In this document: positions 1 through 64,000 of the stretch, in pieces
How positions within the stretch are numbered: the stretch's first letter is position 1
Layout: each line of letters starts with the position of its first letter
Origin: Gemmobacter aquarius
GTDB taxonomy: Bacteria > Pseudomonadota > Alphaproteobacteria > Rhodobacterales > Rhodobacteraceae
Direction: 5' to 3'
Length of the DNA: 64,000 bases
NCBI RefSeq assembly: GCF_003060865.1
Contig: NZ_CP028918.1
Coordinates: forward strand, 256,001-320,000
Position numbers and translations under genes: made by a program
Notes under the pieces: model-generated
Told to the model about the DNA's origin: nothing
Databases searched by the model: none
What the model saw: the letters and a program-made list of their open reading frames with translations, nothing else

Positions 1-84
1 GCGCGCGCCCGCGTCAATCGTATAAGCTGGGCTTTGCGGGGTAGCAGGCTTGAACTCGGGCGTGAAGGGGTGCATTTCGCGGCC

Positions 85-987
85 ATGATCACCATCGCCG
101 CGCTATATCATTTCGCCCGATTTGCCGACCCTGCCGCTTTGCGGGGGCCGCTTTTGGCCCTGTGTCAGGCGCAGGGGGTGAAGGGGTCGCTTCTGCTGGC
201 GGGCGAGGGGATCAACGGCACGATTGCGGGGGACCGTGCAGGCGTCGATGCGGTGCTGGCGCATGTGCGGGGCTTGCCCGGATGTGCTGCGCTGGAGTGG
301 AAGGAAAGCTTCGCCGCCGAGATGCCATTCGGCAAGATGAAGGTGCGCTTGAAGCGCGAGATCGTGACGATGGGGCAGCCCGACGTGGACCCGAAGGCGG
401 CGGTTGGCCATTACGTGCAGGCGGCCGAGTGGAACGATTTGATTTCCGCGCCGGATGTGGCGGTGATCGACACGCGCAACGATTACGAAGTGGCGATCGG
501 CACGTTTCAGGGCGCGGTCGATCCGGGAACGCGGGCGTTTGGCGAGTTTCCGGCGTGGTGGGAGGCGAATGCTGCGCGGTTTCATAACAAGCGGATCGCC
601 ATGTTCTGCACGGGGGGCATCCGTTGCGAGAAGTCGACGAATTTCCTGTTGCAGCAGGGCGTGGCCGAGGTGTTCCACCTGAAGGGTGGCATCCTGAAAT
701 ATCTTGAAGAGGTGCCTGCCGAGCAATCGCTTTGGCAGGGTGAATGTTTCGTCTTCGATCAGCGCGTGTCGGTCGGGCACGGGTTGGTGCCGGGGCAGAT
801 GTCGTCTTGCGGGGCGTGCCGGCGGCCTGTCACGCCCGAGGGGCGGGCGCATCCGATGTATGAGGAAGGCGTGCGTTGTGCGGCCTGCGCCGAAGAATAC
901 GACGAGGCGGATCGGGCGCGGTTCCGCGAGCGGCAAAAGCAGATGGAACTGGCGCGGGCGCGGGGCGAGCGGCATCTGGGTTCGTAA
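85..987 (+). CDS. trhO: tRNA uridine(34) hydroxylase (rhodanese family)
   Basis: This 300-residue protein matches the TrhO/YceA family, which hydroxylates U34 of tRNA as the oxygen-dependent first step towards 5-alkoxyuridines. An N-terminal acylphosphatase-like part ([25 protein letters not shown]) is followed by a rhodanese domain with VIDTRNDYE and the catalytic-cysteine loop [10 protein letters not shown] near residue 190. A Cys-rich tail follows (CGACRRP, CAAC), as is usual in the family. I start at the ATG at 85 because family members begin at [10 protein letters not shown]; the 17 codons upstream look untranslated. It reads alone, and the next gene begins 58 bases downstream. Confidence 0.93.
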
Positions 988-1045
988 CCGCGATTGACAG
1001 TCGCGGATCGCCAAGGGACACCAAGGGCGATTTCAGGAGAATGAC

Positions 1046-2146
1046 TTGGCCCAACTGATCCGCACCCATGCCGCCCTGCTGTTTTCGGGCATCGTCACAT
1101 TCATGCTGATGGGGGCGGGGCAGTCGCTTTACGGGCCTGCGCTGCCCGCCTTTGCGCGGGAATTCGGGCTGACGGTGGCCGATGCGGGTTGGCTGGTGTC
1201 GGCCTTGTGGATCGGGTCGGCCACGGGGGTGGCGATCATGTTCTGGCGCGGGGCGGGTGTCACGCCGCGCCATGCGCTGGCGATCTTGGCGTTGGGGGCT
1301 GCGGGGGTGGCTGCGGGGCTTGGCTGGTGGGGGACGGTGGCGGCGTCAGTCGTGTTCGGGACGGGTTACGGGATGTCGGCGGTGGTGTTCAACCCGCGCG
1401 TCTTGCGGGCCTTCGGGGCCAAGGGGCCTTCGATGGTGGGGCTGTTGAACGCGACATTTGCGGCGGGCGCGATTGCGATGCCCTTGGTCTTTGTGGCGGT
1501 GGGGTCGGACCCGCAGACGGGCTTTGCCATCGTGGCGGGTGTTTGTGCGGTGACGTGGCTTTTCGCGGGGTCGTCGGGGCGCATCGAGGACGAGGCGGCG
1601 GCGGGAACCGAGCCTTACCGCTTTCGCCCGCTGATCCTGTGCTTTGCCGTCTTGGGGATCGCGACCGAGGCCTGTCTGATCGGGCTGGGGCCGACCGCGC
1701 TGATCACGGCGGGGGCGACCGAGGAGGTGGCGGCCAAGGCGCTGTCGGGGTTTTTCGTGGCCTTTTTGCTGGCGCGGATTGTGCTGGTGTTTCTGGCGCA
1801 CCGCTTTGCGGCTTTCAGCATTTACGCCGTGTCGATGGCGGGGGCGGCGGTTGCGGCATGGGGGGCGGTGGTGTTTCCGGCGGTGCCGTTTTTCGTCGCG
1901 CTGGGGGCTGCGGCGGGGCTGTTCTTTCCCAACTGCTATGTCGCGGCCTGCCGGCTGATGGGCACCGACCCGAGGGTGACGCCCACGATCATTGCCGCAG
2001 GGCTGGTGGGTGGCATTTCTGCGCCCGTCTTGCTGGGGCAGGTCTTGGGCGGGATGGGGTCGCGCGGGTTTTTCGAGATCATCGGCACGGTCTGCCTGCT
2101 GACGGCAGTGGCGGGCTTTGCCCTGCGCGGGCGGATGAACCGCTAG
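1046..2146 (+). CDS. MFS transporter
   Basis: A 366-residue, highly hydrophobic protein with about 11-12 predicted membrane segments and an MFS-like layout of two six-helix halves with a loop near residues 185-195. The substrate cannot be read from sequence. The start is a TTG at 1046, five bases after the CAGGAGA ribosome site at 1034-1040; the ATG at 1041 is in another frame and stops at once. The stop codon shares the palindrome CTAG (2143-2146) with the stop of the convergent UPF0314 gene. Confidence 0.8.
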
Positions 2147-2703
2147 CCCGCCTGCCAGAGGCGGACGGCATCGAGCGGATAGGCGAGCATCAGGATGTTG
2201 AGCGCAAGGCCATCGCGGATGAGCCATGTGGTCAGGGCCTCGAACGCGATGATCAGGGTGATGCTGGCCCAGATGGGCAGGAAGCGGGCGAGGAAGAAGC
2301 CCGCGATCATCGCCGCGATATCAGCGACCGAGTTGATGACCGAATCGCCGAAGTAGTCGAGCGAGATGGTCACGGCGCGGTAGCGGTTGATGATGAAGTC
2401 GGAGTTTTCAAGGATTTCCCACGCGGCTTCGATCAGGGTGCCGATGGAGAGCCGCCAGCCGAGCGGCAAGCGGCGGGCGATGGCCCAGAGCGCGGCATAG
2501 AACAGCAGGCCGTGGATGATGTGGCTGGGGGTATACCAGTCGGTCAGGTGCTGCGAGTTTTCGGAGCTTACGACTGTGCCGTGCCAGAGCTTGACGTAGC
2601 CGCAGGTGCAGATCGGCACACGGCCCACATGCCAGAGCCAGAAGGCGGCGAGGGCGGTGATCGCGGCGGTGAGGTAATAGGGGAAATGGCGCGACTGGAT
2701 CAT
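2143..2703 (-). CDS. UPF0314 / DUF2585 family membrane protein
   Basis: A 186-residue protein of the DUF2585 (UPF0314) family, found mainly in alphaproteobacteria and of unknown function. It has an N-terminal membrane helix (about 8-25), further helices around 70-90 and 125-165, and the conserved stretches [28 protein letters not shown] and [13 protein letters not shown]. The start at 2703 begins the conserved region directly, and the longer in-frame extension upstream has no family character. Its 3' end overlaps the MFS gene by four bases, tail to tail. Confidence 0.85.
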
Positions 2704-2779
2704 GGGGCGAGGAAAGCACGCCGCAAAGGGCTTGGCAATTGCGGGTTGCGCTATAGCTTTGGTGCAAACGGAGGGCGAT

Positions 2780-3001
2780 ATGGCTGGGAAATACGGGCCG
2801 ACGCGGGGGGAATTCGTGTTCCGCGCGGTGTTTTCGGTGCTGGGGCTGGTGGCGATAGGCGTGCTGGTCGCGCTGCGGGGCGTGCCCAAGGGGCCGGGTC
2901 TGGTCGAGGTGTTCGGGATCGCGCTTTTGTTCTTTGGCGGGACGCTGGTGCACAGCCTTTGGCGTCTTAGGGGGTCAGGGGAACGCGGCCCTGATCGGTG
3001 A
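2780..3001 (+). CDS. Small membrane protein, unknown function
   Basis: A 73-residue protein with two predicted membrane helices (about 15-35 and 45-65). A good ribosome site, GGAGGG at 2770-2775, sits five bases before the ATG at 2780. No family was recognised. Its 3' end overlaps the tail of the convergent metallophosphoesterase gene by 35 bases, and it lies 76 bases from the start of the divergent UPF0314 gene, so the two may share a promoter region. Confidence 0.6.
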
Positions 3002-3701
3002 GGGTGAAGGCCTTTTTGCCGTCGAGCACGATGGCGGTCAGGGGGCCGCCGTAAGCGGCGGATGAGTCGATGTTGATGCGGTTGCCGTAATGCGTGGCGT
3101 GGTCGAGGGCGGTGTGGCCGTGAACCACAAGGAAGCCGTGGTTGCGGGCGTCATCGAGGAAGCCTGCGCGGATCCAGACCAGATCGGTTTCGCGTTGGCG
3201 GTCCATCGGCACGCCGGGGCGGATGCCTGCGTGGACAAAGACCACCTCGCCGCGTTGCAGCCATGTGGGGCGGTGTTTGAGAAAGGCGCGGTGCGCGTGG
3301 GGGACGGCGGCGTTCGCTTCGGCATGGACCGGGGCGATGGGCCGGTCGGCGGCGTTCTTGACCCCGTAGGAGGCCAGCGTGGCCGATCCGCCAAGGCGGG
3401 GGTGCAGCCACGAGAGGTCGGAGCGCAGGCCTTCGTCATGGTGGTGGATGTCGTCGAGGAAACCGGTGAACATGCGGTCGTGGTTGCCCTTGATCACCTC
3501 CCACGGTTCGCCCGCCGCCATGCCGTCCATCAGGTGCTGGATCACGCCGCGGCAATCGGGGCCACGGTCGACCAGATCGCCGAGGTGGATGACGGGGGCG
3601 TCAAGGGTGCCATGCGCGGCGCGGTCGGAGGCGATGCGGGCATGGGCGGCGCGCAAGAGGTCGAGATGGCCGTGGATGTCGCCGATGGCGTAGGTGATCA
3701 T
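2967..3701 (-). CDS. Metallophosphoesterase (PP2A/ApaH-like)
   Basis: A 244-residue calcineurin-like phosphoesterase. The metal-binding motifs appear in order: GDIHGH (about 7-12), GDLVDRG (about 39-45), GNHD (about 71-74), FVHAG (about 148) and HGH (about 190). These fit a dinuclear-metal phosphatase of the bacterial PPP type acting on phosphoproteins or dinucleoside polyphosphates; the substrate is not determined. The start at 3701 places GDIHGH at the N-terminus as in relatives. The upstream in-frame extension runs into an intergenic repeat and was rejected. Confidence 0.85.
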
Positions 3702-3730
3702 GGGCTGCCCTTTTGGCCAAGAGCGGGGGG

Positions 3731-3777
3731 TTTCACACCCCCCACACCCCCCGTGGGATATTTGAGCCAGCGTGAAA
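3731..3777 (+). repeat. Family-A palindromic intergenic repeat, copy 1
   Basis: A unit of about 47 bases bounded by TTTCAC and GTGAAA, containing a run of C and the core GTGGGATATTTGAGC. The same unit occurs inverted at 4443-4487 and in variant form at many other sites in the window. It lies just upstream of the metallophosphoesterase gene. Its role is unknown; similar GC-rich REP-like units are common in this order. Confidence 0.65.
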
Positions 3778-4442
3778 GGGGAAGGGGTGCTATCCAATTC
3801 CTGCCGAGCGGCGTGCGGGCCAAGGCAGACGGGAGATAGGTCGGCACGGGTGAGGGGGCTGGCAGATAGGCGGGGACGTCCGGTCTGAGCGGGGTTTCAC
3901 ACCCCCGTGCCCCCGTGGGAAATTTAAGACCGCGCGAATTGCTGAGGTGCGTTGGTTTGGAGGCCATGGTGCAAGCCTGTTCCGGGCGGTTTTGAACGAG
4001 GGGCGGGGTCGGACCGGAAACCGCGCTTTGGCTGTGACATGACGTGTTTTGATGTGGTCGGGGTCGGGCGGACTTTTCGCTTCGGATCCAGACGGCGGCT
4101 TTGGTTTGGCTGCTGCTCTGTTGCATAGCGGGTGTCAGGTCGGGTTTGCATTGGCCGTTGTCGCGGACCAAGGGGCGCAATGGCCCGATGCCCTGCGGCT
4201 GCGCGGGATGGCTGCGGTTGTTGTGCTGCGCTGTTGCGATATGATCGCGTGGGGTCACGTTAAGAAGGTTCGTCAGGCCGTCTTGCCGCACGTGCCTTGG
4301 CGCTTCGTGCAGCCATGCGGTTCGCTCGGTGGCCCCGAGAGGGGGACGACGCGCCTGCACGAGTTGGGCGCGTCGAGGATTTCGAATGTTGTTCGGTGGT
4401 GTGGACGACCCGCTTTGCACAAGGTCCGACGGCACGGCCATG
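3778..4442. other. Long intergenic region without recognisable gene
   Basis: About 665 bases between two family-A repeats. A degraded repeat copy lies at about 3893-3930 (GTTTCACACCCCCGTG, then GTGGGAAATTTAAG). Open frames exist on both strands, but none has a convincing ribosome site, a family motif or plausible composition. Possible contents are a decayed gene or an unrecognised RNA; nothing specific can be supported. Confidence 0.4.
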
Positions 4443-4488
4443 TTTCACGCTTGTCCAAATATCCCACGGGGGTGCGGGGGTGTGAAAC
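4443..4488 (-). repeat. Family-A palindromic repeat, copy 3 (inverted)
   Basis: Reads TTTCACGCTTGTCCAAAT, then ATCCCACGGGGG and GTGTGAAA; it is the reverse complement of the 3731-3777 unit with few differences. It lies just beyond the stop codon of serA, so it could also serve as a 3'-end structure for that gene. Confidence 0.6.
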
Positions 4489-4502
4489 CCCCGCTTGGAC
4501 CG

Positions 4503-6098
4503 TCACGCCACGTCGAATTCCAGCGGTTTGACCTGTTGGAAAAGGCCGGTGGATTCGAGCGTGTCGACGACCTTGGGGTCGATGGGCTGGTCGAGGTAGA
4601 GGATGGCGATGGCGTCCTGCCCCACGCCCGAGCGGCCGAGGGTGAAGTTGGCGATGTTGACGCCGTTCTTGCCCATGGTCATGCCCAGAAGGCCGATGAT
4701 GCCCGGCACGTCTTCGTTTGTGGTGTAAAGCATGTGCTGGCCGATTTCGGCGTCGATGTTGATGCCCTTGATCTGGATGAAGCGGGGTTTGCCGTCGGAA
4801 AAGCAGGTGCCCGCGACCGACCGTTCGCGGGATTCGGTGACCATGGTGACCTTGATATAGGCATCAAAGGTGCCGGTCTTGTCTTGCCGTGTGGTCGAGA
4901 CGAGGATGCCGCGTTCTTTCGCCACGATGGGGGCCGAGACGAGGTTCACGTCGGGGTTGGTGGCCTTCATCACGCCGGCGATCACGGCCTGGTTGAGGGC
5001 GGCGAGGTTCATCTCGGTCACGGTGCCGTCGTAGAGGATGTTGATGGCCTTGATCGGTTCATCCGTCATCTGGCCGATGAAGGCGCCGAGGTGGGAGGCG
5101 AGTTTGACCCACGGGCCCATCACTGCGGCCTCTTCGGCGGTGACGTTGGGCATGTTGAGCGCGTTCTGGACGGCTCCGGTCAGCAGGTAGTCCGACATCT
5201 GTTCGGCCACTTGCAGCGCCACGTTTTCCTGCGCTTCGGTGGTCGAGGCGCCGAGGTGGGGGGTGCAGACCACGTTCGGCATGTTGAAGAGCGGGTTTTC
5301 GGTGGCGGGTTCGACCTCGAACACGTCAAGCGCGGCACCCGCGACGTGGCCGGAGGTGAGGGCTGCCGCCAGCGCCGCCTCGTCGATCAGCCCGCCGCGG
5401 GCGCAGTTGATGATGCGGACGCCGCGCTTGGTTTTGGCAAGGTTCTCGGCTGACAGGATGTTGCGGGTCTTGTCGGTGAGGGGGACGTGGAGCGTGATGA
5501 AATCGGCGCGGGCGAGGAGGTCGTCGAGATCGACCTTGGTCACGCCGAGCTGTTTGGCGCGTTCGTCCGACAGGAAGGGGTCGTAGGCCACGACCTTCAT
5601 CTTGAGGCCAACGGCGCGGTCGCAGACGATGCCGCCGATGTTGCCTGCGCCGATGACGCCGAGGGTTTTGTTGAACAGTTCCACCCCCATGAATTTGGAT
5701 TTCTCCCACTTGCCCGCATGGGTAGAGGCGTTGGCTTCGGGGATTTGGCGCGCAACGGCGAACATCATGGCAATGGCATGTTCGGCGGTGGTGATCGAAT
5801 TGCCGAAGGGCGTGTTCATCACGATCACGCCTTTTTTCGAGGCGGCGGGGATGTCGACGTTGTCGACCCCGATACCGGCGCGGCCCACGACTTTCAGGTT
5901 CGTCGCGGCGGCGAGGAGCTTTTCGGTCACTTTGGTGGCCGAGCGGATGGCGAGGCCGTCATATTGGCCGATCAGTTTGGCGAGTTCGTCTTTGTCCTTG
6001 CCGAGTTTCGGCAGGTAGTCGACCTCGACCCCGCGGTCGCGGAAGATCTGGACGGCGGTTTCGGAGAGTTCGTCGGAAACGAGAACGCGGGGGGCCAT
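4503..6098 (-). CDS. serA: D-3-phosphoglycerate dehydrogenase
   Basis: This 531-residue enzyme carries out the first step of serine synthesis, oxidising 3-phosphoglycerate to 3-phosphohydroxypyruvate with NAD. The N-terminal substrate domain begins LVSDELSETAV, the NAD fold has GVIGAGNIGG (about 145), and the catalytic Arg/Glu/His are visible in NCARGGLIDEAAL and CTPHLGASTTEAQ. The C-terminus carries the ASB domain and an ACT domain (VPGIIGLLGMTMGKNGVNI). The length fits the long bacterial form. I start at the ATG at 6098, before APRVLVSDEL; the upstream extension consists of repeat sequence. It follows serC on the same strand across a 110-base gap with a repeat pair, so the two may be cotranscribed. 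Confidence 0.97.
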   Translation of the reverse strand: MAPRVLVSDELSETAVQIFRDRGVEVDYLPKLGKDKDELAKLIGQYDGLAIRSATKVTEKLLAAATNLKVVGRAGIGVDNVDIPAASKKGVIVMNTPFGNSITTAEHAIAMMFAVARQIPEANASTHAGKWEKSKFMGVELFNKTLGVIGAGNIGGIVCDRAVGLKMKVVAYDPFLSDERAKQLGVTKVDLDDLLARADFITLHVPLTDKTRNILSAENLAKTKRGVRIINCARGGLIDEAALAAALTSGHVAGAALDVFEVEPATENPLFNMPNVVCTPHLGASTTEAQENVALQVAEQMSDYLLTGAVQNALNMPNVTAEEAAVMGPWVKLASHLGAFIGQMTDEPIKAINILYDGTVTEMNLAALNQAVIAGVMKATNPDVNLVSAPIVAKERGILVSTTRQDKTGTFDAYIKVTMVTESRERSVAGTCFSDGKPRFIQIKGINIDAEIGQHMLYTTNEDVPGIIGLLGMTMGKNGVNIANFTLGRSGVGQDAIAILYLDQPIDPKVVDTLESTGLFQQVKPLEFDVA

Positions 6099-6132
6099 GG
6101 GGATGTCCTTTGTCAATACGGGTTCCGGGGGC

Positions 6133-6200
6133 GGTGGGTGCAGAGCACCCACCCTACGGGAAGGGGATTGGGGGTAGGGTGGGTGCTATTTGCACCCACC
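6133..6200. repeat. Inverted pair of family-B repeats (GGTGGGTGC/GCACCCACC)
   Basis: Two copies of a short palindrome face each other: GGTGGGTGCAGAGCACCCACC with CTAC at 6133-6156, and GTAGGGTGGGTGC plus GCACCCACC at 6174-6200. Each forms a strong hairpin and the pair can form a larger one. They lie between serC and serA. Further copies are at 27741-27764 and 29024-29048. Confidence 0.75.
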
Positions 6201-6208
6201 ATGCGCGG

Positions 6209-7366
6209 TCAGGCGGCTTGCGCTTGTGCCGCGATTTCGGCGTGGAAGGCATGGGCGATCCACGGCATCAGGGCGACCACGTCGGATTGCTCGACGGTCG
6301 ATCCGCACCAGATGCGCAGGCCTGCGGGGGCGTCGCGGTATGCGCCGATGTCATAGGCCACGCCCGCCTTTTCCAGCCGTTTTGCCACGGCCTTGGCGAA
6401 AGCTTCGCCATCGGTGATGCGCGGGTCGGTGAATTTGAGGCAGACGCTGGTGGTCGAGGCCGTGGCGGGGTTTTCCGCGAGGTTCGCAAGCCACGGGTTG
6501 GCGGCGCAAAAATCCCACACCGTTTGCGCGTTCGCCGTTGCACGGGCGATCAGGGCGGGCAGGCCGCCGATGGATTTGGCCCATTTCAGGGCCGCGAGGT
6601 AATCTTCCACCGCCAGCATCGAGGGGGTGTTGATGGTCTCACCCACGAAGATGCCTTCGATCAGTTTGCCCTTGGAGGTGAGGCGGAAGATCTTCGGCAG
6701 CGGCCATGCGGGGGTGTAGCTTTCCAGCCGTTCCACCGCGCGGGGCGACAGGATCAGGATGCCATGCGCGCCCTCGCCCCCCAGCACTTTCTGCCACGAA
6801 AAGGTGGTGACGTCGAGTTTGTCCCAAGCCAAGTCCATCGCGAAGGCGGCGCTGGTGGCGTCGCAGATGGTCAGGCCCTGACGGGTGGCGGGGATGGCAT
6901 CGGCGTTCGCAAGGCGGACGCCCGAGGTGGTGCCGTTCCATGTGAAGACGACATCGCTGTCGAAATCGACCGTCGTCAGGTCGACGATCTGCCCGTAGGG
7001 GGCGATTTTGACTTTTGCGTCGAGTTTCAATTGCTTGACCACATCGGTGACCCAGCCTTCGCCAAAGCTTTCCCATGCCAGCATCTCGACCGGGCGGGCG
7101 CCGAGCATCGTCCACATCGCCATTTCGACAGCGCCCGTGTCCGAGCCCGGGACGATGCCGATGCGGTAACCTTCGGGGACGTTCAGGATTTCGCGGGTGA
7201 GGTCGATGGCTTCTTTCAGCTTGGACTTGCCGACGGCGGCGCGGTGCGAACGGCCCAAGGGAGCATCTGCCAGAAGGTCAAGCGAGAAGCCGGGGATCTT
7301 GGCGCAGGGGCCAGAGGAAAAGCGCGGATTTTCCGGGCGCAATGCCGGTGCGGTCAGGTCGGTCAT
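6209..7366 (-). CDS. serC: Phosphoserine transaminase
   Basis: This 385-residue PLP enzyme converts 3-phosphohydroxypyruvate and glutamate to phosphoserine. It is the alphaproteobacterial type, beginning [15 protein letters not shown] and carrying [11 protein letters not shown]. The PLP lysine lies in [14 protein letters not shown] (about 190), and the C-terminus has [11 protein letters not shown]. It is the second enzyme of the pathway and sits upstream of serA on the same strand. The frameshifted serB starts 150 bases away on the opposite strand, so the locus gathers all three steps from 3-phosphoglycerate to serine. Confidence 0.96.
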
Positions 7367-7516
7367 GGTATCCTTCCAGATATTTGCCCTTCGGTGGGGA
7401 AGGGTGTCCCGCTGCCGGAATTAGCGGGGCGGGCGGGGTGGCACAAGCTGGAAAATCGTCGTAAAGCGCCGCATCGTCGCGAAAAAGCGACAGCCCTGTT
7501 CACTATCGGAAACATC

Positions 7517-8391
7517 ATGTTTGTCGCCACTCTGCTGACCGATCCCGCCCGCCCCGTGCTTGACCGCGCCACGGTCGAGGCTTTGCGAAATGCCTGGGGC
7601 GGGGGCGATGCGGTCTGGCTCGAGCCGGGGGTGGCGGCGGAATTTCCTTTGGAAAACATGCCCTTGAACCGCTGGGAGGTGTGGGAGGGGTTGCAGGGCT
7701 TGCGGGTCGATCTGGTGGTGCAGCGCGCTGCGGGGCGCAAGAAGGCGGTGCTGCTGGCGGATATGGACAGCACCATGATCCAGCAGGAATGTATCGACGA
7801 ATTGGCCGACGAGGCGGGGGTGGGGCCAAGGGTGGCCGAGATCACGCGTCGGGCGATGAATGGCGAGCTGGATTTTGACGCCGCGCTGCGCGAGCGGGTG
7901 GGGTTGCTGAAACGGTTGCCGCTGGCGGTGATCGGCTCGGTCATTCGCGACCGGATCACGCTGATGCCGGGGGGGCGGGAACTGGTGGCGACGATGCGGG
8001 CGAACGGGGCCTATGCGGCGCTGGTGTCGGGGGGTTCACTGCGTTTACCGCCGAGATTGCGGGGGTGTTGGGATTTGACGAGAACCGGGCCAATACGTTG
8101 ATTTCGGATGGGAAATTGCTGACGGGTGAGGTGAGCGAGCCTATCCTTGGCCGACAGGCAAAGGTGGATGCGCTGGTAGAGATTACCGGAAGGTTGGGGT
8201 TGCGAGAGGATCAGGTTCTGGCCGTGGGCGACGGGGCGAACGATCTGGGGATGCTCAAGCGGGCGGGGGCCGGTGTGGCGCTGCATGCCAAGCCGGTGGT
8301 GGCGGCGGAATGCGACATCCGCATCAACCACGGCGATCTGACGGCGCTTTTGTTCCTGCAAGGCTATGCGCGTGAGGAATTCGTTTCTTGA
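7517..8391 (+). pseudogene. serB: Phosphoserine phosphatase, frameshifted
   Basis: The gene reads as HAD-type phosphoserine phosphatase in two frames. The first part (from the ATG at 7517) has the nucleophile motif LLADMDSTMIQQECIDELAD and runs to ALVSGG. The second part resumes one frame over with the product-loop motif AVGDGANDLGML and ends at 8391. The junction is a run of six G at 8029-8034. A seventh G would restore VSGGFTAFTAEIAGVLGF and a 291-residue protein of normal length. All catalytic motifs survive, so a sequencing error or very recent mutation is more likely than decay. It would complete the serine pathway started by the divergent serC-serA. Confidence 0.93.
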
Positions 8392-8467
8392 ACTTCCCCT
8401 TCCGACGCGGTTCTAACAGCCCGAAGTGAAGGCGGCGTTAAGCCGTGACGCGGGAAAGGGCTGGGGC

Positions 8468-9232
8468 ATGTTCGAGGTTTTGCCGCATATCGTGGTGTTG
8501 CTGGTCGTTGCGGCCTTTGTGGCGGGGTTCGTCGATTCCATCGCCGGCGGGGGCGGGTTGATTTCCGTTCCGGCGCTGTTGCTGGCGGGGGCGTCGCCAA
8601 TAGAAGCCTTGGCGACCAACAAGTTGCAGGGCACCTTTGGCGCCGCGACCGCGACGGTCGCTTACGCGCGGGCGGGGCATGTGCGGCTGCGGGATCAGGC
8701 GGGGATGGCGGCGGTTTCGGCGCTGTTCGGCGGAATCGGGGCGTTGGCGGCGCATCTTATTCCGGTCGAGGTTTTGCGGGTGGTAATGCCTGTGGTGCTG
8801 GTGGCGGTGGCGGCTTTTTTCGCGCTGAAACCGGGGCTGAGTGACGCCGACAAGGTCGAACGGATCAAGCCTGCGGTCTTTGCAGTGACGGCGGTGCCGT
8901 TGATTGCGGCCTATGACGGGTTCTTCGGGCCGGGGACGGGGTCGTTCTTCATGCTCGGGTTCGTCATGCTGGCCGGATACGGCGTTCTGAAGGCCACGGC
9001 GCATACGAAACTGTTGAATTTTTCCAGCAATATCGGGTCTTTGGCGGTCTTTGTCTTTTCGGGCGCGACATGGTGGTTCGTGGGCTTTGCCATGGCATTC
9101 GCCCAGATCGCGGGGGCGGCCATCGGGTCGCGTTTGGCGATGCGGGCGGGGGCGCGGCTGATCAAGCCGCTTTTGGTCGTGACCTCGACCGGCATGGCGC
9201 TGCGTTTGTTGTGGCAGGTCTGGGCGGGGTAA
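8468..9232 (+). CDS. TSUP (TauE/SafE) family membrane permease
   Basis: A 254-residue integral membrane protein with about eight helices and the family's paired motifs: GFVDSIAGGGGLISVPALL with TNKLQGTFG in the first half, and GFFGPGTGSFFMLGF with HTKLLNFSSNIGSL in the second. TSUP proteins export or import sulfite, sulfoacetate and similar organosulfur anions; the substrate here is unknown. The ATG at 8468 was preferred over a GTG at 8426 because family members start at this hydrophobic segment, but the ribosome site is weak for both. Confidence 0.85.
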   Translation: MFEVLPHIVVLLVVAAFVAGFVDSIAGGGGLISVPALLLAGASPIEALATNKLQGTFGAATATVAYARAGHVRLRDQAGMAAVSALFGGIGALAAHLIPVEVLRVVMPVVLVAVAAFFALKPGLSDADKVERIKPAVFAVTAVPLIAAYDGFFGPGTGSFFMLGFVMLAGYGVLKATAHTKLLNFSSNIGSLAVFVFSGATWWFVGFAMAFAQIAGAAIGSRLAMRAGARLIKPLLVVTSTGMALRLLWQVWAG

Positions 9233-9306
9233 ATCCGTGACGCCCGGTCATGGCTGCTGCCCTCGCAGGGGGCATTCTGCCCCCTCGCCGCCAAGGCGGC
9301 TCACCC

Positions 9307-9384
9307 CCTGAGGATATTTGCAGGGCAGAAAATGCAGGCGCGCCTTCTCCTCATTTTCTGTCCTTCAAATATCCTCGGGAGGGG
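9307..9384. repeat. Family-A repeats forming a long hairpin between convergent genes
   Basis: Left arm CTGAGGATATTTGCAGGGC with AGAAAATG (about 9309-9334) is nearly the reverse complement of the right arm CATTTTCTGTCC with TTCAAATATCCTCGGG (about 9352-9380). The arms are about 26 bases with roughly three mismatches and enclose a loop of about 17 bases. It lies between the convergent TSUP and zapE genes, where it may end transcription in both directions. Confidence 0.75.
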
Positions 9385-9436
9385 TCCGGGGAGGGTGGAA
9401 AACCCTCTCCGGCGGTTCAGCAGGATTGATGTCGGG

Positions 9437-10516
9437 TCAACTGGCCCAGTCGGCGCTTTGCATTTCGCGCAGGCGCGAGGCGGTGCGTTCGAATTCGAAG
9501 GCGCCTGTGCCTTCGAGGTAGAGCCGTTCGGGCGTGTCGGCCGCCGAGCAGATCAGCCTGACTTTGGCCTCGTACAAGGTGTCGATCAGGGTGACGAAAC
9601 GTTTCGCCTCGTTGTAGTTCGAGGCGGAGAGGCGGGGAATGTCTTCGAGGATCAGCACGCGGATGGCCGAAGCGATGGCGAGGTAATCGCCGGGGCCGAG
9701 GGGGCGGGCGCAGAGATCCCAGAAACTGGCGCGGCCCACGCCGTTTGCAAAGCGCGGCACGGTGACGCTGCGACCGTTGACCGGGAGGGCGAGGGGTTCG
9801 CCCTTGGCATTGCCGGTGAGGTCGGTCCAGATTGCATCGATCTGGGCGGTGACGCGGCCTGCGGGGTGGAAATAGACCTGCTGGCCGGTCAGGCGGTGCT
9901 GGCGGTAGTCGGTCGGGCTGACCAGTTCGCGCACCGTGAAGCGGGTTTCGAGCAGCGCGATGAAGGGCAGGAAGAGCGCGCGGTTCAGGCCGTTCTTGTA
10001 CAGGTCTTTTGGCGGGCGGTTCGAGGTGGTGACGATGACCACCCCTGCGCCCAGCAGTTTTTCGAACAGGCGGCCCACGACCATGGCATCGGTGATGTCG
10101 GTGATCTGCATCTCGTCAAAGGCGAGAAGGCGGGTGTCTGCGATGATCGCCTGAGCCACGGGGGCGAGCGGGTCGTCGGTGCCTGTCTTGCGGGCTTCGT
10201 GCATGCCTTTGTGGACCGACTGCATGAAGGCATGGAAGTGGACGCGGCGTTTGGCGGTTATGTCGACGCTTTCGGTGAAGAGGTCCATGACCATCGACTT
10301 GCCGCGCCCCACGCCACCCCAGAGGTACAGGCCGGGGGGAGGTGTGACCGGTTTGGCGAAAAGGCCTGCGAACAGCCCGACGCGGCGGGTGGCATTGGCT
10401 TCGAGCCATGCGCGCAGTGATTCGAGATCTGCGAGGACGGCGGCCTGCGCGGGGTCGGCGCGGAGCAATCCTGCGCTGACGCGTGCATCGTAAAGCTCTG
10501 TCAAGGTTTGGCGCAT
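9437..10516 (-). CDS. zapE: Cell division protein ZapE / AFG1-like ATPase
   Basis: A 359-residue P-loop ATPase of the AFG1/ZapE family, linked to FtsZ ring regulation in bacteria and to inner-membrane protein turnover in mitochondria. Walker A is GLYLWGGVGRGKSMVMDLF (about 60-78), followed by VHFHAFM and Walker B LLAFDEMQITD (about 130). A sensor-1 type VTTSNRPP and the conserved FWDLCARPLG and SASNYNEAKRFVTLID stretches follow. Length and motif order are normal. It is transcribed alone. Confidence 0.92.
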   Translation of the reverse strand: MRQTLTELYDARVSAGLLRADPAQAAVLADLESLRAWLEANATRRVGLFAGLFAKPVTPPPGLYLWGGVGRGKSMVMDLFTESVDITAKRRVHFHAFMQSVHKGMHEARKTGTDDPLAPVAQAIIADTRLLAFDEMQITDITDAMVVGRLFEKLLGAGVVIVTTSNRPPKDLYKNGLNRALFLPFIALLETRFTVRELVSPTDYRQHRLTGQQVYFHPAGRVTAQIDAIWTDLTGNAKGEPLALPVNGRSVTVPRFANGVGRASFWDLCARPLGPGDYLAIASAIRVLILEDIPRLSASNYNEAKRFVTLIDTLYEAKVRLICSAADTPERLYLEGTGAFEFERTASRLREMQSADWAS

Positions 10517-10642
10517 AGCCTTGAGTACTCAATACCGGCGCCCGAGTGAAGCGGATGACGCATGCCTTTGCCTGTGAGCGATGCTTTTGGCTGGGTCTTG
10601 CAACCGTCTGGCGCCTGAAACGAAGGGGAAAGAGGGGTTAGA

Positions 10643-10846
10643 ATGGCAGCCTTATCCGAGGACATGACCGTGTATCCGATCGCCAATGGCTTGCCAAATA
10701 ACCGCCGGTTGAAAGTGCTTGGGCGCGCCTATGCCGCGCCGGGCGATGCTCCGCCCGTGATATGGCGCGGTGGCTGGTGGGTGGCCCCTGCGGCCGCGGC
10801 GGGGGCGGCGGTCTGCCTTGTGCAGATTCTGTCGGTCTTCGTTTAG
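10643..10846 (+). CDS. Small single-helix membrane protein, unknown
   Basis: A 67-residue open frame with a good purine-rich ribosome site (AAAGAGGGG about eight bases before the ATG). It has a soluble N-terminal half and one hydrophobic helix at the C-terminus (WWVAPAAAAGAAVCLVQIL). No family was recognised. It is divergent from zapE and 64 bases upstream of the next gene. Confidence 0.5.
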   Translation: MAALSEDMTVYPIANGLPNNRRLKVLGRAYAAPGDAPPVIWRGGWWVAPAAAAGAAVCLVQILSVFV

Positions 10847-10910
10847 GCGGCGGCTAAAGCGCGATCGGGTTCTGCCGTTCTGGTCTGACGAAGCAGAGGA
10901 GTGACCGGAT

Positions 10911-12140
10911 ATGGCAGTGGCGCAGTTCTACGGGGCGAAGGCCGAGGCGGCCGATGCCGCCGGACAGGGGCAACGCATCGTCGCCCTGTCGGATTTCGGC
11001 GCGGTTGCCGATCTGGCGCGGGCGATTTCGGGTGCGGGCGGGGCCTGTATCCGGGTTGGCGAAGGCGCTGCGGTGCGGATCGCGTTCTATCCGGCGCGCG
11101 AAGGTGTGACCGACTTGCCCGCCGCGTTGTTGCGGGGCGAAAAGGCTGTGGATGTCGCGCAGGAGCCGGGCGTTGCGGGATTGCCGGGGGTGCAGTTCTG
11201 GGCCGGGTTTCCGCTGCGGGCGCCCTCGGGGGTGGTGCTGGGGCTGTTGGGCGTGATGGATGACGCGCCGCTTGCGCTGTCGCAAGGGGTAATCGGGCAA
11301 TTGCAGGGGCTGGCCGATGTGCTGGCGCGGCAGGTCTTGCTGGCCGAGGCGGCGGTGGCCGTGCTGGCGCGGCGCAGTTTGCAGCTGATCGAGGACGTGT
11401 CCGAGGTCGATGACAGCGCGGCATCGCCGGTGCTGCGCGGGCTGTTGCGCTTTGCCTGCGGCGAGACGCCCAACAGCACCGAAGCGATGGCGCTGCGGAT
11501 CGCGGGGTTGGCCGAGGCCAAGGCTGGCAAGCTGGTGCTGACCGCGGTGGCCGAAGGGATATTGGCGCAGCAGGGTTTCGACCGTGGCGTGACCGAGGCC
11601 GAGCTACCCGAGGCGGTATCGGCCGCCGTGGTGCGGCCCGGCGACGACTTTTCACCGATGGCGCGGTTGCGGATCGGCGAGCAAAGCTATGACATGGCGC
11701 GGTCCGAGGCGATCGAGGCCTTGGCGTTTCGGGTGACCGGGACCGATGCGGCGTGGCAGGTGTTGGAAAACGGACTGGAAGAGGGTTGGCCCGAGATCAT
11801 CGCCGAGGTGCTGCGTAAGACGCGGGACGTGGTGATGGACTATGTGCGGATGCATATGATCCACGAGCGCGACGTGACGCTGCCCGAGGGGCAGTATCGC
11901 TATGACCTTTACGGGATGAGCTGGACCCTGCGCGGAACGCCGGACCATGCCGAGGTTTCGGTGAATGGTGGCAGTTGGCTGGCCTTTGATGCGTCGGGCG
12001 TGTCGTGGGACCAGCCGCGCGATTTGTCGGCGCGGGCGGCGATTGCCGGATATCCCGACATCGGCGACCGGATCGGGGCGGATGTGCATGAATGGTGCAA
12101 GCGCATCGCCGCCGGTTCGGAAGTGACGCCAATCTTCTAA
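10911..12140 (+). CDS. Protein of unknown function with GAF-like N-terminus
   Basis: A 409-residue protein preceded by the ribosome site AGAGGAG (about 10895-10901). The first 150 residues resemble a GAF domain: LSDFGAVADLARAISG, a hydrophobic core, then GFPLRAPSGVVLGLLGVMDD, a typical closing GAF strand. The middle is helical. The C-terminal third is soluble and shows no motif I recognise (AEVLRKTRDVVMDYVRMH, HAEVSVNGGSWLAFDASG). There is no histidine kinase, GGDEF or HTH domain, so it is not an obvious signalling enzyme. Its stop codon overlaps the stop of the convergent di-haem gene. Confidence 0.6.
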   Translation: MAVAQFYGAKAEAADAAGQGQRIVALSDFGAVADLARAISGAGGACIRVGEGAAVRIAFYPAREGVTDLPAALLRGEKAVDVAQEPGVAGLPGVQFWAGFPLRAPSGVVLGLLGVMDDAPLALSQGVIGQLQGLADVLARQVLLAEAAVAVLARRSLQLIEDVSEVDDSAASPVLRGLLRFACGETPNSTEAMALRIAGLAEAKAGKLVLTAVAEGILAQQGFDRGVTEAELPEAVSAAVVRPGDDFSPMARLRIGEQSYDMARSEAIEALAFRVTGTDAAWQVLENGLEEGWPEIIAEVLRKTRDVVMDYVRMHMIHERDVTLPEGQYRYDLYGMSWTLRGTPDHAEVSVNGGSWLAFDASGVSWDQPRDLSARAAIAGYPDIGDRIGADVHEWCKRIAAGSEVTPIF

Positions 12141-13669
12141 AGGCTGTCGAGGAAAGCGATCAGCGCGTTGCGGTCTGCCTGTGGCAGGGCGATGACGCGG
12201 TCGCGGGCGGGGGCGGCTTCGCCCCCGTGCCAGAGGACAGCTTCAAGCAGGGTGCGGGCGCGACCGTCGTGCAGATAGCTTTCGACGCCCGTGACCTGTT
12301 CGGTCAGCCCGATGCCCCAGAGCGGCGGGGTTTTCCATTCGGTTCCCGTTGCGCTTCCTGTGGCGCTTCCTGTGGCGCGGTCTTCGGGGCGGTCTTCGGG
12401 GCGGTGGTCGGCGAGGCCTTCGCCCATGTCATGCAGCAGCAGGTCGGTATAGGGCCATATGAGCTGGAAGCTTTGCTCGGGTTGGCCGGTCAGGCGGGCG
12501 GTGACATGTTTGGGAGTGTGGCAGCCGGTGCAGCCGGTTTCGAAAAACACCCGTTTGCCGTGCAGGACGGTGGGATCGCCCGCGTCCGGGCGGTTCGGCA
12601 CGGCGAGGTTTCGGGCGTAGAAGCTGACGAGTGCAAGGCTTTGGTCGGACACCTCGAACCCGTCGCGTGCGTTTGGTTCCTGCCCCGTGGCGGCGGTTTT
12701 GCAACCCGTCTGGGTGGCGGTGCAATCGCCCCACGGGTCGGGGTGCTGCTGCGTCGACAGGCCCATGTCGCCTGAAAAGGCTGCGGCGGATTGGGCTGTG
12801 ATGCTTGGGGTGCCGCCCTTGAGGCCGAAACGGCCCAAGGCTGCGCCGGTGGCGGTGGGGATGCGTGCAGCGCGGCCAGAGATGCCGTCACGGTTGGCAT
12901 CAAAGGGGTCTTCGGCTGACAGGATTTCAGCGGCGGGTATCGCTTCGAGCAGGCCGAGGCCGATCATCTGCGGGGCAACGCGGGGCGAGATCATCAGCGC
13001 GGGGTCGGGTTGGCCGTAGGCGGGGTCGCCAATCAGGAAGGTGGGCTTTCGCAGCGTGACGGTGATGCCGTCGGCGAGGGTCACGGGGACGTTCTTGTAA
13101 AACAGGTCGATGCGGCCTTCGGCCCTTTGGCCTGCGGTGGCATGGTCTTGCAGTTGCGCGCCAAGGGTCGGGTCGGGTTTCGTGGCGTTCCAGCCGGCGA
13201 TGGCTTCGGGACCGGTGTTTGCGGGAAGCGACAGGCGCAGGATCATCGACACGGTGCCGTCGGTTGCCGTTTCGGGGGCATGGCCGCGCCCGTCTTTTAT
13301 GTGGCAATCCTGACAGGCGCGGGCGTTGAACAGCGGACCGAGACCGTCGGAGGCCTTGGCCGAGGAAGGGGCTGCGACCCATGCCTTTGTAAAAAGCGCA
13401 TTGCCGAGTTGGAAATCCATTTGCCGGTCGAAGGGCATGTTGGCGGAAGGCTGGCTGAAGGCATCGGCTGTTGCGCTGCGGCGGGTGGTGGCGGCGCCTG
13501 CGGGCAGGGATTCAAAGGGTTCGGCCTTGGTGAAATCGGTGGTCGGCTGCACGACCGTTGCGATCCGCGACTGTTCTTCGGCAGTGCGGGCGAGGGCGTT
13601 CGGAAGCGGATCGTCGAGAGCGAGGGCGGGATGGGCGAGCGCGATCAGCAGGGCGGCGGAGCGGATCAT
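12137..13669 (-). CDS. Di-haem c-type oxidoreductase (DUF1111)
   Basis: A 510-residue periplasmic protein with a signal peptide (cleavage near ALA-LDD). It has two CxxCH haem c sites: CQDCH (about 117) in a MauG/peroxidase-like N-terminal half and CTGCH (about 380). It fits the DUF1111 di-haem thiol-oxidoreductase family, which travels with imelysins in iron-related operons. Its ATG overlaps the imelysin stop by four bases, so translation is probably coupled. A low-complexity insert (RPED twice, ATGS-like units three times) near residues 417-440 arises from tandem DNA repeats at 12350-12412. Confidence 0.88.
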   Translation of the reverse strand: MIRSAALLIALAHPALALDDPLPNALARTAEEQSRIATVVQPTTDFTKAEPFESLPAGAATTRRSATADAFSQPSANMPFDRQMDFQLGNALFTKAWVAAPSSAKASDGLGPLFNARACQDCHIKDGRGHAPETATDGTVSMILRLSLPANTGPEAIAGWNATKPDPTLGAQLQDHATAGQRAEGRIDLFYKNVPVTLADGITVTLRKPTFLIGDPAYGQPDPALMISPRVAPQMIGLGLLEAIPAAEILSAEDPFDANRDGISGRAARIPTATGAALGRFGLKGGTPSITAQSAAAFSGDMGLSTQQHPDPWGDCTATQTGCKTAATGQEPNARDGFEVSDQSLALVSFYARNLAVPNRPDAGDPTVLHGKRVFFETGCTGCHTPKHVTARLTGQPEQSFQLIWPYTDLLLHDMGEGLADHRPEDRPEDRATGSATGSATGTEWKTPPLWGIGLTEQVTGVESYLHDGRARTLLEAVLWHGGEAAPARDRVIALPQADRNALIAFLDSL

Positions 13670-14928
13670 TGGAAGACGGCTTCCGGTGCGTCGAGGCTGT
13701 CGGAGCCTTCGAAGGTGACGGGTGACAGGCCGAGGGTGGCGACCGCCCCGGTGACGCTGGTGGTCTGGGCCACGAGGGCGTTGACGGCGGTGGTGATCAG
13801 GGCGGCGCCGGTGGTGTTGTCGGTGGTGTTGTCGGTGGTGTTGTCGGGGGCGAGCATCTGGTCATAGGCCGTGCCGTTCTGCGCGGCGGTCTGTATGGCG
13901 GTCAGGGCTGCGACCGAGGCGTCGAGTTCGGCGCGCAGGCGGGTGTCGAGGCCTGCGTCTTTGGCGGCGACGAGGTCGGAGAGCGAGGGGCCTGCCAGCG
14001 TGCTGCCATCGGGGCGGGTGTAGCGGCCAAGGTAGACGTTGCGGATGCCGATGCCGTTGTAAAGGTGGCTGGTGGGGGTGGTGTCGGAAAAGCAGTCCTG
14101 TTCTTCCTCGGGGTCGTTCAGCATGAGGCCGAGTTTCATCCGTTCGCCGGCGAGTTCGCCGTAGCCGAGGCTGCCCATGCCGGTGAGCATGGCCGCGAGT
14201 GCGGCTTCGGGGTCGGCGGTCAGGCGGGTGCGGGCGGGGCCGCTGGCGGACCATGCGGCGGTCATTTCGGCAAGGTCGGAGACGAGAAGGCTTGTCGCGG
14301 CGGCAAGATAGGCGGCGCGGCGGTCGCAATTGCCGTTGGTGCAGGCGGCGGTTTGCAGGAAATCGGTATGGGGCCGGTCGCCCGCGCCGGGGGCGGTGCC
14401 GTTCAGGTCCTGGCCCCAGAGCAGGAATTCGATCGCGTGATAGCCCGAGGCGACGTTCGCCTCGTGTCCGTCTGCTTCGTGCAGGGTGCGGATCAGGGCG
14501 GGGGTGATGGTGGTGCCGTCTATGGCGCGGCCCGACAGGGTAAAGCGCGGGGTGCCGACGACGTTCAGCGTGGCGAGGGGGTTTGTGGCGTCGGGCGCGG
14601 CGGCCACGTAGTCGATCAGCCCTTCGTCGAGCGGCCATGCGTTGACGCGGCCTTCCCATGCGTCGACGGCGGGGTTGCCGAAGCGGAACACCTCGGTCTG
14701 GCTATAGGGGATGCGGGCGAGCGCCCATGCGGTGCGGGCGGCTTGCAGCGTTTCGGGCGAGGGCCCGGCGATCAGGGCTGCGACGGCAGAGTCCAGCGAT
14801 TCTGCGGTGGTCAGGCTGTCGGTGTAGGCGGCTTCGGCAAGGTCGGCATAGGTGGCCGCAACGGTTGCCGGTTCTGCGGCATGGGCGGCGGCGGGCAGCA
14901 GGAACAGCAGGGCAAGAAGGGGGCGCAT
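13666..14928 (-). CDS. Imelysin-family periplasmic protein
   Basis: A 420-residue protein with a signal peptide (MRPLLALLFLLPAAAHA) and the imelysin metal-site motif GYHAIEFLLWGQDL (GxHxxE type, near residue 165), plus PYSQTEVFRFG. Imelysins (IrpA/EfeO relatives) are iron-regulated periplasmic proteins. The start at 14928 gives a clean signal peptide; the in-frame extension upstream crosses a repeat element. The gene opens an operon with the di-haem protein, whereas many relatives carry a second imelysin and a DUF1513 gene as well. Three 12-base repeats at 13811-13849 encode a TDNT run that may vary in number. Confidence 0.9.
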   Translation of the reverse strand: MRPLLALLFLLPAAAHAAEPATVAATYADLAEAAYTDSLTTAESLDSAVAALIAGPSPETLQAARTAWALARIPYSQTEVFRFGNPAVDAWEGRVNAWPLDEGLIDYVAAAPDATNPLATLNVVGTPRFTLSGRAIDGTTITPALIRTLHEADGHEANVASGYHAIEFLLWGQDLNGTAPGAGDRPHTDFLQTAACTNGNCDRRAAYLAAATSLLVSDLAEMTAAWSASGPARTRLTADPEAALAAMLTGMGSLGYGELAGERMKLGLMLNDPEEEQDCFSDTTPTSHLYNGIGIRNVYLGRYTRPDGSTLAGPSLSDLVAAKDAGLDTRLRAELDASVAALTAIQTAAQNGTAYDQMLAPDNTTDNTTDNTTGAALITTAVNALVAQTTSVTGAVATLGLSPVTFEGSDSLDAPEAVFQ

Positions 14929-14957
14929 GGCGGACCTTTGGTGGCTGTGGCGGGCTG

Positions 14958-14984
14958 TGACTGTATTTCCGACAAAAACAGTCA
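14958..14984 (-). promoter_or_regulatory. Palindromic operator candidate of the imelysin operon
   Basis: Perfect 7-base arms TGACTGT and ACAGTCA are separated by 13 bases, 30 bases upstream of the imelysin start codon. Imelysin operons are usually iron-controlled and this is where a repressor site would lie. The identity of the regulator (Irr, RirA, Fur or IscR type) cannot be settled from this site alone. Confidence 0.45.
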
Positions 14985-15008
14985 GTTGTAAAGCGGGGTC
15001 GAAAGAAA

Positions 15009-15157
15009 GGGGCTTTCCGCCCCTCTTGGCCTTTGGCCAATTCACCCCGAGGATATTTGAGCGAGCATGAAATAGGGGTTGGCGTTCCGTTTCACGCTGG
15101 TTCAAGTATCCTCGGGGGAGGGCCGCTTGCGGCCCGTGGGGGGCGGAAAGCCCCCCT
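15009..15157. repeat. Large nested inverted repeat (family A)
   Basis: Outer arms GGGGCTTTCCGCCCC (from 15010) and GGGGCGGAAAGCCCC (near 15140-15155) enclose inner arms CCCCGAGGATATTTGA with GCGAGCATGAAA, and TTTCACGCTGG with TTCAAGTATCCTCGGGG. The whole is a cruciform-capable palindrome of about 150 bases, lying between the imelysin promoter and the GIY-YIG gene. Confidence 0.75.
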
Positions 15158-15179
15158 TCTGGCGCGGAGATGGGTGCAG

Positions 15180-15482
15180 GTGGGGCAAGGGGAGGCAGGG
15201 CCGGAAGACGTGCTGCCGGTTCAGGCGGGGTTCGTCTATGTCATCGGCTGTGCGGATGCGCGGGGCTATGTGACCTATGTCGGCTGGACGGTCGATCTGG
15301 ACCGCCGTCTGGCGAGGCACAATGCGGGGACCGGGGCCAAGAGCACGCGGGGGCGGGTCTGGTCTTTGCTTTATGCCGAGCGGTTGGGCGACCGCCGCGC
15401 GGCGATGAGCCGGGAATGGAATCTCAAGCGCGACCGCGCCTTGCGTCGCAGGCTGGCGCTGGCGGCGCAGGGGTTGGGATGA
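15180..15482 (+). CDS. GIY-YIG domain protein (UPF0213-like)
   Basis: A protein of about 100 residues containing a compact GIY-YIG nuclease-like domain: FVYVIGCADARGYVTYVGW (the two tyrosine motifs), then DLDRRLARHNAGTGAKSTRGR with the conserved Arg and Asn-Gly, and SREWNLKRDRALRR. Such short stand-alone proteins are common; whether they cut DNA is unclear. The start is uncertain: GTG codons at 15174, 15180 and 15210 are all possible. I chose 15180, ten bases after GGAG at 15166-15169. Upstream sequence belongs to the repeat. Confidence 0.75.
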   Translation: MGQGEAGPEDVLPVQAGFVYVIGCADARGYVTYVGWTVDLDRRLARHNAGTGAKSTRGRVWSLLYAERLGDRRAAMSREWNLKRDRALRRRLALAAQGLG

Positions 15483-15498
15483 CGGTTGTGGCGGCTGG

Positions 15499-15532
15499 GC
15501 AGTTGTGGTGGCGAGGCAGTTGTGGTGGCGAG
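15499..15532 (+). repeat. Two tandem 17-base repeats
   Basis: GCAGTTGTGGTGGCGAG occurs twice back to back (15499-15515, 15516-15532) between the GIY-YIG gene and the sulfotransferase-like gene. An AT-rich stretch just after it (about 15546-15567) may hold the promoter of the next gene. Confidence 0.7.
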
Positions 15533-15578
15533 GCGGGCCGGATACCGTTAATTCTATTTAATTACATCCGGACCGGAC

Positions 15579-16382
15579 ATGCCCAGTCAATCCTTCGTAG
15601 ACGCTCAGGTTCTGGTCGTCGAATTTCCGGCCGCGGGAGTGATGCATGTCGCGCCGTCGAAGGTCGGCTCGACGTCGATCATGCAGGCTTACGGGCAAAT
15701 GGCCGGTCTGGATATACGCGACGGTTCGGTGCGTAACGATCTGCGGCGCGACGCGCGCAGCGGACGCAGCGCGGCGGCGGGGCTTTCCATGCGCTATGTG
15801 GCGGCGGACGAATTGCCCGATCTGGTGGCGGCGCGACCGGGGTGGCGGGTTTTGGCGAATGTGCGGTGCCCCTATGACCGCGCGGTTTCGAACTGGCACA
15901 GCAAGCTCAACCGCTATGCGCGGCGTTATGATCCTTGGGTCTATTACCGGGGCAAGCTGGGGCAATTGTTCGAGGGGCCGAAGGCCTGGCCGCATATCGA
16001 GCGGGCCAACGCGCATATGCAGCGGCACATTCCGTTCCGGTCGATGGTGGCGGGGCTGGCGCAGAACGGCGTGTCCTTCGACCGGCATTTCGAGCAGCAG
16101 GCGCTGCTTTTGGCACTGGACCGTGTGCGCTATGACCATGTGTTCCGGCTGGAGCGGTTCGGCACCGATTTTCCGGCGGTGTTGGCCGGTCTGGGGATCG
16201 GGGCGGAATTTACCGGCCGGTTGAGCATCGTTCCGCACAGCAACCGGACGGCAGCAAGCAGGCCGGGTGCCGGCTTGCTGGATGCCGGGACGATCGCCTT
16301 GATCGATCGGGCCTATCCGCAGGACAAGGCGCTGCTGGGCTACAGTGACCCGATTTCCGGAAGGGTGGCCCGTTGGGGTTGA
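15579..16382 (+). CDS. Sulfotransferase-like protein
   Basis: A 267-residue protein resembling the carbohydrate sulfotransferase (Sulfotransfer_2) group. HVAPSKVGSTSIMQAY near residue 25 resembles the 5'-phosphosulfate loop that binds PAPS, and ANVRCPYDRAVSNWHS near 106 fits the 3'-phosphate loop. The rest is poorly conserved. It would transfer sulfate to a surface glycan or small molecule, but no acceptor is suggested by the neighbours. It stands alone after a short AT-rich region that contrasts with the GC-rich surroundings, so recent acquisition is possible. Confidence 0.7.
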   Translation: MPSQSFVDAQVLVVEFPAAGVMHVAPSKVGSTSIMQAYGQMAGLDIRDGSVRNDLRRDARSGRSAAAGLSMRYVAADELPDLVAARPGWRVLANVRCPYDRAVSNWHSKLNRYARRYDPWVYYRGKLGQLFEGPKAWPHIERANAHMQRHIPFRSMVAGLAQNGVSFDRHFEQQALLLALDRVRYDHVFRLERFGTDFPAVLAGLGIGAEFTGRLSIVPHSNRTAASRPGAGLLDAGTIALIDRAYPQDKALLGYSDPISGRVARWG

Positions 16383-16401
16383 CTTCTGCGCGGGGGGCGC
16401 G

Positions 16402-17121
16402 TCAGTCGTCGCCCTCCATTTCCTTGATCGCCTCGCGCAGGCGGCCGACGGCGGCTTTCTTGATCTGGCTGACGCGACCCGTGGTGACGCCGAGGATTTC
16501 GGCGATTTCGTAGACGTTCAGTTCTTCGACGAAATAGAGTTGCAGCACCATTGCCTCGCGTTCGGGCAGTTGGCCAAGGGCGCGGCGCAACATCTGGCGC
16601 ATCTGGTCGGCCTGAAGCTGGTCTTCGACGGTGCGGTGGCCATCGGAAAAGAGCATCGAGTGGTCCGAGTAGACCTCGTCCAGCGACTTGATCGAACTTG
16701 CGCCGAATTGGGTTTCCCAATCTTCCAGTTCCGACACGGTAATGCCCATTTCGGCGGCGATTTCGTGCTTTTCCGGGGCACGAAGCAGGTTCTGTTCGAG
16801 CTTCAGCACCGAGGCGCGCTTTTTCTGCTGCATCACGATGGTGGCGCGGCAGAGCGAGGACGAGGCGCGCAGGTAGTCGACGATGGACCCCCTGATGCGG
16901 ATCGCGGCATAGGAGGCAAAGGTTGCCCCTGCGCGGGGCGTGTAGCGCTGGGCGGCATCGACGAGGCCCATGTAGCCGACTTGCAGCATATCCTCGACCT
17001 CGGCCATGCGGCCGACGCGGCCGTGCATGTGCCAAGCGATCTTGCGGACAAGGTCCATGTGGCTGCGGACCAGCTTTTCGGGCGAGGGGCCGTCCTGTTC
17101 GGGGTACCGTTTCGCGAGCAT
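16402..17121 (-). CDS. fliA: Flagellar sigma factor sigma-28
   Basis: A 239-residue sigma-70 family factor of the FliA type: SPEKLVRSHMDLVRKIAWHMHGR opens region 1.2/2, AEVEDMLQVGYMGLVDAAQRY is region 2, and VTTGRVSQIKKAAVGRLRE is the region 4 helix-turn-helix. It directs late flagellar and chemotaxis genes. It is the last gene of flhA-flhF-fliA. The start at 17121 is the family start; the longer in-frame form only adds intergenic sequence. The anti-sigma factor gene flgM lies about 6.5 kb away in the divergent flagellar operon. Confidence 0.93.
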   Translation of the reverse strand: MLAKRYPEQDGPSPEKLVRSHMDLVRKIAWHMHGRVGRMAEVEDMLQVGYMGLVDAAQRYTPRAGATFASYAAIRIRGSIVDYLRASSSLCRATIVMQQKKRASVLKLEQNLLRAPEKHEIAAEMGITVSELEDWETQFGASSIKSLDEVYSDHSMLFSDGHRTVEDQLQADQMRQMLRRALGQLPEREAMVLQLYFVEELNVYEIAEILGVTTGRVSQIKKAAVGRLREAIKEMEGDD

Positions 17122-17176
17122 CAGGCGTGCCCTTTCGTGATGGTTACACTTGGGATGGTTTTCGGGAAGGCGGGTT

Positions 17177-18151
17177 TCATTCTGCCGCGATCCCATTTTG
17201 CGCCGCCCAGCCGCCGGACCAGTGCATCAGGTCGGCGGGGCCGGGGCGGCGGAGGCTGTCGATGATGCCGGTGCCAGCGGCGACATGCGCCAGTTTCAGG
17301 CCCGCGTTAGCGATGGCTTCGAGTTCGGGGATTTCCGGCTCCCACAGGTCAAGCCGGGTCAGGCAGACGGTGGGTTGCCACGCCGCCCAGTCGCGGCACA
17401 GGCGCGCGGTGAGGGCGGGATGGGTTCCGGCGGGGATGCACAGGATCAGCTCGGCGTCGTCGCTGTCGATCAGACGGGCGGCGAGGTCGGGCGTGTGGTC
17501 TGCGGCATCCGAGAGATCGAAGATCTCGGGGAAGGCGGGGTCGGGGTCGGTGAAGTCGAGCGCGGCCTGAATCGTCGGGCGGTCGAGGGAAAGGCCCATG
17601 AGCCGTGCCCAGCCGCGCAGGCGGTCTTCGTGCAGCAAGAGGCCCGGCGCGGGGGCGACGAGGCGGGGTTGCAGGCGGCGGTCGGCCTGCAGGATGCGGG
17701 CGGCGAGGCGGGCGGCGAGGAGCGACTTGCCGCTGCCCGGCGGGCCGAGGATGACGCTGCGGGGGGCTATGGGTTCATCGAGGCCCGGTGCGAAGAACAG
17801 GCGGCGGGCAAGGTCGGCCAAGGGGTCGCCTGCCTGCGGGCGGGCGGCGTTTCGGGCGGCGGGGCGGGATGCGGCGGGGCGGGATGCGGCGGCGCGGAAG
17901 CTGCGCTCGAAGGGCGATGCATCGCGGCTGGCACGCAGCGCGGGGCGTTCGGGGCGGGGCGGCGAAGGGTCCGCCTGCGCGGGGGCAGGGGCTTGCGCTT
18001 CGTCCGCGTCAAGCGCGTCGGCGCTGGCGCGCAGTTCGTATTGGCCGTCGATCTTGCGGGTCGACAGGATCAGCGCATCGGGACCGAGGCGGCGGAGGAT
18101 TTCCTCCATCGCCTTTTGGCTGGTCTTGGCGCGAACGGTGATTGTGGTCAT
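17177..18151 (-). CDS. flhF: FlhF-like SRP-family GTPase
   Basis: A 324-residue divergent FlhF. The N-terminus TTITVRAKTSQKAMEEILRRLGPDALILSTRKI is typical of FlhF. An Ala/Pro/Arg-rich linker (about 50-105) leads to the P-loop VILGPPGSGKSLLAARLAA (about 132), and VCLTRLD supplies the base-specificity motif. FlhF sets the site and number of polar flagella. The G-domain is poorly conserved (no clear DTAGR motif seen), which is common in this order. It starts 12 bases after flhA. Confidence 0.82.
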   Translation of the reverse strand: MTTITVRAKTSQKAMEEILRRLGPDALILSTRKIDGQYELRASADALDADEAQAPAPAQADPSPPRPERPALRASRDASPFERSFRAAASRPAASRPAARNAARPQAGDPLADLARRLFFAPGLDEPIAPRSVILGPPGSGKSLLAARLAARILQADRRLQPRLVAPAPGLLLHEDRLRGWARLMGLSLDRPTIQAALDFTDPDPAFPEIFDLSDAADHTPDLAARLIDSDDAELILCIPAGTHPALTARLCRDWAAWQPTVCLTRLDLWEPEIPELEAIANAGLKLAHVAAGTGIIDSLRRPGPADLMHWSGGWAAQNGIAAE

Positions 18152-18163
18152 GGATCAGCCCTT

Positions 18164-20266
18164 TCAGCGCGAGGGGAGTTGGCTTTGGCCGCCGATGGAG
18201 GCGATGACTTCGACGCGGCGGGTTTCAGGCAGTTCGTTGATGCCAAGGACGATGGCATCGGGCAGGTGCGGGCGCAGGAAAGCGGCAAGGCTGCGGCGCA
18301 ACTGGCTGGCCACGATGAGCACGGCCTGTTTGCCTTGGCCCGTTGCTTCTTCCAGCGCGTCGGACAGGGATTTCACCAGCGTCTGGGCAAGGCCGGTGTC
18401 GATGGTCAGGCCTTCGTCGCCCTGGCGGCGGGCGCGCAGGAGCAGTTGTTCCAGTTCGGGGTCGAGGGTGACGAGCGGCATGGGCGTGTTGATCGGGGTC
18501 ATCTGTTGCAAAAGAAGCGGGACGAGCATGGGGCGCAGCGCCTCGGCCATGTCGGGGGCTGAAAGGTTGCGGCCCGAGAGTTCGGCAAGGCCTTCGACGA
18601 TGCGGCGCAGGTCGCCGATCGGGATGCGTTCGGACAGCAGCGTGCGAAGGACGCCGGTGACGGTGTGCAGGGGCACGAGTTTGGGGACCACGGCATTGAC
18701 GAGGGTGGGCGAGACGCGGGCGAGAGTGTCGAGCAGCACCTGCACATCGTCGGGACCGATCAGGTCGGCGGCGTGTTTGTAAAGCAGCTGCGACAGGTGG
18801 GTAGCGATCACGGATTCGGGTTCCACCACCACGTGATCGTCGGCTTCCGCCTCGGCCAGCTGGTGGGGCAGGATCCAGACGGCATCGAGACCGAAGGAGG
18901 GGTCTTTGACCTCGATCCCCTTGAGCTTGCGGGCCGAGCCTGCGCCGGGAATGGCGAGTTTGCGGTCGGGGTAGACGACATCTTCACCGCGGATCACTTG
19001 ACCCACGCGGATGCGGTACTGGTTCGGCGGCAGGGTCAGGTCGTCGCGGATGCGGACGCCTGGGACGACGAAGCCCATGGCCTTGGACACCTCGCGCCGG
19101 ATTGCGGTGATGCGGGTGACGAGCGCGCCGCCGCCTTCGCCTGCGAGCGGGATCAGGCCGTAGCCGATCTGCAACGAGACGGGGGCGTGGTCGGCGACAT
19201 CGTCGGGGGTGATGCCTTCGGAGGGTTTGGCGTCAGCCGGTTCGACAGTGTCGGTGCCGGGCGCGGCGCTGTCGTCGGTATTGTTCAGGTCGGTGCGGCC
19301 GAACCATGCGATGGCGGCAGCAGCGGCGGCGGCGAAGAGGAAGACGCCCGAGGGCATGCCGGGGACGAGGCCGATGATGCCGAGTACGGCGGCGACCGGC
19401 ATCCATGCGGCGCGCAGGTGGATCTGCTTGGCGATCAGGCTACCCATGTCATGGCTGGACGAGACGCGGGTAACGATGATGGCGGTGGCGATGGAGAGGA
19501 GAAGCGCGGGGATCTGCGCGACGAGGCCGTCACCGATGGAAAGCAGCACATAGGTATGCGAGGCGTCGGCCATGGTCAGGCCGTGTTGCAGCGTGCCGAT
19601 CAGGATGCCGCCGATGATGTTGATGGCCAGGATCAGGATGCCTGCCATGGCGTCGCCTTTGACGAATTTTCCGGCACCATCCATCGAGCCGTAGAAATCG
19701 GCCTCGGCCGCCACTTCGGCGCGACGGGCGCGGGCGGTGTCGGGTGTCAAAAGTCCGGCATTCAGGTCGGCGTCGATGGCCATCTGCTTGCCGGGCATGG
19801 CGTCGAGGGTGAAGCGGGCCGAAACCTCGGACACGCGGCTGGCACCCTTGGTGATGACGACGATGTTGATGATGACGAGGATGGAGAAGACGAGGATACC
19901 GACGACGATGTTTCCGGCGATGACGAATTCGCCGAAGGCCTTGATGACCTTGCCCGCCGCGTCATGGCCGGTGTGGCCTTCGGTCAGCACGACGCGGGTC
20001 GAGGCGACGTTGAGCGCGAGACGGAAGATGGTGGCGATCAGCAAGAGGCTGGGAAAGCTGGAGAAATCCAGCGGGCGGTAGGAATAGAGCGCGACCATCA
20101 GGATCACGAGGGACAACAGGATGTTGGCGACGAAGAAGAGGTCGAGCAGCACCACGGGAAGCGGCATGACCATCATGGCGATGATCACCAGAACGCCGAG
20201 CGGCAGGGCGAGACCGGCGAGTTGCGCCTTGAGGCCGCCGGATGCGGGAAGGGTGGCAGCGGTCAT
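18164..20266 (-). CDS. flhA: Flagellar export apparatus protein FlhA
   Basis: A 700-residue FlhA, the large inner-membrane subunit of the flagellar type III export gate. About eight membrane helices occupy residues 20-320, with the conserved cytoplasmic loop motif (VSEVSARFTLDAMPGKQ, then AEADFYGSMDGAGKFVKGDA). The soluble C-terminal domain (about 350-700) includes the pair QLLYKHAADLIGPDDVQ and VTGVLRTLLSERIPIGDLR. Length is normal. The start at 20266 was taken because FlhA proteins begin shortly before the first helix. It heads the flhA-flhF-fliA operon, with a sigma-54 element about 90 bases upstream. Confidence 0.97.
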   Translation of the reverse strand: MTAATLPASGGLKAQLAGLALPLGVLVIIAMMVMPLPVVLLDLFFVANILLSLVILMVALYSYRPLDFSSFPSLLLIATIFRLALNVASTRVVLTEGHTGHDAAGKVIKAFGEFVIAGNIVVGILVFSILVIINIVVITKGASRVSEVSARFTLDAMPGKQMAIDADLNAGLLTPDTARARRAEVAAEADFYGSMDGAGKFVKGDAMAGILILAINIIGGILIGTLQHGLTMADASHTYVLLSIGDGLVAQIPALLLSIATAIIVTRVSSSHDMGSLIAKQIHLRAAWMPVAAVLGIIGLVPGMPSGVFLFAAAAAAAIAWFGRTDLNNTDDSAAPGTDTVEPADAKPSEGITPDDVADHAPVSLQIGYGLIPLAGEGGGALVTRITAIRREVSKAMGFVVPGVRIRDDLTLPPNQYRIRVGQVIRGEDVVYPDRKLAIPGAGSARKLKGIEVKDPSFGLDAVWILPHQLAEAEADDHVVVEPESVIATHLSQLLYKHAADLIGPDDVQVLLDTLARVSPTLVNAVVPKLVPLHTVTGVLRTLLSERIPIGDLRRIVEGLAELSGRNLSAPDMAEALRPMLVPLLLQQMTPINTPMPLVTLDPELEQLLLRARRQGDEGLTIDTGLAQTLVKSLSDALEEATGQGKQAVLIVASQLRRSLAAFLRPHLPDAIVLGINELPETRRVEVIASIGGQSQLPSR

Positions 20267-20354
20267 GCTGTGGCCTGTCGGGTTAAACAAAGGGGCGTGC
20301 GCGTCGTCATCTGTCTGTGTGGCCTGATCACGGGGTGGGTATCGGCTTTCGGTC

Positions 20355-20370
20355 TGCAATCGCCGTGCCA
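20355..20370 (-). promoter_or_regulatory. Sigma-54 promoter of flhA-flhF-fliA
   Basis: On the minus strand this reads TGGCAC-N5-TTGCA, a perfect -24/-12 element (spacer GGCGA). It lies about 90 bases upstream of the flhA start codon in the right orientation. The divergent flgP operon has the same element, so both would answer to RpoN and a flagellar enhancer-binding protein. Confidence 0.82.
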
Positions 20371-20468
20371 CGGGGGGTGCTTCCCCTCCCTTCGTCTGTG
20401 CCGCTGCCGGACCATGCGGAGCGGCGTGCCGCCGCAAGCCTTTCCTCTCGCTTCGCTCCGGCGAAGGA

Positions 20469-20531
20469 AGGGGGGCTTTCCGCCCCCCTCGGCGCTTGCG
20501 CGCCCCCCCGAGAGTATTTTCGCCGGGTGAA
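20469..20531. repeat. Family-A repeat half unit
   Basis: GGGGGGCTTTCCGCCCCCC, a short GCGCTTGCGCG hairpin, then CCCCCCCGAGAGTATTTT matches one half of the nested repeat at 15009-15157. It lies upstream of the flhA promoter in the divergent region. Confidence 0.6.
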
Positions 20532-20680
20532 TTCGGGGCGTGAAGTCGGGGCGTGAAGTCGGGGGAAGGTGGTGATGCGACGCGGCTTGCGCGGTGGAGG
20601 GGCCGGGCTTGCGGATGGATTGTCCGTTTGGGTCCATGCCGTTACGGTCGTGTCAGTTGGACGGGTGTGACGGTAAGCGC

Positions 20681-21121
20681 GTGAGCGGTTTTTTTGGTTT
20701 CCGGTTGCCGGTGGTGGATGGGCCGACAGCCATTTACGCAGTCAGGATGGCCGGCCTGCCGGTGTTGCTGGTTGGCGCAAGTGCGGCGCTTCGGGCGGTT
20801 CTGGAGGCGGTGCGGCCTGACCGGTCGGTCGGGTTTCTGGCAGCCTGCGTGGTGGCAGCGGTTGTGCTTGTTGCTGTCGCCTTCCGGATGAGGGCGGGGC
20901 GTGCGGCGTGGGTGCCCTTTGCGGCGGTTGCCGTCGTGGCCTGGTTCCTGCTTTGCCTGTTGGCGGCTTTCGCGACGTGGCAGTCGGCGCCGGATGTCGT
21001 GCTGGTGAGGATCACGATCTTTACGGACCTGATCGTGCCGGTGCTGTGCATGGTTCTTTTGACCGGCGGGCTGCGCGGCTGGTGGTGGCTGCGGCGGCGG
21101 GCGATCCGATCCGGGTTGTGA
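20681..21121 (+). CDS. Membrane protein of unknown function
   Basis: A protein of about 146 residues with four predicted membrane helices (about 18-35, 42-58, 65-90, 105-125) and a basic C-terminus (WWWLRRRAIRSG). No family was recognised. The GTG at 20681 is the best of several weak starts, and the true start may be further upstream. It sits between the two flagellar operons without sharing their promoters, so a flagellar role is not implied. Confidence 0.45.
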   Translation: MSGFFGFRLPVVDGPTAIYAVRMAGLPVLLVGASAALRAVLEAVRPDRSVGFLAACVVAAVVLVAVAFRMRAGRAAWVPFAAVAVVAWFLLCLLAAFATWQSAPDVVLVRITIFTDLIVPVLCMVLLTGGLRGWWWLRRRAIRSGL

Positions 21122-21139
21122 CGGGCACCTGCGGTTGCC

Positions 21140-21241
21140 TTGGATATTTGGGCGAGCGTGAAGGCGCGGCGGACTGCTGCTTTTTCTCATCCTGCATATC
21201 CCGGGGGTGAGGCGCTTGCGCCCAAGGGGGCGCAAAGCCGC
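21140..21241. repeat. Family-A inverted repeat pair
   Basis: TTGGATATTTGGGCGAGCGTGAA (21140-21162) faces CATCCTGCATATCCCGGGGG (about 21188-21207), followed by GGCGCTTGCGCCC and GGGGGCGCAAAGCC. It has the same architecture as the 15009-15157 element, placed after the membrane protein gene and just before the flgP promoter. Confidence 0.65.
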
Positions 21242-21261
21242 CTTTTTGCGATGGTTGGCGG

Positions 21262-21277
21262 TGGCACGCGGTTTGCA
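21262..21277 (+). promoter_or_regulatory. Sigma-54 promoter of the flgP-flgT-flgA-flgM operon
   Basis: TGGCAC at 21262-21267, five bases, then TTGCA at 21273-21277: an exact -24/-12 match 33 bases upstream of the flgP start codon. Transcription would begin about 12 bases further on, leaving a short leader. Confidence 0.85.
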
Positions 21278-21310
21278 GCGCGGGGGGATCATGCGATCCG
21301 GAGAGCTGAC

Positions 21311-21862
21311 ATGCGTTCGATATTCCTTTTGGTTCCGCTTGCCCTGATGGGCTGTGCGACGGCTGCGCCGACGGCGAAATCGGCTTTGCCGCTGGATGCG
21401 CGGGAAAACACGGTGCAATTGGCCGGGATCAAGGACGATCTGGATGCGGCGGACCGGCTGGCGGCGCCTGCGGTGGGCGGGTCTGGGGCTGCGGCTGTGG
21501 TGGCGCCGCCGATGATGTTTGCGCCGGATGTGCCTTCGCTCAAGGGTCTTGGGTTCGCGCAGATCGCGGGGCAGCCGGGCAAGACGCAGAACGAGAAGCG
21601 GCTGATGGCGATACGGGCGGCGAGGGTCGATGCGTTGCGCGACCTGACCGAGCAGGTGCATGGCGTGCGGATTTCCGGCACGACCACGGTGCGCGATGCG
21701 GTGGTGGCCGATGACAGCCTGAACGCCGTGGTGCAGGGCACCTTGCGCGGGGCGCGGACGCTGCGCGTCACGGCCTCGGGCAGCGACAGCTACGAGGTCG
21801 AGATGGAATTGGACCGCGATACGGTCGCCTATATCGTGCGGGCGCTGAAGGGGCGGATCTGA
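21311..21862 (+). CDS. flgP: Flagellar outer-membrane lipoprotein FlgP
   Basis: A 183-residue lipoprotein. The signal peptide ends at the lipobox LALMGC (Cys 16). The C-terminal domain (about 105-180) has the LPP20/FlgP fold signature: NEKRLMAIRAARVDALRDLTEQVHG, SGTTTVRDAV and YEVEMELDRDTVAYIV. FlgP supports outer-membrane passage of the flagellum, with FlgT. The start ATG at 21311 follows a weak GAGAG ribosome site. Its TGA overlaps the flgT ATG (TGATG), so the two are translationally coupled. Confidence 0.85.
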   Translation: MRSIFLLVPLALMGCATAAPTAKSALPLDARENTVQLAGIKDDLDAADRLAAPAVGGSGAAAVVAPPMMFAPDVPSLKGLGFAQIAGQPGKTQNEKRLMAIRAARVDALRDLTEQVHGVRISGTTTVRDAVVADDSLNAVVQGTLRGARTLRVTASGSDSYEVEMELDRDTVAYIVRALKGRI

Positions 21863-22947
21863 TGCGGCTTTGGCTGGTTCTGTTTATGGTTTTTGCCGCT
21901 CCGGTGCGGGCGGGCGATCTGTGGATCGAGGCTACCGGATTTGCCGTGCAGTCGGGGGCCGAGGATCAGGCGAGCGCCAAGCGGCGGGCGGTGGCGGATG
22001 CGCTTTTGATGGCGGCGCTGTCGGGTGGGGCGGATGTGCGCGCGCATACGGCGGTGGACCGGTCGGTCGTGACGTCTGACATGCTGATCGTGCGGCCCGT
22101 GGGACGGGTGAAGGAGCATCGCCTGCTGTCGGCGGTGCGGAACGGTGACACGTGGCAGGTGACGATACAGGCGCGGGTCGGGCTGGGGGCCGAGGGCGCG
22201 TGCCAGTCGCGGCGGCGCATGGCGATTGCGGCCTATGCGCCGCAGATCGAGGTGTCGCCCTATGCGCCCGCGTGGGCGGTGCCGCTGGCGCAAGAGGTGG
22301 CGAATGATCTGGTGCGGCAGGTCCAGCGGCATCCGATGGTCGAGGTGGTGCGGGTGACGGATCGCGCGTTGCCCGACATGACCGAGGCGCGCGAGCGGCT
22401 GGATTACACCGTGCTGACGCGCGGGTCGGTGCGGCTGGGGGCGGGCGAGCATGGTTTCGTGCCGGTGATCCGGCTGGATGTGGGCGCTGCGGGGCGGCGG
22501 GCCGCGCTGGAGTTGCAGATGGAGCTGGTGCTGATCGGCGGCAATGGCGAGGTGACGCGGGCAGTGGTTGCGCGGCAGGTGGCGCTGCCGGGGCCTTCGG
22601 TGCTGGGGCGTGCCGCCGTGCTGGTCGAGCCGAACCGCCGGCAGATGGCGGCCAAGCTGACGGCGGGGCTGGACCGCGCCATGACGGAATTGCTGGACGT
22701 CGAGACGTGCAAGCCCGTGTTGACGCATCTGGCGGTTTCGGGCGGGGCGATCAGCGCGCCGGTGGGGCGGCGGCAGGGGCTGACGATGGGCGCTATCGCC
22801 TTTACCGCCGATGGCGATGCCTCGACCGAGATGCTGGAGGTGACGGGGCTTTCGGCAAATGGCGTGACGCTGAGGCCGCTCGACCCGAACCGTCCGGCGC
22901 GTGCCTTTGCGGGGCGTCCGGTGCGGTTTGTCGAGACGGGGCTTTAG
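21862..22947 (+). CDS. flgT: Flagellar assembly protein FlgT
   Basis: A 361-residue secreted protein with a signal peptide (cleavage near VRA-GDL). The N-terminal domain WIEATGFAVQSGAEDQASAKRRAVADAL has the archetypal FlgT-N pattern and resembles FlgP. A middle domain and a C-terminal beta domain (GAIFTADGD-like segment, VRFVET) complete the three-domain layout. FlgT forms part of a periplasmic ring around the basal body. It lies between flgP and flgA, two bases before flgA. Confidence 0.82.
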   Translation: MRLWLVLFMVFAAPVRAGDLWIEATGFAVQSGAEDQASAKRRAVADALLMAALSGGADVRAHTAVDRSVVTSDMLIVRPVGRVKEHRLLSAVRNGDTWQVTIQARVGLGAEGACQSRRRMAIAAYAPQIEVSPYAPAWAVPLAQEVANDLVRQVQRHPMVEVVRVTDRALPDMTEARERLDYTVLTRGSVRLGAGEHGFVPVIRLDVGAAGRRAALELQMELVLIGGNGEVTRAVVARQVALPGPSVLGRAAVLVEPNRRQMAAKLTAGLDRAMTELLDVETCKPVLTHLAVSGGAISAPVGRRQGLTMGAIAFTADGDASTEMLEVTGLSANGVTLRPLDPNRPARAFAGRPVRFVETGL

Positions 22948-22949
22948 CG

Positions 22950-23654
22950 ATGTTGCGGGTGGCGGTGATCTTGACGCTGGTCGCCCAACCCGCTTTGGCG
23001 GGCTGGCCCGAGGGCGTGCCGGGGGCCGAGGTCGGGCGCATGGTGCGCGCGGCGATGGCGGGGGCGGGGGTGGCCGATGCGCCTGCCTTTGCCGATCCGG
23101 TGCGGGCCTATCCGGCTTGCGCGAATGATCCCGTGGTCAGCCCGCGCGGCGGCGACTGGGCCACGGCGGAAGTGCGTTGCGCTTCCCCTGCATGGGTGCG
23201 GGCGATCCGGACGGGGGCGCGGCCCGGGGGGGTGGTTTCTAACGGGGGTGCAGAAGCGGCAAGTGGGCCGCCGGTGGTGACGCTGGTGCGGTCGGTCGCC
23301 AAGGGGGCTTTGATCGGGGCGGGGGATGTTGCGTTGCGACCGATGGGCGCGCGGTCGGTTGACGGGATATTCACCGATCCGGCGGCGGTCGTGGGGCGGC
23401 GGGCGCGGGCGCATCTGGGCGAGGGGCAGGCGGTGCTGGTGCGGCAGTTGGAACCCGATTGGCTGGTGGAAACGGGCAACCCGCTTTCGCTGACCGCCGA
23501 GGCCGGGGGGCTGGCGGTTTCGGCCCCTGCCGAGGCGCTGGAGGACGGGCAGCTTGGCGATGTGATCCGTGTCGTCAACCTGTCGAGCCGCCGCGAGGTG
23601 AAGGCGCTGGTGACCGGACGGAATATTGTGACCGCGCAGACTAACATGCGCTGA
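22950..23654 (+). CDS. flgA: Flagellar P-ring chaperone FlgA
   Basis: A 234-residue protein with a signal peptide (ending LALA-GWP) and the FlgA/SAF-like C-terminal domain (about 105-234). The latter includes LVRSVAKGALIGAGDVALRPMG, VVGRRARAHLGEGQAVL and the typical ending GDVIRVVNLSSRREVKALVTG. It assists P-ring assembly in the periplasm. The start at 22950 is two bases after the flgT stop, which together with the operon context fixes it. Confidence 0.9.
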   Translation: MLRVAVILTLVAQPALAGWPEGVPGAEVGRMVRAAMAGAGVADAPAFADPVRAYPACANDPVVSPRGGDWATAEVRCASPAWVRAIRTGARPGGVVSNGGAEAASGPPVVTLVRSVAKGALIGAGDVALRPMGARSVDGIFTDPAAVVGRRARAHLGEGQAVLVRQLEPDWLVETGNPLSLTAEAGGLAVSAPAEALEDGQLGDVIRVVNLSSRREVKALVTGRNIVTAQTNMR

Positions 23655-23688
23655 GCGCGTGCCGTTAACGGGCTAAACGGAGGCTCTC

Positions 23689-23994
23689 ATGGTTGATCTT
23701 ATCTCGTCCTTTACGCCAAGACCCCGGATCGCCAAACCGGGTGAAGATGTCGGACCGTCCATCGCCGGACCCAATGCCGGACCGGCTGCCGGTGCGGTGG
23801 CCAAGCCCGGCGGCGATACTGTCGCGCTGAGTGCGGGGGCGACCGCGCTGCCTGCCGAACTGTCGGGTGGACCGCCGATCGACCTCGAGATCGTCTCGAA
23901 GATCAAGGAGGCGATTTCGGAGGGCAAGTATCCCGTCGACCTCGACAAGATCACCGAGAGCCTGTTTCAGGATTTCGTGAAGATGATGGCCTGA
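23689..23994 (+). CDS. flgM: Anti-sigma-28 factor FlgM
   Basis: A 101-residue protein. The N-terminal two thirds are Ala/Gly/Pro-rich and probably disordered, as in FlgM. The C-terminal 35 residues (DLEIVSKIKEAISEGKYPVD, then LDKITESLFQDF) match the sigma-binding helices of FlgM. It should hold FliA inactive until it is exported through the finished hook. A strong ribosome site, GGAGG, lies just before the ATG. It follows flgA by 34 bases. Confidence 0.88.
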   Translation: MVDLISSFTPRPRIAKPGEDVGPSIAGPNAGPAAGAVAKPGGDTVALSAGATALPAELSGGPPIDLEIVSKIKEAISEGKYPVDLDKITESLFQDFVKMMA

Positions 23995-24071
23995 TTATTG
24001 CTTGACTGCCCCCAAGACGGATCGGCCAGACAGGGCCGGACCAAGACCTGACCGAACCGGAGCATAGACCG

Positions 24072-24488
24072 ATGAGCCTTGGCGTGACCGCTGCGATCCT
24101 TGCCACTTTGCTGGCGGGGGTTTCCCTTGTCTGGTTGGGCCTTTTCGGGCCGGGCCTGCGGCTGCGGGGCCGTCAGCGCCTTGTGGCGGCGGCTGTGCCC
24201 GTGGCGCCTGTGGCTGTGGGCGAGGGGGCCGCGCATATGGCCGAGCATGTGGCGGCGCGGGTCGAGGGGTTGCTGACCGCCCAGTCGCAGGCGCAGGCCG
24301 ATGCGCTGGCCGACCTCAGGACCGAGATCCTTGGCCTGAAGTCGGATGTGGAATGGCTGGCGGGCGAGCGGATGATCGAGCAGGCCATAGCACTGGCGCA
24401 AAGCGGGATCGAGGCCGAGGAGATCGGGCGCGAGCTTGGCATGTCGCGCGATGCGGCGGAAACCATCGTGGCGTTCCGGCGGCACTGA
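24072..24488 (+). CDS. Membrane-anchored HTH-like protein (DUF2802/DUF6115-type)
   Basis: A 138-residue protein with one N-terminal membrane helix (about 8-28), an Ala/Gln-rich coiled region (about 50-95), and a C-terminal helix-turn-helix-like unit, QAIALAQSGIEAEEIGRELGMS with DAAETIVAF. This layout recalls the DUF2802/DUF6115 proteins found beside flagellar and chemotaxis genes; the match is by eye only. It closes the flgP operon and precedes a terminator. Its function is unknown. Confidence 0.6.
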   Translation: MSLGVTAAILATLLAGVSLVWLGLFGPGLRLRGRQRLVAAAVPVAPVAVGEGAAHMAEHVAARVEGLLTAQSQAQADALADLRTEILGLKSDVEWLAGERMIEQAIALAQSGIEAEEIGRELGMSRDAAETIVAFRRH

Positions 24489-24522
24489 CCGCGCCGCAAA
24501 GGTTAGTGAATTTACGAGTGTG

Positions 24523-24550
24523 GCGCGGCCCTTGGGGGCTGCGCTTTTTT
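24523..24550 (+). terminator. Rho-independent terminator of the flgP operon
   Basis: GCGCGGCC (24523-24530) pairs with GGCTGCGC (24537-24544, one G-U), followed by six T and a further T-rich stretch. It lies 35 bases after the last gene of the flagellar operon. Confidence 0.8.
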
Positions 24551-24589
24551 CTTTTGGCGCTGCGGTGGGCTGCGGTGGGCTGTGGCGGT

Positions 24590-26261
24590 TCAGAACAGGG
24601 TGCCTTGGGCGGTGCTGTCCACCTCGGCCGCGGCGCGTTTGAAGGTGTCGTTGCGGGCGGCGGGCAGGCGGTGGGCGCGGTCACGCAGGGAAAGGGCCTC
24701 TTCGATGGTGACGATCTGGATGCGGGGCACGGCGGGGAAGCCTGCAAGCTGGTATTGGCCCGCGCCTGCCGCTTCGGTGACCATGGGTTTGGTGGGTTCG
24801 GTGAGGGTGAGGAAGATGCCCACCTGCGCGCCTTCGCGTTCGATCACGCCGCGCAGGTCGCGGATCTGGGCCACGCCGACATTGTCGCCCGCCTTGACCG
24901 ACACGATGGCGCGGCCTTCGTGTTTGGGGCCGAACCAGATGTTGCCGTCGATCCCCTTGTCGGCCCCGCGCTTGGACAGGTTGCCCGGCTGCGCGCCGAT
25001 CAGGGCGAGCGCCCATTTCTCGAACTCGAAATAATGGGCCGAATTGTCGCGGCCCCGGCGGGCGAGGTTGCGGGCACCTTCGAGGTCTTGGGGGACGCCG
25101 TGGGTGATGAAGACGAGCTGTTCGGGCATGTCGCGGTAGGCATCGCGCAGGCGCTTTTCGATCAGGCCGATGGCAAGGTGGGTGACATCGATCCCGATCC
25201 AGCGGCGACCGAGTTTCTGCGCCGCATGGACGGTGGTGCCGCAGCCACAGAACGGATCAAGCACGGTATCGCCGGGGTTGGACGAGGCGTTCAGGATGCG
25301 TTCGAGCAGGGCCACGGGTTTTTGGGTGGGGTAGCCTAGGCGTTCTTGGGCTTGGGAGTTGATCGGTCGGATATCATCCCATGCGTCTGAACAGGGGACG
25401 CCGGGCATCTCATCCAAATACCGTTTGTATTGTGGAACACCGCCGGGCTTAGTTTGAATTATGCGCCCTTCTTCGATCAAGGCTTCCATGTTTTCGCGTG
25501 AATAGCGCCAATGGCGGAAAACTCCCATGACTTCATAAAAGGCGTTACCTTTCGACGCTCCGCCCGGTCCTGTAAGATTATCCAAACGATAAAGCCGTCC
25601 GTTCTCATCTCGGTGTCTGTATTTAGTATCAACGTATGTCGCATCATAGCCTGTGAACGGCTGATTGAAAAATTATCTGGCCTTTCCCCGCTTTTTTGAA
25701 GCGTAAGATAACGTCACGGACCCGTGGGAAATGTTTTGCGCCTTGTTTATAGTCAGCCTTCGCAGTCGTGCGATGCCAACTAATTTCGTTTACATAGTTT
25801 TCCGCCCCAAACACCGCATCCAGCAAAATCTTGAGGTAGTGGCTCGCCGTAGGGTCGCAGTGCAGGTAGAGGCTGCCGGTGGGTTTCAGGACGCGGTGCA
25901 GCTCGATCAGGCGGACGGCCATCATGGCGAGGTAGGCCATCATGTCGTTGTCGCCCAGAAACGAGCGGATCGCCCGCAGCATGGTGCTGGCTGCGGCATT
26001 GCCGGAGCGCATCACATCGCCAAAGGCTTCCTCGGCGCTGTCGTTCCAGTGCCATGTGTCGTCGAAAGCCTCGATCTGCGCGGCGCTGGTGCTGCCCTCG
26101 GGGCCTTTGAACAGGATGTTGTAGCCCGCGTTGGAATTGAACGGCGGGTCGAGGTAGATCAGGTCAACGCTTTCGGTCTGGATGCTGTCGCGCAGGACGC
26201 GCAGGTTGTCGCCGTAATACAGGTGGTTTGCCCCCAGAAGGGGTCTTTCCGGCGCACTCAT
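24590..26261 (-). pseudogene. Site-specific DNA methyltransferase with Mrr-like tail, frameshifted
   Basis: A beta-class amino-methyltransferase. Motif IV YLDPPFNSN lies near the N-terminus, the target-recognition region is in the middle, and motif [16 protein letters not shown] follows (FxGxG late). The first part starts at MSAPERP (26261) and the second resumes in another frame. The break is a run of five A on the plus strand (25668-25672). One base fewer joins [20 protein letters not shown] into an uninterrupted 556-residue protein. The last 170 residues carry [11 protein letters not shown] and [10 protein letters not shown], resembling an Mrr/PD-(D/E)xK nuclease core. The centre (about 25330-25800) is clearly more AT-rich than its surroundings, which suggests foreign origin of the recognition domain. 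Confidence 0.88.
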
Positions 26262-26461
26262 TACTTTTATCCCGAACAACTCGTACCGATACGGACAAGA
26301 TGGCTGCGCCTTGGGGTTGTGGCAAGGGGGCTGTGGGACGAGTGGACCGGCGGCAACCTGCTTGGCGTGGAACGGCATCGCTTTGCGCAAGGCGGGGGCT
26401 GGGGTAGCCTTTGGCCAAGCGGGGGCTGACGGGTGGCCGAGAGCGCGGCGGGGGGCGGAAG

Positions 26462-27736
26462 ATGCGGGGGACGCGGCGAGGGGTCGGGCTGTGCTTTTGG
26501 TTGGCGATTTGGGGGGCGGGTGGCCTTGCCTCGCCCCCCGCGCTGGCGCAGGGTCTGGTGCCAGAGGCTGCGGCAGAGGCTGCGAGCGGGGGGACGATGG
26601 CCGAGGGGGTTCAGGCGGGATTTGCCGATTGGGTGCAGGGGTTCGTGCCGCGCGCGCGGGCGGCGGGGATTTCGGACGCGACGCTGGCGCAGGCGTTGCG
26701 CGGGCTGCGCTACAATGCCGATGTGATCGACAAGGACCGCAACCAGTCGGAATTCGTGCGCCCGATCTGGGAGTATCTGGACCGTGCGGTTTCCGACACG
26801 CGGATCGGCAACGGGCAGGACGCGCTGCGCTTGCATGGGCGGTTGCTCGACCGGATCGAGGCGCGGTACGGGGTCGAGCGCGAGGTGGTGGTGGCGGTCT
26901 GGGGGCTGGAGTCGTCATACGGGCAGAACCGCGGCGACATTCCGGTGATCGAGGCTTTGGCCACGCTGGCCTATGACGGGCGGCGCGGGCCGTTCTTTGA
27001 AGCGCAACTGATCGACGCGCTGCGGATCGTGCAGTCGGGCGATGTGGGGGCGGGCGATGTGCGGCTGGGGGCGTTCAGGGGCAGTTGGGCGGGGGCGATG
27101 GGGCATACGCAGTTCATCCCGTCGAGCTATCAGGCCTTTGCGGTGGATTTCGACGGCGACGGGCGGCGCGACATCTGGTCTGACGATCCTGCCGATGCCT
27201 TGGCCTCGACAGCGGCTTATCTGGCGCGGTCGGGCTGGCAGACGGGGCGGCCCTGGGGGGTGGAGGTGGCGCTGCCTGCAGGGTTCGACTACGGGCTGAC
27301 CGGCGAGCGGCCGGTGGCCGAATGGCAGGCGCTGGGTGTGCGGACGGCCCAAGGGCAGGCGCTGCCCGACCACGGGGTGGGGTCGATCCTGCTGCCTGCG
27401 GGGGCGCGGGGGGCGGCGTTCCTGATCTTTGGTAATTTTCGCGCCATCGAGCGGTATAATGCGGCGGATGCCTATGTGATCGCGATCGGCCATTTGGCCG
27501 ACCGCTTGCGCGGCGGCGGGCCGATCCGTGCCGCATGGCCGCGCGAGGACCGTGTGCTGAGCTTTGCAGAGCGGCAGGAGATGCAGGAGCGGCTGGGCCG
27601 TGCCGGCTATGACACCGGCGGGGTGGACGGCAAGATCGGTCCGAAGACGGTGGCGGCGGTGCGGGCGTTCCAGCGGTCGGTCGGGATGGTGGCGGACGGG
27701 TATCCCAGTCTGGAGCTGCTGGGGCGGCTGCGCTGA
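26462..27736 (+). CDS. Lytic murein transglycosylase (MltB type) with peptidoglycan-binding domain
   Basis: A 424-residue periplasmic enzyme with a signal peptide (ending ALA-QGL). The SLT_2/MltB catalytic domain (about 55-345) has the catalytic Glu in VWGLESSYGQNRGD, plus GAFRGSWAGAMGHTQFIPSSY and FDGDGRRDIW. A C-terminal PG_binding_1 domain follows (QERLGRAGYDTGGVDGKIGPKT). It cleaves glycan strands to anhydro-muropeptides. The ATG at 26462 after GCGGAAG gives a proper signal peptide. It is divergent from the methyltransferase. Confidence 0.9.
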   Translation: MRGTRRGVGLCFWLAIWGAGGLASPPALAQGLVPEAAAEAASGGTMAEGVQAGFADWVQGFVPRARAAGISDATLAQALRGLRYNADVIDKDRNQSEFVRPIWEYLDRAVSDTRIGNGQDALRLHGRLLDRIEARYGVEREVVVAVWGLESSYGQNRGDIPVIEALATLAYDGRRGPFFEAQLIDALRIVQSGDVGAGDVRLGAFRGSWAGAMGHTQFIPSSYQAFAVDFDGDGRRDIWSDDPADALASTAAYLARSGWQTGRPWGVEVALPAGFDYGLTGERPVAEWQALGVRTAQGQALPDHGVGSILLPAGARGAAFLIFGNFRAIERYNAADAYVIAIGHLADRLRGGGPIRAAWPREDRVLSFAERQEMQERLGRAGYDTGGVDGKIGPKTVAAVRAFQRSVGMVADGYPSLELLGRLR

Positions 27737-27740
27737 GGGG

Positions 27741-27764
27741 GGTGGGTGCAGAGCACCCACCCTA
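27741..27764 (+). repeat. Family-B repeat copy
   Basis: GGTGGGTGCAGAGCACCCACC followed by CTAC, identical to the copy at 6133-6156. It begins five bases after the transglycosylase stop codon and may act as a 3' structure. Confidence 0.75.
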
Positions 27765-27790
27765 CGGGGCTGGGGCTTGGGCCGTCGGTT

Positions 27791-27838
27791 GGCCGGGGGC
27801 CAGCCCCCGGACCCCCGGGATATTTGGGCCAAGGAGAA
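27791..27838 (+). repeat. Family-A repeat half unit
   Basis: GGCCGGGGGCCAGCCCCCGG, then ACCCCCGGGATATTTGGGCC with AAGGAGAAG. The end of the unit supplies the AAGGAG ribosome site of the following acetyltransferase remnant. Confidence 0.6.
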
Positions 27839-27849
27839 GGGGGTAAGGG

Positions 27850-28315
27850 GTGGAATTGCGTAAGGCCGGTCCGGAAGATGCCGAAGCGTTGGCGGCGCTG
27901 CATGTGGCCTGTCGGGCCGAGACCTATGGCGCGCTGCCGCCCGCGACGGAGATTGCGCGCTACGGCTTGGCGCTGCGCCGGGCGCAATGGCAGCGGTGGC
28001 TGGGGGCGGGTTTTGTGCCTGCCGCAGGCGGGGTTTGCGATGATGCGTCCGCAGCGCGAGGCGGGGTTGGCGGGGGGCTGAGCCGAGGAGCTTTGCGCGC
28101 TTTATCTGCTGCGCGCGTGGCAGGGGCAGGGGCTGGGTCGTGCCTTGCTGGACGGGGTGCGCGCGGGGCCTTTCACCGCGACGGTGGTGGCGGGCAATCT
28201 GCGGGTCAGGCGGTTCTATGCGGCGGCGGGTGGGGTGGAACTGGCGCGGTGGGCCGAGGATATCGACGGGATGCGCGTGACCGAGGGGGTGCTTGGGTTT
28301 CGCGGGGCGCGGTGA
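27850..28315 (+). pseudogene. GNAT acetyltransferase remnant
   Basis: The N-terminal part (MELRKAGPEDAEALAALHVACRAETYG) reads from a GTG at 27850 behind AAGGAG. Near 28030 the frame changes at a run of four G; after it come GFAMMRPQREAGLAGG, an in-frame TGA at 28079-28081, then AEELCALYLLRAWQGQGLGRALL with the acetyl-CoA motif Q-G-x-G-x-G/A, ending at 28315. One frameshift plus one nonsense codon, with a duplicated fragment just downstream, indicates a true pseudogene rather than a single read error. Confidence 0.8.
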
Positions 28316-28380
28316 GGCCGGGGCTGTCGGGACGGGGGGCTAGGTAGCCGCGTGGTGCAAGCCTGTGTCCGGGGTGGGCT

Positions 28381-28571
28381 GTCGGGGGGCGGGTCGGGCA
28401 TTGCTGGACGGGCTGTGCGTGGGGGGCTTCACCGCCACGGTGGTGGCGGGCAATCTGCGAGTCGGGCTGTTCTATGCGGCGGCGGGTGGGGTGGAACTGG
28501 CGCGGTGGGCCGAGGATGTCGACGGGAGGTGCGTGACCGAGGTGGTGCCGGGCTTCGGCGGGGCGCGGTGA
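28381..28571 (+). pseudogene. Duplicated C-terminal fragment of the GNAT gene
   Basis: Repeats the stretch from the acetyl-CoA site to the stop of the preceding gene (GRALLDG, FTATVVAGNLRV, FYAAAGGVELARWAED, then FGGAR and stop) with substitutions. The offset is 256 bases, and similarity continues past the stop (GAGGCCGGGGCTGTCGGGAC in both). It has no start region and cannot be functional on its own. Confidence 0.8.
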
Positions 28572-29023
28572 GGCCGGGGCTGTCGGGACGGGGGCTGGAG
28601 GAGAGGGATCGCCGTTCGGCGCAAGCGTTTGGCTGCCGTGGCGCTGGGGCGGGCTTGCCGGGTGTAGTGCGCGCCTTGCCCTTTACCTCTGCGGCGGCAG
28701 CGGTGGGCAATTCTGCGGGCTATCCTGCGGGGTGGGCTGGTCCATGCGGCGGCGGTGTCGGTCGCTGGCCAGGGCCGGATGGCTGGCGGTGCAGTCGCAG
28801 CCATCATTGGCAGGGTGCCTCAGGTTTGGCAGAGCATTCGCGGTGGGCGGCTGCGCCGGATGGTGCCGCACATAGGCTTTTTGGGGGCGCCCTGTTGCGC
28901 GCCTTGGCCATGCGCTGGGGGTGTGTAAACCTTGGCGGTCCGATCCGGTGACCCGAGCGGCAGGCCGAAAGGAAGTGGGGCCTGCGGGGCGTTGTGGTGC
29001 GGGGCGTTGTGGCGCTGCGGGGC
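28572..29023. other. Non-coding stretch with gene debris
   Basis: About 450 bases between the duplicated acetyltransferase fragment and the family-B repeat before dnaE2. No frame with a plausible start or family motif was found. Short local repeats (GGGGCGTTGTGG units near 28988-29020) are present. This is where imuA-imuB would be expected in relatives; no trace of either was recognised. Confidence 0.4.
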
Positions 29024-29048
29024 GTAGGGTGGGTGCTTTGCACCCACC
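29024..29048 (+). repeat. Family-B repeat copy
   Basis: GTAGGGTGGGTGC, a TTT loop, then GCACCCACC. It is the same palindrome as at 6174-6200, located about 60 bases upstream of the dnaE2 SOS box. Confidence 0.75.
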
Positions 29049-29109
29049 ATCCTTGGGAAAGGCTGCCTGCGCTGGCGGACTCGCCATCGGGTGGCGCGCG
29101 CGTTAGGAT

Positions 29110-29124
29110 GTTCCTGTAATGTTC
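29110..29124 (+). promoter_or_regulatory. LexA operator (alphaproteobacterial SOS box)
   Basis: GTTC-N7-GTTC: GTTC at 29110-29113 and 29121-29124 with CTGTAAT between. This is the exact alphaproteobacterial LexA consensus, 20 bases upstream of the dnaE2 start codon. It predicts induction of dnaE2 by DNA damage. Confidence 0.88.
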
Positions 29125-29144
29125 CTTTCGACTCATGCTGCCAC

Positions 29145-32036
29145 ATGCCCTTCGTCGAGCTGTCCGCCCTGTCCAACTTTACATTCCTTCACGGGGCGTC
29201 GCACCCCGAGGAGTTGATGTCGCGTGCCGCCGAGATGGGGTTGCCCGCGCTTGCGGTGGCCGACGAGAATTCGGTCGCGGGGATCGTGCGGGCGCATGGC
29301 CGCGCACGGGAACTGGCGCGGCTGGCGGCCGAGGCGGGGTTGCCTGCCCCGATCCGGCTGATCCCTGCGGCAAGGCTGCGGCTGATGGACGGCTTCACCC
29401 TGACCGCGTTGCCGCGCGACCGGGCGGCATGGGGGCGGCTGTGCCGGTTGATCTCGAAGGGCCGGCTGGCGACGGCGAAGGGGAGTTGCCTGTTGGGCGC
29501 GGATGACCTGCTTGAGTGGGGTGAGGGGATCGAGATGCTGATCCATCCGCCCCCGCACGGGCAGCGGGCGGCGTGGCAAGCGGTTGCGCGGCGGTTGGTG
29601 GCGGCGTTTCCGGCACAATGCAGCCTGCTTGCCGCGCCGCGCTATGACGGGCAGGACGGGCCGCGCTTTGGCCGTTTGGCGCGGTTGGCTGCGGCGCAGG
29701 GGATGCCGCTTGTTGCCTCGGCAGCACCCATGATGCACCATGGCGGGCGGCGGCGGCTGGCCGATGTGCTGGCCGCGATCCGGCTGGGGCGCACCATCGA
29801 CACGCTGGGGCGCCATGCCCTGCCCCATGCCGAGCAGCGCCTGCGATCTGAAGCCGAGATGCTGCGCCTGTTCGCGGGGCATGAGGACGCGGTGCACCGG
29901 TCGGGCGAGATTGCGGCGCGACTGGTCTTCTCGCTTGACGAGTTGCGCTATGAATATCCGTCCGAGGTGACGGGCGGCGAAACCGCGGCGGGGCGTCTGG
30001 CGCGGCTGGCGTGGGAGGGGCTGGACTGGCGCTATCCGGCGGGCGCGACCGAAAAGGTGCGCGCGCAGATGGCGCATGAACTTTCCCTGATCGGCAAGCT
30101 GCACTACGAGCCCTATTTCCTGACCGTGCATGACATCGTGGCCTTTGCCCGCGACCGGGGCATCCTGTGCCAGGGGCGCGGGTCGGCGGCCAATTCCATC
30201 GTCTGCTATGCGCTGGGGGTGACATCCGTCTCGCCCGAGGTGGGGACGATGGTGTTCGAGCGGTTCATTTCCGAAGCGCGGAACGAGCCGCCCGATATCG
30301 ACGTGGATTTCGAGCACGAGCGGCGGGAAGAGGTGATCCAGCATATCTATGCCCGCTACGGGCGGCATCGCGCGGGGCTTTGCGCCACGGTGATCCATTA
30401 TCGCGGCAAGCGGGCGGTGCGCGAGGTGGGGGCGGCGATGGGCCTGTCGGAAGATGTGCTGGGCGCGATGTCGAGCCAGATCTGGGGCTGGGGCGGGGCG
30501 GGGCAGATGACCGAAGCGCGGCTTGCCGAGATCGGGCTGGACCCGACCGACCGCCGCCTGATGCAGGCGTTGCAGTTGATCGACGAGATTCAGGGGTTTC
30601 CGCGGCATCTGAGCCAGCATGTCGGGGGCTTCATCATCACCGAGGGGCGGCTGGACGAACTGGTGCCTATCGAGAACGCCACGATGGAAGGCCGCACGGT
30701 GATTTGCTGGGACAAAGACGATATCGACACGCTGGGGATACTCAAGGTCGATATCCTTGCGCTGGGCATGCTGTCGTGCATCCGCAAGGCGTTCGATCTT
30801 GTGCAGCAGCACCATGGCACCGGCTATACGCTGGCCAGCCTGCCGCGCGAGGATGCCGAAACCTACGAGATGCTGTGCCGTGCCGACAGTCTGGGGGTGT
30901 TTCAGGTGGAAAGCCGGGCGCAGATGAATTTCCTGCCCCGGATGCGGCCCCGCAGTTTCTATGACCTTGTGATACAGGTGGCGATCATCCGGCCCGGCCC
31001 GATACAGGGCGACATGGTGCACCCCTATCTGCGGCGCAGGAACGGGCAAGAGATCGTCACCTTTCCTTCCGATGCGCTGGGGCGCGTGCTGGGCAAGACG
31101 CTGGGCGTGCCGCTGTTTCAGGAACAGGCGATGCAGATCGCCATCATCGGCGCGGGCTTCACCCCCACCGAAGCCGACCGCCTGCGCCGGTCGCTCGCCA
31201 CCTTCAAGAAGCATGGCTCGGTCAGCGAATTCCACGACCGCTTCCTGCAGGGCATGCAAGCCAATGGCTATGACGCCGATTTCGCGGCGCGCTGTTTTGC
31301 GCAGATCGAGGGCTTCGGCAGCTACGGCTTTCCCGAAAGCCATGCGGCGAGTTTCGCGCATCTGGTCTATGCCAGCGCCTGGCTCAAGCGGCACCATCCC
31401 GGCATCTTCGCCTGTGCGCTGCTGAATTCGCAGCCGATGGGGTTTTACGCCCCCGCCCAGATCGTGCGGGATGCGCGCGAACACGGGGTCATCGTGCGAC
31501 CGCCCTGCATCAACGCAAGCGACTGGGACAATATCATGGAGCGCACCGCCGAGGGCGCGCTAACTCTGCGTCTGGGATTTCGCCAGATCCGGGGCATGTC
31601 CGAAGAGGAGGCCTGCTGGATCGTGCAGGCCCGGGGCAACGGTTTTTTGACGGTCGAAGATGTCTGGCGCCGTGCGGGCGTGGCGCCCGCGATGCTGACC
31701 CGTCTGGCCGAGGCCGATTGCTTCGCCAACCTCGGCCTGTCGCGGCGCGACGCGCTCTGGGCGGCGCGGGGGCTGTCGAAGGGGCCGGTGCTGCCGCTCT
31801 TTGCGGGCGATATGGACGGCGAAGGCATCGTCGAACCGGCGGTCGCCTTTGCCGCGCTGACGGCGGGCGAGGCGGTGGTCGAGGATTACATCGCGATGCG
31901 GCTGACGCTGCGGAGCCATCCACTTGCCCTGCTGCGCCCGTGGCTGACGCCCGATGCCACCGGCCAGCCCGATTTTTCTGCGAAAAATCCCGCGAACCTT
32001 TGGGCCGTGCCGCCTGTGGCAACGGTCGGAGTTTGA
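29145..32036 (+). CDS. dnaE2: Error-prone DNA polymerase III alpha subunit, C-terminally shortened
   Basis: A 963-residue DnaE2/ImuC. The PHP domain begins FVELSALSNFTFLHGASHPEEL. The polymerase core has CQGRGSAANSIVCYALG and the catalytic aspartates in PPDIDVDFEHERREEV (about 385); the tandem HhH region lies near 800-870. The protein stops after VVEDYIAMRLTLRSHPLALLRP plus about 30 unrelated residues read from a hairpin repeat. Family members normally continue for a further 100 residues or so with an OB-fold (a GSAKGVMFITLEDETG-like segment); none was seen in any frame. The start at 29145 lies directly behind the LexA box. ImuA and ImuB genes are absent next to it. Confidence 0.93.
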   Translation: MPFVELSALSNFTFLHGASHPEELMSRAAEMGLPALAVADENSVAGIVRAHGRARELARLAAEAGLPAPIRLIPAARLRLMDGFTLTALPRDRAAWGRLCRLISKGRLATAKGSCLLGADDLLEWGEGIEMLIHPPPHGQRAAWQAVARRLVAAFPAQCSLLAAPRYDGQDGPRFGRLARLAAAQGMPLVASAAPMMHHGGRRRLADVLAAIRLGRTIDTLGRHALPHAEQRLRSEAEMLRLFAGHEDAVHRSGEIAARLVFSLDELRYEYPSEVTGGETAAGRLARLAWEGLDWRYPAGATEKVRAQMAHELSLIGKLHYEPYFLTVHDIVAFARDRGILCQGRGSAANSIVCYALGVTSVSPEVGTMVFERFISEARNEPPDIDVDFEHERREEVIQHIYARYGRHRAGLCATVIHYRGKRAVREVGAAMGLSEDVLGAMSSQIWGWGGAGQMTEARLAEIGLDPTDRRLMQALQLIDEIQGFPRHLSQHVGGFIITEGRLDELVPIENATMEGRTVICWDKDDIDTLGILKVDILALGMLSCIRKAFDLVQQHHGTGYTLASLPREDAETYEMLCRADSLGVFQVESRAQMNFLPRMRPRSFYDLVIQVAIIRPGPIQGDMVHPYLRRRNGQEIVTFPSDALGRVLGKTLGVPLFQEQAMQIAIIGAGFTPTEADRLRRSLATFKKHGSVSEFHDRFLQGMQANGYDADFAARCFAQIEGFGSYGFPESHAASFAHLVYASAWLKRHHPGIFACALLNSQPMGFYAPAQIVRDAREHGVIVRPPCINASDWDNIMERTAEGALTLRLGFRQIRGMSEEEACWIVQARGNGFLTVEDVWRRAGVAPAMLTRLAEADCFANLGLSRRDALWAARGLSKGPVLPLFAGDMDGEGIVEPAVAFAALTAGEAVVEDYIAMRLTLRSHPLALLRPWLTPDATGQPDFSAKNPANLWAVPPVATVGV
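31971..31989. repeat. Hairpin GATTTTTCTGCGAAAAATC inside the dnaE2 3' end
   Basis: A palindrome with 7-base arms. Its reverse-complement copy lies at 32183-32201 at the end of the SOUL gene. It falls within the last codons of dnaE2 at the point where similarity to the family ends, so it may mark the rearrangement that removed the 3' end. Confidence 0.75.
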
Positions 32037-32133
32037 GTATTTGGACAAGGGTGAAAAGGTGCTGGCTCTTTCGCTTTCACGCTGCCCAAATATCCCGGGG
32101 GGACGATCGGCCTGCCGATCGTGGGGGCTGGCC
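32036..32133. repeat. Family-A inverted repeat between dnaE2 and the SOUL gene
   Basis: TATTTGGACAAGGGTGAAAAG faces CTTTCACGCTGCCC with AAATATCCCGGGGGG. A CGATCGGCCTGCCGATCG hairpin and GGGGGCTGGCCCCCC follow. It sits between two convergent genes. Confidence 0.7.
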
Positions 32134-32182
32134 CCCCTTGCTTCGGTTGCGACAGGCATCGACCCTGCCGGAGGGGGCGCCA

Positions 32183-32201
32183 GATTTTTCGCAGAAAAAT
32201 C
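32183..32201. repeat. Hairpin GATTTTTCGCAGAAAAATC, inverted partner
   Basis: The exact reverse complement of the hairpin at 31971-31989, 194 bases downstream, lying just past the SOUL gene stop. It may serve as a terminator for either gene. Confidence 0.75.
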
Positions 32202-32212
32202 GTGGTCGGGGG

Positions 32213-32794
32213 CTACTCGACGCTGAAGGACACTTCGTTGCGGCGGCGCCAGGGCAGGGTCAGGGGGGCGTCGTAGAACTGGTAGTGCGGGCCAGCGGTG
32301 ACGGTCAAGCCGCGCGCGGCGATCCAGTCGCGGAGTTTGGCGGCGCGGGTTTCCATGTCGGCGGTCTGGGGCAGGCCCGAGAAGGTGACGACGGCTTGGC
32401 GGTCGCCTGCCACTTGCCGCAGTTTCACGGCGGCGTCGCGCGGGACGGGCAGGGTTTCGACGCCATAGGCGCCGGGCATGGTGAATTGCACGGTCCATCT
32501 GTCGCCGCCTGCCGGAGTTTGTGCCACGGGGACGGTCATGGCGATCTTCTCGCCCCCTTCGTTGCCGCCGAAGATATAGCCTGCCAGCGCGCGGAAGCCG
32601 CGGCTTATCGCCGTGCTGCGGTCGCCCGTCACCGTCACCTCGGCCACCACATGCGGGCCGTAGCGGCGGAGTTCGACCCCGTCCGCCACGGACTCGACCG
32701 TGTAGGGCGGCATCTCGTAGCCCTTGTGCTTTTGCTGATCTGCCATCGCCGTTCCTGCCATCACGAGCCAGAGGCCCAGCCAGAGTATCTGCAT
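32213..32794 (-). CDS. SOUL haem-binding family protein
   Basis: A 193-residue protein with a signal peptide (ending AMA-DQQ) and a SOUL/HBP domain. The latter includes GYEMPPYTVESVADGVELRRYGP, FRALAGYIFGGNEGGEKIAMTVPV, WTVQFTMP and the C-terminal QFYDAPLTLPWRRRNEVSFSV. These are diagnostic; SOUL proteins bind haem or tetrapyrroles, with unclear bacterial roles. The start at 32794 gives the signal peptide; a longer frame upstream lacks support. It is convergent with dnaE2. Confidence 0.9.
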   Translation of the reverse strand: MQILWLGLWLVMAGTAMADQQKHKGYEMPPYTVESVADGVELRRYGPHVVAEVTVTGDRSTAISRGFRALAGYIFGGNEGGEKIAMTVPVAQTPAGGDRWTVQFTMPGAYGVETLPVPRDAAVKLRQVAGDRQAVVTFSGLPQTADMETRAAKLRDWIAARGLTVTAGPHYQFYDAPLTLPWRRRNEVSFSVE

Positions 32795-32864
32795 GGTAGC
32801 ACCTTTGCCTTGCCGCTTTACAGCTAGCTTGCCTCGCCGGGGATTCGAGCGTATCAAGCGCGCC

Positions 32865-32954
32865 ATGATACGCTTTTTCGACATGGATGACCGTGCGCGC
32901 CTGCCGTGGCGCTTCAGCCGCGAAAGCCGGTCTATTCTGGCACGACTTCGCTAG
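32865..32954 (+). CDS. Possible small ORF upstream of leuC
   Basis: A 29-codon frame starting MIRFFDMDDRARLPWRF and ending ILARLR. It lies 69 bases before leuC, followed by a small hairpin GCACG-cctttg-CGTGC at 32968-32983. It has only two Leu codons, so it is not a classical leucine attenuator peptide. There is no clear ribosome site. It is included as a candidate only. Confidence 0.25.
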   Translation: MIRFFDMDDRARLPWRFSRESRSILARLR

Positions 32955-33023
32955 GAAGTCCGCCTTTGCACGCCTTTGCGTGCCCGTCTGACCCTTTGCC
33001 CATTCATAATCCGAGAGAGAGCC

Positions 33024-34445
33024 ATGACCGCTGCTCCGCGTACACTCTATGACAAGATCTGGGACGACCATGTCGTTCATCAGGCCGAAGACGGCACATG
33101 TTTGCTGTATATCGACCGCCACCTCGTGCATGAGGTGACGAGCCCGCAAGCCTTTGAAGGGCTGCGGATGACGGGGCGCACCGTGCGTGCGCCGGAGAAG
33201 ACCATCGCGGTGCCGGACCATAACGTGCCCACCACGCTTGACCGCGCCAATGCGGCGACGATGACGGAAGACAGCCGGATTCAGGTGGCGGCGCTGGACA
33301 AGAACGCCAAGGATTTCGGGATCAATTATTATCCCGTATCCGATGTGCGCCAAGGCATCGTGCATATCGTCGGGCCGGAACAGGGCTGGACCTTGCCGGG
33401 GATGACGGTGGTGTGCGGCGACAGCCACACGGCCACGCATGGCGCGTTCGGGTCGCTCGCCCACGGGATCGGCACGTCGGAAGTGGAGCATGTGCTGGCC
33501 ACCCAGACGCTGATCCAGCGCAAGGGCAAGAACATGAAGGTGGAAATCACCGGATCGTTGCGCCCCGGCGTGACGGCCAAGGACATCACGCTGTCGGTGA
33601 TCGGCGAGACCGGCACGGCGGGCGGTACCGGCTATGTCATCGAATATTGCGGCCAAGCGATCCGCGAGCTTTCGATGGAAGGCCGCATGACGGTTTGCAA
33701 CATGGCGATCGAGGGTGGCGCGCGCGCCGGTCTGATCGCGCCGGATGAAAAGACATTCGCCTATGTCATGGGTCGCCCGCATGCGCCCAAGGGGGCGAAG
33801 TGGGAAGCGGCTTTGGCCTATTGGAAGACGCTGTTTACTGACGAGGGCGCGCATTTCGACAAGGTCGTGACGATCAAGGGCGAGGATATCGCGCCCGTGG
33901 TGACATGGGGCACCAGCCCCGAGGATGTATTGCCGATCACCGGCGTCGTGCCCAGCCCCGACGATTTCACCGGCGGCAAGGTCGATGCGGTCAAGCGCAG
34001 CCTTGAATATATGGGCCTGACGCCGGGCCAGAAGCTGAGCGACATCGAGATCGACACCGTGTTCATCGGGTCTTGCACCAATGGCCGGATCGAGGATTTG
34101 CGAGCGGCTGCGGCGATTTTGAAGGGCAAGAAGATTGCCGTGAAGCGGGCGATGGTGGTTCCGGGTTCGGGCCTCGTGCGCGCGCAGGCCGAGGAAGAGG
34201 GGCTGGCGCAGATCTTCATCGACGCCGGTTTCGAATGGCGTCTGGCGGGGTGTTCCATGTGTCTGGCGATGAACCCCGACCAGTTGCAACCCGGCGAGCG
34301 CTGTGCGGCCACCAGTAACCGCAACTTCGAGGGGCGTCAGGGCCGTGGCGGGCGGACGCATCTGCTGTCGCCCGGAATGGCGGCGGCGGCGGCGATCACG
34401 GGCCGGTTGACGGACGTGCGCGAATTGATGACGGAAGGGGTGTAA
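33024..34445 (+). CDS. leuC: 3-isopropylmalate dehydratase large subunit
   Basis: A 473-residue aconitase-superfamily enzyme that interconverts 2- and 3-isopropylmalate in leucine synthesis, with LeuD. It begins [13 protein letters not shown]. The three 4Fe-4S cluster cysteines are in [18 protein letters not shown] (about 351) and [12 protein letters not shown] (about 411 and 414); [14 protein letters not shown] is also present. The start at 33024 follows GAGAGAG. leuD starts three bases after its stop. Confidence 0.97.
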
Positions 34446-34448
34446 GCC

Positions 34449-35054
34449 ATGCAGAAATTCACCACGCTGACCGGCATTGCTGCACCCATGCCGCTGGTCA
34501 ATATCGACACGGACATGATCATTCCCAAGCAGTTCCTGAAGACCATCCAGCGGTCTGGGCTTGGCAAGAACCTGTTCGACGAGATGCGCTTCACCCAGGA
34601 CGGGGTGGAAATCCCGGATTTCGTGCTGAACCAGCCTGCTTACCGCAAGGCTGAAATCCTTGTGGCGGGCGACAACTTCGGTTGCGGGTCGAGCCGTGAA
34701 CATGCGCCTTGGGCCTTGCTCGATTTCGGCATCCGCTGCGTGATTTCGACCAGCTTTGCCGACATCTTCTTCAACAACTGCTTCAAGAACGGCATCCTGC
34801 CCATCGTCATGCCGCAAGAGGTGGTCGATGTGCTGATGGCGGATGCGAAGAAGGGGGCGAATGCGCGGGTGACGGTCGATCTGGAAAGCCAGACTGTCAC
34901 CACCAGTGACGGGCAGGTGTTCGGCTTTGACGTCGACGCGCATCGCAAGCATTGCCTGATCAACGGGCTCGATGACATCGGGCTGACGCTGGAAAAGGCG
35001 GCTTCGATCGACAGCTACGAGGCGAAAGCGGCGATGACGCGGCCTTGGGCCTGA
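34449..35054 (+). CDS. leuD: 3-isopropylmalate dehydratase small subunit
   Basis: A 201-residue swivelling-domain subunit. Its motifs are [34 protein letters not shown] and [17 protein letters not shown], all typical of LeuD. It forms the heterodimer with LeuC. It is followed by a terminator; leuB lies about 4.7 kb downstream beyond unrelated genes. Confidence 0.97.
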
Positions 35055-35076
35055 GCGATCAATCCGCGCAAGATGG

Positions 35077-35105
35077 GGGGCTGTCCGAAAGGGCGGCCCC
35101 TTTTC
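35077..35105 (+). terminator. Rho-independent terminator of leuCD
   Basis: GGGGCTGTCC, loop GAAA, then GGGCGGCCCC (two G-U pairs) and TTTTC, 22 bases after the leuD stop. Confidence 0.8.
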
Positions 35106-35308
35106 GTTAACGATTTGATGCAATTGGGCGACAGTTTTTCGTCCTTTCGCCGCGATGGCGGGCGCAGGTGCTGCGGGCAGTTGCCAGCAAGGCCGCATTT
35201 TGGCTTAATTGGGGCAAGAATGAGGCAGACGCCCGAAGGGGCGGATAATGACCGGACCGGCACTTGCAGCACAGCGCAAGGTCAGGGACGGCGAAAGGTG
35301 GCAAGGCA

Positions 35309-36145
35309 GTGGTTTCGCGGCTTCCCGGCGCGATCATCCGCGCGATACTGGTGATGGCTTTGGCCGTCCTGCCTTCGGTTGTCTTGCCGGGGGTTTCGGT
35401 CGATTCCAAACAGATGGCTGCATTGGTGGCGCTGTTCGTCGGGCTGATGATCTTTTTCGAATACAAGGCCGAAGCGCCGAGCCTGATCGAGTTCCGTGAT
35501 GCGCCGCCGTTCAATTCCTGCCGCTTCGGTCTGCTCTTTGCTGTGGTGGCGCTGCTGAGCCTTGTCGAGCGCGACGAGGTGGCGCCCGGTTCGCTGGGCG
35601 GGTTGGTGTCGGCGGTTGGCGCCTTGTTCGGACATATGCTGGATTTCAACGGCAGTCCGGTGCGGATGGCGGCCCTGTTGCTGGAAGGCGGAATCGACAG
35701 TGTCGCATGGCCTGCGCTGCGGTCGGCGGCGGGGCTGGCCTATGCAGTGGGGTTCTGCGGGACCGGGCTTGTGGTTTTGCTGCTGGTCAGCGCGGGGTGG
35801 CCGTGGCGGGGGCAGGCGTTCAACGTCTGGGTAAACCTGCCGACCTTTGATCCGACGACGGGCAAGGATGTTGTCAGCCGCTTGCGGCGCGATGCGGGGA
35901 TTAACCTTTTGTTAGGGTTTTTCCTGCCATTCGTGATCCCGGCGGTGGTGCGTTTCGGGCTGGGCGGGATCGGGGCCGAGGCATTCTTGTCGCCGCAGAC
36001 GCTGATATGGACAATGGCGGCATGGGTTTTCATTCCGGCTTCGCTGGTGTTGCGCGGTGTGGCGATGCTGCGCGTGGCGCAGATGGTGCGCCAGAAGCGG
36101 CGGGCTTCGGCGCTGGCCTACGACGAGGCATTCTTCGCGGCCTGA
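35309..36145 (+). CDS. Conserved-looking membrane protein, unknown function
   Basis: A protein of about 278 residues with roughly seven membrane helices: AIIRAILVMALAVLPSVVL, MAALVALFVGLMIFF and LLFAVVALLSL at the N-terminus, and LLLGFFLPFVIPAVV and WVFIPASLVLRGVAM near the C-terminus. A soluble segment around residues 185-205 (NVWVNLPTFDPTTGKD) may face outwards. No family was recognised. The GTG at 35309 after AAAGG is my choice; a TTG at 35264 is possible. It runs into the next gene, whose start is 11 bases beyond its stop. Confidence 0.55.
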   Translation: MVSRLPGAIIRAILVMALAVLPSVVLPGVSVDSKQMAALVALFVGLMIFFEYKAEAPSLIEFRDAPPFNSCRFGLLFAVVALLSLVERDEVAPGSLGGLVSAVGALFGHMLDFNGSPVRMAALLLEGGIDSVAWPALRSAAGLAYAVGFCGTGLVVLLLVSAGWPWRGQAFNVWVNLPTFDPTTGKDVVSRLRRDAGINLLLGFFLPFVIPAVVRFGLGGIGAEAFLSPQTLIWTMAAWVFIPASLVLRGVAMLRVAQMVRQKRRASALAYDEAFFAA

Positions 36146-36156
36146 TCGCGCTGGCG

Positions 36157-37205
36157 ATGCTGGCCTTTCCACTGGCGGGCGGGGCGGGGGCCGAGGAACG
36201 GTTGCGCGTCGCCACCTGGAACATCGGGCTGGAACGGGACGGGCCGGGGCTGCTTTTGCGCGACATCACGGGCGGCAAGGACGCGCAGGTTCTGGCATCG
36301 GTCGCGGTGCTGGCGGCGCTGGATGCCGATGTGGTGCTGCTGACCGGATTTGACCATGACGCGGGGCTGGCGGCGCTGGATGCGTTCAGGGACGCTTTGG
36401 CCAAGGGCGGGGTAGCTTACGGCTACCGTTTCGCGCTGAACCCGAACACCGGCGTGCCGACGGGGCTGGACATCGACGGCAACGGGCGGTCGGGCGAGGC
36501 GCGGGACGCGCAGGGCTGGGGCAAGTTTCGCGGGGCGGGCGGAATGGCGGTGCTGTCGCGCCTGCCGGTCGATGTTGCCGGGGTGCGGGATTTCTCGAAG
36601 CTGTTGTGGCGCGATCTGCCGGACGCGCAATTGCCCGGAGACATGGCGGCGCAGAACCTGCAAGGGCAGCGGCTTTCGACCACGGGGCATTGGGATGTGC
36701 CGCTGGTCTTGCCGGACGGGGGGGCGCTGCATCTTTGGGCGTGGCACGCGACGCCGCCGGTGTTTGACGGCCCCGAGGACCGGAACGGGCGGCGCAACCA
36801 TGACGAGGCAGCGTTCTGGCTGGCCTATCTGGACGGGCGGATCGGCATGGCCCCCCCGCGCGGTTCGTGCTTTTGGGGGATGCCAACCTGGACCCGGTAA
36901 AGGGGGACGGTCGGCCCGCCGCGTTGCTGGCGCTGCTGGGTGATGCGCGGCTGGCCGATCCGGTGGGGGCAGAGGATACGGTGGATTATGGCCCGCCGCT
37001 TGGTGCGCTGCGGCTGGATTACGTGCTGCCTGCGGCGGGTCTGACGGTGGCGGGGGCGAAGGCGGGGGCGGGGGCGGTGGCGGTGGCGGGGGCGGGGGTA
37101 CTTCGGCCGGACGGTCTGGCGGAGGGGCTGGCGGCTGCGCTCAGGCTTTCATCGCGTCACTGGCCGGTATGGGTCGATCTGGTGCTGCCTTCGGGGCGGT
37201 CTTGA
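36157..37205 (+). pseudogene. Endonuclease/exonuclease/phosphatase-family protein, frameshifted
   Basis: The EEP fold reads in two frames. The first has RLRVATWNIGLERDGPGLL, VLLTGFDHD, WGKFRGAGGMAVLSRLPV and NGRRNHDEAAFWLAYLDGR. The second resumes with LLGDANLDPVKGDGR (the catalytic GD-N motif), LRLDYVLP and SRHWPVWVDLVLP. The break is a run of seven C at 36851-36857; an eighth C would give APPARFVLLGDANLDP and a protein of about 349 residues. Every motif is intact, so an artefact or recent mutation is likely. A short hydrophobic N-terminus suggests export. The 3' end overlaps the convergent LytTR gene by 65 bases. Confidence 0.85.
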
Positions 37206-38049
37206 CCAGCCAGTCGATCACCTCGGCCTGACGGGGGAGCGCGACCTTGGCCTCGCCGCCGAAGGTGAGGTCGAGCACCAGTTCGCGCCCCTTGCGCCGG
37301 TGTGCCAGAACCGCACGACGCGCCACCCAATGCGAGCGGTGGACGCGCAGGCCCAACCCTTGGGGCAATTGGACGAGCAGCGCCGAGAAAGGGCCGGGCA
37401 CGTCGTAGCTGTGGGTGTCGGTGACGATGCCGACGTAATTGCCCTGCGCTTCGATGTGCAGGATGGTTTCGGGCGGGATGTCGTGCCCGCCCGCCTGGAG
37501 CCGCGCGTGCGACTGGGCGGCGGGTTCCGAGATGGCGGGGTCTTTGCGGAGTTCCTGAAGGATGCGCGGCAGCAACAGCCAGATCACCAGTTGCAACGCA
37601 ATCTCGATCACGACGAAGTAGAACACCGTCAGCACGGCAAAGATCTTGGCGCTGATCCGTTCCACACCTGTCAGATAGAAGACCGTCGCCTCGCTTGCCG
37701 CAAGGCCGAGTGCCGAGACGGTCAGCACCACATACCAGTGCGATATGACGACGGCGCGGCCTTTGCCGCCGAAGATCGCATCGGCAAGGGTGTAAAAGCC
37801 GATAAGGCCGAGGGCGACGACCAGAACCCCCGCGCCGTATTGCGTCAATCTGATGCCGAGCGGGGTCGTGGTGGACTGGCCGCTCGGGTCCAGCAGGGTA
37901 AGGCCCATCCACATCAGAACGTAAAGGGCGATCAGATAGCGGTGCAACATGGCGCGCGCGGATTCGAACCGGCGCATCCGCAGGGTTTCGCCATTGACGA
38001 GGCGCAGGTGCAGGCCTTCGCCCGTCGGGTTTTTCGAGGCGCGGCGCAT
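37141..38049 (-). CDS. Membrane-bound LytTR transcriptional regulator, first copy
   Basis: A 302-residue protein. Four predicted membrane helices (about 35-55, 65-90, 103-125, 135-160) are followed by a C-terminal LytTR DNA-binding domain (about 195-285): ILHIEAQGNYVGIVTDTHSY, LGLRVHRSHWVARRAVL and a basic strand. No receiver domain is present, so it looks like a one-component sensor that binds DNA from the membrane. Its start overlaps the stop of the second copy by one base (TGATG). The 3' end overlaps the EEP gene on the other strand. Confidence 0.82.
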   Translation of the reverse strand: MRRASKNPTGEGLHLRLVNGETLRMRRFESARAMLHRYLIALYVLMWMGLTLLDPSGQSTTTPLGIRLTQYGAGVLVVALGLIGFYTLADAIFGGKGRAVVISHWYVVLTVSALGLAASEATVFYLTGVERISAKIFAVLTVFYFVVIEIALQLVIWLLLPRILQELRKDPAISEPAAQSHARLQAGGHDIPPETILHIEAQGNYVGIVTDTHSYDVPGPFSALLVQLPQGLGLRVHRSHWVARRAVLAHRRKGRELVLDLTFGGEAKVALPRQAEVIDWLVKTAPKAAPDRPIPASDAMKA

Positions 38050-38972
38050 CACGGCGCATCGCTGCGCGGCAGGCCGAGGCCGGTCAGCCAATTGCGGACC
38101 GCATGCCGCCGGGTGACGGCGACCGGAACGGTCTGGCCGCCCTTGAGGCGCAGGGTGATATCGCGCCCCTTGGCCTGCCAGCCGACCAGCGCCGAGGCGG
38201 CGACCCAATGCGAGCGGTGCACCTGCATGCCCAGCGGGTCCGGCAACTGGCCTACCAGATCGGACAGCGGGCCGGGCAACAGAGCCGTGCGGTCGTTGGC
38301 CCGCAGATGGACGTAGTTTCCGTCCGCTTGCAGGTGGATCAGCGCCTGAAACGGAAAGCTGACCCCGTCGGCTTCGAGGAACCCATCGGGCAGGGGCGGG
38401 GCCGGGCGCGCCGGTGTGCGGGGCGTTTCGGTCATCCAGAGTGCGGGATCGGATTCGGCAAGCGTGCGGATCGGAAGGCCGCGCAACTCGGCCAGGATAA
38501 GGGGGATCAGCCGGTGGTTGACGATGGTGGCTGCAAGTTCGGCGACGAGGTAATGGAACACCAAAAGAAGGGTGAGCCGCGTCAGGTTTTCGCTGAAGTC
38601 GGGCACGAACATCCGCAGCAAGCTCTCGCCCACGATCACCGAGCAGAGCGTGGAGGCGAAGAGGATCGGCGACAGGTGGATCGAGAAAGAGCCGCGCCTT
38701 TTGGCGATACGGGCGCAGGCCGCAAAGCCCGACATCGCGGCGAGCATGAAGGCGGTCATCGAGCAGACGTAGATCGCGCCGCGCAATTCGACGGGCAGGC
38801 TGCGGGCGGCATCGTTGGTGTCGAGGCCGACGAGCACGAAGAGGATGACAAGGTAAAGCGACAGAAGATGCCGGTGCAGCACGATCACCTGCATCTCGCC
38901 CGGCAGGATGTGGAGCCTGCCGAGGCTGAGGAGATGCAAGGTGAGCGCGCCGTTGGCGGGGGGTGCGGTCAT
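38049..38972 (-). CDS. Membrane-bound LytTR transcriptional regulator, second copy
   Basis: A 307-residue paralogue of the next gene with the same layout: four membrane helices (about 30-50, 65-85, 97-115, 125-150), then a LytTR domain (about 200-295) with FQALIHLQADGNYVHLRAND and LGMQVHRSHWVAASALVGW. It is translationally coupled to the first copy. The two are divergent in sequence and so are not a recent duplication. Ligand and targets are unknown. Confidence 0.82.
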   Translation of the reverse strand: MTAPPANGALTLHLLSLGRLHILPGEMQVIVLHRHLLSLYLVILFVLVGLDTNDAARSLPVELRGAIYVCSMTAFMLAAMSGFAACARIAKRRGSFSIHLSPILFASTLCSVIVGESLLRMFVPDFSENLTRLTLLLVFHYLVAELAATIVNHRLIPLILAELRGLPIRTLAESDPALWMTETPRTPARPAPPLPDGFLEADGVSFPFQALIHLQADGNYVHLRANDRTALLPGPLSDLVGQLPDPLGMQVHRSHWVAASALVGWQAKGRDITLRLKGGQTVPVAVTRRHAVRNWLTGLGLPRSDAP

Positions 38973-39041
38973 GGCCGGTCCGCCTGCACGGGACGGGTCA
39001 CGCCGGGGGCGTATCGGACGTCAGGTCTGCGTTGCATCCTG

Positions 39042-39581
39042 TCAGGCCGCCGCGTCGGGGGATTGCAAGAGAAGGCCGCCGTCTGCCGCGAAGTGCTTGT
39101 CCTTACGCAGGTCCCTGAGGATGTAGCCCATCGTGTACTGCATCATGATGCTGGTCAGCAGCTCGGTCACGACGATGTAGAACACGAGCTTCATCGCGAA
39201 GTGCAGGGGCGTCGAACGGGGTATGCCGAAGAAGAACGGATCGAGCACATCGGCGCTGGCGACCGCGCAGGTGACTGTCAACACCAGAACCCAGGCCATC
39301 CGGACGCGGGGAATGGTTCCGGTGCGTCTGGCCCACCAGACGGCCACGTGCTTGCACAGCACGACGATCAGCACGCCGGCGAAAACCTCGATCGTGGCTA
39401 CGGCAAGGGTGAGTTCGGGTGTACGCACATCGCTGTCGCGGCCGATCGTGGCGACGAGGATCATGCATGCAAGGCCGAAGTAGAAGAAGAGCATGATGCG
39501 ATGCCGCGTCACGGCGTAGAATTCGCCTTCGTACAAGATAAATTCGGGCCCAAGAGGGACCTTCACCACTGACATCTTCAT
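39042..39581 (-). CDS. Membrane protein related to the LytTR pair but lacking LytTR
   Basis: A 179-residue protein with the same N-terminal pattern (YAVTRHRIMLFFYFGLACMIL, then three more helices) as the two LytTR proteins downstream. It ends after MQYTMGYILRDLRKDKHFAADGG with no DNA-binding domain. It is the first gene of the three-gene unit, 69 bases before the second. It may act as a partner or inhibitor of the regulators. A TGATT/AT-rich stretch upstream (about 39590-39670) is a likely promoter area. Confidence 0.6.
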   Translation of the reverse strand: MKMSVVKVPLGPEFILYEGEFYAVTRHRIMLFFYFGLACMILVATIGRDSDVRTPELTLAVATIEVFAGVLIVVLCKHVAVWWARRTGTIPRVRMAWVLVLTVTCAVASADVLDPFFFGIPRSTPLHFAMKLVFYIVVTELLTSIMMQYTMGYILRDLRKDKHFAADGGLLLQSPDAAA

Positions 39582-39786
39582 CGTAACGACCCCTAACCCC
39601 GCAAAGGTAGCATTCCCTAATAACGGGGCAACCATTCTTTTGGATAGCTTTGATTGACAAGTATTAACGAAGCCTTCCGGCAACGCTGCGTGGCAAGCGG
39701 GAGCAGACAGTTGCCTTGACCGCGCGGGGCCAAGCGGCTAGGCCACGGGCCAACGATTTTTCCGATGTTTTGCAGGAGCGCGCGCC

Positions 39787-40893
39787 GTGGCAAACCCTTC
39801 CATCCTTATCCTTGCCGGTGACGGTATCGGCCCCGAGGTCATGGCCGAGGTGAAGAAGATCATCGGCTGGTTCGGCACCAAGCGGGGCGTTACCTTTGAC
39901 GTGACCGAAGATCTGGTGGGCGGTTGCGCCTATGACGCGCATGGCACGCCCCTGACCGATGCCACCATGGCCAAGGCGCAAGAGGTAGACGCGGTGCTTC
40001 TGGGCGCCGTGGGCGGGCCGAAATACGACGTGCTCGATTTCAGCGTGAAGCCCGAGCGCGGGCTGTTGCGGCTGCGCAAGGAGATGGACCTGTTTTCCAA
40101 CTTGCGCCCCGCGCAGTGCTTTGACGCGCTGGCCGATTTCTCGTCGCTGAAAAAGGATGTGGTCGCGGGGCTGGATATCGTCATCGTGCGCGAATTGACC
40201 AGCGGGGTCTATTTCGGCGAGCCGCGCGGGATTTTCACCGAAGGCAACGAGCGCGTGGGGATCAACACCCAGCGTTATACCGAATCCGAGATCGCCCGCG
40301 TGGCGCGGTCGGCGTTTGAACTCGCCCGCCGCCGCAACAACAAGGTTTGCTCGATGGAGAAGGCCAATGTGATGGAATCGGGGATTCTGTGGCGGCAGGT
40401 CGTGCAGGAAGTGCATGACAAGGAATATGCCGATGTCGAGTTGACCCACATGTATGCCGATGCGGGCGCGATGCAGCTGTGCCGCTGGCCCAAGCAGTTC
40501 GACGTGATCGTGACCGACAACCTGTTCGGCGACCTGTTGTCGGACATGGCCGCGATGCTGACCGGATCGTTGGGGATGCTGCCTTCGGCGTCGCTGGGGT
40601 TGCCGATGGAGAACGGGCGGCCCAAGGCGCTTTATGAACCCGTGCACGGTTCGGCCCCCGACATCGCGGGGCAGGGCAAGGCGAACCCGATCGCCTGCGT
40701 GCTGAGTTTTGCAATGGCGCTGCGCTATTCGTTCGACATGGGCGACGAGGCCGCGCGGGTCGAGAAGGCCGTGGAAAAGGTGCTGGCGGATGGTGTCCGC
40801 ACCGCAGACCTGATGGGCCCCGAAGGCGGCGTGCCGGTGTCAACCAGCCAGATGGGCGATGCGATCATCGCCGCACTCGACGCGTCGCTTTGA
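39787..40893 (+). CDS. leuB: 3-isopropylmalate dehydrogenase
   Basis: A 368-residue enzyme that oxidatively decarboxylates 3-isopropylmalate in leucine synthesis. Motifs: [44 protein letters not shown], the catalytic Tyr in [14 protein letters not shown], and the metal and NAD site [28 protein letters not shown], with [18 protein letters not shown]. The start is a GTG at 39787, eight bases after CAGGAG. It is separated from leuCD by four unrelated genes and followed by its own terminator. Confidence 0.97.
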
Positions 40894-40908
40894 TCGGCAA
40901 AGATACGC

Positions 40909-40940
40909 AAGGGGGCGGCGGTTTGCGGCCCCCTTCGTCT
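40909..40940 (+). terminator. Probable terminator of leuB
   Basis: AAGGGGGC (40909-40916) pairs perfectly with GCCCCCTT (40928-40935), followed by a weak pyrimidine tract CGTCTT. Confidence 0.65.
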
Positions 40941-41007
40941 TGCACCTGCCGCGTGTGCAGGACTAAAGGGTGTGGTAACGGTTTCACACACCCAAGCGGA
41001 ACATCCC

Positions 41008-41967
41008 ATGCACAGCAATCTGCGCGGCGCGCTTTTGTCCCTTGCCTCATTCGGGGTTTACGCCACGCATGATGTGATCGTGAAGGCGCTGGGGGCAAGC
41101 TATGCGCCGTTCCAGATCATCTTCTTTGCGGGGCTGCTGGGCTTTCCGCTGATCACCATCATGCTGATGAGCGACCGCACGGATGGCACGCTGATCCCCA
41201 AACATCCGTGGTGGACGGCGATCCGCACGGTTTCGGCGGTGCTGACGGGGTTGGGCGGGTTCTATGCCTTTTCGGTGCTGCCCATGGCGCAGTGCTATGC
41301 GATCTTTTTCGCAATGCCGATCCTGATCACGCTTCTGGCCATTCCGCTTCTGGGCGAGCGGATCGGTTTTCACCGTGGCATCGCGGTTTTCGTGGGTCTG
41401 GCGGGTGTGCTGGTCGTGCTGCAACCGGGCGAGGTGGAGTTCAGCCTTGGCCATCTGGCGGCGCTGTCGGCGGCGTTCATGGGGGCGCTGACGTCGGTCA
41501 TCGTGCGAAAGGTGGGCAAGGCCGAACGGTCGATCGTGCTTATGCTTTATCCTATGGTCGCCAATTTCGTGGTGATGGGGGCGGCCCTGCCGTTCTTTTA
41601 CGAACCGATGCCGCTGGAACATCTGGGGATGCTGGGGGCCATGGCGGCGATGGGGCTGATCGGGGGCTTGCTGTCGATCTATGCCTATCGGGCTGCGCCT
41701 GCGGTGATCGTGGCACCGATGCAGTATTCGCAGATGCTGTGGGCGGTGTTTTACGGTTGGTTGTTCTTTAGCGAGTCGCTCGACTGGAACACCGCTCTGG
41801 GCAGCGCGGTCATCATTGCCTCGGGCATGTATATCGTGCTGCGCGAGGGGACGCCTGCGGTTTCGACCAACCGTCCGGTGCTGGAAAACCGCTCGCGGCT
41901 GGACACGGGCATGCAACCGCGCATCGGGGCATGGCTGCGGCTGTTCGAGCGCCGGTCGGGTGGCTGA
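41008..41967 (+). CDS. DMT-superfamily transporter (EamA family)
   Basis: A 319-residue permease with ten predicted membrane helices in two EamA repeats. It opens NLRGALLSLASFGVYATHDVIVKALG; the second repeat begins GHLAALSAAFMGALTSVIVRKVG and ends YSQMLWAVFYGWLFFSESLDW. Such proteins export amino acids, purines or other metabolites; the substrate is not predictable. It ends 68 bases before tRNA-Pro. Confidence 0.88.
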   Translation: MHSNLRGALLSLASFGVYATHDVIVKALGASYAPFQIIFFAGLLGFPLITIMLMSDRTDGTLIPKHPWWTAIRTVSAVLTGLGGFYAFSVLPMAQCYAIFFAMPILITLLAIPLLGERIGFHRGIAVFVGLAGVLVVLQPGEVEFSLGHLAALSAAFMGALTSVIVRKVGKAERSIVLMLYPMVANFVVMGAALPFFYEPMPLEHLGMLGAMAAMGLIGGLLSIYAYRAAPAVIVAPMQYSQMLWAVFYGWLFFSESLDWNTALGSAVIIASGMYIVLREGTPAVSTNRPVLENRSRLDTGMQPRIGAWLRLFERRSGG

Positions 41968-42035
41968 ATTCGGCGCGCTATCTTGCGCGGGGTCTTGCAA
42001 AGGCGGCGCGGTGCCTGTAACCCCCTGCCCACGGT

Positions 42036-42112
42036 CGGAGCGTAGCGCAGTCTGGTAGCGCACCTGCTTCGGGAGCAGGGGGTCGGAGGTTCGAATCCTC
42101 TCGCTCCGACCA
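42036..42112 (+). tRNA. tRNA-Pro (anticodon CGG)
   Basis: A 77-base cloverleaf. The acceptor stem CGGAGCG pairs with CGCTCCG, then A and an encoded CCA. The D arm is GCGCAGTCTGGTAGCGC, the anticodon stem CCTGC/GCAGG has loop TTCGGGA (anticodon CGG), and the T arm GGAGG-TTCGAAT-CCTCT is canonical. Confidence 0.97.
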
Positions 42113-42261
42113 ATTCAAAAATCCCGATAATGCAATCACTTGAGAAAGTTGCGGACTATAGTTCCGGAACGGTTTGCCGGACCGGCTGTGTGAAGTAGCC
42201 GGCCATGAGTCGTGTCAGGCTGGACTTTCATTCCGTCACCTGCCTTGAGTGCGCCGCGTTT

Positions 42262-43026
42262 CTAAAACCGCAAAAGCCCGCGCAACTGGGTGGCCACGCT
42301 GCGAAGCTCGGGGACGAGCCGTGCCGCAACATCGGCAATCGGCTCGGGTCCGGCCGCGAGCCCGACGTTCAGCGCCGCTATGACTCGACCGCGAGCGTTC
42401 ACCAAGGGAACGGCGACCGAGCACAGACCGAGTTCAACTTCCTGGTCGATGACGGCAAATCCTTGCTCGCGCACTTTGCTGATCTCTGAAACAACCGCTT
42501 CGGGATCGGTCAGGGTATAGGGTGTGCGGGGCGTCAGCGGAGCTGACCCGATCAACTCTTTCGCCGCCGGTGCGGGCAATGCCGCAAGCATCACGCGGCC
42601 CATGCTGGTGCAATAGGCGGGCAGGCGGCTGCCCGGCATGAGGCTGATCGACATGACCTTGCGCTGCGCGGCACGCGCGACATAGACGATCTCGGCCCCG
42701 TCGAGGATCGACACCGACGAGCTTTCACCGATCCGGTCGGACAGCGTATCAAGCGCCGGTTGCACGATGGCGGGCATCGGCATGGAGGCAAGGCAGGCCG
42801 TTCCAAGTCGCAGCACCCGGGGTGTGAGGGTGAAGAACTTGCCGTCCCAGTCGGCATATCCGTGATGGGCCAATGTCAGCAGGCAGCGGCGGGCCGTGGC
42901 ACGGTCGAGGCCCGAGGCGGCGGCTACCCCGGTGATGGACTGGCGCGGCGTATCTGTCCCGAAGGTCTCGATCACCGCGAGCCCTTTGGCCAACCCGCCC
43001 ATGATGTCGCGTTCGGTGATCGCCAT
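42262..43026 (-). CDS. IclR-family regulator (PcaR/PobR type)
   Basis: A 254-residue IclR protein. The N-terminal winged helix (about 10-75) reads GGLAKGLAVIETFG, SITGVAAASGLDRATARRCLLTL and GYADWDGKFFTLTPRVLRLG, the pattern of the PcaR/PcaU/PobR group. The C-terminal ligand domain has IVYVARAAQRKVMSISL, RLPAYCTSMGRVMLAAL and VDQEVELGLCSVAVPL-type motifs. It is divergent from pcaI with 129 bases between them, so it probably controls the CoA-transferase operon in response to beta-ketoadipate or a related acid. Confidence 0.9.
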   Translation of the reverse strand: MAITERDIMGGLAKGLAVIETFGTDTPRQSITGVAAASGLDRATARRCLLTLAHHGYADWDGKFFTLTPRVLRLGTACLASMPMPAIVQPALDTLSDRIGESSSVSILDGAEIVYVARAAQRKVMSISLMPGSRLPAYCTSMGRVMLAALPAPAAKELIGSAPLTPRTPYTLTDPEAVVSEISKVREQGFAVIDQEVELGLCSVAVPLVNARGRVIAALNVGLAAGPEPIADVAARLVPELRSVATQLRGLLRF

Positions 43027-43040
43027 GCCCGTGCCCTGTC

Positions 43041-43073
43041 GTGCGATATGTCAACAAATTATGCATAGCGCAC
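43041..43073. promoter_or_regulatory. Operator candidate between iclR-type gene and pcaI
   Basis: GTGCGATATG and CATAGCGCAC form an inverted repeat (9 of 10 positions) spaced by 13 bases, immediately upstream of the regulator gene and about 80 bases upstream of pcaI. Size and place fit an IclR-type binding site serving both directions. Confidence 0.5.
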
Positions 43074-43155
43074 ATCGTGCATGGACGAAAGGGGGCCAGC
43101 GGCGATAAGCCTTGATGCGACCCTGCGGCCAGACTCGCGGGACTGGAGGTTTCGG

Positions 43156-43890
43156 ATGGACAAGACCCTTCCCGACCTTGCCACGGCAGTGGCAGGGATA
43201 TCGGACGGCATGACCGTGATGATCGGCGGCTTCGGCGGATCGGGCGCGCCGATCGAGCTGATCCACGCGCTGATCGACCGTTTCGTGGCGACGGGCCACC
43301 CGCGCGACCTGACGGTGGTGAACAACAACGCAGGCAACGGGCATGTCGGGTTGGCGGCGCTGATCGAGGCGGGAATGGTGAGGAAGCTGATCTGCTCGTT
43401 CCCGCGCTCGGCCGATCCGGTGGTTTTCACCGAGATGTATCTGGCTGGAAAGATCGAGCTGGAACTGGTCCCCCAGGGGACGCTCGCCGAACGCATCCGT
43501 GCGGGCGGGGCGGGCATTCCGGCGTTTTATACCCCGACAAGCTTTGGCACCGATCTAGCCAAGGGCAAACCCGTCGAGGTGTTCGACGGGCGCGCCTATG
43601 TGCAGGAACGCTGGCTTAAGGCCGATTATGCGCTGGTCAAGGCGCATCTGGGCGACCGCTTGGGCAACCTGACCTACCGGATGGCCGCGCGGAACTTCAA
43701 CCCGCTGATGTGTACCGCTGCCGCCGCAACAATCGTGCAGGTCAGCCGCATCGTCGAGGCGGGCGGGATCGACCCTGAATCGGTGATCACCCCCGGCATC
43801 TTCGTGCAGGGTCTGGTCGAGGTGCCGAACCCCGCGCAGGAAGAAATCCTGAACCGCGCCAATGCCCGATACCCCGAGGTGGCCGAATGA
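43156..43890 (+). CDS. pcaI: 3-oxoadipate CoA-transferase subunit A
   Basis: A 244-residue alpha subunit of a class I CoA transferase: DGMTVMIGGFGGSGAPIELIHALID, VVNNNAGNGHVGLAALIEAG and IPAFYTPTSFGTDLAKGKP. With PcaJ it activates 3-oxoadipate using succinyl-CoA. The start at 43156 is preceded by GGAGG at 43144-43148. Its stop overlaps the pcaJ start (ATGA), so the subunits are coupled. Context (PcaF, maleylacetate reductase) supports the oxoadipate assignment over acetoacetate. Confidence 0.92.
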   Translation: MDKTLPDLATAVAGISDGMTVMIGGFGGSGAPIELIHALIDRFVATGHPRDLTVVNNNAGNGHVGLAALIEAGMVRKLICSFPRSADPVVFTEMYLAGKIELELVPQGTLAERIRAGGAGIPAFYTPTSFGTDLAKGKPVEVFDGRAYVQERWLKADYALVKAHLGDRLGNLTYRMAARNFNPLMCTAAAATIVQVSRIVEAGGIDPESVITPGIFVQGLVEVPNPAQEEILNRANARYPEVAE

Positions 43891-44558
43891 CCGCGAAGCT
43901 TTCCCCCACGCAAATCGCATGGCGCGCCGCGCAGGACATCGAGGACGGCGCATATGTCAACCTCGGCATCGGCTTTCCCGAGATGGTCGCCAAATTCCAG
44001 CCACCGGGACGCGAGGCGATCTTTCACACTGAAAACGGTATTCTCGGCTTTGGCGAGGCTCCGCCCGCGGGGGACGAGGACTGGGACCTGATAAACGCAG
44101 GCAAGAAGGCTGTGACGATCAAGCCGGGCACGGCGTTCTTCCACCACGCCGACAGCTTTGCGATGGTGCGGGGCGGGCATCTCGACGTCGCGATCCTGGG
44201 TGCCTACGAGGTGGCCGAGACGGGCGATCTGGCGAATTGGTCCACGGGGCCAAGGGGCGTGCCAGCCGTGGGCGGGGCGATGGATCTTGTGCATGGCGCA
44301 AAGCGGGTGGCGGTGATCACCGACCATGTGACCAAGGATGGCAAGCCGAAACTGGTGCAGCGCTGCTCTTTGCCACTGACAGGCGTGGGCTGTGTGACAC
44401 GGATATATTCCAGCCTCGCCGTGATCGACATCGAAGGTGGACGGTTCGTCTTGCGCGAAAAGTTGCCTTCGCTGTCGATTGACGCATTGCAGGCCCTGAC
44501 AGGGGCGGAAATGCTCGTGCCCGCGCCCGTTGTCGACCTGACCGTTCCGGAGCTTTGA
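43887..44558 (+). CDS. pcaJ: 3-oxoadipate CoA-transferase subunit B
   Basis: A 223-residue beta subunit. The catalytic glutamate lies in the motif IFHTENGILGFGEAP (about 51), and YVNLGIGFPEMVAKF precedes it. LPLTGVGCVTRIYSSLAVIDIE is typical of the family. It overlaps pcaI by four bases and directly abuts pcaF. Confidence 0.93.
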   Translation: MTAKLSPTQIAWRAAQDIEDGAYVNLGIGFPEMVAKFQPPGREAIFHTENGILGFGEAPPAGDEDWDLINAGKKAVTIKPGTAFFHHADSFAMVRGGHLDVAILGAYEVAETGDLANWSTGPRGVPAVGGAMDLVHGAKRVAVITDHVTKDGKPKLVQRCSLPLTGVGCVTRIYSSLAVIDIEGGRFVLREKLPSLSIDALQALTGAEMLVPAPVVDLTVPEL

Positions 44559-45758
44559 ATGACCCCCGTTTATATCTGCGACTATATCCGCACGCCCATC
44601 GGCCGCTTCGGCGGGGCGCTGTCTTCGGTCCGTGCCGATGATCTGGGCGCTGTGCCGCTGCGGGCGCTGATGGCGCGCAACGGCGGCGTCGACTGGGACG
44701 CGGTGGACGATGTGATCTTCGGCTGCGCCAATCAGGCGGGCGAGGATAACCGCAACGTGGCACGGATGTCGGCCCTGCTTGCGGGCTTGCCCGTGTCGGT
44801 GACCGGGACGACGATCAACCGTCTGTGCGGGTCGGGGATGGACGCCGTGCTGGTCGCTGCACGCCAGATCGCGGCGGGCGAGGCGCATCTGATGATCGCA
44901 GGCGGCGTCGAAAGCATGTCGCGCGCGCCCTTTGTCATGCCCAAGGCAGACACCGCCTTTTCCCGCAATGCCGAGATTTACGACACCACCATCGGCTGGC
45001 GTTTTGTGAACCCGGCGATGCAGGCCGCCCATGGCACCGACTCGATGCCGCAGACGGGGCAGAACGTGGCAGATGACTTTGGCATCGACCGCGACGCGCA
45101 GGACGCGATGGCGCTTGCCAGCCAGAACAAGGCGGCCGCCGCACAGGCCAGCGGGCGGTTGGCGCGGGAAATCACCCCCGTCACCGTTGCGCAGCGCAAG
45201 GGCGATCCGCTGGCCGTGGCCCAGGACGAACACCCCCGCGCCACCACGATCGAGGCGCTGGCCAAGCTCAGACCGCTGTTTCCGAACGGCTCGGTCACGG
45301 CGGGCAATGCGAGCGGCGTGAACGACGGCGCGGCGGCGCTGGTCATCGCCTCGGAAGCCGCGATGAAACGGCACGGCCTGCGCCCCCTCGCCCGCATCCT
45401 CGGCGGGGCGACCGCAGGCGTTGCGCCGCGCATCATGGGCATCGGCCCCGCACCCGCAAGCGAGAAACTGATGGCCCGCCTTGGCCTTGGACCCGCCGAT
45501 TTCGACGTGATCGAACTCAACGAAGCCTTTGCAGCCCAAGGCATCGCCACGCTGCGCCAACTCGGCATCGCCGACGACGACCCGCGCGTGAACCGCAACG
45601 GCGGAGCGATCGCACTGGGCCATCCGCTCGGCATGTCCGGCGCGCGGATCACCGGAACGGCGGCGCTGGAACTGCACGAGACCGGGGGCAAGCGGTCGCT
45701 TTCCACCATGTGCATCGGCGTCGGTCAGGGAATCAGCATCGCGCTGGAACGGGTCTGA
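44559..45758 (+). CDS. pcaF: 3-oxoadipyl-CoA thiolase
   Basis: A 399-residue thiolase that cleaves 3-oxoadipyl-CoA to succinyl-CoA and acetyl-CoA. The nucleophile Cys is in INRLCGSGMDAVLVAARQI (about 90), His in NRNGGAIALGHPLGMSGAR (about 355), and the second Cys in STMCIGVGQGIS (about 388). RTPIGRFGGALSSVRADDLGA is typical of the PcaF subgroup. It starts on the base after the pcaJ stop. Confidence 0.95.
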   Translation: MTPVYICDYIRTPIGRFGGALSSVRADDLGAVPLRALMARNGGVDWDAVDDVIFGCANQAGEDNRNVARMSALLAGLPVSVTGTTINRLCGSGMDAVLVAARQIAAGEAHLMIAGGVESMSRAPFVMPKADTAFSRNAEIYDTTIGWRFVNPAMQAAHGTDSMPQTGQNVADDFGIDRDAQDAMALASQNKAAAAQASGRLAREITPVTVAQRKGDPLAVAQDEHPRATTIEALAKLRPLFPNGSVTAGNASGVNDGAAALVIASEAAMKRHGLRPLARILGGATAGVAPRIMGIGPAPASEKLMARLGLGPADFDVIELNEAFAAQGIATLRQLGIADDDPRVNRNGGAIALGHPLGMSGARITGTAALELHETGGKRSLSTMCIGVGQGISIALERV

Positions 45759-45817
45759 GCGAAGGGCCGACGCGGCAACGCAGCATCCTACCGACTGGCC
45801 GAATAGCAGGGAACCGA

Positions 45818-46885
45818 ATGACGCTTTTTCAGAACAGCTTTGTCGTCAACAGCGCCGCAATGCGCGTCAGGTTCGGCGCCGGTGTGCGGCACAGTGTCGG
45901 TGACGAGATGGAGGCGCTTGGGCTGTCGCGGGCGCTGGTGTTGACGACGCCGCAACAGGCCGAGACGGGGCGCGAATTCGTCCGCCTGCTTGGCAGGAAC
46001 GCGGTCGGTTTGTTCGACAAGGCAACGATGCATACGCCCGTCGCCATCAGTGAAGAGGCAACGGCCGAGGCTATTCGTCTGGCAGCAGATTGCGTCGTAT
46101 CGATTGGCGGGGGTTCGACGACCGGTCTGGGGAAGGCGATCGCGCTGAGGACCGACCTGCCGCAGATCGTTGTGCCGACGACTTATGCCGGTTCGGAAGC
46201 GACGGGTATTCTTGGGCAGACGGAGCACGGACGGAAGACAACGATCACCACGCCCAAGGTCCAGCCCGAGGTGATTTTGTATGATCCCGAACTGGTGCAG
46301 GGCCTGCCGGTCGGCATGACGGTGACGAGCGCGCTGAACGCGATGGCGCATGCGGCCGAGGGGCTTTACGCGCAGAACCGTTCGCCTGTGTCCGGCCTGA
46401 TGGCGCTGGAAGGTCTGCGCGCATTCCGCAACGCGCTTCCCGCAGTGGTCGCCAATCCGTCCGATCTGGCTGCGCGGGGGGAGACGCTTTACGGCGCCTG
46501 GCTCTGTGGCAGTGTTCTTGGCTCGGTCGGCATGGCGCTGCATCACAAGCTTTGCCACACGCTGGGCGGGAGCTTCGATCTGCCGCATGCCGAAACCCAT
46601 GCAGTCATCCTGCCCCATGCCATCGCCTATAACGAGGTGGCGGTGCCAGACCTGCTGCGCCCCGTTGCCGAAATCTTCGGAACCGAGAGCGCGGGCGCGG
46701 CGCTTTACGCCTTTGGGCGGGATATGGGCGCACCGACCGCCCTGCGTGATCTGGGGCTGGCCGAAGCCGATCTCGACCGTGCGGCAGAGCTTGCGACCCA
46801 GAACCCCTATTGGAACCCGCGACCCGTCGAACGGTTGGCGATCCGCGCGATGCTACAGGCGGCATGGGCCGGTGACGCGCCCTAG
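45818..46885 (+). CDS. Maleylacetate reductase
   Basis: A 355-residue iron-type alcohol dehydrogenase of the maleylacetate reductase group. It begins FVVNSAAMRVRFGAGVRHSVGDE and carries VVSIGGGSTTGLGKAIAL, QIVVPTTYAGSEATGILGQTE and the His-rich HHKLCHTLGGSFDLPHAETHAVILPH. It reduces maleylacetate, the product of hydroxyquinol ring cleavage, to 3-oxoadipate, which PcaIJ then takes up. It lies 59 bases after pcaF on the same strand. Relatives are named MacA, TftE or GraC; the name was left open. Confidence 0.93.
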   Translation: MTLFQNSFVVNSAAMRVRFGAGVRHSVGDEMEALGLSRALVLTTPQQAETGREFVRLLGRNAVGLFDKATMHTPVAISEEATAEAIRLAADCVVSIGGGSTTGLGKAIALRTDLPQIVVPTTYAGSEATGILGQTEHGRKTTITTPKVQPEVILYDPELVQGLPVGMTVTSALNAMAHAAEGLYAQNRSPVSGLMALEGLRAFRNALPAVVANPSDLAARGETLYGAWLCGSVLGSVGMALHHKLCHTLGGSFDLPHAETHAVILPHAIAYNEVAVPDLLRPVAEIFGTESAGAALYAFGRDMGAPTALRDLGLAEADLDRAAELATQNPYWNPRPVERLAIRAMLQAAWAGDAP

Positions 46886-46893
46886 CAGGCCTG

Positions 46894-48624
46894 TCAGGTT
46901 GCGCTGTTGACCGCGCTGAGGATGCTGTTCTCGGCATCTCGCAGGGCCTGACGCGCGGGTTTGCCGTGGAACACCGCATCGTGGATTTCGGCGCCGAGGA
47001 TGCGTTCGATCAGGCTGAATTCCTGAATCGGCGGACGCGCCCATGTGACAAGCTCGTTCCGGCGGGCGAGTTGGTCGGCCATGCTGACGATGGGGGACGA
47101 GGCCAGCGCCTCGGGGTCGGCGCAGACGGAAAAGCGGGGGGCGACAGGGAAGCCGTTCTTGACATGGGCTTTCATCGCCTCGGGCGAGACCATCCATGTG
47201 ATGGCGTTCATGATCTGCTTTTGCCGTGCGGGTTTGACCGAGGCAGGGATGGTCATGAGAAAGCCGCCGATGGGGGCCGCGATGCGGCGCAAGCGGCGCG
47301 AGGGCGGGGGAAGATAGGCCACGCGGCGGGCGACCTGCGAGCTGAGTTCATGTTCGAAACGGGCGGCGCGCATGGTCCAGCAATAGGCAAGGCCGGCCCG
47401 GCCGGACATGAAGCACTGGATGCGCTTTTCCCAATCCATGAATTCGATGTCGGGGGGCGACACCTCGACCAGTTGCTTCATGTATTCGATCACCTCGACC
47501 GCATCGACCGTGTCGATCTGCAGTTTGAGCTTTTCGAATTTCGGAAAGACCCAGCTTTCCTGATTGTGCAGCGGCATGTCGATGATCGTCTTCTGGCAGG
47601 CAGCCAGAAAGAACATGAAGGAATTGGCGATTGGCATGCCGCGCTGGCCGTTCCACGCGATGCCGTAGAATTCCGATGCGGGCCGGTGCAGGGCGCGGGC
47701 GGCGGCGATGGTTTCATCAAAGGTGCGCGGAAAGGTCAGGCCCTTTTCCTCGAACAGGTCGCGGCGGGCGGCGAGGATTTCTATCGTGCAATAAAGCGGG
47801 ATGCCGTATTGCGTGCCCTTCCAGTTTCCGGTGCCCCAGACCGAGGGGTGGAAATCGAGCGGGTTGATCGCGGCGTCCTGCAACAGATCATCAAGGGGCG
47901 CGAGGTAGCCTTTTTCGGCAAATTCGCCCAGCCACGGCATGTTGATGGAAATGACATCATATTCGGCGTTCGGCTTTTCGAAATAGCTTTGCGAATTGAC
48001 GTAAAGGTCGGGTAGCCGCTGCAGGTCGAAGCTGCTTTTCTTGCCCAGATCGTTGCGGAAATCGGACCACATGTTTCGCATCGACGAGAAGTAGTTGTCG
48101 TCGTTGAGCAGAAAGCGAATGTCGCCCGGGACCTTGCCGGCGATGTCGTCGCCGCGCACGGGCGAAATGATCTGTGCCGCGAAATAGCTGCCGCCGAAAT
48201 AGTATTCGTTCGCCTCGGCGCCTTTTCGCAGGCCGAAGGTCTTGGCAAGATGGCCTTTTACGTGGGTCGCGTATTCCATGAAGCTTTGCAGCAGCGTGTC
48301 TGCGGGTTCGAGGAAATGCGTTTTCAACCCGCCGCCGCGCGGCACCTGACGGATCAGCCCGTCTTCGATCATCTTGCCGATCATGCGGTTGCCGGTCGAA
48401 TAGGGCACGCCTGCGAGTGTTATCAGGCCGGATTTGTCGATGGGGCGGCGGCGCAGGTGGCTGTCGACGAGTTCGAGCACCACGTTCCAGTACACATCCT
48501 TTGCCGCACCGGGCAGGCCGGTGTCGAACGGGGCGCGGAGTTTGCGTAAAAAGTCGACGATACGCGACAGTTCATGCGCGGTGAGTTCCGGTGAGGCAGC
48601 GATGGACGTGTTGACCTGTTGCAC
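46894..48624 (-). CDS. Transcriptional regulator with winged helix fused to ABC solute-binding domain
   Basis: A 576-residue protein without a signal peptide. Residues 1-125 look like a winged-helix domain: YWNVVLELVDSHLRRRPIDK, SGLITLAGVPYSTGNRMIGKM, IEDGLIRQVPRGGG. From about 155 to 540 it follows the type-1 extracellular solute-binding fold (SBP_bac_1): YDVISINMPWLGEFAEKGYL with PLDDLL, YGIPLYCTIEILAARRDLFE, FMSGRAGLAYCWTM and PIGGFLMTIPASVKPARQ with MNAITWMVSP. So a periplasmic-type sensor domain appears to be reused in the cytoplasm to control transcription. It starts at a GTG four bases after the upstream dehydrogenase stop. Probable target: the divergent catabolic operon. The domain reading is by motif only. 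Confidence 0.8.
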   Translation of the reverse strand: MQQVNTSIAASPELTAHELSRIVDFLRKLRAPFDTGLPGAAKDVYWNVVLELVDSHLRRRPIDKSGLITLAGVPYSTGNRMIGKMIEDGLIRQVPRGGGLKTHFLEPADTLLQSFMEYATHVKGHLAKTFGLRKGAEANEYYFGGSYFAAQIISPVRGDDIAGKVPGDIRFLLNDDNYFSSMRNMWSDFRNDLGKKSSFDLQRLPDLYVNSQSYFEKPNAEYDVISINMPWLGEFAEKGYLAPLDDLLQDAAINPLDFHPSVWGTGNWKGTQYGIPLYCTIEILAARRDLFEEKGLTFPRTFDETIAAARALHRPASEFYGIAWNGQRGMPIANSFMFFLAACQKTIIDMPLHNQESWVFPKFEKLKLQIDTVDAVEVIEYMKQLVEVSPPDIEFMDWEKRIQCFMSGRAGLAYCWTMRAARFEHELSSQVARRVAYLPPPSRRLRRIAAPIGGFLMTIPASVKPARQKQIMNAITWMVSPEAMKAHVKNGFPVAPRFSVCADPEALASSPIVSMADQLARRNELVTWARPPIQEFSLIERILGAEIHDAVFHGKPARQALRDAENSILSAVNSAT

Positions 48625-48628
48625 CGGT

Positions 48629-49540
48629 TCAGCCCCGTTGTGCGGAAATCCCAGAATGCCATTTCACCAAAGCGAAGAAATCTTCGTTTTGCAATCCTGC
48701 ATTCGCTGCGGCGCGGTAAAGTTCGAGGATAAGCCCCGAGGTCAGCATCGGCACGCCGTTGCCGCGTCCGGCATCGCTGATAAGGGTAAAATCCTTGATC
48801 ATCTGCTGGATGGTGAAGGCGGGGGTGTAGTCTTCTGACACCACCAGATCGGCCTTGTACTTGAACAAAGGCGAAGCGACGGCACTTTCGCAGATCACCT
48901 CCATCATCGCGGCGCGGCTGAGACCGCCGCTGGCGCCCATGCTGACGGCTTCGGCAAGAATGGCCGAGGATGCGCCGACGAGCGTGTTGAGAACCAGCTT
49001 CATGTAGCGCGCCTCGTCGCCCGTCCCGAGCCAGAACTGGCGGGCCGACAGCAGCGAGATCAGGGGGAGGGCCGTTTGCCAGCCTTGCGGATCGCCCGAG
49101 GCGAGCACGGTGAGCGTGCCTTTTTCGGCCAGAGCAGTGCTGCCCGATACAGGGGCGCGGATGTAGAGAATTCCAGCATTTGCAAGGATTTGCGCGACTT
49201 CTGCAGAGCATTCGGGGGAAACGGTGCTCATCTCGACCAGCACGGCACCGCGCGGCAGGCGGGTGGCAAGGCCCGCGACCACGGCGCGCAGGGCGGCATC
49301 GTCGGGCAGGGTGGCAAAGACGAGGTCGGCCCCGTCGAGGGCGGAAAGGTCTGCGCTGGTTGCGGCCCCTTCGGCAGAAAGCATCGCAAGCGTGGCGGGG
49401 TTCGGTTCGCAGACCGCGACCGCAATGCCTGCGGCAAGCAGGTTGCGCGCCATGGGCAGGCCCATCTTGCCCGCTCCGACCCAGCCGGTCTTTCTGCCCG
49501 CCACGCCTGCGCGTGTTTCGGCCGCCACTTTCGAATCCAT
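48629..49540 (-). CDS. 3-hydroxyisobutyrate dehydrogenase-family oxidoreductase
   Basis: A 303-residue beta-hydroxyacid dehydrogenase. The NAD(P) fold opens GWVGAGKMGLPMARNLLAAG, DLVFATLPDDAALRAVV follows, and the substrate loop has STVSPECSAEVAQILA with RAPVSGSTALAEKGTL. The catalytic lysine is in RYMKLVLNTLVG (about 182). The substrate is unknown; it is probably a 3-hydroxy acid or an intermediate of the neighbouring pathway. It shares a transcript with the downstream winged-helix/SBP regulator and is divergent from the alcohol dehydrogenase operon. Confidence 0.88.
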   Translation of the reverse strand: MDSKVAAETRAGVAGRKTGWVGAGKMGLPMARNLLAAGIAVAVCEPNPATLAMLSAEGAATSADLSALDGADLVFATLPDDAALRAVVAGLATRLPRGAVLVEMSTVSPECSAEVAQILANAGILYIRAPVSGSTALAEKGTLTVLASGDPQGWQTALPLISLLSARQFWLGTGDEARYMKLVLNTLVGASSAILAEAVSMGASGGLSRAAMMEVICESAVASPLFKYKADLVVSEDYTPAFTIQQMIKDFTLISDAGRGNGVPMLTSGLILELYRAAANAGLQNEDFFALVKWHSGISAQRG

Positions 49541-49602
49541 GAGACACCTCGCGTTCGTCTGCGACCAACATAGAGGGTCGATCCGGCGCTACGTCCCGGA
49601 AT

Positions 49603-49619
49603 TTATCCGAAGCGGATAA
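49603..49619. promoter_or_regulatory. Perfect palindrome in the divergent promoter region
   Basis: TTATCCGAAGCGGATAA: 7-base arms with a 3-base centre, 63 bases upstream of the dehydrogenase-regulator operon and about 230 bases before the divergent operon. It is a good candidate operator for the winged-helix/SBP regulator. Confidence 0.5.
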
Positions 49620-49672
49620 TTTCGCCCCGCTGTACCCGATCCGGTTTGATATCGATGGATCAAGGGAGTGAG

Positions 49673-49773
49673 TCGGGACCGTGCAGACGAGAGCGTCTGG
49701 CCCGATGCGTGAAACCAGTGACCCGTAGCCCGTGCATGGCGAGCAAGGCGGCCATGCGGTAGGGCGGCTGCAC
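49673..49773 (+). ncRNA. Candidate structured leader RNA of the catabolic operon
   Basis: Between the palindrome and the first gene of the rightward operon the sequence can fold extensively. TCGGGACC (49673) pairs with GGCCCGA (49699) around the hairpin AGACG-agag-CGTCT. GCCC plus GCATGGC (49728-49740) pairs with GCCATGC plus GGGC (49751-49765). GTGCAG (49681) can alternatively pair with CTGCAC (49768). The segment has no credible reading frame. It could be a riboswitch-like leader or a fragment of a group II intron domain I; no known class was recognised. Confidence 0.3.
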
Positions 49774-49851
49774 GCCAGAGCGGTGTGAAAGTAGGGTCGG
49801 CAGGCGTCATGCGCGGTGCGTGCGGTTACGACAGCAGGGGAGGAGCGAAAC

Positions 49852-50919
49852 ATGCGGGCAGTCCGTTTTCACGGGGCACGGGATATCCGGGTCGAGGATG
49901 TGGCAGAACCTTCGGGCAAGCTGGCGCCCGACGATGTGCTGATCGCCCCGGCAGTGACCGGTATTTGCGGAACCGATCTGCACGAATACCTTGCAGGCCC
50001 TATCGTCACGCCGAAAGAGCCGCACGTTTATACCGGAGCGACCAACCCGCAGATTCTGGGGCACGAGTTTTCTGCGCGGGTTCTGGCCGTCGGTGACGCG
50101 GTAAGCCATGTGGCGGCAGGGGATCGCATTTCGATCCAGCCGCTGTTGTCGCCGCGCAACGACTATTACGGCAAGCGCGGGCTGTTCCATCTGTCGCCCG
50201 TCATGGGCTGCGTGGGGCTAAGCTGGGCCTGGGGCGGAATGGGCGAAAAGGCGGTGATCAAGGATTACAACGCCCAGCCGGTGCCCGATAACATCACCGA
50301 CGATCAAGCGGCCATGATCGAACCCGCTGCCGTTGCGCTGTATGGTGTGGACCGTGGCGGGGTGACGGCAGGGTCGACCGTGCTGGTTTCGGGCGCGGGT
50401 CCCATCGGCGCGCTGACGGTTCTGGCGGCGCACGCCGCAGGGGCTGCGCTGGTCATCGTGTCCGAGCCGAACCCGAACCGTCGCCGGATCATCGCCGAAA
50501 TTGCGCCCTATGCCATCGTGGTCGATCCCCGAAGCGGAGATTTGGCGCAAGTGGTTGCCGATCTGACCGAAGAAGGCGTGGGCGTGGATGTGGCGCTGGA
50601 ATGCGTCGGGCTTGAAGCGTCGCTGAATGCCTGCGTTACGGCGGTGCGCCGTCAGGGGCGGGTGGTGCAGGTGGGCCTGCACATGAAGCCTGCCAGCATC
50701 GACGCGATGCTGTGGGCCTTGAAGGACATCACCGTGGAAGCGACGTGGTGCTACCCGACGCAAATCTGGCCGCGCATCGCGCGCATGATCGCTGCGGGGA
50801 ATTTCCCGGTCGAGAAGGTGATCACCGCACGGATCGACGCCAAGGATGTGGTCGCCAAGGGGTTCGAGGCACTGCTCGATCCGGCGGGCGAACATTTGAA
50901 GATTCTGGTCACGACCTGA
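49852..50919 (+). CDS. Zinc-type medium-chain alcohol dehydrogenase
   Basis: A 355-residue MDR enzyme close to 2,3-butanediol/sorbitol dehydrogenases. Catalytic zinc ligands are in VTGICGTDLHEY (Cys about 39) and ILGHEFSARV (His), and the NAD fold is STVLVSGAGPIGALTVLAAHAAGA. The usual four-Cys structural zinc lobe is replaced by PLLSPRNDYYGKRGLFHLS. A strong AGGGGAGGAG ribosome site precedes the ATG. It is the first gene of the rightward operon. A polyol or cyclitol substrate is plausible but not shown. Confidence 0.87.
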   Translation: MRAVRFHGARDIRVEDVAEPSGKLAPDDVLIAPAVTGICGTDLHEYLAGPIVTPKEPHVYTGATNPQILGHEFSARVLAVGDAVSHVAAGDRISIQPLLSPRNDYYGKRGLFHLSPVMGCVGLSWAWGGMGEKAVIKDYNAQPVPDNITDDQAAMIEPAAVALYGVDRGGVTAGSTVLVSGAGPIGALTVLAAHAAGAALVIVSEPNPNRRRIIAEIAPYAIVVDPRSGDLAQVVADLTEEGVGVDVALECVGLEASLNACVTAVRRQGRVVQVGLHMKPASIDAMLWALKDITVEATWCYPTQIWPRIARMIAAGNFPVEKVITARIDAKDVVAKGFEALLDPAGEHLKILVTT

Positions 50920-50950
50920 CCGCAAGCTGCATCGAAGAAAGAACAAAAGA

Positions 50951-52021
50951 ATGAGCACCAAGAACGTCGCCTTGATCGTCGGGGCCACCGGCCTGTCGGG
51001 CAGCTATGCGGGACGCTTGCTGAAAGCGCAGGGCTGGACGGTCGTCACGCTGTCGCGCGGGGCGGCAGAGCTGGAGTTTTCCGACCGCCATATCGCCGCC
51101 GATTTGCAGGATGCGGCGGGGACGAAAGCGGCACTGGCTGCGGCACAGGATGTGACGCATGTGTTCTTCTGCACATGGTCGCGGCAGGCGAACGAGGCCG
51201 AGAACGTGCGCGTCAATGCGCTGATGATCCGCAATCTGTTCGACGGGCTGGCAGCTGCCCCGATCAAGCATGCGGCGCTGGTGACGGGGTTGAAGCATTA
51301 CCTCGGGTCGTTCGACGATTACGCCAAGGTCAAGCCCTACACGCCCTTCCTTGAAAGCAGCCCGCGTCTGCCGGGGCTGAATTTCTATTACGCGCAGGAA
51401 GATGTGCTGTTCGAAATGGCCGAACAGCGCGGGTTTACGTGGTCGGTGCATCGCCCGCATACCATGATCGGGTTTGTCATCGGCAATGCGATGAACATGG
51501 CCGTGACGTTGGCGGTCTATGCGTCGATCTGCAAGGAAACCGGGCGGCCGTTCGTTTATCCCGGATCGACCGAGCAGTATAATGCCGTGACCGATGTGAC
51601 CGACGCGCGGCTTCTGGCCAAGCAACTGGTCTGGGCGGCGACAACGCCGGAGGCGGCGAACACGCCGTTCAACACCTCGAACGGCGATGTCTTCCGCTGG
51701 ACTTGGTTGTGGAAGCAGATTGCAGATTACTTCGGGCTGGAGGTTGCGACCCATCCGGGCAAGCCGACGCTTCTGGAAGAGCAGATGGCCGATGCGCCCG
51801 CGATCTGGGCGGGCATGGTCGCAAAGCACGGGTTGCAGGACATTCCGGTGAACACGCTGGCTTCGTGGTGGCACAGCGACGCCGATCTTGGGCGCACGCT
51901 GGAGTGTTTCACCGACATGACCAACAGCCGCACGCTTGGCTTTGACGCCTATCAGCCCACGCGCAGCAGCTTCACCGATGTGTTCGACGAATTGCGCGCG
52001 CGCAAGATCATCCCGGCGTGA
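50951..52021 (+). CDS. PRISE-like short-chain dehydrogenase/reductase
   Basis: A 356-residue extended SDR. The N-terminus NVALIVGATGLSGSYAGRLL has the NADP glycine motif. VFFCTWSRQANEAENVRVN, ALVTGLKHYLGSF, NFYYAQEDVLFE and WSVHRPHTMIGF are characteristic of the progesterone 5-beta-reductase/iridoid synthase-like (PRISE) group, which reduces enones at the double bond. The active-site Tyr lies in the FYYAQED stretch. In this operon it may reduce an unsaturated ketone intermediate; that is inference. Confidence 0.85.
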   Translation: MSTKNVALIVGATGLSGSYAGRLLKAQGWTVVTLSRGAAELEFSDRHIAADLQDAAGTKAALAAAQDVTHVFFCTWSRQANEAENVRVNALMIRNLFDGLAAAPIKHAALVTGLKHYLGSFDDYAKVKPYTPFLESSPRLPGLNFYYAQEDVLFEMAEQRGFTWSVHRPHTMIGFVIGNAMNMAVTLAVYASICKETGRPFVYPGSTEQYNAVTDVTDARLLAKQLVWAATTPEAANTPFNTSNGDVFRWTWLWKQIADYFGLEVATHPGKPTLLEEQMADAPAIWAGMVAKHGLQDIPVNTLASWWHSDADLGRTLECFTDMTNSRTLGFDAYQPTRSSFTDVFDELRARKIIPA

Positions 52022-52041
52022 GCGGGGGCAGGGGAGATATC

Positions 52042-52329
52042 ATGCATTACGTAGTCCATTGCCTTGACCATGACGGTGCCGTTGAAAAGCGGTTGGCGAA
52101 TTATGACGCGCACAAGGCCTATCTGGCGGCGGCGACGGTCAAAACGGTAATCTCGGGTCCGCTTTTGGCGGATGACGAGGCGACGATGATCGGAAGCTGC
52201 TTTGTTCTGGAAGCAGACAGTCTGGCAGCGGTCGAGGATTTCAATCGCAACGACCCCTTTGCCAAGGTGGGGTTGTGGAAAACCGTGTCGATCCGTCCCT
52301 TTGCCAAGCGCGTGGATAACCGGACATGA
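52042..52329 (+). CDS. YciI-like protein
   Basis: A 95-residue protein of the YciI/dimeric alpha-beta barrel fold: MHYVVHCLDHDGAVEKRLANYDAH-like opening, VISGPLLADDEATMIGS and VEDFNRNDPFAKVGLWKTVSIRPF. YciI proteins resemble muconolactone isomerase and some act as dehydratases or dehydrochlorinases in aromatic pathways. The start at 52042 follows GGGGAGA. It overlaps the next gene by four bases (ATGA). Confidence 0.8.
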   Translation: MHYVVHCLDHDGAVEKRLANYDAHKAYLAAATVKTVISGPLLADDEATMIGSCFVLEADSLAAVEDFNRNDPFAKVGLWKTVSIRPFAKRVDNRT

Positions 52330-53333
52330 GCAATCCCGTAAACATCGCATTGGTCGGCATGGGCTGGTGGGGCCAGAAGATGCTGGCCGTTTTGCAGGCG
52401 GCGCCGCAAGATATTCGCGTGGTGCGGGCGGTCGAGCCGAATATCGAGACGGTGCGGGCGCTGTGCGCCGAAAAGGGGATCGCGCTGACGGCGGATTATG
52501 CCGATGCGCTGGCCGACCCGAGCGTCGAGGCGGTGGTGCTGGCCACGCCGCATTCGATGCACACCGGACAGATCGCTGCGGCGGTGGCGGCGGGCAAGCA
52601 CGTGTTTTGCGAAAAGCCGCTGGCGCTGACCAAGGCCGAGGCCGTGCGTTCGGTGGAATTGTGCCGTGCTGCGGGGCTGGTGCTTGGCATGGGCCACGAG
52701 CGGCGGTTCGAACCCCCGGTCGCGGAAATGCTGGCGATGGCCGATGCGGGCAGTTTGGGCCGTATTCACCAGATCGAGGCGAATTTCAGCCATGACAAGT
52801 TTCTGTCGCTGGCGCGCGACAACTGGCGTCTGAAGGCCGATCAGGCGCCTGCGGGCGGGATGACGGCGACGGGGATTCACCTGCTGGACCTGTCGGTGCG
52901 ACTGCTGGGGGCGGCAGAGTCGGTGCTGTGCATCTGCGAGCAGCTTTCGTCGGACCTGCCGCAGGGCGACACGGTGGCGGCTTTCGTCAAGTTCAAGGGG
53001 GGTGGCACGTCTTACGTTTCGGCCTCACTCGCCAACCCGTTCATGTCGCGCTTTACGGTTTACGGGGCCAAAGGCTGGATCGACATCCGCGACAAGGCGC
53101 ATGTCGAAGCGCCTGACGGCTGGATCGTCACCAGCGCCATGACGGGCGGGCCGATCATCACCCGCGAAATCGGCAAGGCCGAGCCGGTCAAGGACAACCT
53201 CGTGTCGTTCGCCCGCGCCGTGCGGGGCACCGAGACCTATCCGGTGACGGGTGAACATCTGGTCAACAACATCGCACTTCTGGAGGCCGTGTTCCGCTCG
53301 GCTACCAGCGGCCGCATCGAAACCGTCGCATAA
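52326..53333 (+). CDS. Gfo/Idh/MocA-family oxidoreductase
   Basis: A 335-residue NAD(P)-dependent dehydrogenase. The Rossmann opening is IALVGMGWWGQKMLAVL and the family motif is KHVFCEKPLALTKAEA (catalytic Lys about 98). GGMTATGIHLLDLSVRLLG holds the conserved Asp and His. Such enzymes oxidise inositols, glucosides and other sugars. Its presence with two MDR enzymes and a sugar-type importer suggests a cyclitol or glycosidic substrate. It is coupled to the YciI gene. Confidence 0.9.
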   Translation: MSNPVNIALVGMGWWGQKMLAVLQAAPQDIRVVRAVEPNIETVRALCAEKGIALTADYADALADPSVEAVVLATPHSMHTGQIAAAVAAGKHVFCEKPLALTKAEAVRSVELCRAAGLVLGMGHERRFEPPVAEMLAMADAGSLGRIHQIEANFSHDKFLSLARDNWRLKADQAPAGGMTATGIHLLDLSVRLLGAAESVLCICEQLSSDLPQGDTVAAFVKFKGGGTSYVSASLANPFMSRFTVYGAKGWIDIRDKAHVEAPDGWIVTSAMTGGPIITREIGKAEPVKDNLVSFARAVRGTETYPVTGEHLVNNIALLEAVFRSATSGRIETVA

Positions 53334-53345
53334 GGAACGAACGCC

Positions 53346-54326
53346 ATGAAAGCCCTTATCTTCGACAAGCCGAACCAGCCGGTCGTGACGGATATCCAGA
53401 CGCCGTCGATCAACGAGAACGAGGTTCTTGTCCGGTCGCGCCGCGTGGGGATTTGCCATTCGGATTACGAATTGCTTGCGGGCAACTATATCATCCCGAT
53501 CTCGTATCCCGTCACACCCGGCCATGAATGGGTGGGCGAAGTGGTCGAGGTCGGCCGCAACGTCAAGGGTTTGCAGCGCGGCGACCGTGTGGTTGGCGAA
53601 TGCGTGATCCGCACGCCGGAACGTATCCACCATTTCGGTTTCTCGATGGATGGAGCGAACCGCGAGTTCTTTGCCGCCCGCCCCGAGTGGCTGCACAAGC
53701 TGCCCGATGGTGTGGATGACGCAAAGGGCGCGCTGATCGAGCCGTTCACCTGCGGTTACTATGCCGTGCTGCGGCATGGCGGGGTGGATGCATCGCAGAC
53801 CGTGGTGGTTTCGGGTGGCGGGACCATCGGCCTTGTGTCGGCGGCGGCGGCGATTGGCATGGGCGCGCAGGTGATCGTGGTCGATCCGGTGCCGCTGCGG
53901 CGCGAAATCGCGATGCGGCTGGGGGCCGTCGGCACGGTCGATCCGTCTGCGGGCAATGCCGTGGAAGCGGTGACCGAGATGACCAAGGGCGGCGCCGATC
54001 TGGTGGTCGAGGCTGCGGGGCATCCGTCATCGCTGGCCAATGTGTTCGACTATGCACGGCCCGAAGGGTTCGTTTCGATGGTGGGCATCAGCATCGGGCA
54101 GAAGATTCCGGTCGAGCTGGGCAAGATCCAGATCAAGGACCTGACCGTGCGCGGCTGCATCGGGTCGCCCGGTGTGTGGCCTGCGGCGATCCGGTTTCTG
54201 GAGCGCACGGGGATCGACCTGTCGCCGATCCAGACCCACAGCTTTGGTCTGGATGATGCGATCACGGCTTACGAGTTGGGCAAGGACCCGACCAAGGCCG
54301 TGAAGATCACGCTTGAGATCGCCTGA
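53346..54326 (+). CDS. Zinc-type medium-chain dehydrogenase, second copy
   Basis: A 326-residue MDR enzyme with catalytic zinc residues in RVGICHSDYELL (Cys), TPGHEWVGEVVEVG (His, Glu) and GALIEPFTCGYYAV. The NAD fold is TVVVSGGGTIGLVSAAAAIG. The structural zinc lobe is missing, the region between GDRVVGECV and EFFAARPEWL having no Cys cluster. It is short for the family. It lies 12 bases after the Gfo/Idh/MocA gene. Probable role: oxidising a hydroxyl of the imported compound. Confidence 0.87.
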   Translation: MKALIFDKPNQPVVTDIQTPSINENEVLVRSRRVGICHSDYELLAGNYIIPISYPVTPGHEWVGEVVEVGRNVKGLQRGDRVVGECVIRTPERIHHFGFSMDGANREFFAARPEWLHKLPDGVDDAKGALIEPFTCGYYAVLRHGGVDASQTVVVSGGGTIGLVSAAAAIGMGAQVIVVDPVPLRREIAMRLGAVGTVDPSAGNAVEAVTEMTKGGADLVVEAAGHPSSLANVFDYARPEGFVSMVGISIGQKIPVELGKIQIKDLTVRGCIGSPGVWPAAIRFLERTGIDLSPIQTHSFGLDDAITAYELGKDPTKAVKITLEIA

Positions 54327-54356
54327 CGAAACGCGACCGGGGAGGGGAGCAAAACG

Positions 54357-55385
54357 ATGGCGCAAGGGATGCAAGCGGCAACGGCGCAGGGCGGCTTTGG
54401 TCTGACGCAGGTCAGGCTGGCGCGGGGCTTTGTCACGGTGGTCGTGTCGACCGTGCTGCTGCTGCTGGTCTGTCTGGTCTTTGCGCCGTCGGCCGTCTCG
54501 GCTGGCGGGTTGGCTGGAAGCCTGCCTTTCGCGGCGGTGATTGCCATCGTGGGGCTTGGGCAGATGCTGGTGGTGCAGCAGGGCGGGTTCGACCTGTCGC
54601 TGGCGGGCGGTGTATCGCTGGCGGTGGTGGTGACGACCCACCTTTCGGGCGGCAACGATGCGGACCTGCTTTCGTCGGTGATGATCGCCTTTGGCTTTGC
54701 GCTGGTTGCGGGATGCGTCAACGGCATCCTTGTCGGGGTGATACGGCTGAACGCCATTATCGCGACCATCGGGATGAACGCGCTGCTTTACGGGGCCGTG
54801 TTCGCGGTGTCGGGGGGCGTGCCGCGTATCACGACGCCGCTGATGGCGGAAATTGCGGGGGGCAAGACGTTCGGCCTGCCCAATTCGGTGCTGTTCGCGG
54901 TGGTGATCATGGTGGTTGTCAGCTTTGTGCTGAAAGCCTCGGTCGCGGGTCGCCGGTTCGAGGCGATCGGGGCCAATCCGCAGGCCGCCCATGCGGCGGG
55001 GTTGCCTGTGCGACGCTATCAGGCCGCGGCCTATGTGCTGGCCCAACTGCTTTACTGCGTCGCGGGGGTGCTGATTTCGGGCATCACGCGCGAGCCTACG
55101 GCCTTTCAGGGCGACAGTCTGCTTTTGCCATCCGTTGCGGTGGTCGTGCTGGCAGGCACGTCGCTTCTGGGTGGTCGGGGTTTTCCGATTTCGACGGTCA
55201 TTGCCGCGTTCTTCCTGAACCAACTCAGCCAGTTCGCGCTTGCCGTCGGAGTGCCGTTCTCGGCCCAGACCATCATTCAGGCCTTGGCCTTGGTCTTTGG
55301 GATCGGCGTCTACTCGGTCCACTTCAAACGGGCCGCAACAAATCGCGCTACCATGTCCAACTCGGAGGAAACGGACGATGTCTAA
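54357..55385 (+). CDS. CUT2-type ABC transporter permease
   Basis: A 342-residue RbsC-like permease with about nine membrane helices. FAAVIAIVGLGQMLVVQQGGFDLSLAGGVSLA is the family hallmark, and NPQAAHAAGLPVRRYQAAAYVLAQ is the coupling segment. VAVVVLAGTSLLGGRGFPISTVIAAFF is near the C-terminus. The ribosome site GGAGGGGAG precedes it. It overlaps the binding-protein gene by eight bases. A second permease half is fused to the ATPase downstream, so the channel is probably a heterodimer. Confidence 0.92.
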   Translation: MAQGMQAATAQGGFGLTQVRLARGFVTVVVSTVLLLLVCLVFAPSAVSAGGLAGSLPFAAVIAIVGLGQMLVVQQGGFDLSLAGGVSLAVVVTTHLSGGNDADLLSSVMIAFGFALVAGCVNGILVGVIRLNAIIATIGMNALLYGAVFAVSGGVPRITTPLMAEIAGGKTFGLPNSVLFAVVIMVVVSFVLKASVAGRRFEAIGANPQAAHAAGLPVRRYQAAAYVLAQLLYCVAGVLISGITREPTAFQGDSLLLPSVAVVVLAGTSLLGGRGFPISTVIAAFFLNQLSQFALAVGVPFSAQTIIQALALVFGIGVYSVHFKRAATNRATMSNSEETDDV

Positions 55386-56439
55386 GACACTTACGCTGTC
55401 GTTGTCGCTGGCGACGATCACCCTGACCACGGCTTTGGCCACCACCACCGTGCTGGCGGAAACCCCGTCCTGGTGCGGGCCCAAGCAAGCCTCGCTTGCG
55501 CTGCTCGACGGCTTTGGCGGCAACAGCTGGCGCCTTGTCACCACCGCTTCCGGCAAGGAAGAAGCGGCGAAATGCCCGAGCATCACGCAGTATGAATATG
55601 CCGATGGTCAGGGCAACACCCAGAAGGCCATTTCGGACATCAACTCGATGGCGGCGCGCGGCATCAATGCCATGGTCGTCTTTGGCGATGCAGGCCCCGC
55701 TGTGCTGCCCGCGCTGACCAACGCGCACAAGGCAGGCACCATCGTGGTGCCCTACCGCGTGAACGTGGGCGGTGAAGAAGGCGTGAACTACGCCAAGTTC
55801 ATCGGGTCGTCCTTTGTCGAGGACGGCAAGAGCTGGGGCAACTGGATCAAGACCAACCTGCCCGATGGCGGCAACGTCCTGTTCCTGTCCGGCCCCGCCG
55901 GAAACAGCCAGGGTCTGGACGAGCTGGAAGGCATGAAATCGGTTCTGGATGACAAGTATGTCTTCATCAACCAAGAGCCGTTCGCCGTCACCAACTGGGA
56001 TCCGTCCTTGACCCAGCAGGTTCTGTCTGCCGAGATCGCCAAGAATGACAAGATCGACGTGATCGTGTCGGACTTCGGCCCGTCGCTTGTCGGCGCGCTG
56101 CCGGTGTTTGCGGAATTCAAGCGGTCGATCCCGATGCTTGCCACGTCGGACGGCAACTCGTTGTCGTGCTTCTGGGCGCAGAACCACGAAGCCAACCCGG
56201 ACTTCAAACTGTTCACGGTTGCGACCGGAAACGACAACGTGCGTCTGGCCGTGCAATGGGCAGTCGCGCTTGCCACCGATGGCACGCCGCCGGCTGACAA
56301 TATCTTCAAGGCTCCGGTCTATGAAGATTCGGTTTCGGGCACACCGAACCCGGTGACCTGCCGCGACGATCTGCCCGGCTCGATCTATCTGTCGGCCGAA
56401 ATGGCGGATGACGCGCAGGCCGCAGCGGTCGGCCAGTAA
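55378..56439 (+). CDS. CUT2-type ABC transporter substrate-binding protein
   Basis: A 353-residue periplasmic binding protein of the ribose/galactose type (Peripla_BP_4). The signal peptide ends VLA-ETP. The mature part has ASLALLDGFGGNSWRLVTTA, DINSMAARGINAMVVFGDAG, AHKAGTIVVPYRVN and IDVIVSDFGPSLVGAL. Ligand identity is not predictable; two Cys pairs may form disulfides. A strong terminator-like hairpin lies directly after it. Confidence 0.9.
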   Translation: MSKTLTLSLSLATITLTTALATTTVLAETPSWCGPKQASLALLDGFGGNSWRLVTTASGKEEAAKCPSITQYEYADGQGNTQKAISDINSMAARGINAMVVFGDAGPAVLPALTNAHKAGTIVVPYRVNVGGEEGVNYAKFIGSSFVEDGKSWGNWIKTNLPDGGNVLFLSGPAGNSQGLDELEGMKSVLDDKYVFINQEPFAVTNWDPSLTQQVLSAEIAKNDKIDVIVSDFGPSLVGALPVFAEFKRSIPMLATSDGNSLSCFWAQNHEANPDFKLFTVATGNDNVRLAVQWAVALATDGTPPADNIFKAPVYEDSVSGTPNPVTCRDDLPGSIYLSAEMADDAQAAAVGQ

Positions 56440-56445
56440 GTGAAT

Positions 56446-56483
56446 TCCGGCCCGCGGCAGGTGCTGCGGGCCGGACCCTTTTT
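56446..56483 (+). terminator. Hairpin and T-tract between ABC genes
   Basis: TCCGGCCCGC-GGCA pairs with TGC-TGCGGGCCGGA (13 of 14) and is followed by CCCTTTTT. Because the ATPase gene follows on the same strand, this probably reduces read-through and gives more binding protein than transporter, as in many ABC operons. Confidence 0.8.
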
Positions 56484-56509
56484 CCCGTTTCGGGACAGCA
56501 GGACAGGTC

Positions 56510-59035
56510 ATGCCCGAGGTAGCAGCGATGAACGACATGCAGGTGCAGGATGCCGCCCCGGCGGCGCTGGTCGTGCCAAGGATACGGCTTTCCGGCATCA
56601 CCAAGACCTTTGCCGGTGTCACGGCTCTGGCGGATGTGTCGGTCGAAATCTATCCGGGCGAGGTTCATGCCATCCTTGGCGAGAACGGCGCGGGCAAGTC
56701 CACGCTGATGAACGTGATCGCGGGTGTGTTCCGGCCCGATACCGGCACGGTCGAATTCGACGGGGTGACCGTCAGCCCGATGACGCCGGAAAAGGCCGCA
56801 GCACTGGGCGTTTCGGTGTCCTACCAGCATCCGGCTGTGCTTGACGATCTTTCCGTGCTGGAAAACCTGCGCGTGGCGCTGCCCGCGCGGGTTTTTGCTG
56901 CGGGCGACCCTGAGCGCATCGCACGGGGAATGCTTGACGATGTCGGTCTGGATGTCGGGCTGCATCTGCGGGCCGATGCGCTGACGGTGGCGCAAAAGCA
57001 CCTGTTGGAAATCGCCAAGGCGCTGGCGACGCGCCCGCCGGTCCTGATCTTGGACGAGCCGACCGCCGCGCTTGACCAGGACGCGACCGAGATGCTGTTC
57101 GACCGCATCCGTTCCGTCGTGGCGCAGGGAACGGCGGTGATCTACATCACACACCGTCTGGCCGAACTGCGCCAGATCGCGCATCGCGTCACCGTGCTGC
57201 GCGACGGGCGGTTCAAGGGCGGGGCGTTGGTGCGCGACGTGACGGATGACGACCTGATGGCGATGATCGTCGGGCGCAGCCTTGCTTCGGCCTTTCCGCC
57301 CAAATGCGCCGAGGGCGCACCGGCGACGAATTTTGCCGTAAGCGGTCTGTCGGGCCGCAAATTCCACGACGTGCGTTTCGCCGTCGGACGCGGGCAGATC
57401 ATCGGGGTCGCCGGAGTCGAGGGCAACGGTCAGGCGCAACTGATGCGGGCACTGGCGGGGCTTGAGTCGTGGAGCGGGGAGATCCGCCTTGACGACAAGA
57501 CATTGACCGCTGCGGACGTGAAACAGAAGTCGGCCTATATGCCGTCGGACCGCCATTCCGAAGGGATCATCGCCGATCTGACGGTGCGCGAGAACGCCAC
57601 TTTCTCTGCGCTGGACCAGCTAAGCCATCTGGGCATCGTGAACCGTCGCGCCGAACGTGACGAGGTCAAGCGGCTGTTCGGATCGCTTGCGGTCAAGACG
57701 CCGGGGCTGGAGGCCAAGATCCTGTCGCTGTCGGGTGGCAACCAGCAAAAGGTCGTCATGGCGCGGGCGCTGATGTCGAAGCCCGGTTTCATTCTGGCGG
57801 ACGAGCCGACCCAAGGCGTCGATGTGGGCGCAAGGTTCGAGATCTACCGCATCCTGCGCGAGGTGTCGCAAGCGGGCACGCCGGTGATCGTCAATTCGTC
57901 GGACGCGGCCGAACTGGAGGGGCTGTGCGATATCGTCATCGTCATGTCGCGGGGCCGCGTGGCCGAAACGCTGCGGGGCGAGGACGTGACCGAAGAGAGG
58001 ATCGTGGCGGCAGCGGTCAAGGCGCAGACGCATATAGCCGGCGACGATGCGGTGCAGAGACTGCCCGCGAAGAAACGGCCCCTGCACGATTTCATCCAGA
58101 GCGACAATGCGACGGTCGCGCCGCTTGCCATCGTGATCGCGGCGCTGGGGCTTTATGTGTTCAGCCAGAACGGCAACTATTTCTCGGCCTTCAACATCTC
58201 GAACATCCTGCTTCTGGCGACCGCGCTGGGGTTCATCGCGATGGGGCAGACCATTGCCCTGCTGATGGGCGGGATCGACCTTTCGGTCGGGCCTTTGGCG
58301 GGCTTTCTGGTGGTGGTGGCGTCGTTCTTCATCAACGATGGCCAGTCGCCGCAGACCATCGCGCTGGGGTTCGCGCTGATGTTCGCGGGGGCGCTGGTGG
58401 TGGGGTCGATCAACGGGTTGTTGATACGCTTTGCCAATTTCACCCCGATCGCGGCGACGCTTGCCATGTATATCGGCCTGCAAGGCATGAGCTTCGTGCT
58501 GCGTGACGGGCCGGACGGTTACATCAACTTTGCGGTGATGGATTTCATCGGCTGGAAGCTGGGACCGATCCCTGTGGCGTTTATCGTGCTGGTCGCCGTG
58601 GCGCTGCTGGCCGAATACGGGCTGCGCTACCACCGCGCCGGATGGCAGTTGCGGTCCATCGGGTCGGACGAAGGCGCTGCGCGGCGGATGGGTATCCGCG
58701 TGGACCGTGTGGCAGTTGCGGGATACGTCGCCGTGGCGCTGTGCACGGCGCTGGGGGCGGTGATGCTGATGGTGCAGATCGGCGTCGGTGATCCGCAGCA
58801 GGGGGTAAGCTATACATTGGCCAGCATCACGGCGGTCGTGCTGGGCGGGACAAGTCTGCGGGGCGGGCGGGGCACGTTCATCGGCACCGTGATGGGCGCG
58901 GTCTTGCTGACCGAGGTGCTGAACGCGGTGTCGTTCCTCGGCCTGTCGCAGACCTATCAATACGTATTCCAGGGCGTGCTGATCCTTGCCGCGGCCCTGA
59001 TCTATTCGACGGCAAGAAGCCAGACCAAGGCCTGA
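56510..59035 (+). CDS. CUT2-type ABC ATPase-permease fusion
   Basis: An 841-residue fusion of RbsA- and RbsC-like proteins. First NBD: Walker A HAILGENGAGKSTLMNVIAG, signature region ALTVAQKHLLEIAKAL, Walker B PVLILDEPTAALD. Second NBD: degenerate Walker A GVEGNGQAQLMRALAG, signature SLSGGNQQKVVMARAL, Walker B ILADEPTQGVDVGA. From about residue 525 a permease begins (LGFIAMGQTIALLMGGIDLSVG, ITAVVLGGTSLRGGRGTFIG). The ATG at 56510 was used; one at 56528 is possible. Separate proteins are the norm, so the fusion fixes stoichiometry at one ATPase per one permease half. Confidence 0.93.
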   Translation: MPEVAAMNDMQVQDAAPAALVVPRIRLSGITKTFAGVTALADVSVEIYPGEVHAILGENGAGKSTLMNVIAGVFRPDTGTVEFDGVTVSPMTPEKAAALGVSVSYQHPAVLDDLSVLENLRVALPARVFAAGDPERIARGMLDDVGLDVGLHLRADALTVAQKHLLEIAKALATRPPVLILDEPTAALDQDATEMLFDRIRSVVAQGTAVIYITHRLAELRQIAHRVTVLRDGRFKGGALVRDVTDDDLMAMIVGRSLASAFPPKCAEGAPATNFAVSGLSGRKFHDVRFAVGRGQIIGVAGVEGNGQAQLMRALAGLESWSGEIRLDDKTLTAADVKQKSAYMPSDRHSEGIIADLTVRENATFSALDQLSHLGIVNRRAERDEVKRLFGSLAVKTPGLEAKILSLSGGNQQKVVMARALMSKPGFILADEPTQGVDVGARFEIYRILREVSQAGTPVIVNSSDAAELEGLCDIVIVMSRGRVAETLRGEDVTEERIVAAAVKAQTHIAGDDAVQRLPAKKRPLHDFIQSDNATVAPLAIVIAALGLYVFSQNGNYFSAFNISNILLLATALGFIAMGQTIALLMGGIDLSVGPLAGFLVVVASFFINDGQSPQTIALGFALMFAGALVVGSINGLLIRFANFTPIAATLAMYIGLQGMSFVLRDGPDGYINFAVMDFIGWKLGPIPVAFIVLVAVALLAEYGLRYHRAGWQLRSIGSDEGAARRMGIRVDRVAVAGYVAVALCTALGAVMLMVQIGVGDPQQGVSYTLASITAVVLGGTSLRGGRGTFIGTVMGAVLLTEVLNAVSFLGLSQTYQYVFQGVLILAAALIYSTARSQTKA

Positions 59036-59122
59036 CGCCGCCCGATACCGCAAGCATGGCCCGATCGGGTTCGGCCTCGGCCGCTTGCGGGCAGGTGCGC
59101 GCATTTCGACAAAGGAAACCGG

Positions 59123-59986
59123 ATGACAAAAGTGCCAGATATTCAGTTCTTTACGGAAAGCGGCTCGGTCGAGGCTGTGAATGGCCGGATCGGAGCGGGC
59201 ACAGAGCCACGGCTGGCGCATGTGATGCAGCGGCTTGTCGAACATCTGCATGCCTTCATCAAGGATGTCGGCCTGACCCAAGAGGAATGGGAAGCGGCCA
59301 TCGGTTTTCTGACGCGCACGGGCCAGATGTGCGATGGCAACCGGCAGGAATTCATCTTGCTGTCGGATGTTCTAGGCGTGTCGATGCTGGTCGATGCGAT
59401 CAACAACCGCCGCCCGGTCGGGGCGACCGAAAACACGGTGCTTGGCCCGTTCCATGTCGACGGCGCGCCGGAATACCCGATGGGGGCGAACATCACCAAG
59501 GACGGCGGGACCGAGACCTGCCTTTTCGAGGGTCGCGTGACGGACCTTGACGGCAACCCGCTAGAAGGCGTGCGGATCGATGTGTGGTCCGACAACGAGG
59601 ACGGCTTTTATGACGTGCAGCAACCGGGGCAGCAGCCCGAGCACAACAACCGTGGCGTCTTTGTCACGGGGCCGGACGGGCATTACCGCTTTCGCGGTAT
59701 CAAGCCGGTTTCCTATCCGATCCCGGCGGACGGGCCGGTGGGACAGCTTCTTGAACGGCTCAGGCGTCACCCGTGGCGGCCTGCCCATATGCATTTCATC
59801 GTCAGTTGCGACGGGTTCGAGACGGTGGTCACGCATACCTTTGTGGCGGGCGATGACTACCTGACATCGGACGCGGTTTTCGGTGTGAAAGACACTCTGA
59901 TTGCACCGTTCGAGCTGGTCGAAGGGGGCGAGACCAAGTGGCGGTCGACGTTCGACTTTGTGTTGAACCGCAGGGTAAAGGGCTGA
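59123..59986 (+). CDS. Hydroxyquinol 1,2-dioxygenase (intradiol)
   Basis: A 287-residue non-haem iron(III) intradiol dioxygenase. A helical linker domain (about 20-100) includes EEWEAAIGFLTRTGQMC and RQEFILLSDVLGVSMLVDAIN. The iron ligands are Tyr about 162 (DGFYDVQ), Tyr about 188 (GHYRFRGIKP), His about 222 and 224 (RPAHMHFIV). The sequence around LGPFHVDGAPEYPMGANI fits the hydroxyquinol/chlorocatechol branch. Together with the maleylacetate reductase in the island this points to hydroxyquinol, giving maleylacetate. Catechol is the main alternative substrate. Confidence 0.9.
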   Translation: MTKVPDIQFFTESGSVEAVNGRIGAGTEPRLAHVMQRLVEHLHAFIKDVGLTQEEWEAAIGFLTRTGQMCDGNRQEFILLSDVLGVSMLVDAINNRRPVGATENTVLGPFHVDGAPEYPMGANITKDGGTETCLFEGRVTDLDGNPLEGVRIDVWSDNEDGFYDVQQPGQQPEHNNRGVFVTGPDGHYRFRGIKPVSYPIPADGPVGQLLERLRRHPWRPAHMHFIVSCDGFETVVTHTFVAGDDYLTSDAVFGVKDTLIAPFELVEGGETKWRSTFDFVLNRRVKG

Positions 59987-59990
59987 GGGG

Positions 59991-61070
59991 ATGAACACCG
60001 ACATGACCGGGGCCAGCCTGAAACAAAGCCCGCGCATCGCCTTTCTGGGCACCGGAGCGCAGGGTGCATCTATCGCGGCGGATTTTGCGGCAGCGGGGCT
60101 GGATGTGACGTTCATCGACCAGTGGCCCGCGCATATCGAGGCGATCCGCGATAAAGGGATCACGGTGAACTTGCCGACGCGCAGTTTCAACGTGCGGGTT
60201 CCGGCGCTGCATCTGTGCCAGGTGGCCGAGATCAAGCAGCCCTTCGACCTGATCTTTCTGGTTGTAAAAGCATACGACACGCTTTGGGCCAGCCATCTTG
60301 CCAAGTCGGTTCTGGCGGAAGACGGATTCATCGTCGGGCTACAGAATGGCATGACCCATGAAGAGATCGCGTCGGTGGTCGGTCATCACCGCACCATTGG
60401 CGCTGTGATCGAAATCGCATCGAACATGTGGGTGCCGGGCATTACCAACCGCCAGAACGACCATGACGAAAGCTGGTTTGCGCTGGGTGCGCTGGACCCT
60501 GCCCAGCAACACCGCGTCGAAGGCGTGGCCGAGATACTGCGCCATTCGGGGCGGGTCGAGGTGGTCGACGACATCCGCTCGGCCAAGTGGATGAAACTGG
60601 TTGTGAATGCCGCCGAACTGATACCTTCCGCAATCATCGACACCGCGCTGAACGATGCCGCCCGCGCGCCCGGTATGCTGGACGTGATGCGCGAGGCGGG
60701 ATACGAGGCGATGCGTGCCGCCTTGGCGGACGGGGCGACGATCATGCCGATCATCGGGATGCCGCCAAGCATGAGCAACGATCCCGAACGCTACGTGGAC
60801 GAGATTTTCGCCGAAGTGCTCAAGACGTTCTCGCGCGAGGATACGCTGACGACGTCGCTTCAGGATTGGCGCAAGGGGCGGCGGGCCGAGGTGCGCGAGG
60901 TGAATGGTTGGGTTGTCGACATCCTGCGCGCCCACGGGCAGGCGGCACCGGTCAACCAACGGGTCGTAGAGATCGCGCTTGAGATCGAGGCGGGACTGAT
61001 CCGTCCCGACCAGAGGAATATCGCGCTTTTGAAGAGCGATTTGCAGCCCGCAGGTGCCGAGCGTGCCTAA
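59991..61070 (+). CDS. Ketopantoate reductase-like (ApbA/PanE) oxidoreductase
   Basis: A 359-residue protein with an N-terminal NADP fold (RIAFLGTGAQGASIAADFAAAG), then FDLIFLVVKAYDT, IVGLQNGMTHEEI and the catalytic Lys/Asn region SAKWMKLVVNAAELIPSAI. The length and C-terminus (TTSLQDWRKGRRAEVREVNG) fit the ApbA/PanE superfamily. Pathway context suggests reduction of a 2-oxo acid in the hydroxyquinol route rather than pantothenate synthesis. It starts four bases after the dioxygenase stop. Confidence 0.85.
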   Translation: MNTDMTGASLKQSPRIAFLGTGAQGASIAADFAAAGLDVTFIDQWPAHIEAIRDKGITVNLPTRSFNVRVPALHLCQVAEIKQPFDLIFLVVKAYDTLWASHLAKSVLAEDGFIVGLQNGMTHEEIASVVGHHRTIGAVIEIASNMWVPGITNRQNDHDESWFALGALDPAQQHRVEGVAEILRHSGRVEVVDDIRSAKWMKLVVNAAELIPSAIIDTALNDAARAPGMLDVMREAGYEAMRAALADGATIMPIIGMPPSMSNDPERYVDEIFAEVLKTFSREDTLTTSLQDWRKGRRAEVREVNGWVVDILRAHGQAAPVNQRVVEIALEIEAGLIRPDQRNIALLKSDLQPAGAERA

Positions 61071-61404
61071 CGTAAAGATCTATGTGGACGAGAGTGTTCT
61101 GGCAGGCGTAACGGAGCGGTCGGAGGCCGCTATGGCCGAACTTCGGCGCTATCTCTGCGAGGCGTTGGGCGTGACAGACGCGGCCTGTCATATCGTCCTG
61201 ATCGGGGTGAAATCCCCCGCCGGCCAGACGCCCGCGAATGTCGAACTGGTGCTTTTGCGCAGGCAGGATCGGACAAGCGAGGTGATGACAGCGTTTTGCA
61301 GCCGGTTGCGCGACCTGATGACCGGGTGGCTCGGGTGCCAGACGGCCATCCGTTGCACCTTGATGGAGACGGAACTGTATTTCGTGGCGCGCCAGCCAAC
61401 CTGA
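61063..61404 (+). CDS. Tautomerase-like protein
   Basis: A 113-residue protein starting at a GTG at 61063, so that the mature chain would begin with Pro (PNVKIYVDESVLAG), as needed for the catalytic Pro-1 of the 4-oxalocrotonate tautomerase superfamily. An earlier GTG at 61054 is possible. The rest (LGVTDAACHIVLIGVKSP, ELYFVARQ) is only loosely similar to known members. It overlaps the previous gene by eight bases and ends the operon; keto-enol conversion of maleylacetate or a related intermediate is plausible. Confidence 0.6.
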   Translation: MPNVKIYVDESVLAGVTERSEAAMAELRRYLCEALGVTDAACHIVLIGVKSPAGQTPANVELVLLRRQDRTSEVMTAFCSRLRDLMTGWLGCQTAIRCTLMETELYFVARQPT

Positions 61405-61581
61405 GCTTCCGTGCAGCACGCGCGGCCTGACGTGGACCGAGGCGGAAGGGCGCCATATCTGCAAAGCGGTCGCTAGAGCGGCTATCGCAAGATTATGCTG
61501 CACCGGCGCGGTGGTGTGATTTTTTGCTTGACGGTGCGTATCATATGTAATAGTGGTATCGACACACAAACGGAACACATC

Positions 61582-62010
61582 ATGCCAACCAGCACCCGCT
61601 TTGCCGTAGCCACCCATATCCTGACCGCGCTTGCCGTGACCGGCGACAAGCCGCTTCGGTCGGAAGATCTTGCCGTCACGGTCAATACCGGGGCCGTGGT
61701 GATCCGCGGGCTTTTGTCGCGTCTGGCCGAGGCAGGGTTGACCCGGTCGCAGCTTGGCAGCGGCGGCGGGGCACTCCTTGCGAAGGCTGCCAACGAAATT
61801 CGCTTGCTCGATGTCTATTGCGCTGTCGAGGATACGGAACTGTTCGCGGTCCATCGCCAGCCGCCCAGCGCGGTTTGTCCGGTGGGGGCCAATATTCTTG
61901 GTGCCATCAACCCCACGCTGGCGCGGGCAAGAGCGGCGATGGAGGCCGAGCTTGGTCGCACGACGATTGCCGAGATAGCAGAGACTGTTTCCGCTGCCGC
62001 ACGTGTCTGA
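61582..62010 (+). CDS. Rrf2-family transcriptional regulator
   Basis: A 142-residue Rrf2 protein: RFAVATHILTALAV, SEDLAVTVNTGAVVIRGLLSRLAEAG (winged helix) and GSGGGALLAKAANEIRLLDVYCAVED. A single Cys (about 97) rather than the three-Cys cluster set of IscR/NsrR suggests redox or thiol sensing like YwnA/CymR-type members. A TTGACG sequence lies 49 bases upstream. The next gene, an NADP-binding reductase, is a typical partner. Confidence 0.85.
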   Translation: MPTSTRFAVATHILTALAVTGDKPLRSEDLAVTVNTGAVVIRGLLSRLAEAGLTRSQLGSGGGALLAKAANEIRLLDVYCAVEDTELFAVHRQPPSAVCPVGANILGAINPTLARARAAMEAELGRTTIAEIAETVSAAARV

Positions 62011-62145
62011 AAACACGGGTTTCGTGTCAGACGCAGGCTAAGAAATGTCGGTGTGCAGTTAACACACATTCATATAATCGACCGGACAGTAAATGGGCGC
62101 TGACGATCTTCCCCTTACGGCCCAGTTTTAAGAGTGGAGAATGAA

Positions 62146-62790
62146 ATGACTATCGGAATCATCGGTGCAGGCGCACTTGGCAGCGGTGTGGCACGGGCTT
62201 TGGCCAAGGTCGGCATCAGCGCCACCATCGCCAACAGCCGTGGGCCGGAATCGCTGGCCGATCTCGTCAAGGAAATCGGCCCGACGCTGAAGGCAGGCAC
62301 TCTGGCCGAAGCGGCAGCCGCCGACATCGTGCTGGTCGCGCTGCGGTGGGTCGACGCCGAAAAGGTGCTGTCTGCCCTTCCGGCATGGAACGGGCGGATC
62401 GTCATCGACGGCACGAACCCGGTCGCCTTCCTGGAAGAAGGTAGCCCCGAGCGGAACGACCCGACCAACCCGTTCGCGGCCTATGGCATCGCGCCAATCG
62501 ATCTGGGTGGCGTCGCGTCGACCGACATCTTTGCAGGCTTTGTGCCGGGTGCGCGGGTGGTCAAGGCGTTCAACCATCTGGATGTGGACGTGCTTAAAGA
62601 GCCGACCGTGAACGGCGGGCAGCGTGTGCTGTTCTATTCGGGCAATGATGCCGCAGCCAAGGCCGAGGTCGGTGCAGTCATCGAAAAGATGGGCTTCTTC
62701 GCCGTCGATGTCGGGACGCAAGCTGTCGGCGGGGCGTTGGCACAACTTCCCTTCGGCGCGCTGGCCATGACGAACTTCGTCAGGGTCTGA
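62146..62790 (+). CDS. NADPH-dependent F420 reductase-like oxidoreductase
   Basis: A 214-residue NADP-binding protein: IGIIGAGALGSGVARALAKVGI, ATIANSRGPESLADLV, DIVLVALRWVDAEKVL and VVKAFNHLDVDVL. It fits the F420:NADP oxidoreductase (COG2085) fold that many F420-lacking bacteria also use on unknown substrates. The ATG at 62146 lies five bases after GGAGA. It probably forms a pair with the Rrf2 regulator upstream. Confidence 0.85.
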   Translation: MTIGIIGAGALGSGVARALAKVGISATIANSRGPESLADLVKEIGPTLKAGTLAEAAAADIVLVALRWVDAEKVLSALPAWNGRIVIDGTNPVAFLEEGSPERNDPTNPFAAYGIAPIDLGGVASTDIFAGFVPGARVVKAFNHLDVDVLKEPTVNGGQRVLFYSGNDAAAKAEVGAVIEKMGFFAVDVGTQAVGGALAQLPFGALAMTNFVRV

Positions 62791-63014
62791 TATCGCCCGA
62801 CCGGGGCCCGCAAGATTGCGGGTCCCGGCAAACTACCAGCTCGCCGCATGGACGGACAAAGGCATTCCGCACATATTTCGCCAAGGGCGCGATGAACACC
62901 AAGCCGCATGCCGCCACTGCTGCCAACCGGCGCCCGATCCACTTGTTTATGACTGTAGGCCGGTTGAGCGATTGCACGGGCGCAGCGGCCCTTGCAAACT
63001 GCCCTACAGGCACG

Positions 63015-63518
63015 TCAGAGCAGGCTTTGCGCTTCGTCCTCGGTCGGGATGCGGCCGTGGGGGGTGAAGCGGTCGACGGTTTGCGGCAGGTTGTGCGACA
63101 GGCGTTCGAGGATCTCGCTGCGCGACAGGCCGGTCGTCTGGGCCAGTTCGTCAAGCGTGTCGTGGCCGAGCGCCTGTTCGAGCTCGCTGTGGTCGATGGG
63201 CTGGTTCGAGCCTGACCCGACCCAGCTTTCGGCGCGGTCGCGGTGACCGGACTGGCCAAAACGCTCCATCAGTTCGCCGATGCCGCCGGCAAGCCCGCCG
63301 CCGCCGAGGCTGCCGAGAAGGCCGCGAAGACCGCCACCCGATCCCGTGCCCTGCCCGCCGCCGAGGCCGCCCGAAAACATGCCTCCGGATGCGTTGGGCT
63401 GCTGGCCGGACGCGCCGCCTGCGCCGCCGAGCATGTCACCCAGTTTGTCGCGGTTCTGGTAGCCGGCGACGGTGGCTATGCCCAGAAGGGCAAGAAGGGA
63501 CGGGGTGGAACGGGCCAT
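63015..63518 (-). CDS. YidB family protein (DUF937)
   Basis: A 167-residue protein. It begins MARSTPSLLALLGIATVAGYQNRDKL, has a Gly/Ser-rich centre (about 30-85) and a helical C-terminal YidB domain (SELEQALGHDTLDELAQTT, GLSRSEILERLSHNLPQTVDRFTPHGRIP). The ending is diagnostic. Function is poorly known; it may be an envelope or stress protein. It is 31 bases downstream of the GlsB-like gene and possibly cotranscribed with it. Confidence 0.88.
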   Translation of the reverse strand: MARSTPSLLALLGIATVAGYQNRDKLGDMLGGAGGASGQQPNASGGMFSGGLGGGQGTGSGGGLRGLLGSLGGGGLAGGIGELMERFGQSGHRDRAESWVGSGSNQPIDHSELEQALGHDTLDELAQTTGLSRSEILERLSHNLPQTVDRFTPHGRIPTEDEAQSLL

Positions 63519-63549
63519 GATGGTCCTCCTGTGGATGGGTTCGGGTGGG

Positions 63550-63801
63550 TCAGCGGCGGCGCGAGACGGCGCCCCAGATCACGAGCACGATTACCGCACC
63601 GACGATCGCTGCGATGATGCCCGCGCCTTCGTTCGGGCCATACCAGCCCAGCGCCTGACCGAGGTAGGTGGCGACGAAGGCGCCGACGATGCCCAGAAGC
63701 GTGGTGAGGATGAAGCCCGAGGGTTCATTGCGGCCGGGTGTGATCAGCTTGGCGATGACGCCTGCGAGAAAGCCGATGATGATGGTCCAGATGATCGACA
63801 T
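63550..63801 (-). CDS. GlsB/YeaQ/YmgE family stress membrane protein
   Basis: An 83-residue protein with three membrane helices and the family motifs IWTIIIGFLAGVIAKLITPG, GFILTTLLGIVGAFVATYLG and IIAAIVGAVIVLVIWGAV. It belongs to the so-called transglycosylase-associated group of small, stress-induced inner-membrane proteins. It lies upstream of yidB on the same strand. Confidence 0.92.
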   Translation of the reverse strand: MSIIWTIIIGFLAGVIAKLITPGRNEPSGFILTTLLGIVGAFVATYLGQALGWYGPNEGAGIIAAIVGAVIVLVIWGAVSRRR

Positions 63802-63912
63802 GGGGGGCGCGGCCTTTCAGAGCTTGGGGCCGGTGCGGCCCCTTGCGTTCTGAACGCGCCGATGTGCTGGCGGTTCCGAGCGGCCCGCTTGATGGCCCGT
63901 CTTATGACCCGC

Positions 63913-64000
63913 CTAACGGTTTGCCCAGCGGCCCATGATGTAATGCGCGGTCATCAGGTCGAGATGCGCGCCGCCGCCGTTCTTGGCGATGGTGATCTGA
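63913..64000 (-). CDS. 3' end of a gene, possibly ornithine cyclodeaminase family
   Basis: Only 28 C-terminal residues are inside the window: QITIAKNGGGAHLDLMTAHY, then IMGRWANR and a stop. The KNGGGAHLDLMTA stretch recalls the C-terminus of ornithine cyclodeaminase/EutC-like proteins, but this is too short to be sure. The gene continues beyond the right end. Confidence 0.45.
   Translation of the reverse strand, partial: QITIAKNGGGAHLDLMTAHYIMGRWANR

Follow-up and report, generated by a model that had tools for sequence, protein, structure and literature searches.

The window, a stretch of 64,000 nucleotides of the Gemmobacter aquarius genome, carries a catabolic gene cluster at positions 42262 to 61404. 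All of the parts listed in a preliminary description of this DNA were found close to where it had placed them: a lower pathway, a CUT2 importer, a Gfo/Idh/MocA dehydrogenase, two zinc-dependent dehydrogenases, a PRISE-family reductase, and a YciI-family protein. At the left edge, an IclR-type regulator of the PcaR/PcaU/PobR subfamily is encoded on the reverse strand (42262..43026; TIGR02431, 328.6 bits against a cut-off of 284.75). The forward strand then encodes PcaI and PcaJ, subunits A and B of a 3-oxoacid CoA-transferase (43081..43890, TIGR02429, 347.6 bits; 43887..44558, TIGR02428, 292.3 bits), and PcaF, a 3-oxoadipyl-CoA thiolase (44559..45758; TIGR02430 equivalog, 660.1 bits), all of them above the curated cut-offs. 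They are followed by a maleylacetate reductase (45818..46885, forward strand, start taken from the sequence), whose closest structures, 3w5s (E = 1.7e-129) and 3hl0 (E = 1.8e-128), are both named maleylacetate reductase. With an intradiol dioxygenase of the hydroxyquinol type (59123..59986, forward strand; PF00775, E = 2.7e-42), which like the reductase is assigned from its PDB matches, the hydroxyquinol lower pathway is complete, as originally proposed.

The closest solved structure to the dioxygenase is 8r2x, a 6-chlorohydroxyquinol dioxygenase (E = 2.1e-122), and each of its top five PDB matches (E = 2.1e-122 to 6.4e-65) is an intradiol enzyme, either of hydroxyquinol type or unnamed; catechol enzymes follow far behind, from E = 5.3e-39. 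The NCBIfam models available for it represent the catechol and chlorocatechol types only, and it scores below the cut-off of both. Y163, Y198, H222, and H224, which we take to be the iron ligands, are conserved in all 18 sequences, and no other gene in the whole genome matches PF00775. These comparisons support hydroxyquinol cleavage as the predicted endpoint of the cluster.

The importer is encoded on the forward strand by a permease (54357..55385; PF02653), a periplasmic binding protein (55378..56439; PF13407), and an ATPase-permease fusion (56510..59035; PF00005 twice, PF02653). Sequence and fold show it to be of the CUT2 class. Its closest NCBIfam models describe ribose, xylose, arabinose, and allose transporters, all scoring under their equivalog cut-offs, and ribose, polyol, and inositol binders are tied among the fold matches of the binding protein; any ligand named here is a prediction.

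Both zinc-dependent dehydrogenases (49852..50919, start taken from the sequence, and 53346..54326; forward strand) match PF00107 and PF08240, and they reach 142.7 and 156.5 bits, the latter for the second enzyme, against the IolM model with its cut-off of 450. The Gfo/Idh/MocA enzyme (52326..53333, forward strand; PF01408) has the EKP motif in 20 of 20 aligned sequences and falls far below the IolG cut-off (112.7 bits against 355); inositol dehydrogenases are among its matches, and so are DgpA and sugar oxidoreductases. A 6PGDH/HIBADH-type dehydrogenase (48629..49540, reverse strand; PF03446, PF14833) obtains 166.8 bits from its best NCBIfam model, under the cut-off of 350, and a ketopantoate-reductase-like (ApbA/KPR-like) enzyme lies near the right end (59991..61070, forward strand; PF02558, PF08546).

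The PRISE-family reductase (50951..52021, forward strand) scores 86.7 bits against PF22917 (E = 2.1e-24; cut-off 27). It is related to the 5-beta-reductase/iridoid synthase enzymes: its nearest relatives are enone reductases and its closest structure is progesterone 5-beta-reductase (2v6f, E = 3.7e-74), with which its KHY lysine and NFYY tyrosine, presumably the catalytic residues, align. The YciI-family protein (52018..52329, forward strand) has TftG as its best PDB match (4lbh, E = 6.3e-12), which carries the PDB name of a dehydrochlorinase of a chlorohydroxyquinol. The similarity is modest; the His of YxAHxAYL and the Asp of NDPF line up, and we assume these to be catalytic. A TftG-like YciI protein together with an enzyme resembling a chlorohydroxyquinol dioxygenase points to probable chemistry on rings at the hydroxyquinol level, a clue on which the preliminary description had not drawn.

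The labels previously given to the small proteins fared differently. The YciI label is confirmed by PF03795, and the tautomerase label for the last gene (61054..61404, forward strand, with a second in-frame GTG at 61063) is weak: this protein matches no Pfam or NCBIfam family, and the N-termini of the nine orthologues listed are Met-Pro in six, Met-Ala in two, and without Met in one.

Two further features were absent from the preliminary description. One is a putative one-component regulator of 576 aa (46894..48624, reverse strand) with a winged-helix-like N-terminus and a solute-binding SBP_bac_1 domain (PF01547, E = 4.7e-19). Its N-terminal piece matches MarR_2 below the cut-off (E = 0.0043), and residues 44-107 form a helix-helix-helix-strand-strand arrangement in an otherwise poor structure model. 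The other is a candidate operator at 49603..49619, a perfect 7-bp dyad with a 3-bp spacer, which is the only perfect copy in the genome. With up to three mismatches, the palindrome occurs in 20 of 20 comparable loci, the window included, where 0.2 would be expected; four of the 24 loci described below (L032, L035, L038, and L040) are outside this count, as the DNA examined there lacks the divergent HIBADH/zinc-dehydrogenase pair. The divergent solute-binding regulator probably senses the substrate or a product at this conserved site.

A synteny search, as the preliminary description had suggested, located the unit at 24 distinct loci, counting that of the window; Loktanella salsilacus and Pseudooceanicola onchidii are examples of cultured carriers. 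Duplicate loci were merged for this count (L031 with L021, L033 with L143, and L144 with L036), and L026, L027, L028, and L146, with PRISE at 66% or less, were placed among 73 control loci built around more distant PRISE genes. The importer binding protein is present in 23 of the 24 loci, the dioxygenase in 22, and the KPR-like enzyme in 17; L040 lacks YciI, and L038 lacks nearly all partners. By comparison, not one of the 73 controls has a dioxygenase, an importer, or a Gfo enzyme at 40% identity. The linkage is thus far beyond chance, and a sugar- or polyol-type importer is supported as a near-constant member of the hydroxyquinol unit.

The linked dioxygenases are spread over separate clades and gene order varies between loci, so the coupling has outlasted rearrangement or replacement. 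In the clade analysis, repeat records of a gene already included (L147, L148, L153, L154, and L161-L163) were skipped, and L033 and L143, which are the same gene, were both included. Each gene-against-gene comparison used the 8 to 20 loci with both genes, from a set to which L141-L146 do not belong. The shared gene set of the 24 loci and the shared candidate operator support a predicted role for the cluster as one functional unit.

No hydroxylase was found in the cluster interval, in agreement with the preliminary description. Across the whole genome, the HpaB_N profile had no match. Neither did PF02332, and since the same search gave none in any control genome, its silence here does not show absence. 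PF01494 has 18 matches in the genome, none within the window; three span nearly the whole model, two of them UbiH/UbiF-like and one resembling salicylate/3-hydroxybenzoate hydroxylases. The latter FAD gene is the one aromatic-type hydroxylase identified, and it is unlinked, about 1.6 Mb from the cluster. It occurs in 18 of 19 genus genomes irrespective of the cluster, including all 11 without it, and was not found in one that has it. These counts support the conclusion that no hydroxylase found co-varies with the cluster.

We tentatively propose, at somewhat less than an even chance, that the cluster lets the cell import an alicyclic polyol resembling a sugar and degrade it completely, reaching hydroxyquinol without an oxygenase. 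The CUT2 importer would take the polyol into the cell, and the Gfo/Idh/MocA enzyme with one or both zinc dehydrogenases would oxidize ring hydroxyls to ketones. Beta-elimination of water from the keto ring might then be carried out by YciI, judging from its similarity to TftG, or proceed spontaneously. PRISE may reduce an enone or an over-oxidized 2-hydroxy-1,4-benzoquinone, leaving the ring as hydroxyquinol. From there the dioxygenase is predicted to yield maleylacetate and the reductase 3-oxoadipate, which PcaIJ and PcaF would convert to succinyl-CoA and acetyl-CoA; these last steps are the established chemistry of the matched families.

The substrate class that seems to fit best is a deoxy-inositol of the quercitol or viburnitol type. 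Oxidized beside its CH2, it would become an alpha-deoxy-inosose, and once its two beta-hydroxyls were lost, the remaining oxygens would sit at positions 1, 2, and 4, as they do in hydroxyquinol; by atom count, C6H12O5 - 2H - 2H2O = C6H6O3. A passage of PMC5327690 describes the chemical aromatization of keto-inositols through enolization and beta-elimination. The fuller version, in which a deoxy-cyclitol is oxidized and twice dehydrated with the TftG-like YciI, PRISE sets the hydroxyquinol level, no oxygenase acts before cleavage, and the winged-helix/solute-binding regulator provides control, is more speculative, and we would expect it to be wrong about twice as often as right. Myo-inositol itself is an unlikely substrate because an IolD gene at another place in the genome, with a gene of the IolB/KduI family about 1 kb from it, indicates a separate pathway. 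The preliminary description had suggested a route that aromatizes an imported polyol or glycoside, a cyclitol for example. Its single unit, hydroxyquinol endpoint, sugar-type importer, and lack of a tracking hydroxylase among those found are supported, and the cyclitol idea is narrowed.

Several observations weigh against a polyol route. The three to five dehydrogenase-like genes exceed the simplest scheme, in which the HIBADH-like and KPR-like enzymes have no assigned role, the IolG and IolM scores are far below cut-off, and the binding-protein fold matches are tied. The modest resemblance of YciI to TftG and the losses in L040 and L038 count on the same side. The same enzyme types might instead aromatize another alicyclic compound, such as a cyclohexanetetrol, a cyclohexenone natural product, or a quinate-like acid. 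A tetrol also fits the atom counts, with two oxidations and one dehydration, and an enone substrate would explain PRISE. The Loktanella copy adjoins one gene annotated as shikimate dehydrogenase and another as a sugar-phosphate-isomerase/4-hydroxyphenylpyruvate-domain protein; these neighbors, however, are absent from the recurring set, and no family match picks out such a compound, which leaves this an unlikely substrate class.

We assign a similarly low probability to import of an O- or C-linked glycoside of a hydroxyquinol-like ring. The Gfo enzyme would oxidize the sugar, the aglycone would be eliminated and cleaved by the dioxygenase, and PRISE and YciI would tidy up quinone or enone forms. 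Sequence alone does not separate cyclitol from glycoside, and the sugar-type importer, the DgpA-like matches of the Gfo enzyme, and an FGGY-family kinase and split transketolase adjoining the PRISE gene in one locus (G095) would suit the latter. On the other hand, the recurring genes include no glycosidase and no lyase, and deglycosylation needs fewer enzymes than three dehydrogenases, PRISE, and YciI. Less probable again is a loose neighborhood whose upper genes serve another purpose, or in which a phenol or resorcinol enters by import or diffusion and an unlinked hydroxylase makes hydroxyquinol. The salicylate/3-hydroxybenzoate-hydroxylase-like gene and one further PF01494 gene, of 394 aa, are candidates, but the former does not follow the cluster among genus genomes, the gene set holds together despite rearrangement, and the genome has no second perfect operator site.

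The polyol route suggests that the cell makes an aromatic ring from a ring-shaped polyalcohol in order to consume it. If this is true, the 3-oxoadipate pathway has a further entry point for cyclitols or similar compounds, by dehydrogenation and dehydration alone, and PRISE and YciI proteins have a part in catabolism. Used as biocatalysts, these enzymes could then also convert cyclitols to polyhydroxybenzenes without oxygen. Most accounts of hydroxyquinol present it as an oxygenase product from phenols, and we recognized no description of this cluster or of cyclitol-to-hydroxyquinol catabolism among the matches listed, which come from literature mostly outside subscription journals.

Among known systems, the chlorinated-phenol branch of hydroxyquinol metabolism holds the nearest solved structures to the dioxygenase, YciI, and reductase. 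Hydroxyquinol in that branch derives from an oxygenase-made phenol, whereas no oxygenase partner was found for this cluster, which has a sugar-type importer and dehydrogenases instead. The resorcinol and gamma-resorcylate pathways share the type of ring cleavage and maleylacetate reductase but employ a hydroxylase, and this genome has no HpaB-type gene. Bacterial inositol pathways resemble the cluster in CUT2-type import and in their Gfo/Idh/MocA and zinc dehydrogenases, with IolM and IolG among the nearest models; the cluster, in contrast, contains no gene of kinase, IolD, or IolE type, and its product would be an aromatic ring. Quinate/shikimate catabolism to protocatechuate differs in enzyme families, importer, and ring-cleavage substrate, yet it works much as we propose here: an alicyclic polyol is oxidized and dehydrated to an aromatic ring, which then enters the 3-oxoadipate route.

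By family searches, the cluster at 42262-61404 opens with an IclR-type regulator gene (PcaR/PcaU/PobR subfamily), followed by the genes for PcaI, PcaJ, PcaF and maleylacetate reductase. Two minus-strand genes come next, one for a protein of 576 aa that contains a solute-binding domain, the other for a 6PGDH/HIBADH-type (HIBADH-like) dehydrogenase. The plus strand then carries, in this order, zinc dehydrogenase 1, PRISE, YciI, Gfo/Idh/MocA (Gfo) and zinc dehydrogenase 2, a CUT2 permease, binding protein and ATPase-permease fusion, and finally an intradiol dioxygenase, a ketopantoate-reductase-like (KPR-like) enzyme and a small tautomerase-like protein. The solved structure closest to the dioxygenase is the 6-chlorohydroxyquinol enzyme 8r2x (E 2.1e-122); other hydroxyquinol-type enzymes come next, with catechol dioxygenases far behind (from E 5.3e-39). 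Among solved structures, the cluster reductase is closest to maleylacetate reductases, YciI to TftG (5-chloro-2-hydroxyhydroquinone dehydrochlorinase), and PRISE to plant progesterone 5-beta-reductases and iridoid synthases. The genes had been correctly identified in the preliminary description. Neither the neighbouring Rrf2 gene (61495) nor the one beyond it was found in the 21 other loci compared, and both were excluded from the unit.

A synteny search, suggested in the same description, recovered the gene set in 24 distinct loci after duplicate merging, the window included. The loci were sampled from relatives, named genomes and plasmids on the basis of PRISE genes belonging to the same subfamily as the window's (at least 78% identity). 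The importer was nearly always present (permease 23/24, binding protein 23/24, ATPase 24/24, one a fragment), as were Gfo (23/24), zinc dehydrogenases 2 (23/24) and 1 (21/24), YciI (22/24), the dioxygenase (22/24), the solute-binding regulator (21/24) and the HIBADH-like gene (20/24). Counts fell for KPR-like (17/24), maleylacetate reductase (14/24), the tautomerase-like protein (11/24, at a lax threshold), PcaI and PcaJ (5/24 each), PcaF (4/24) and IclR (2/24), the lower counts being minima because several loci end inside the region. Named carriers include Loktanella salsilacus (plasmid), Pseudooceanicola onchidii and Mesorhizobium xinjiangense, as well as Cypionkella, Pseudorhodobacter and Roseivivax metagenome bins. 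Among 73 control loci whose PRISE genes are more distant (about 38 to 66% identity), scanned identically at 40% identity over 60% of length, we found no dioxygenase, maleylacetate reductase, importer part, Gfo, YciI, zinc dehydrogenase of either kind, regulator or KPR; the exceptions were a HIBADH-like gene in one and an IclR gene in two, at 41-42%. The association first noticed in the window therefore stands, more strongly than could be known from that sequence.

Two loci count against a universal core: L040 lacks YciI, and L038 retains only PRISE, an ATPase fragment and a VOC gene. Both are short contigs missing the dioxygenase; enzymes of this kind are encoded elsewhere in the two genomes, on other contigs. 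The L038 remnant (L038:5349-7283, Hyphomicrobiales bin) is apparently a decayed or rearranged copy. VOC and ABM genes, the latter annotated as putative quinol monooxygenase, accompany the cluster in 9/24 and 4/24 loci, respectively (L016:10112-10947); neither was found in the window. In bacteria, PRISE genes that share 52-58% identity with the window's copy (50951-52021) are widespread without cluster neighbours (69 of 80 loci retained), mostly in plant- and soil-associated genera.

The preliminary description also held that the hydroxylase expected to make hydroxyquinol was missing, and genome-wide searches with HpaB_N and PF01494 likewise yielded no oxygenase partner. HpaB_N had no match; PF02332 had none either, but that search was blank in control genomes too. 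PF01494 gave 18 genome matches, all of them outside the window. Almost the full model is covered by three, of which two are UbiH/UbiF-like and one is salicylate/3-hydroxybenzoate-hydroxylase-like, this last protein scoring under the cut-offs of all models shown; in a fourth, a 394-aa frame, the match spans half of the model. The salicylate-like gene occurs in 18 of 19 genus genomes, including all 11 without the cluster, and was not found in one cluster carrier, G011 (genome 90% complete), a distribution that does not resemble a partner's. The cluster dioxygenase is the single PF00775 gene found in the genome. On another contig, G011 has a second hydroxyquinol-type dioxygenase (69%; L163:7703-11005); a tautomerase-like gene adjoins it and a maleylacetate reductase (78%) is encoded close by, making this a hydroxyquinol locus of its own.

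In a 29-row dioxygenase tree, unlinked enzymes separate those of the two Pseudorhodobacter loci from the main group, and the well-supported branches require a minimum of three changes of the cluster-linked label; three changes may also represent one gain and two losses. The label is more clustered than in most shuffles (3/500 as low). The dioxygenase comes after zinc dehydrogenase 1 instead of the importer in genomes G095 and G645 and in locus L039. Separate clades and differing gene order together indicate that, through rearrangement, a hydroxyquinol-type dioxygenase has been kept beside, or returned to, the same upper-pathway genes. Identity matrices of ten partner genes track that of PRISE (0/999 permutations as high), with overall species relatedness still included; zinc dehydrogenase 1 gave 4/999 and maleylacetate reductase 90/999, so co-inheritance of the latter with PRISE is not supported.

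The HIBADH-like gene and zinc dehydrogenase 1 diverge from each other, and the promoter region they share contains a perfect dyad (7-bp arms, 3-bp spacer) at 49603-49619. At up to three mismatches it recurs in 20/20 available divergent regions (0.2 expected from shuffles), an independent count of 19/19 since the pattern was derived from the window; the L142 match is weak and out of place. Both arms are altered alike in some variants (L034, L159), and part of the conservation reflects descent because the loci are related. Genome-wide, this is the only perfect copy, with four further two-mismatch sites against nine for a reversed control pattern, so nothing points to a further target such as a hydroxylase gene. 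From its sequence and predicted model, the likely binder is the protein at 46894-48624(-). It has an SBP_bac_1 (type II solute-binding) domain and a weakly MarR-like winged-helix N-terminus, below cut-off (E 0.0043 when the N-terminal piece is searched alone, 0.18 with the full-length protein), modelled as helix-helix-helix-strand-strand; the remainder of the model is poor. No signal peptide was seen by eye at the N-terminus, and the protein is possibly a cytoplasmic regulator with a solute-binding fold as its sensor.

The importer class is clear from the predicted binding-protein model (pLDDT 81) and its fold matches, which are tied among ribose, polyol and inositol binding proteins. The upper enzymes comprise alcohol and enone oxidoreductases plus the YciI protein. 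IolG and IolM are among the closest named dehydrogenase families, with scores far under cut-off; the Gfo enzyme has further matches to sugar oxidoreductases, DgpA and a 4,5-dihydroxyphthalate dehydrogenase. A separate inositol pathway is indicated in the genome. At L025:13578-16806 (G095), genes for a split transketolase and an FGGY-family kinase share a strand with the adjoining PRISE gene, which may hint at a sugar moiety in that genome. On the Loktanella plasmid, annotated shikimate dehydrogenase, sugar phosphate isomerase/4-hydroxyphenylpyruvate-domain and TRAP transporter genes follow the cluster (L016:26978-30770), possibly for quinate/shikimate catabolism.

Passages of one source describe keto-inositols aromatising through enolisation and beta-substituent loss, and 1,2,3,5-tetrahydroxybenzene arising from inosose derivatives (PMC5327690); another reports chemical synthesis of 1,2,4-trihydroxybenzene from myo-inositol (PMC11467972). 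By atom bookkeeping, an alpha-deoxy-inosose that lost its 3- and 5-hydroxyls would keep oxygens at carbons 1, 4 and 6, the 1,2,4 pattern. In a variant, a second hydroxyl would be oxidised first, and two dehydrations would then give 2-hydroxy-1,4-benzoquinone, the TftG product, which one reduction would convert to hydroxyquinol. Such inferred dehydration and reduction steps would offer plausible jobs for YciI and PRISE. This scheme accounts neither for the HIBADH-like and KPR-like proteins nor for how many dehydrogenases there are.

The unit is patchy, occurring in 7 of 18 other genus genomes. A PRISE search at E 1e-150 found 9 of 394 family genomes, the window's own counted and one (66% identity) without the cluster, and a Gfo search at E 1e-110 found 1 of 385 in a class sample, the window's own. 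Such scattered occurrence is consistent with a transferable catabolic island dedicated to a special substrate. The proposed aromatisation of a putative imported alicyclic polyol or glycoside to hydroxyquinol is plausible and partly supported. On present evidence, the cluster attaches a new upper branch to an already known lower pathway.
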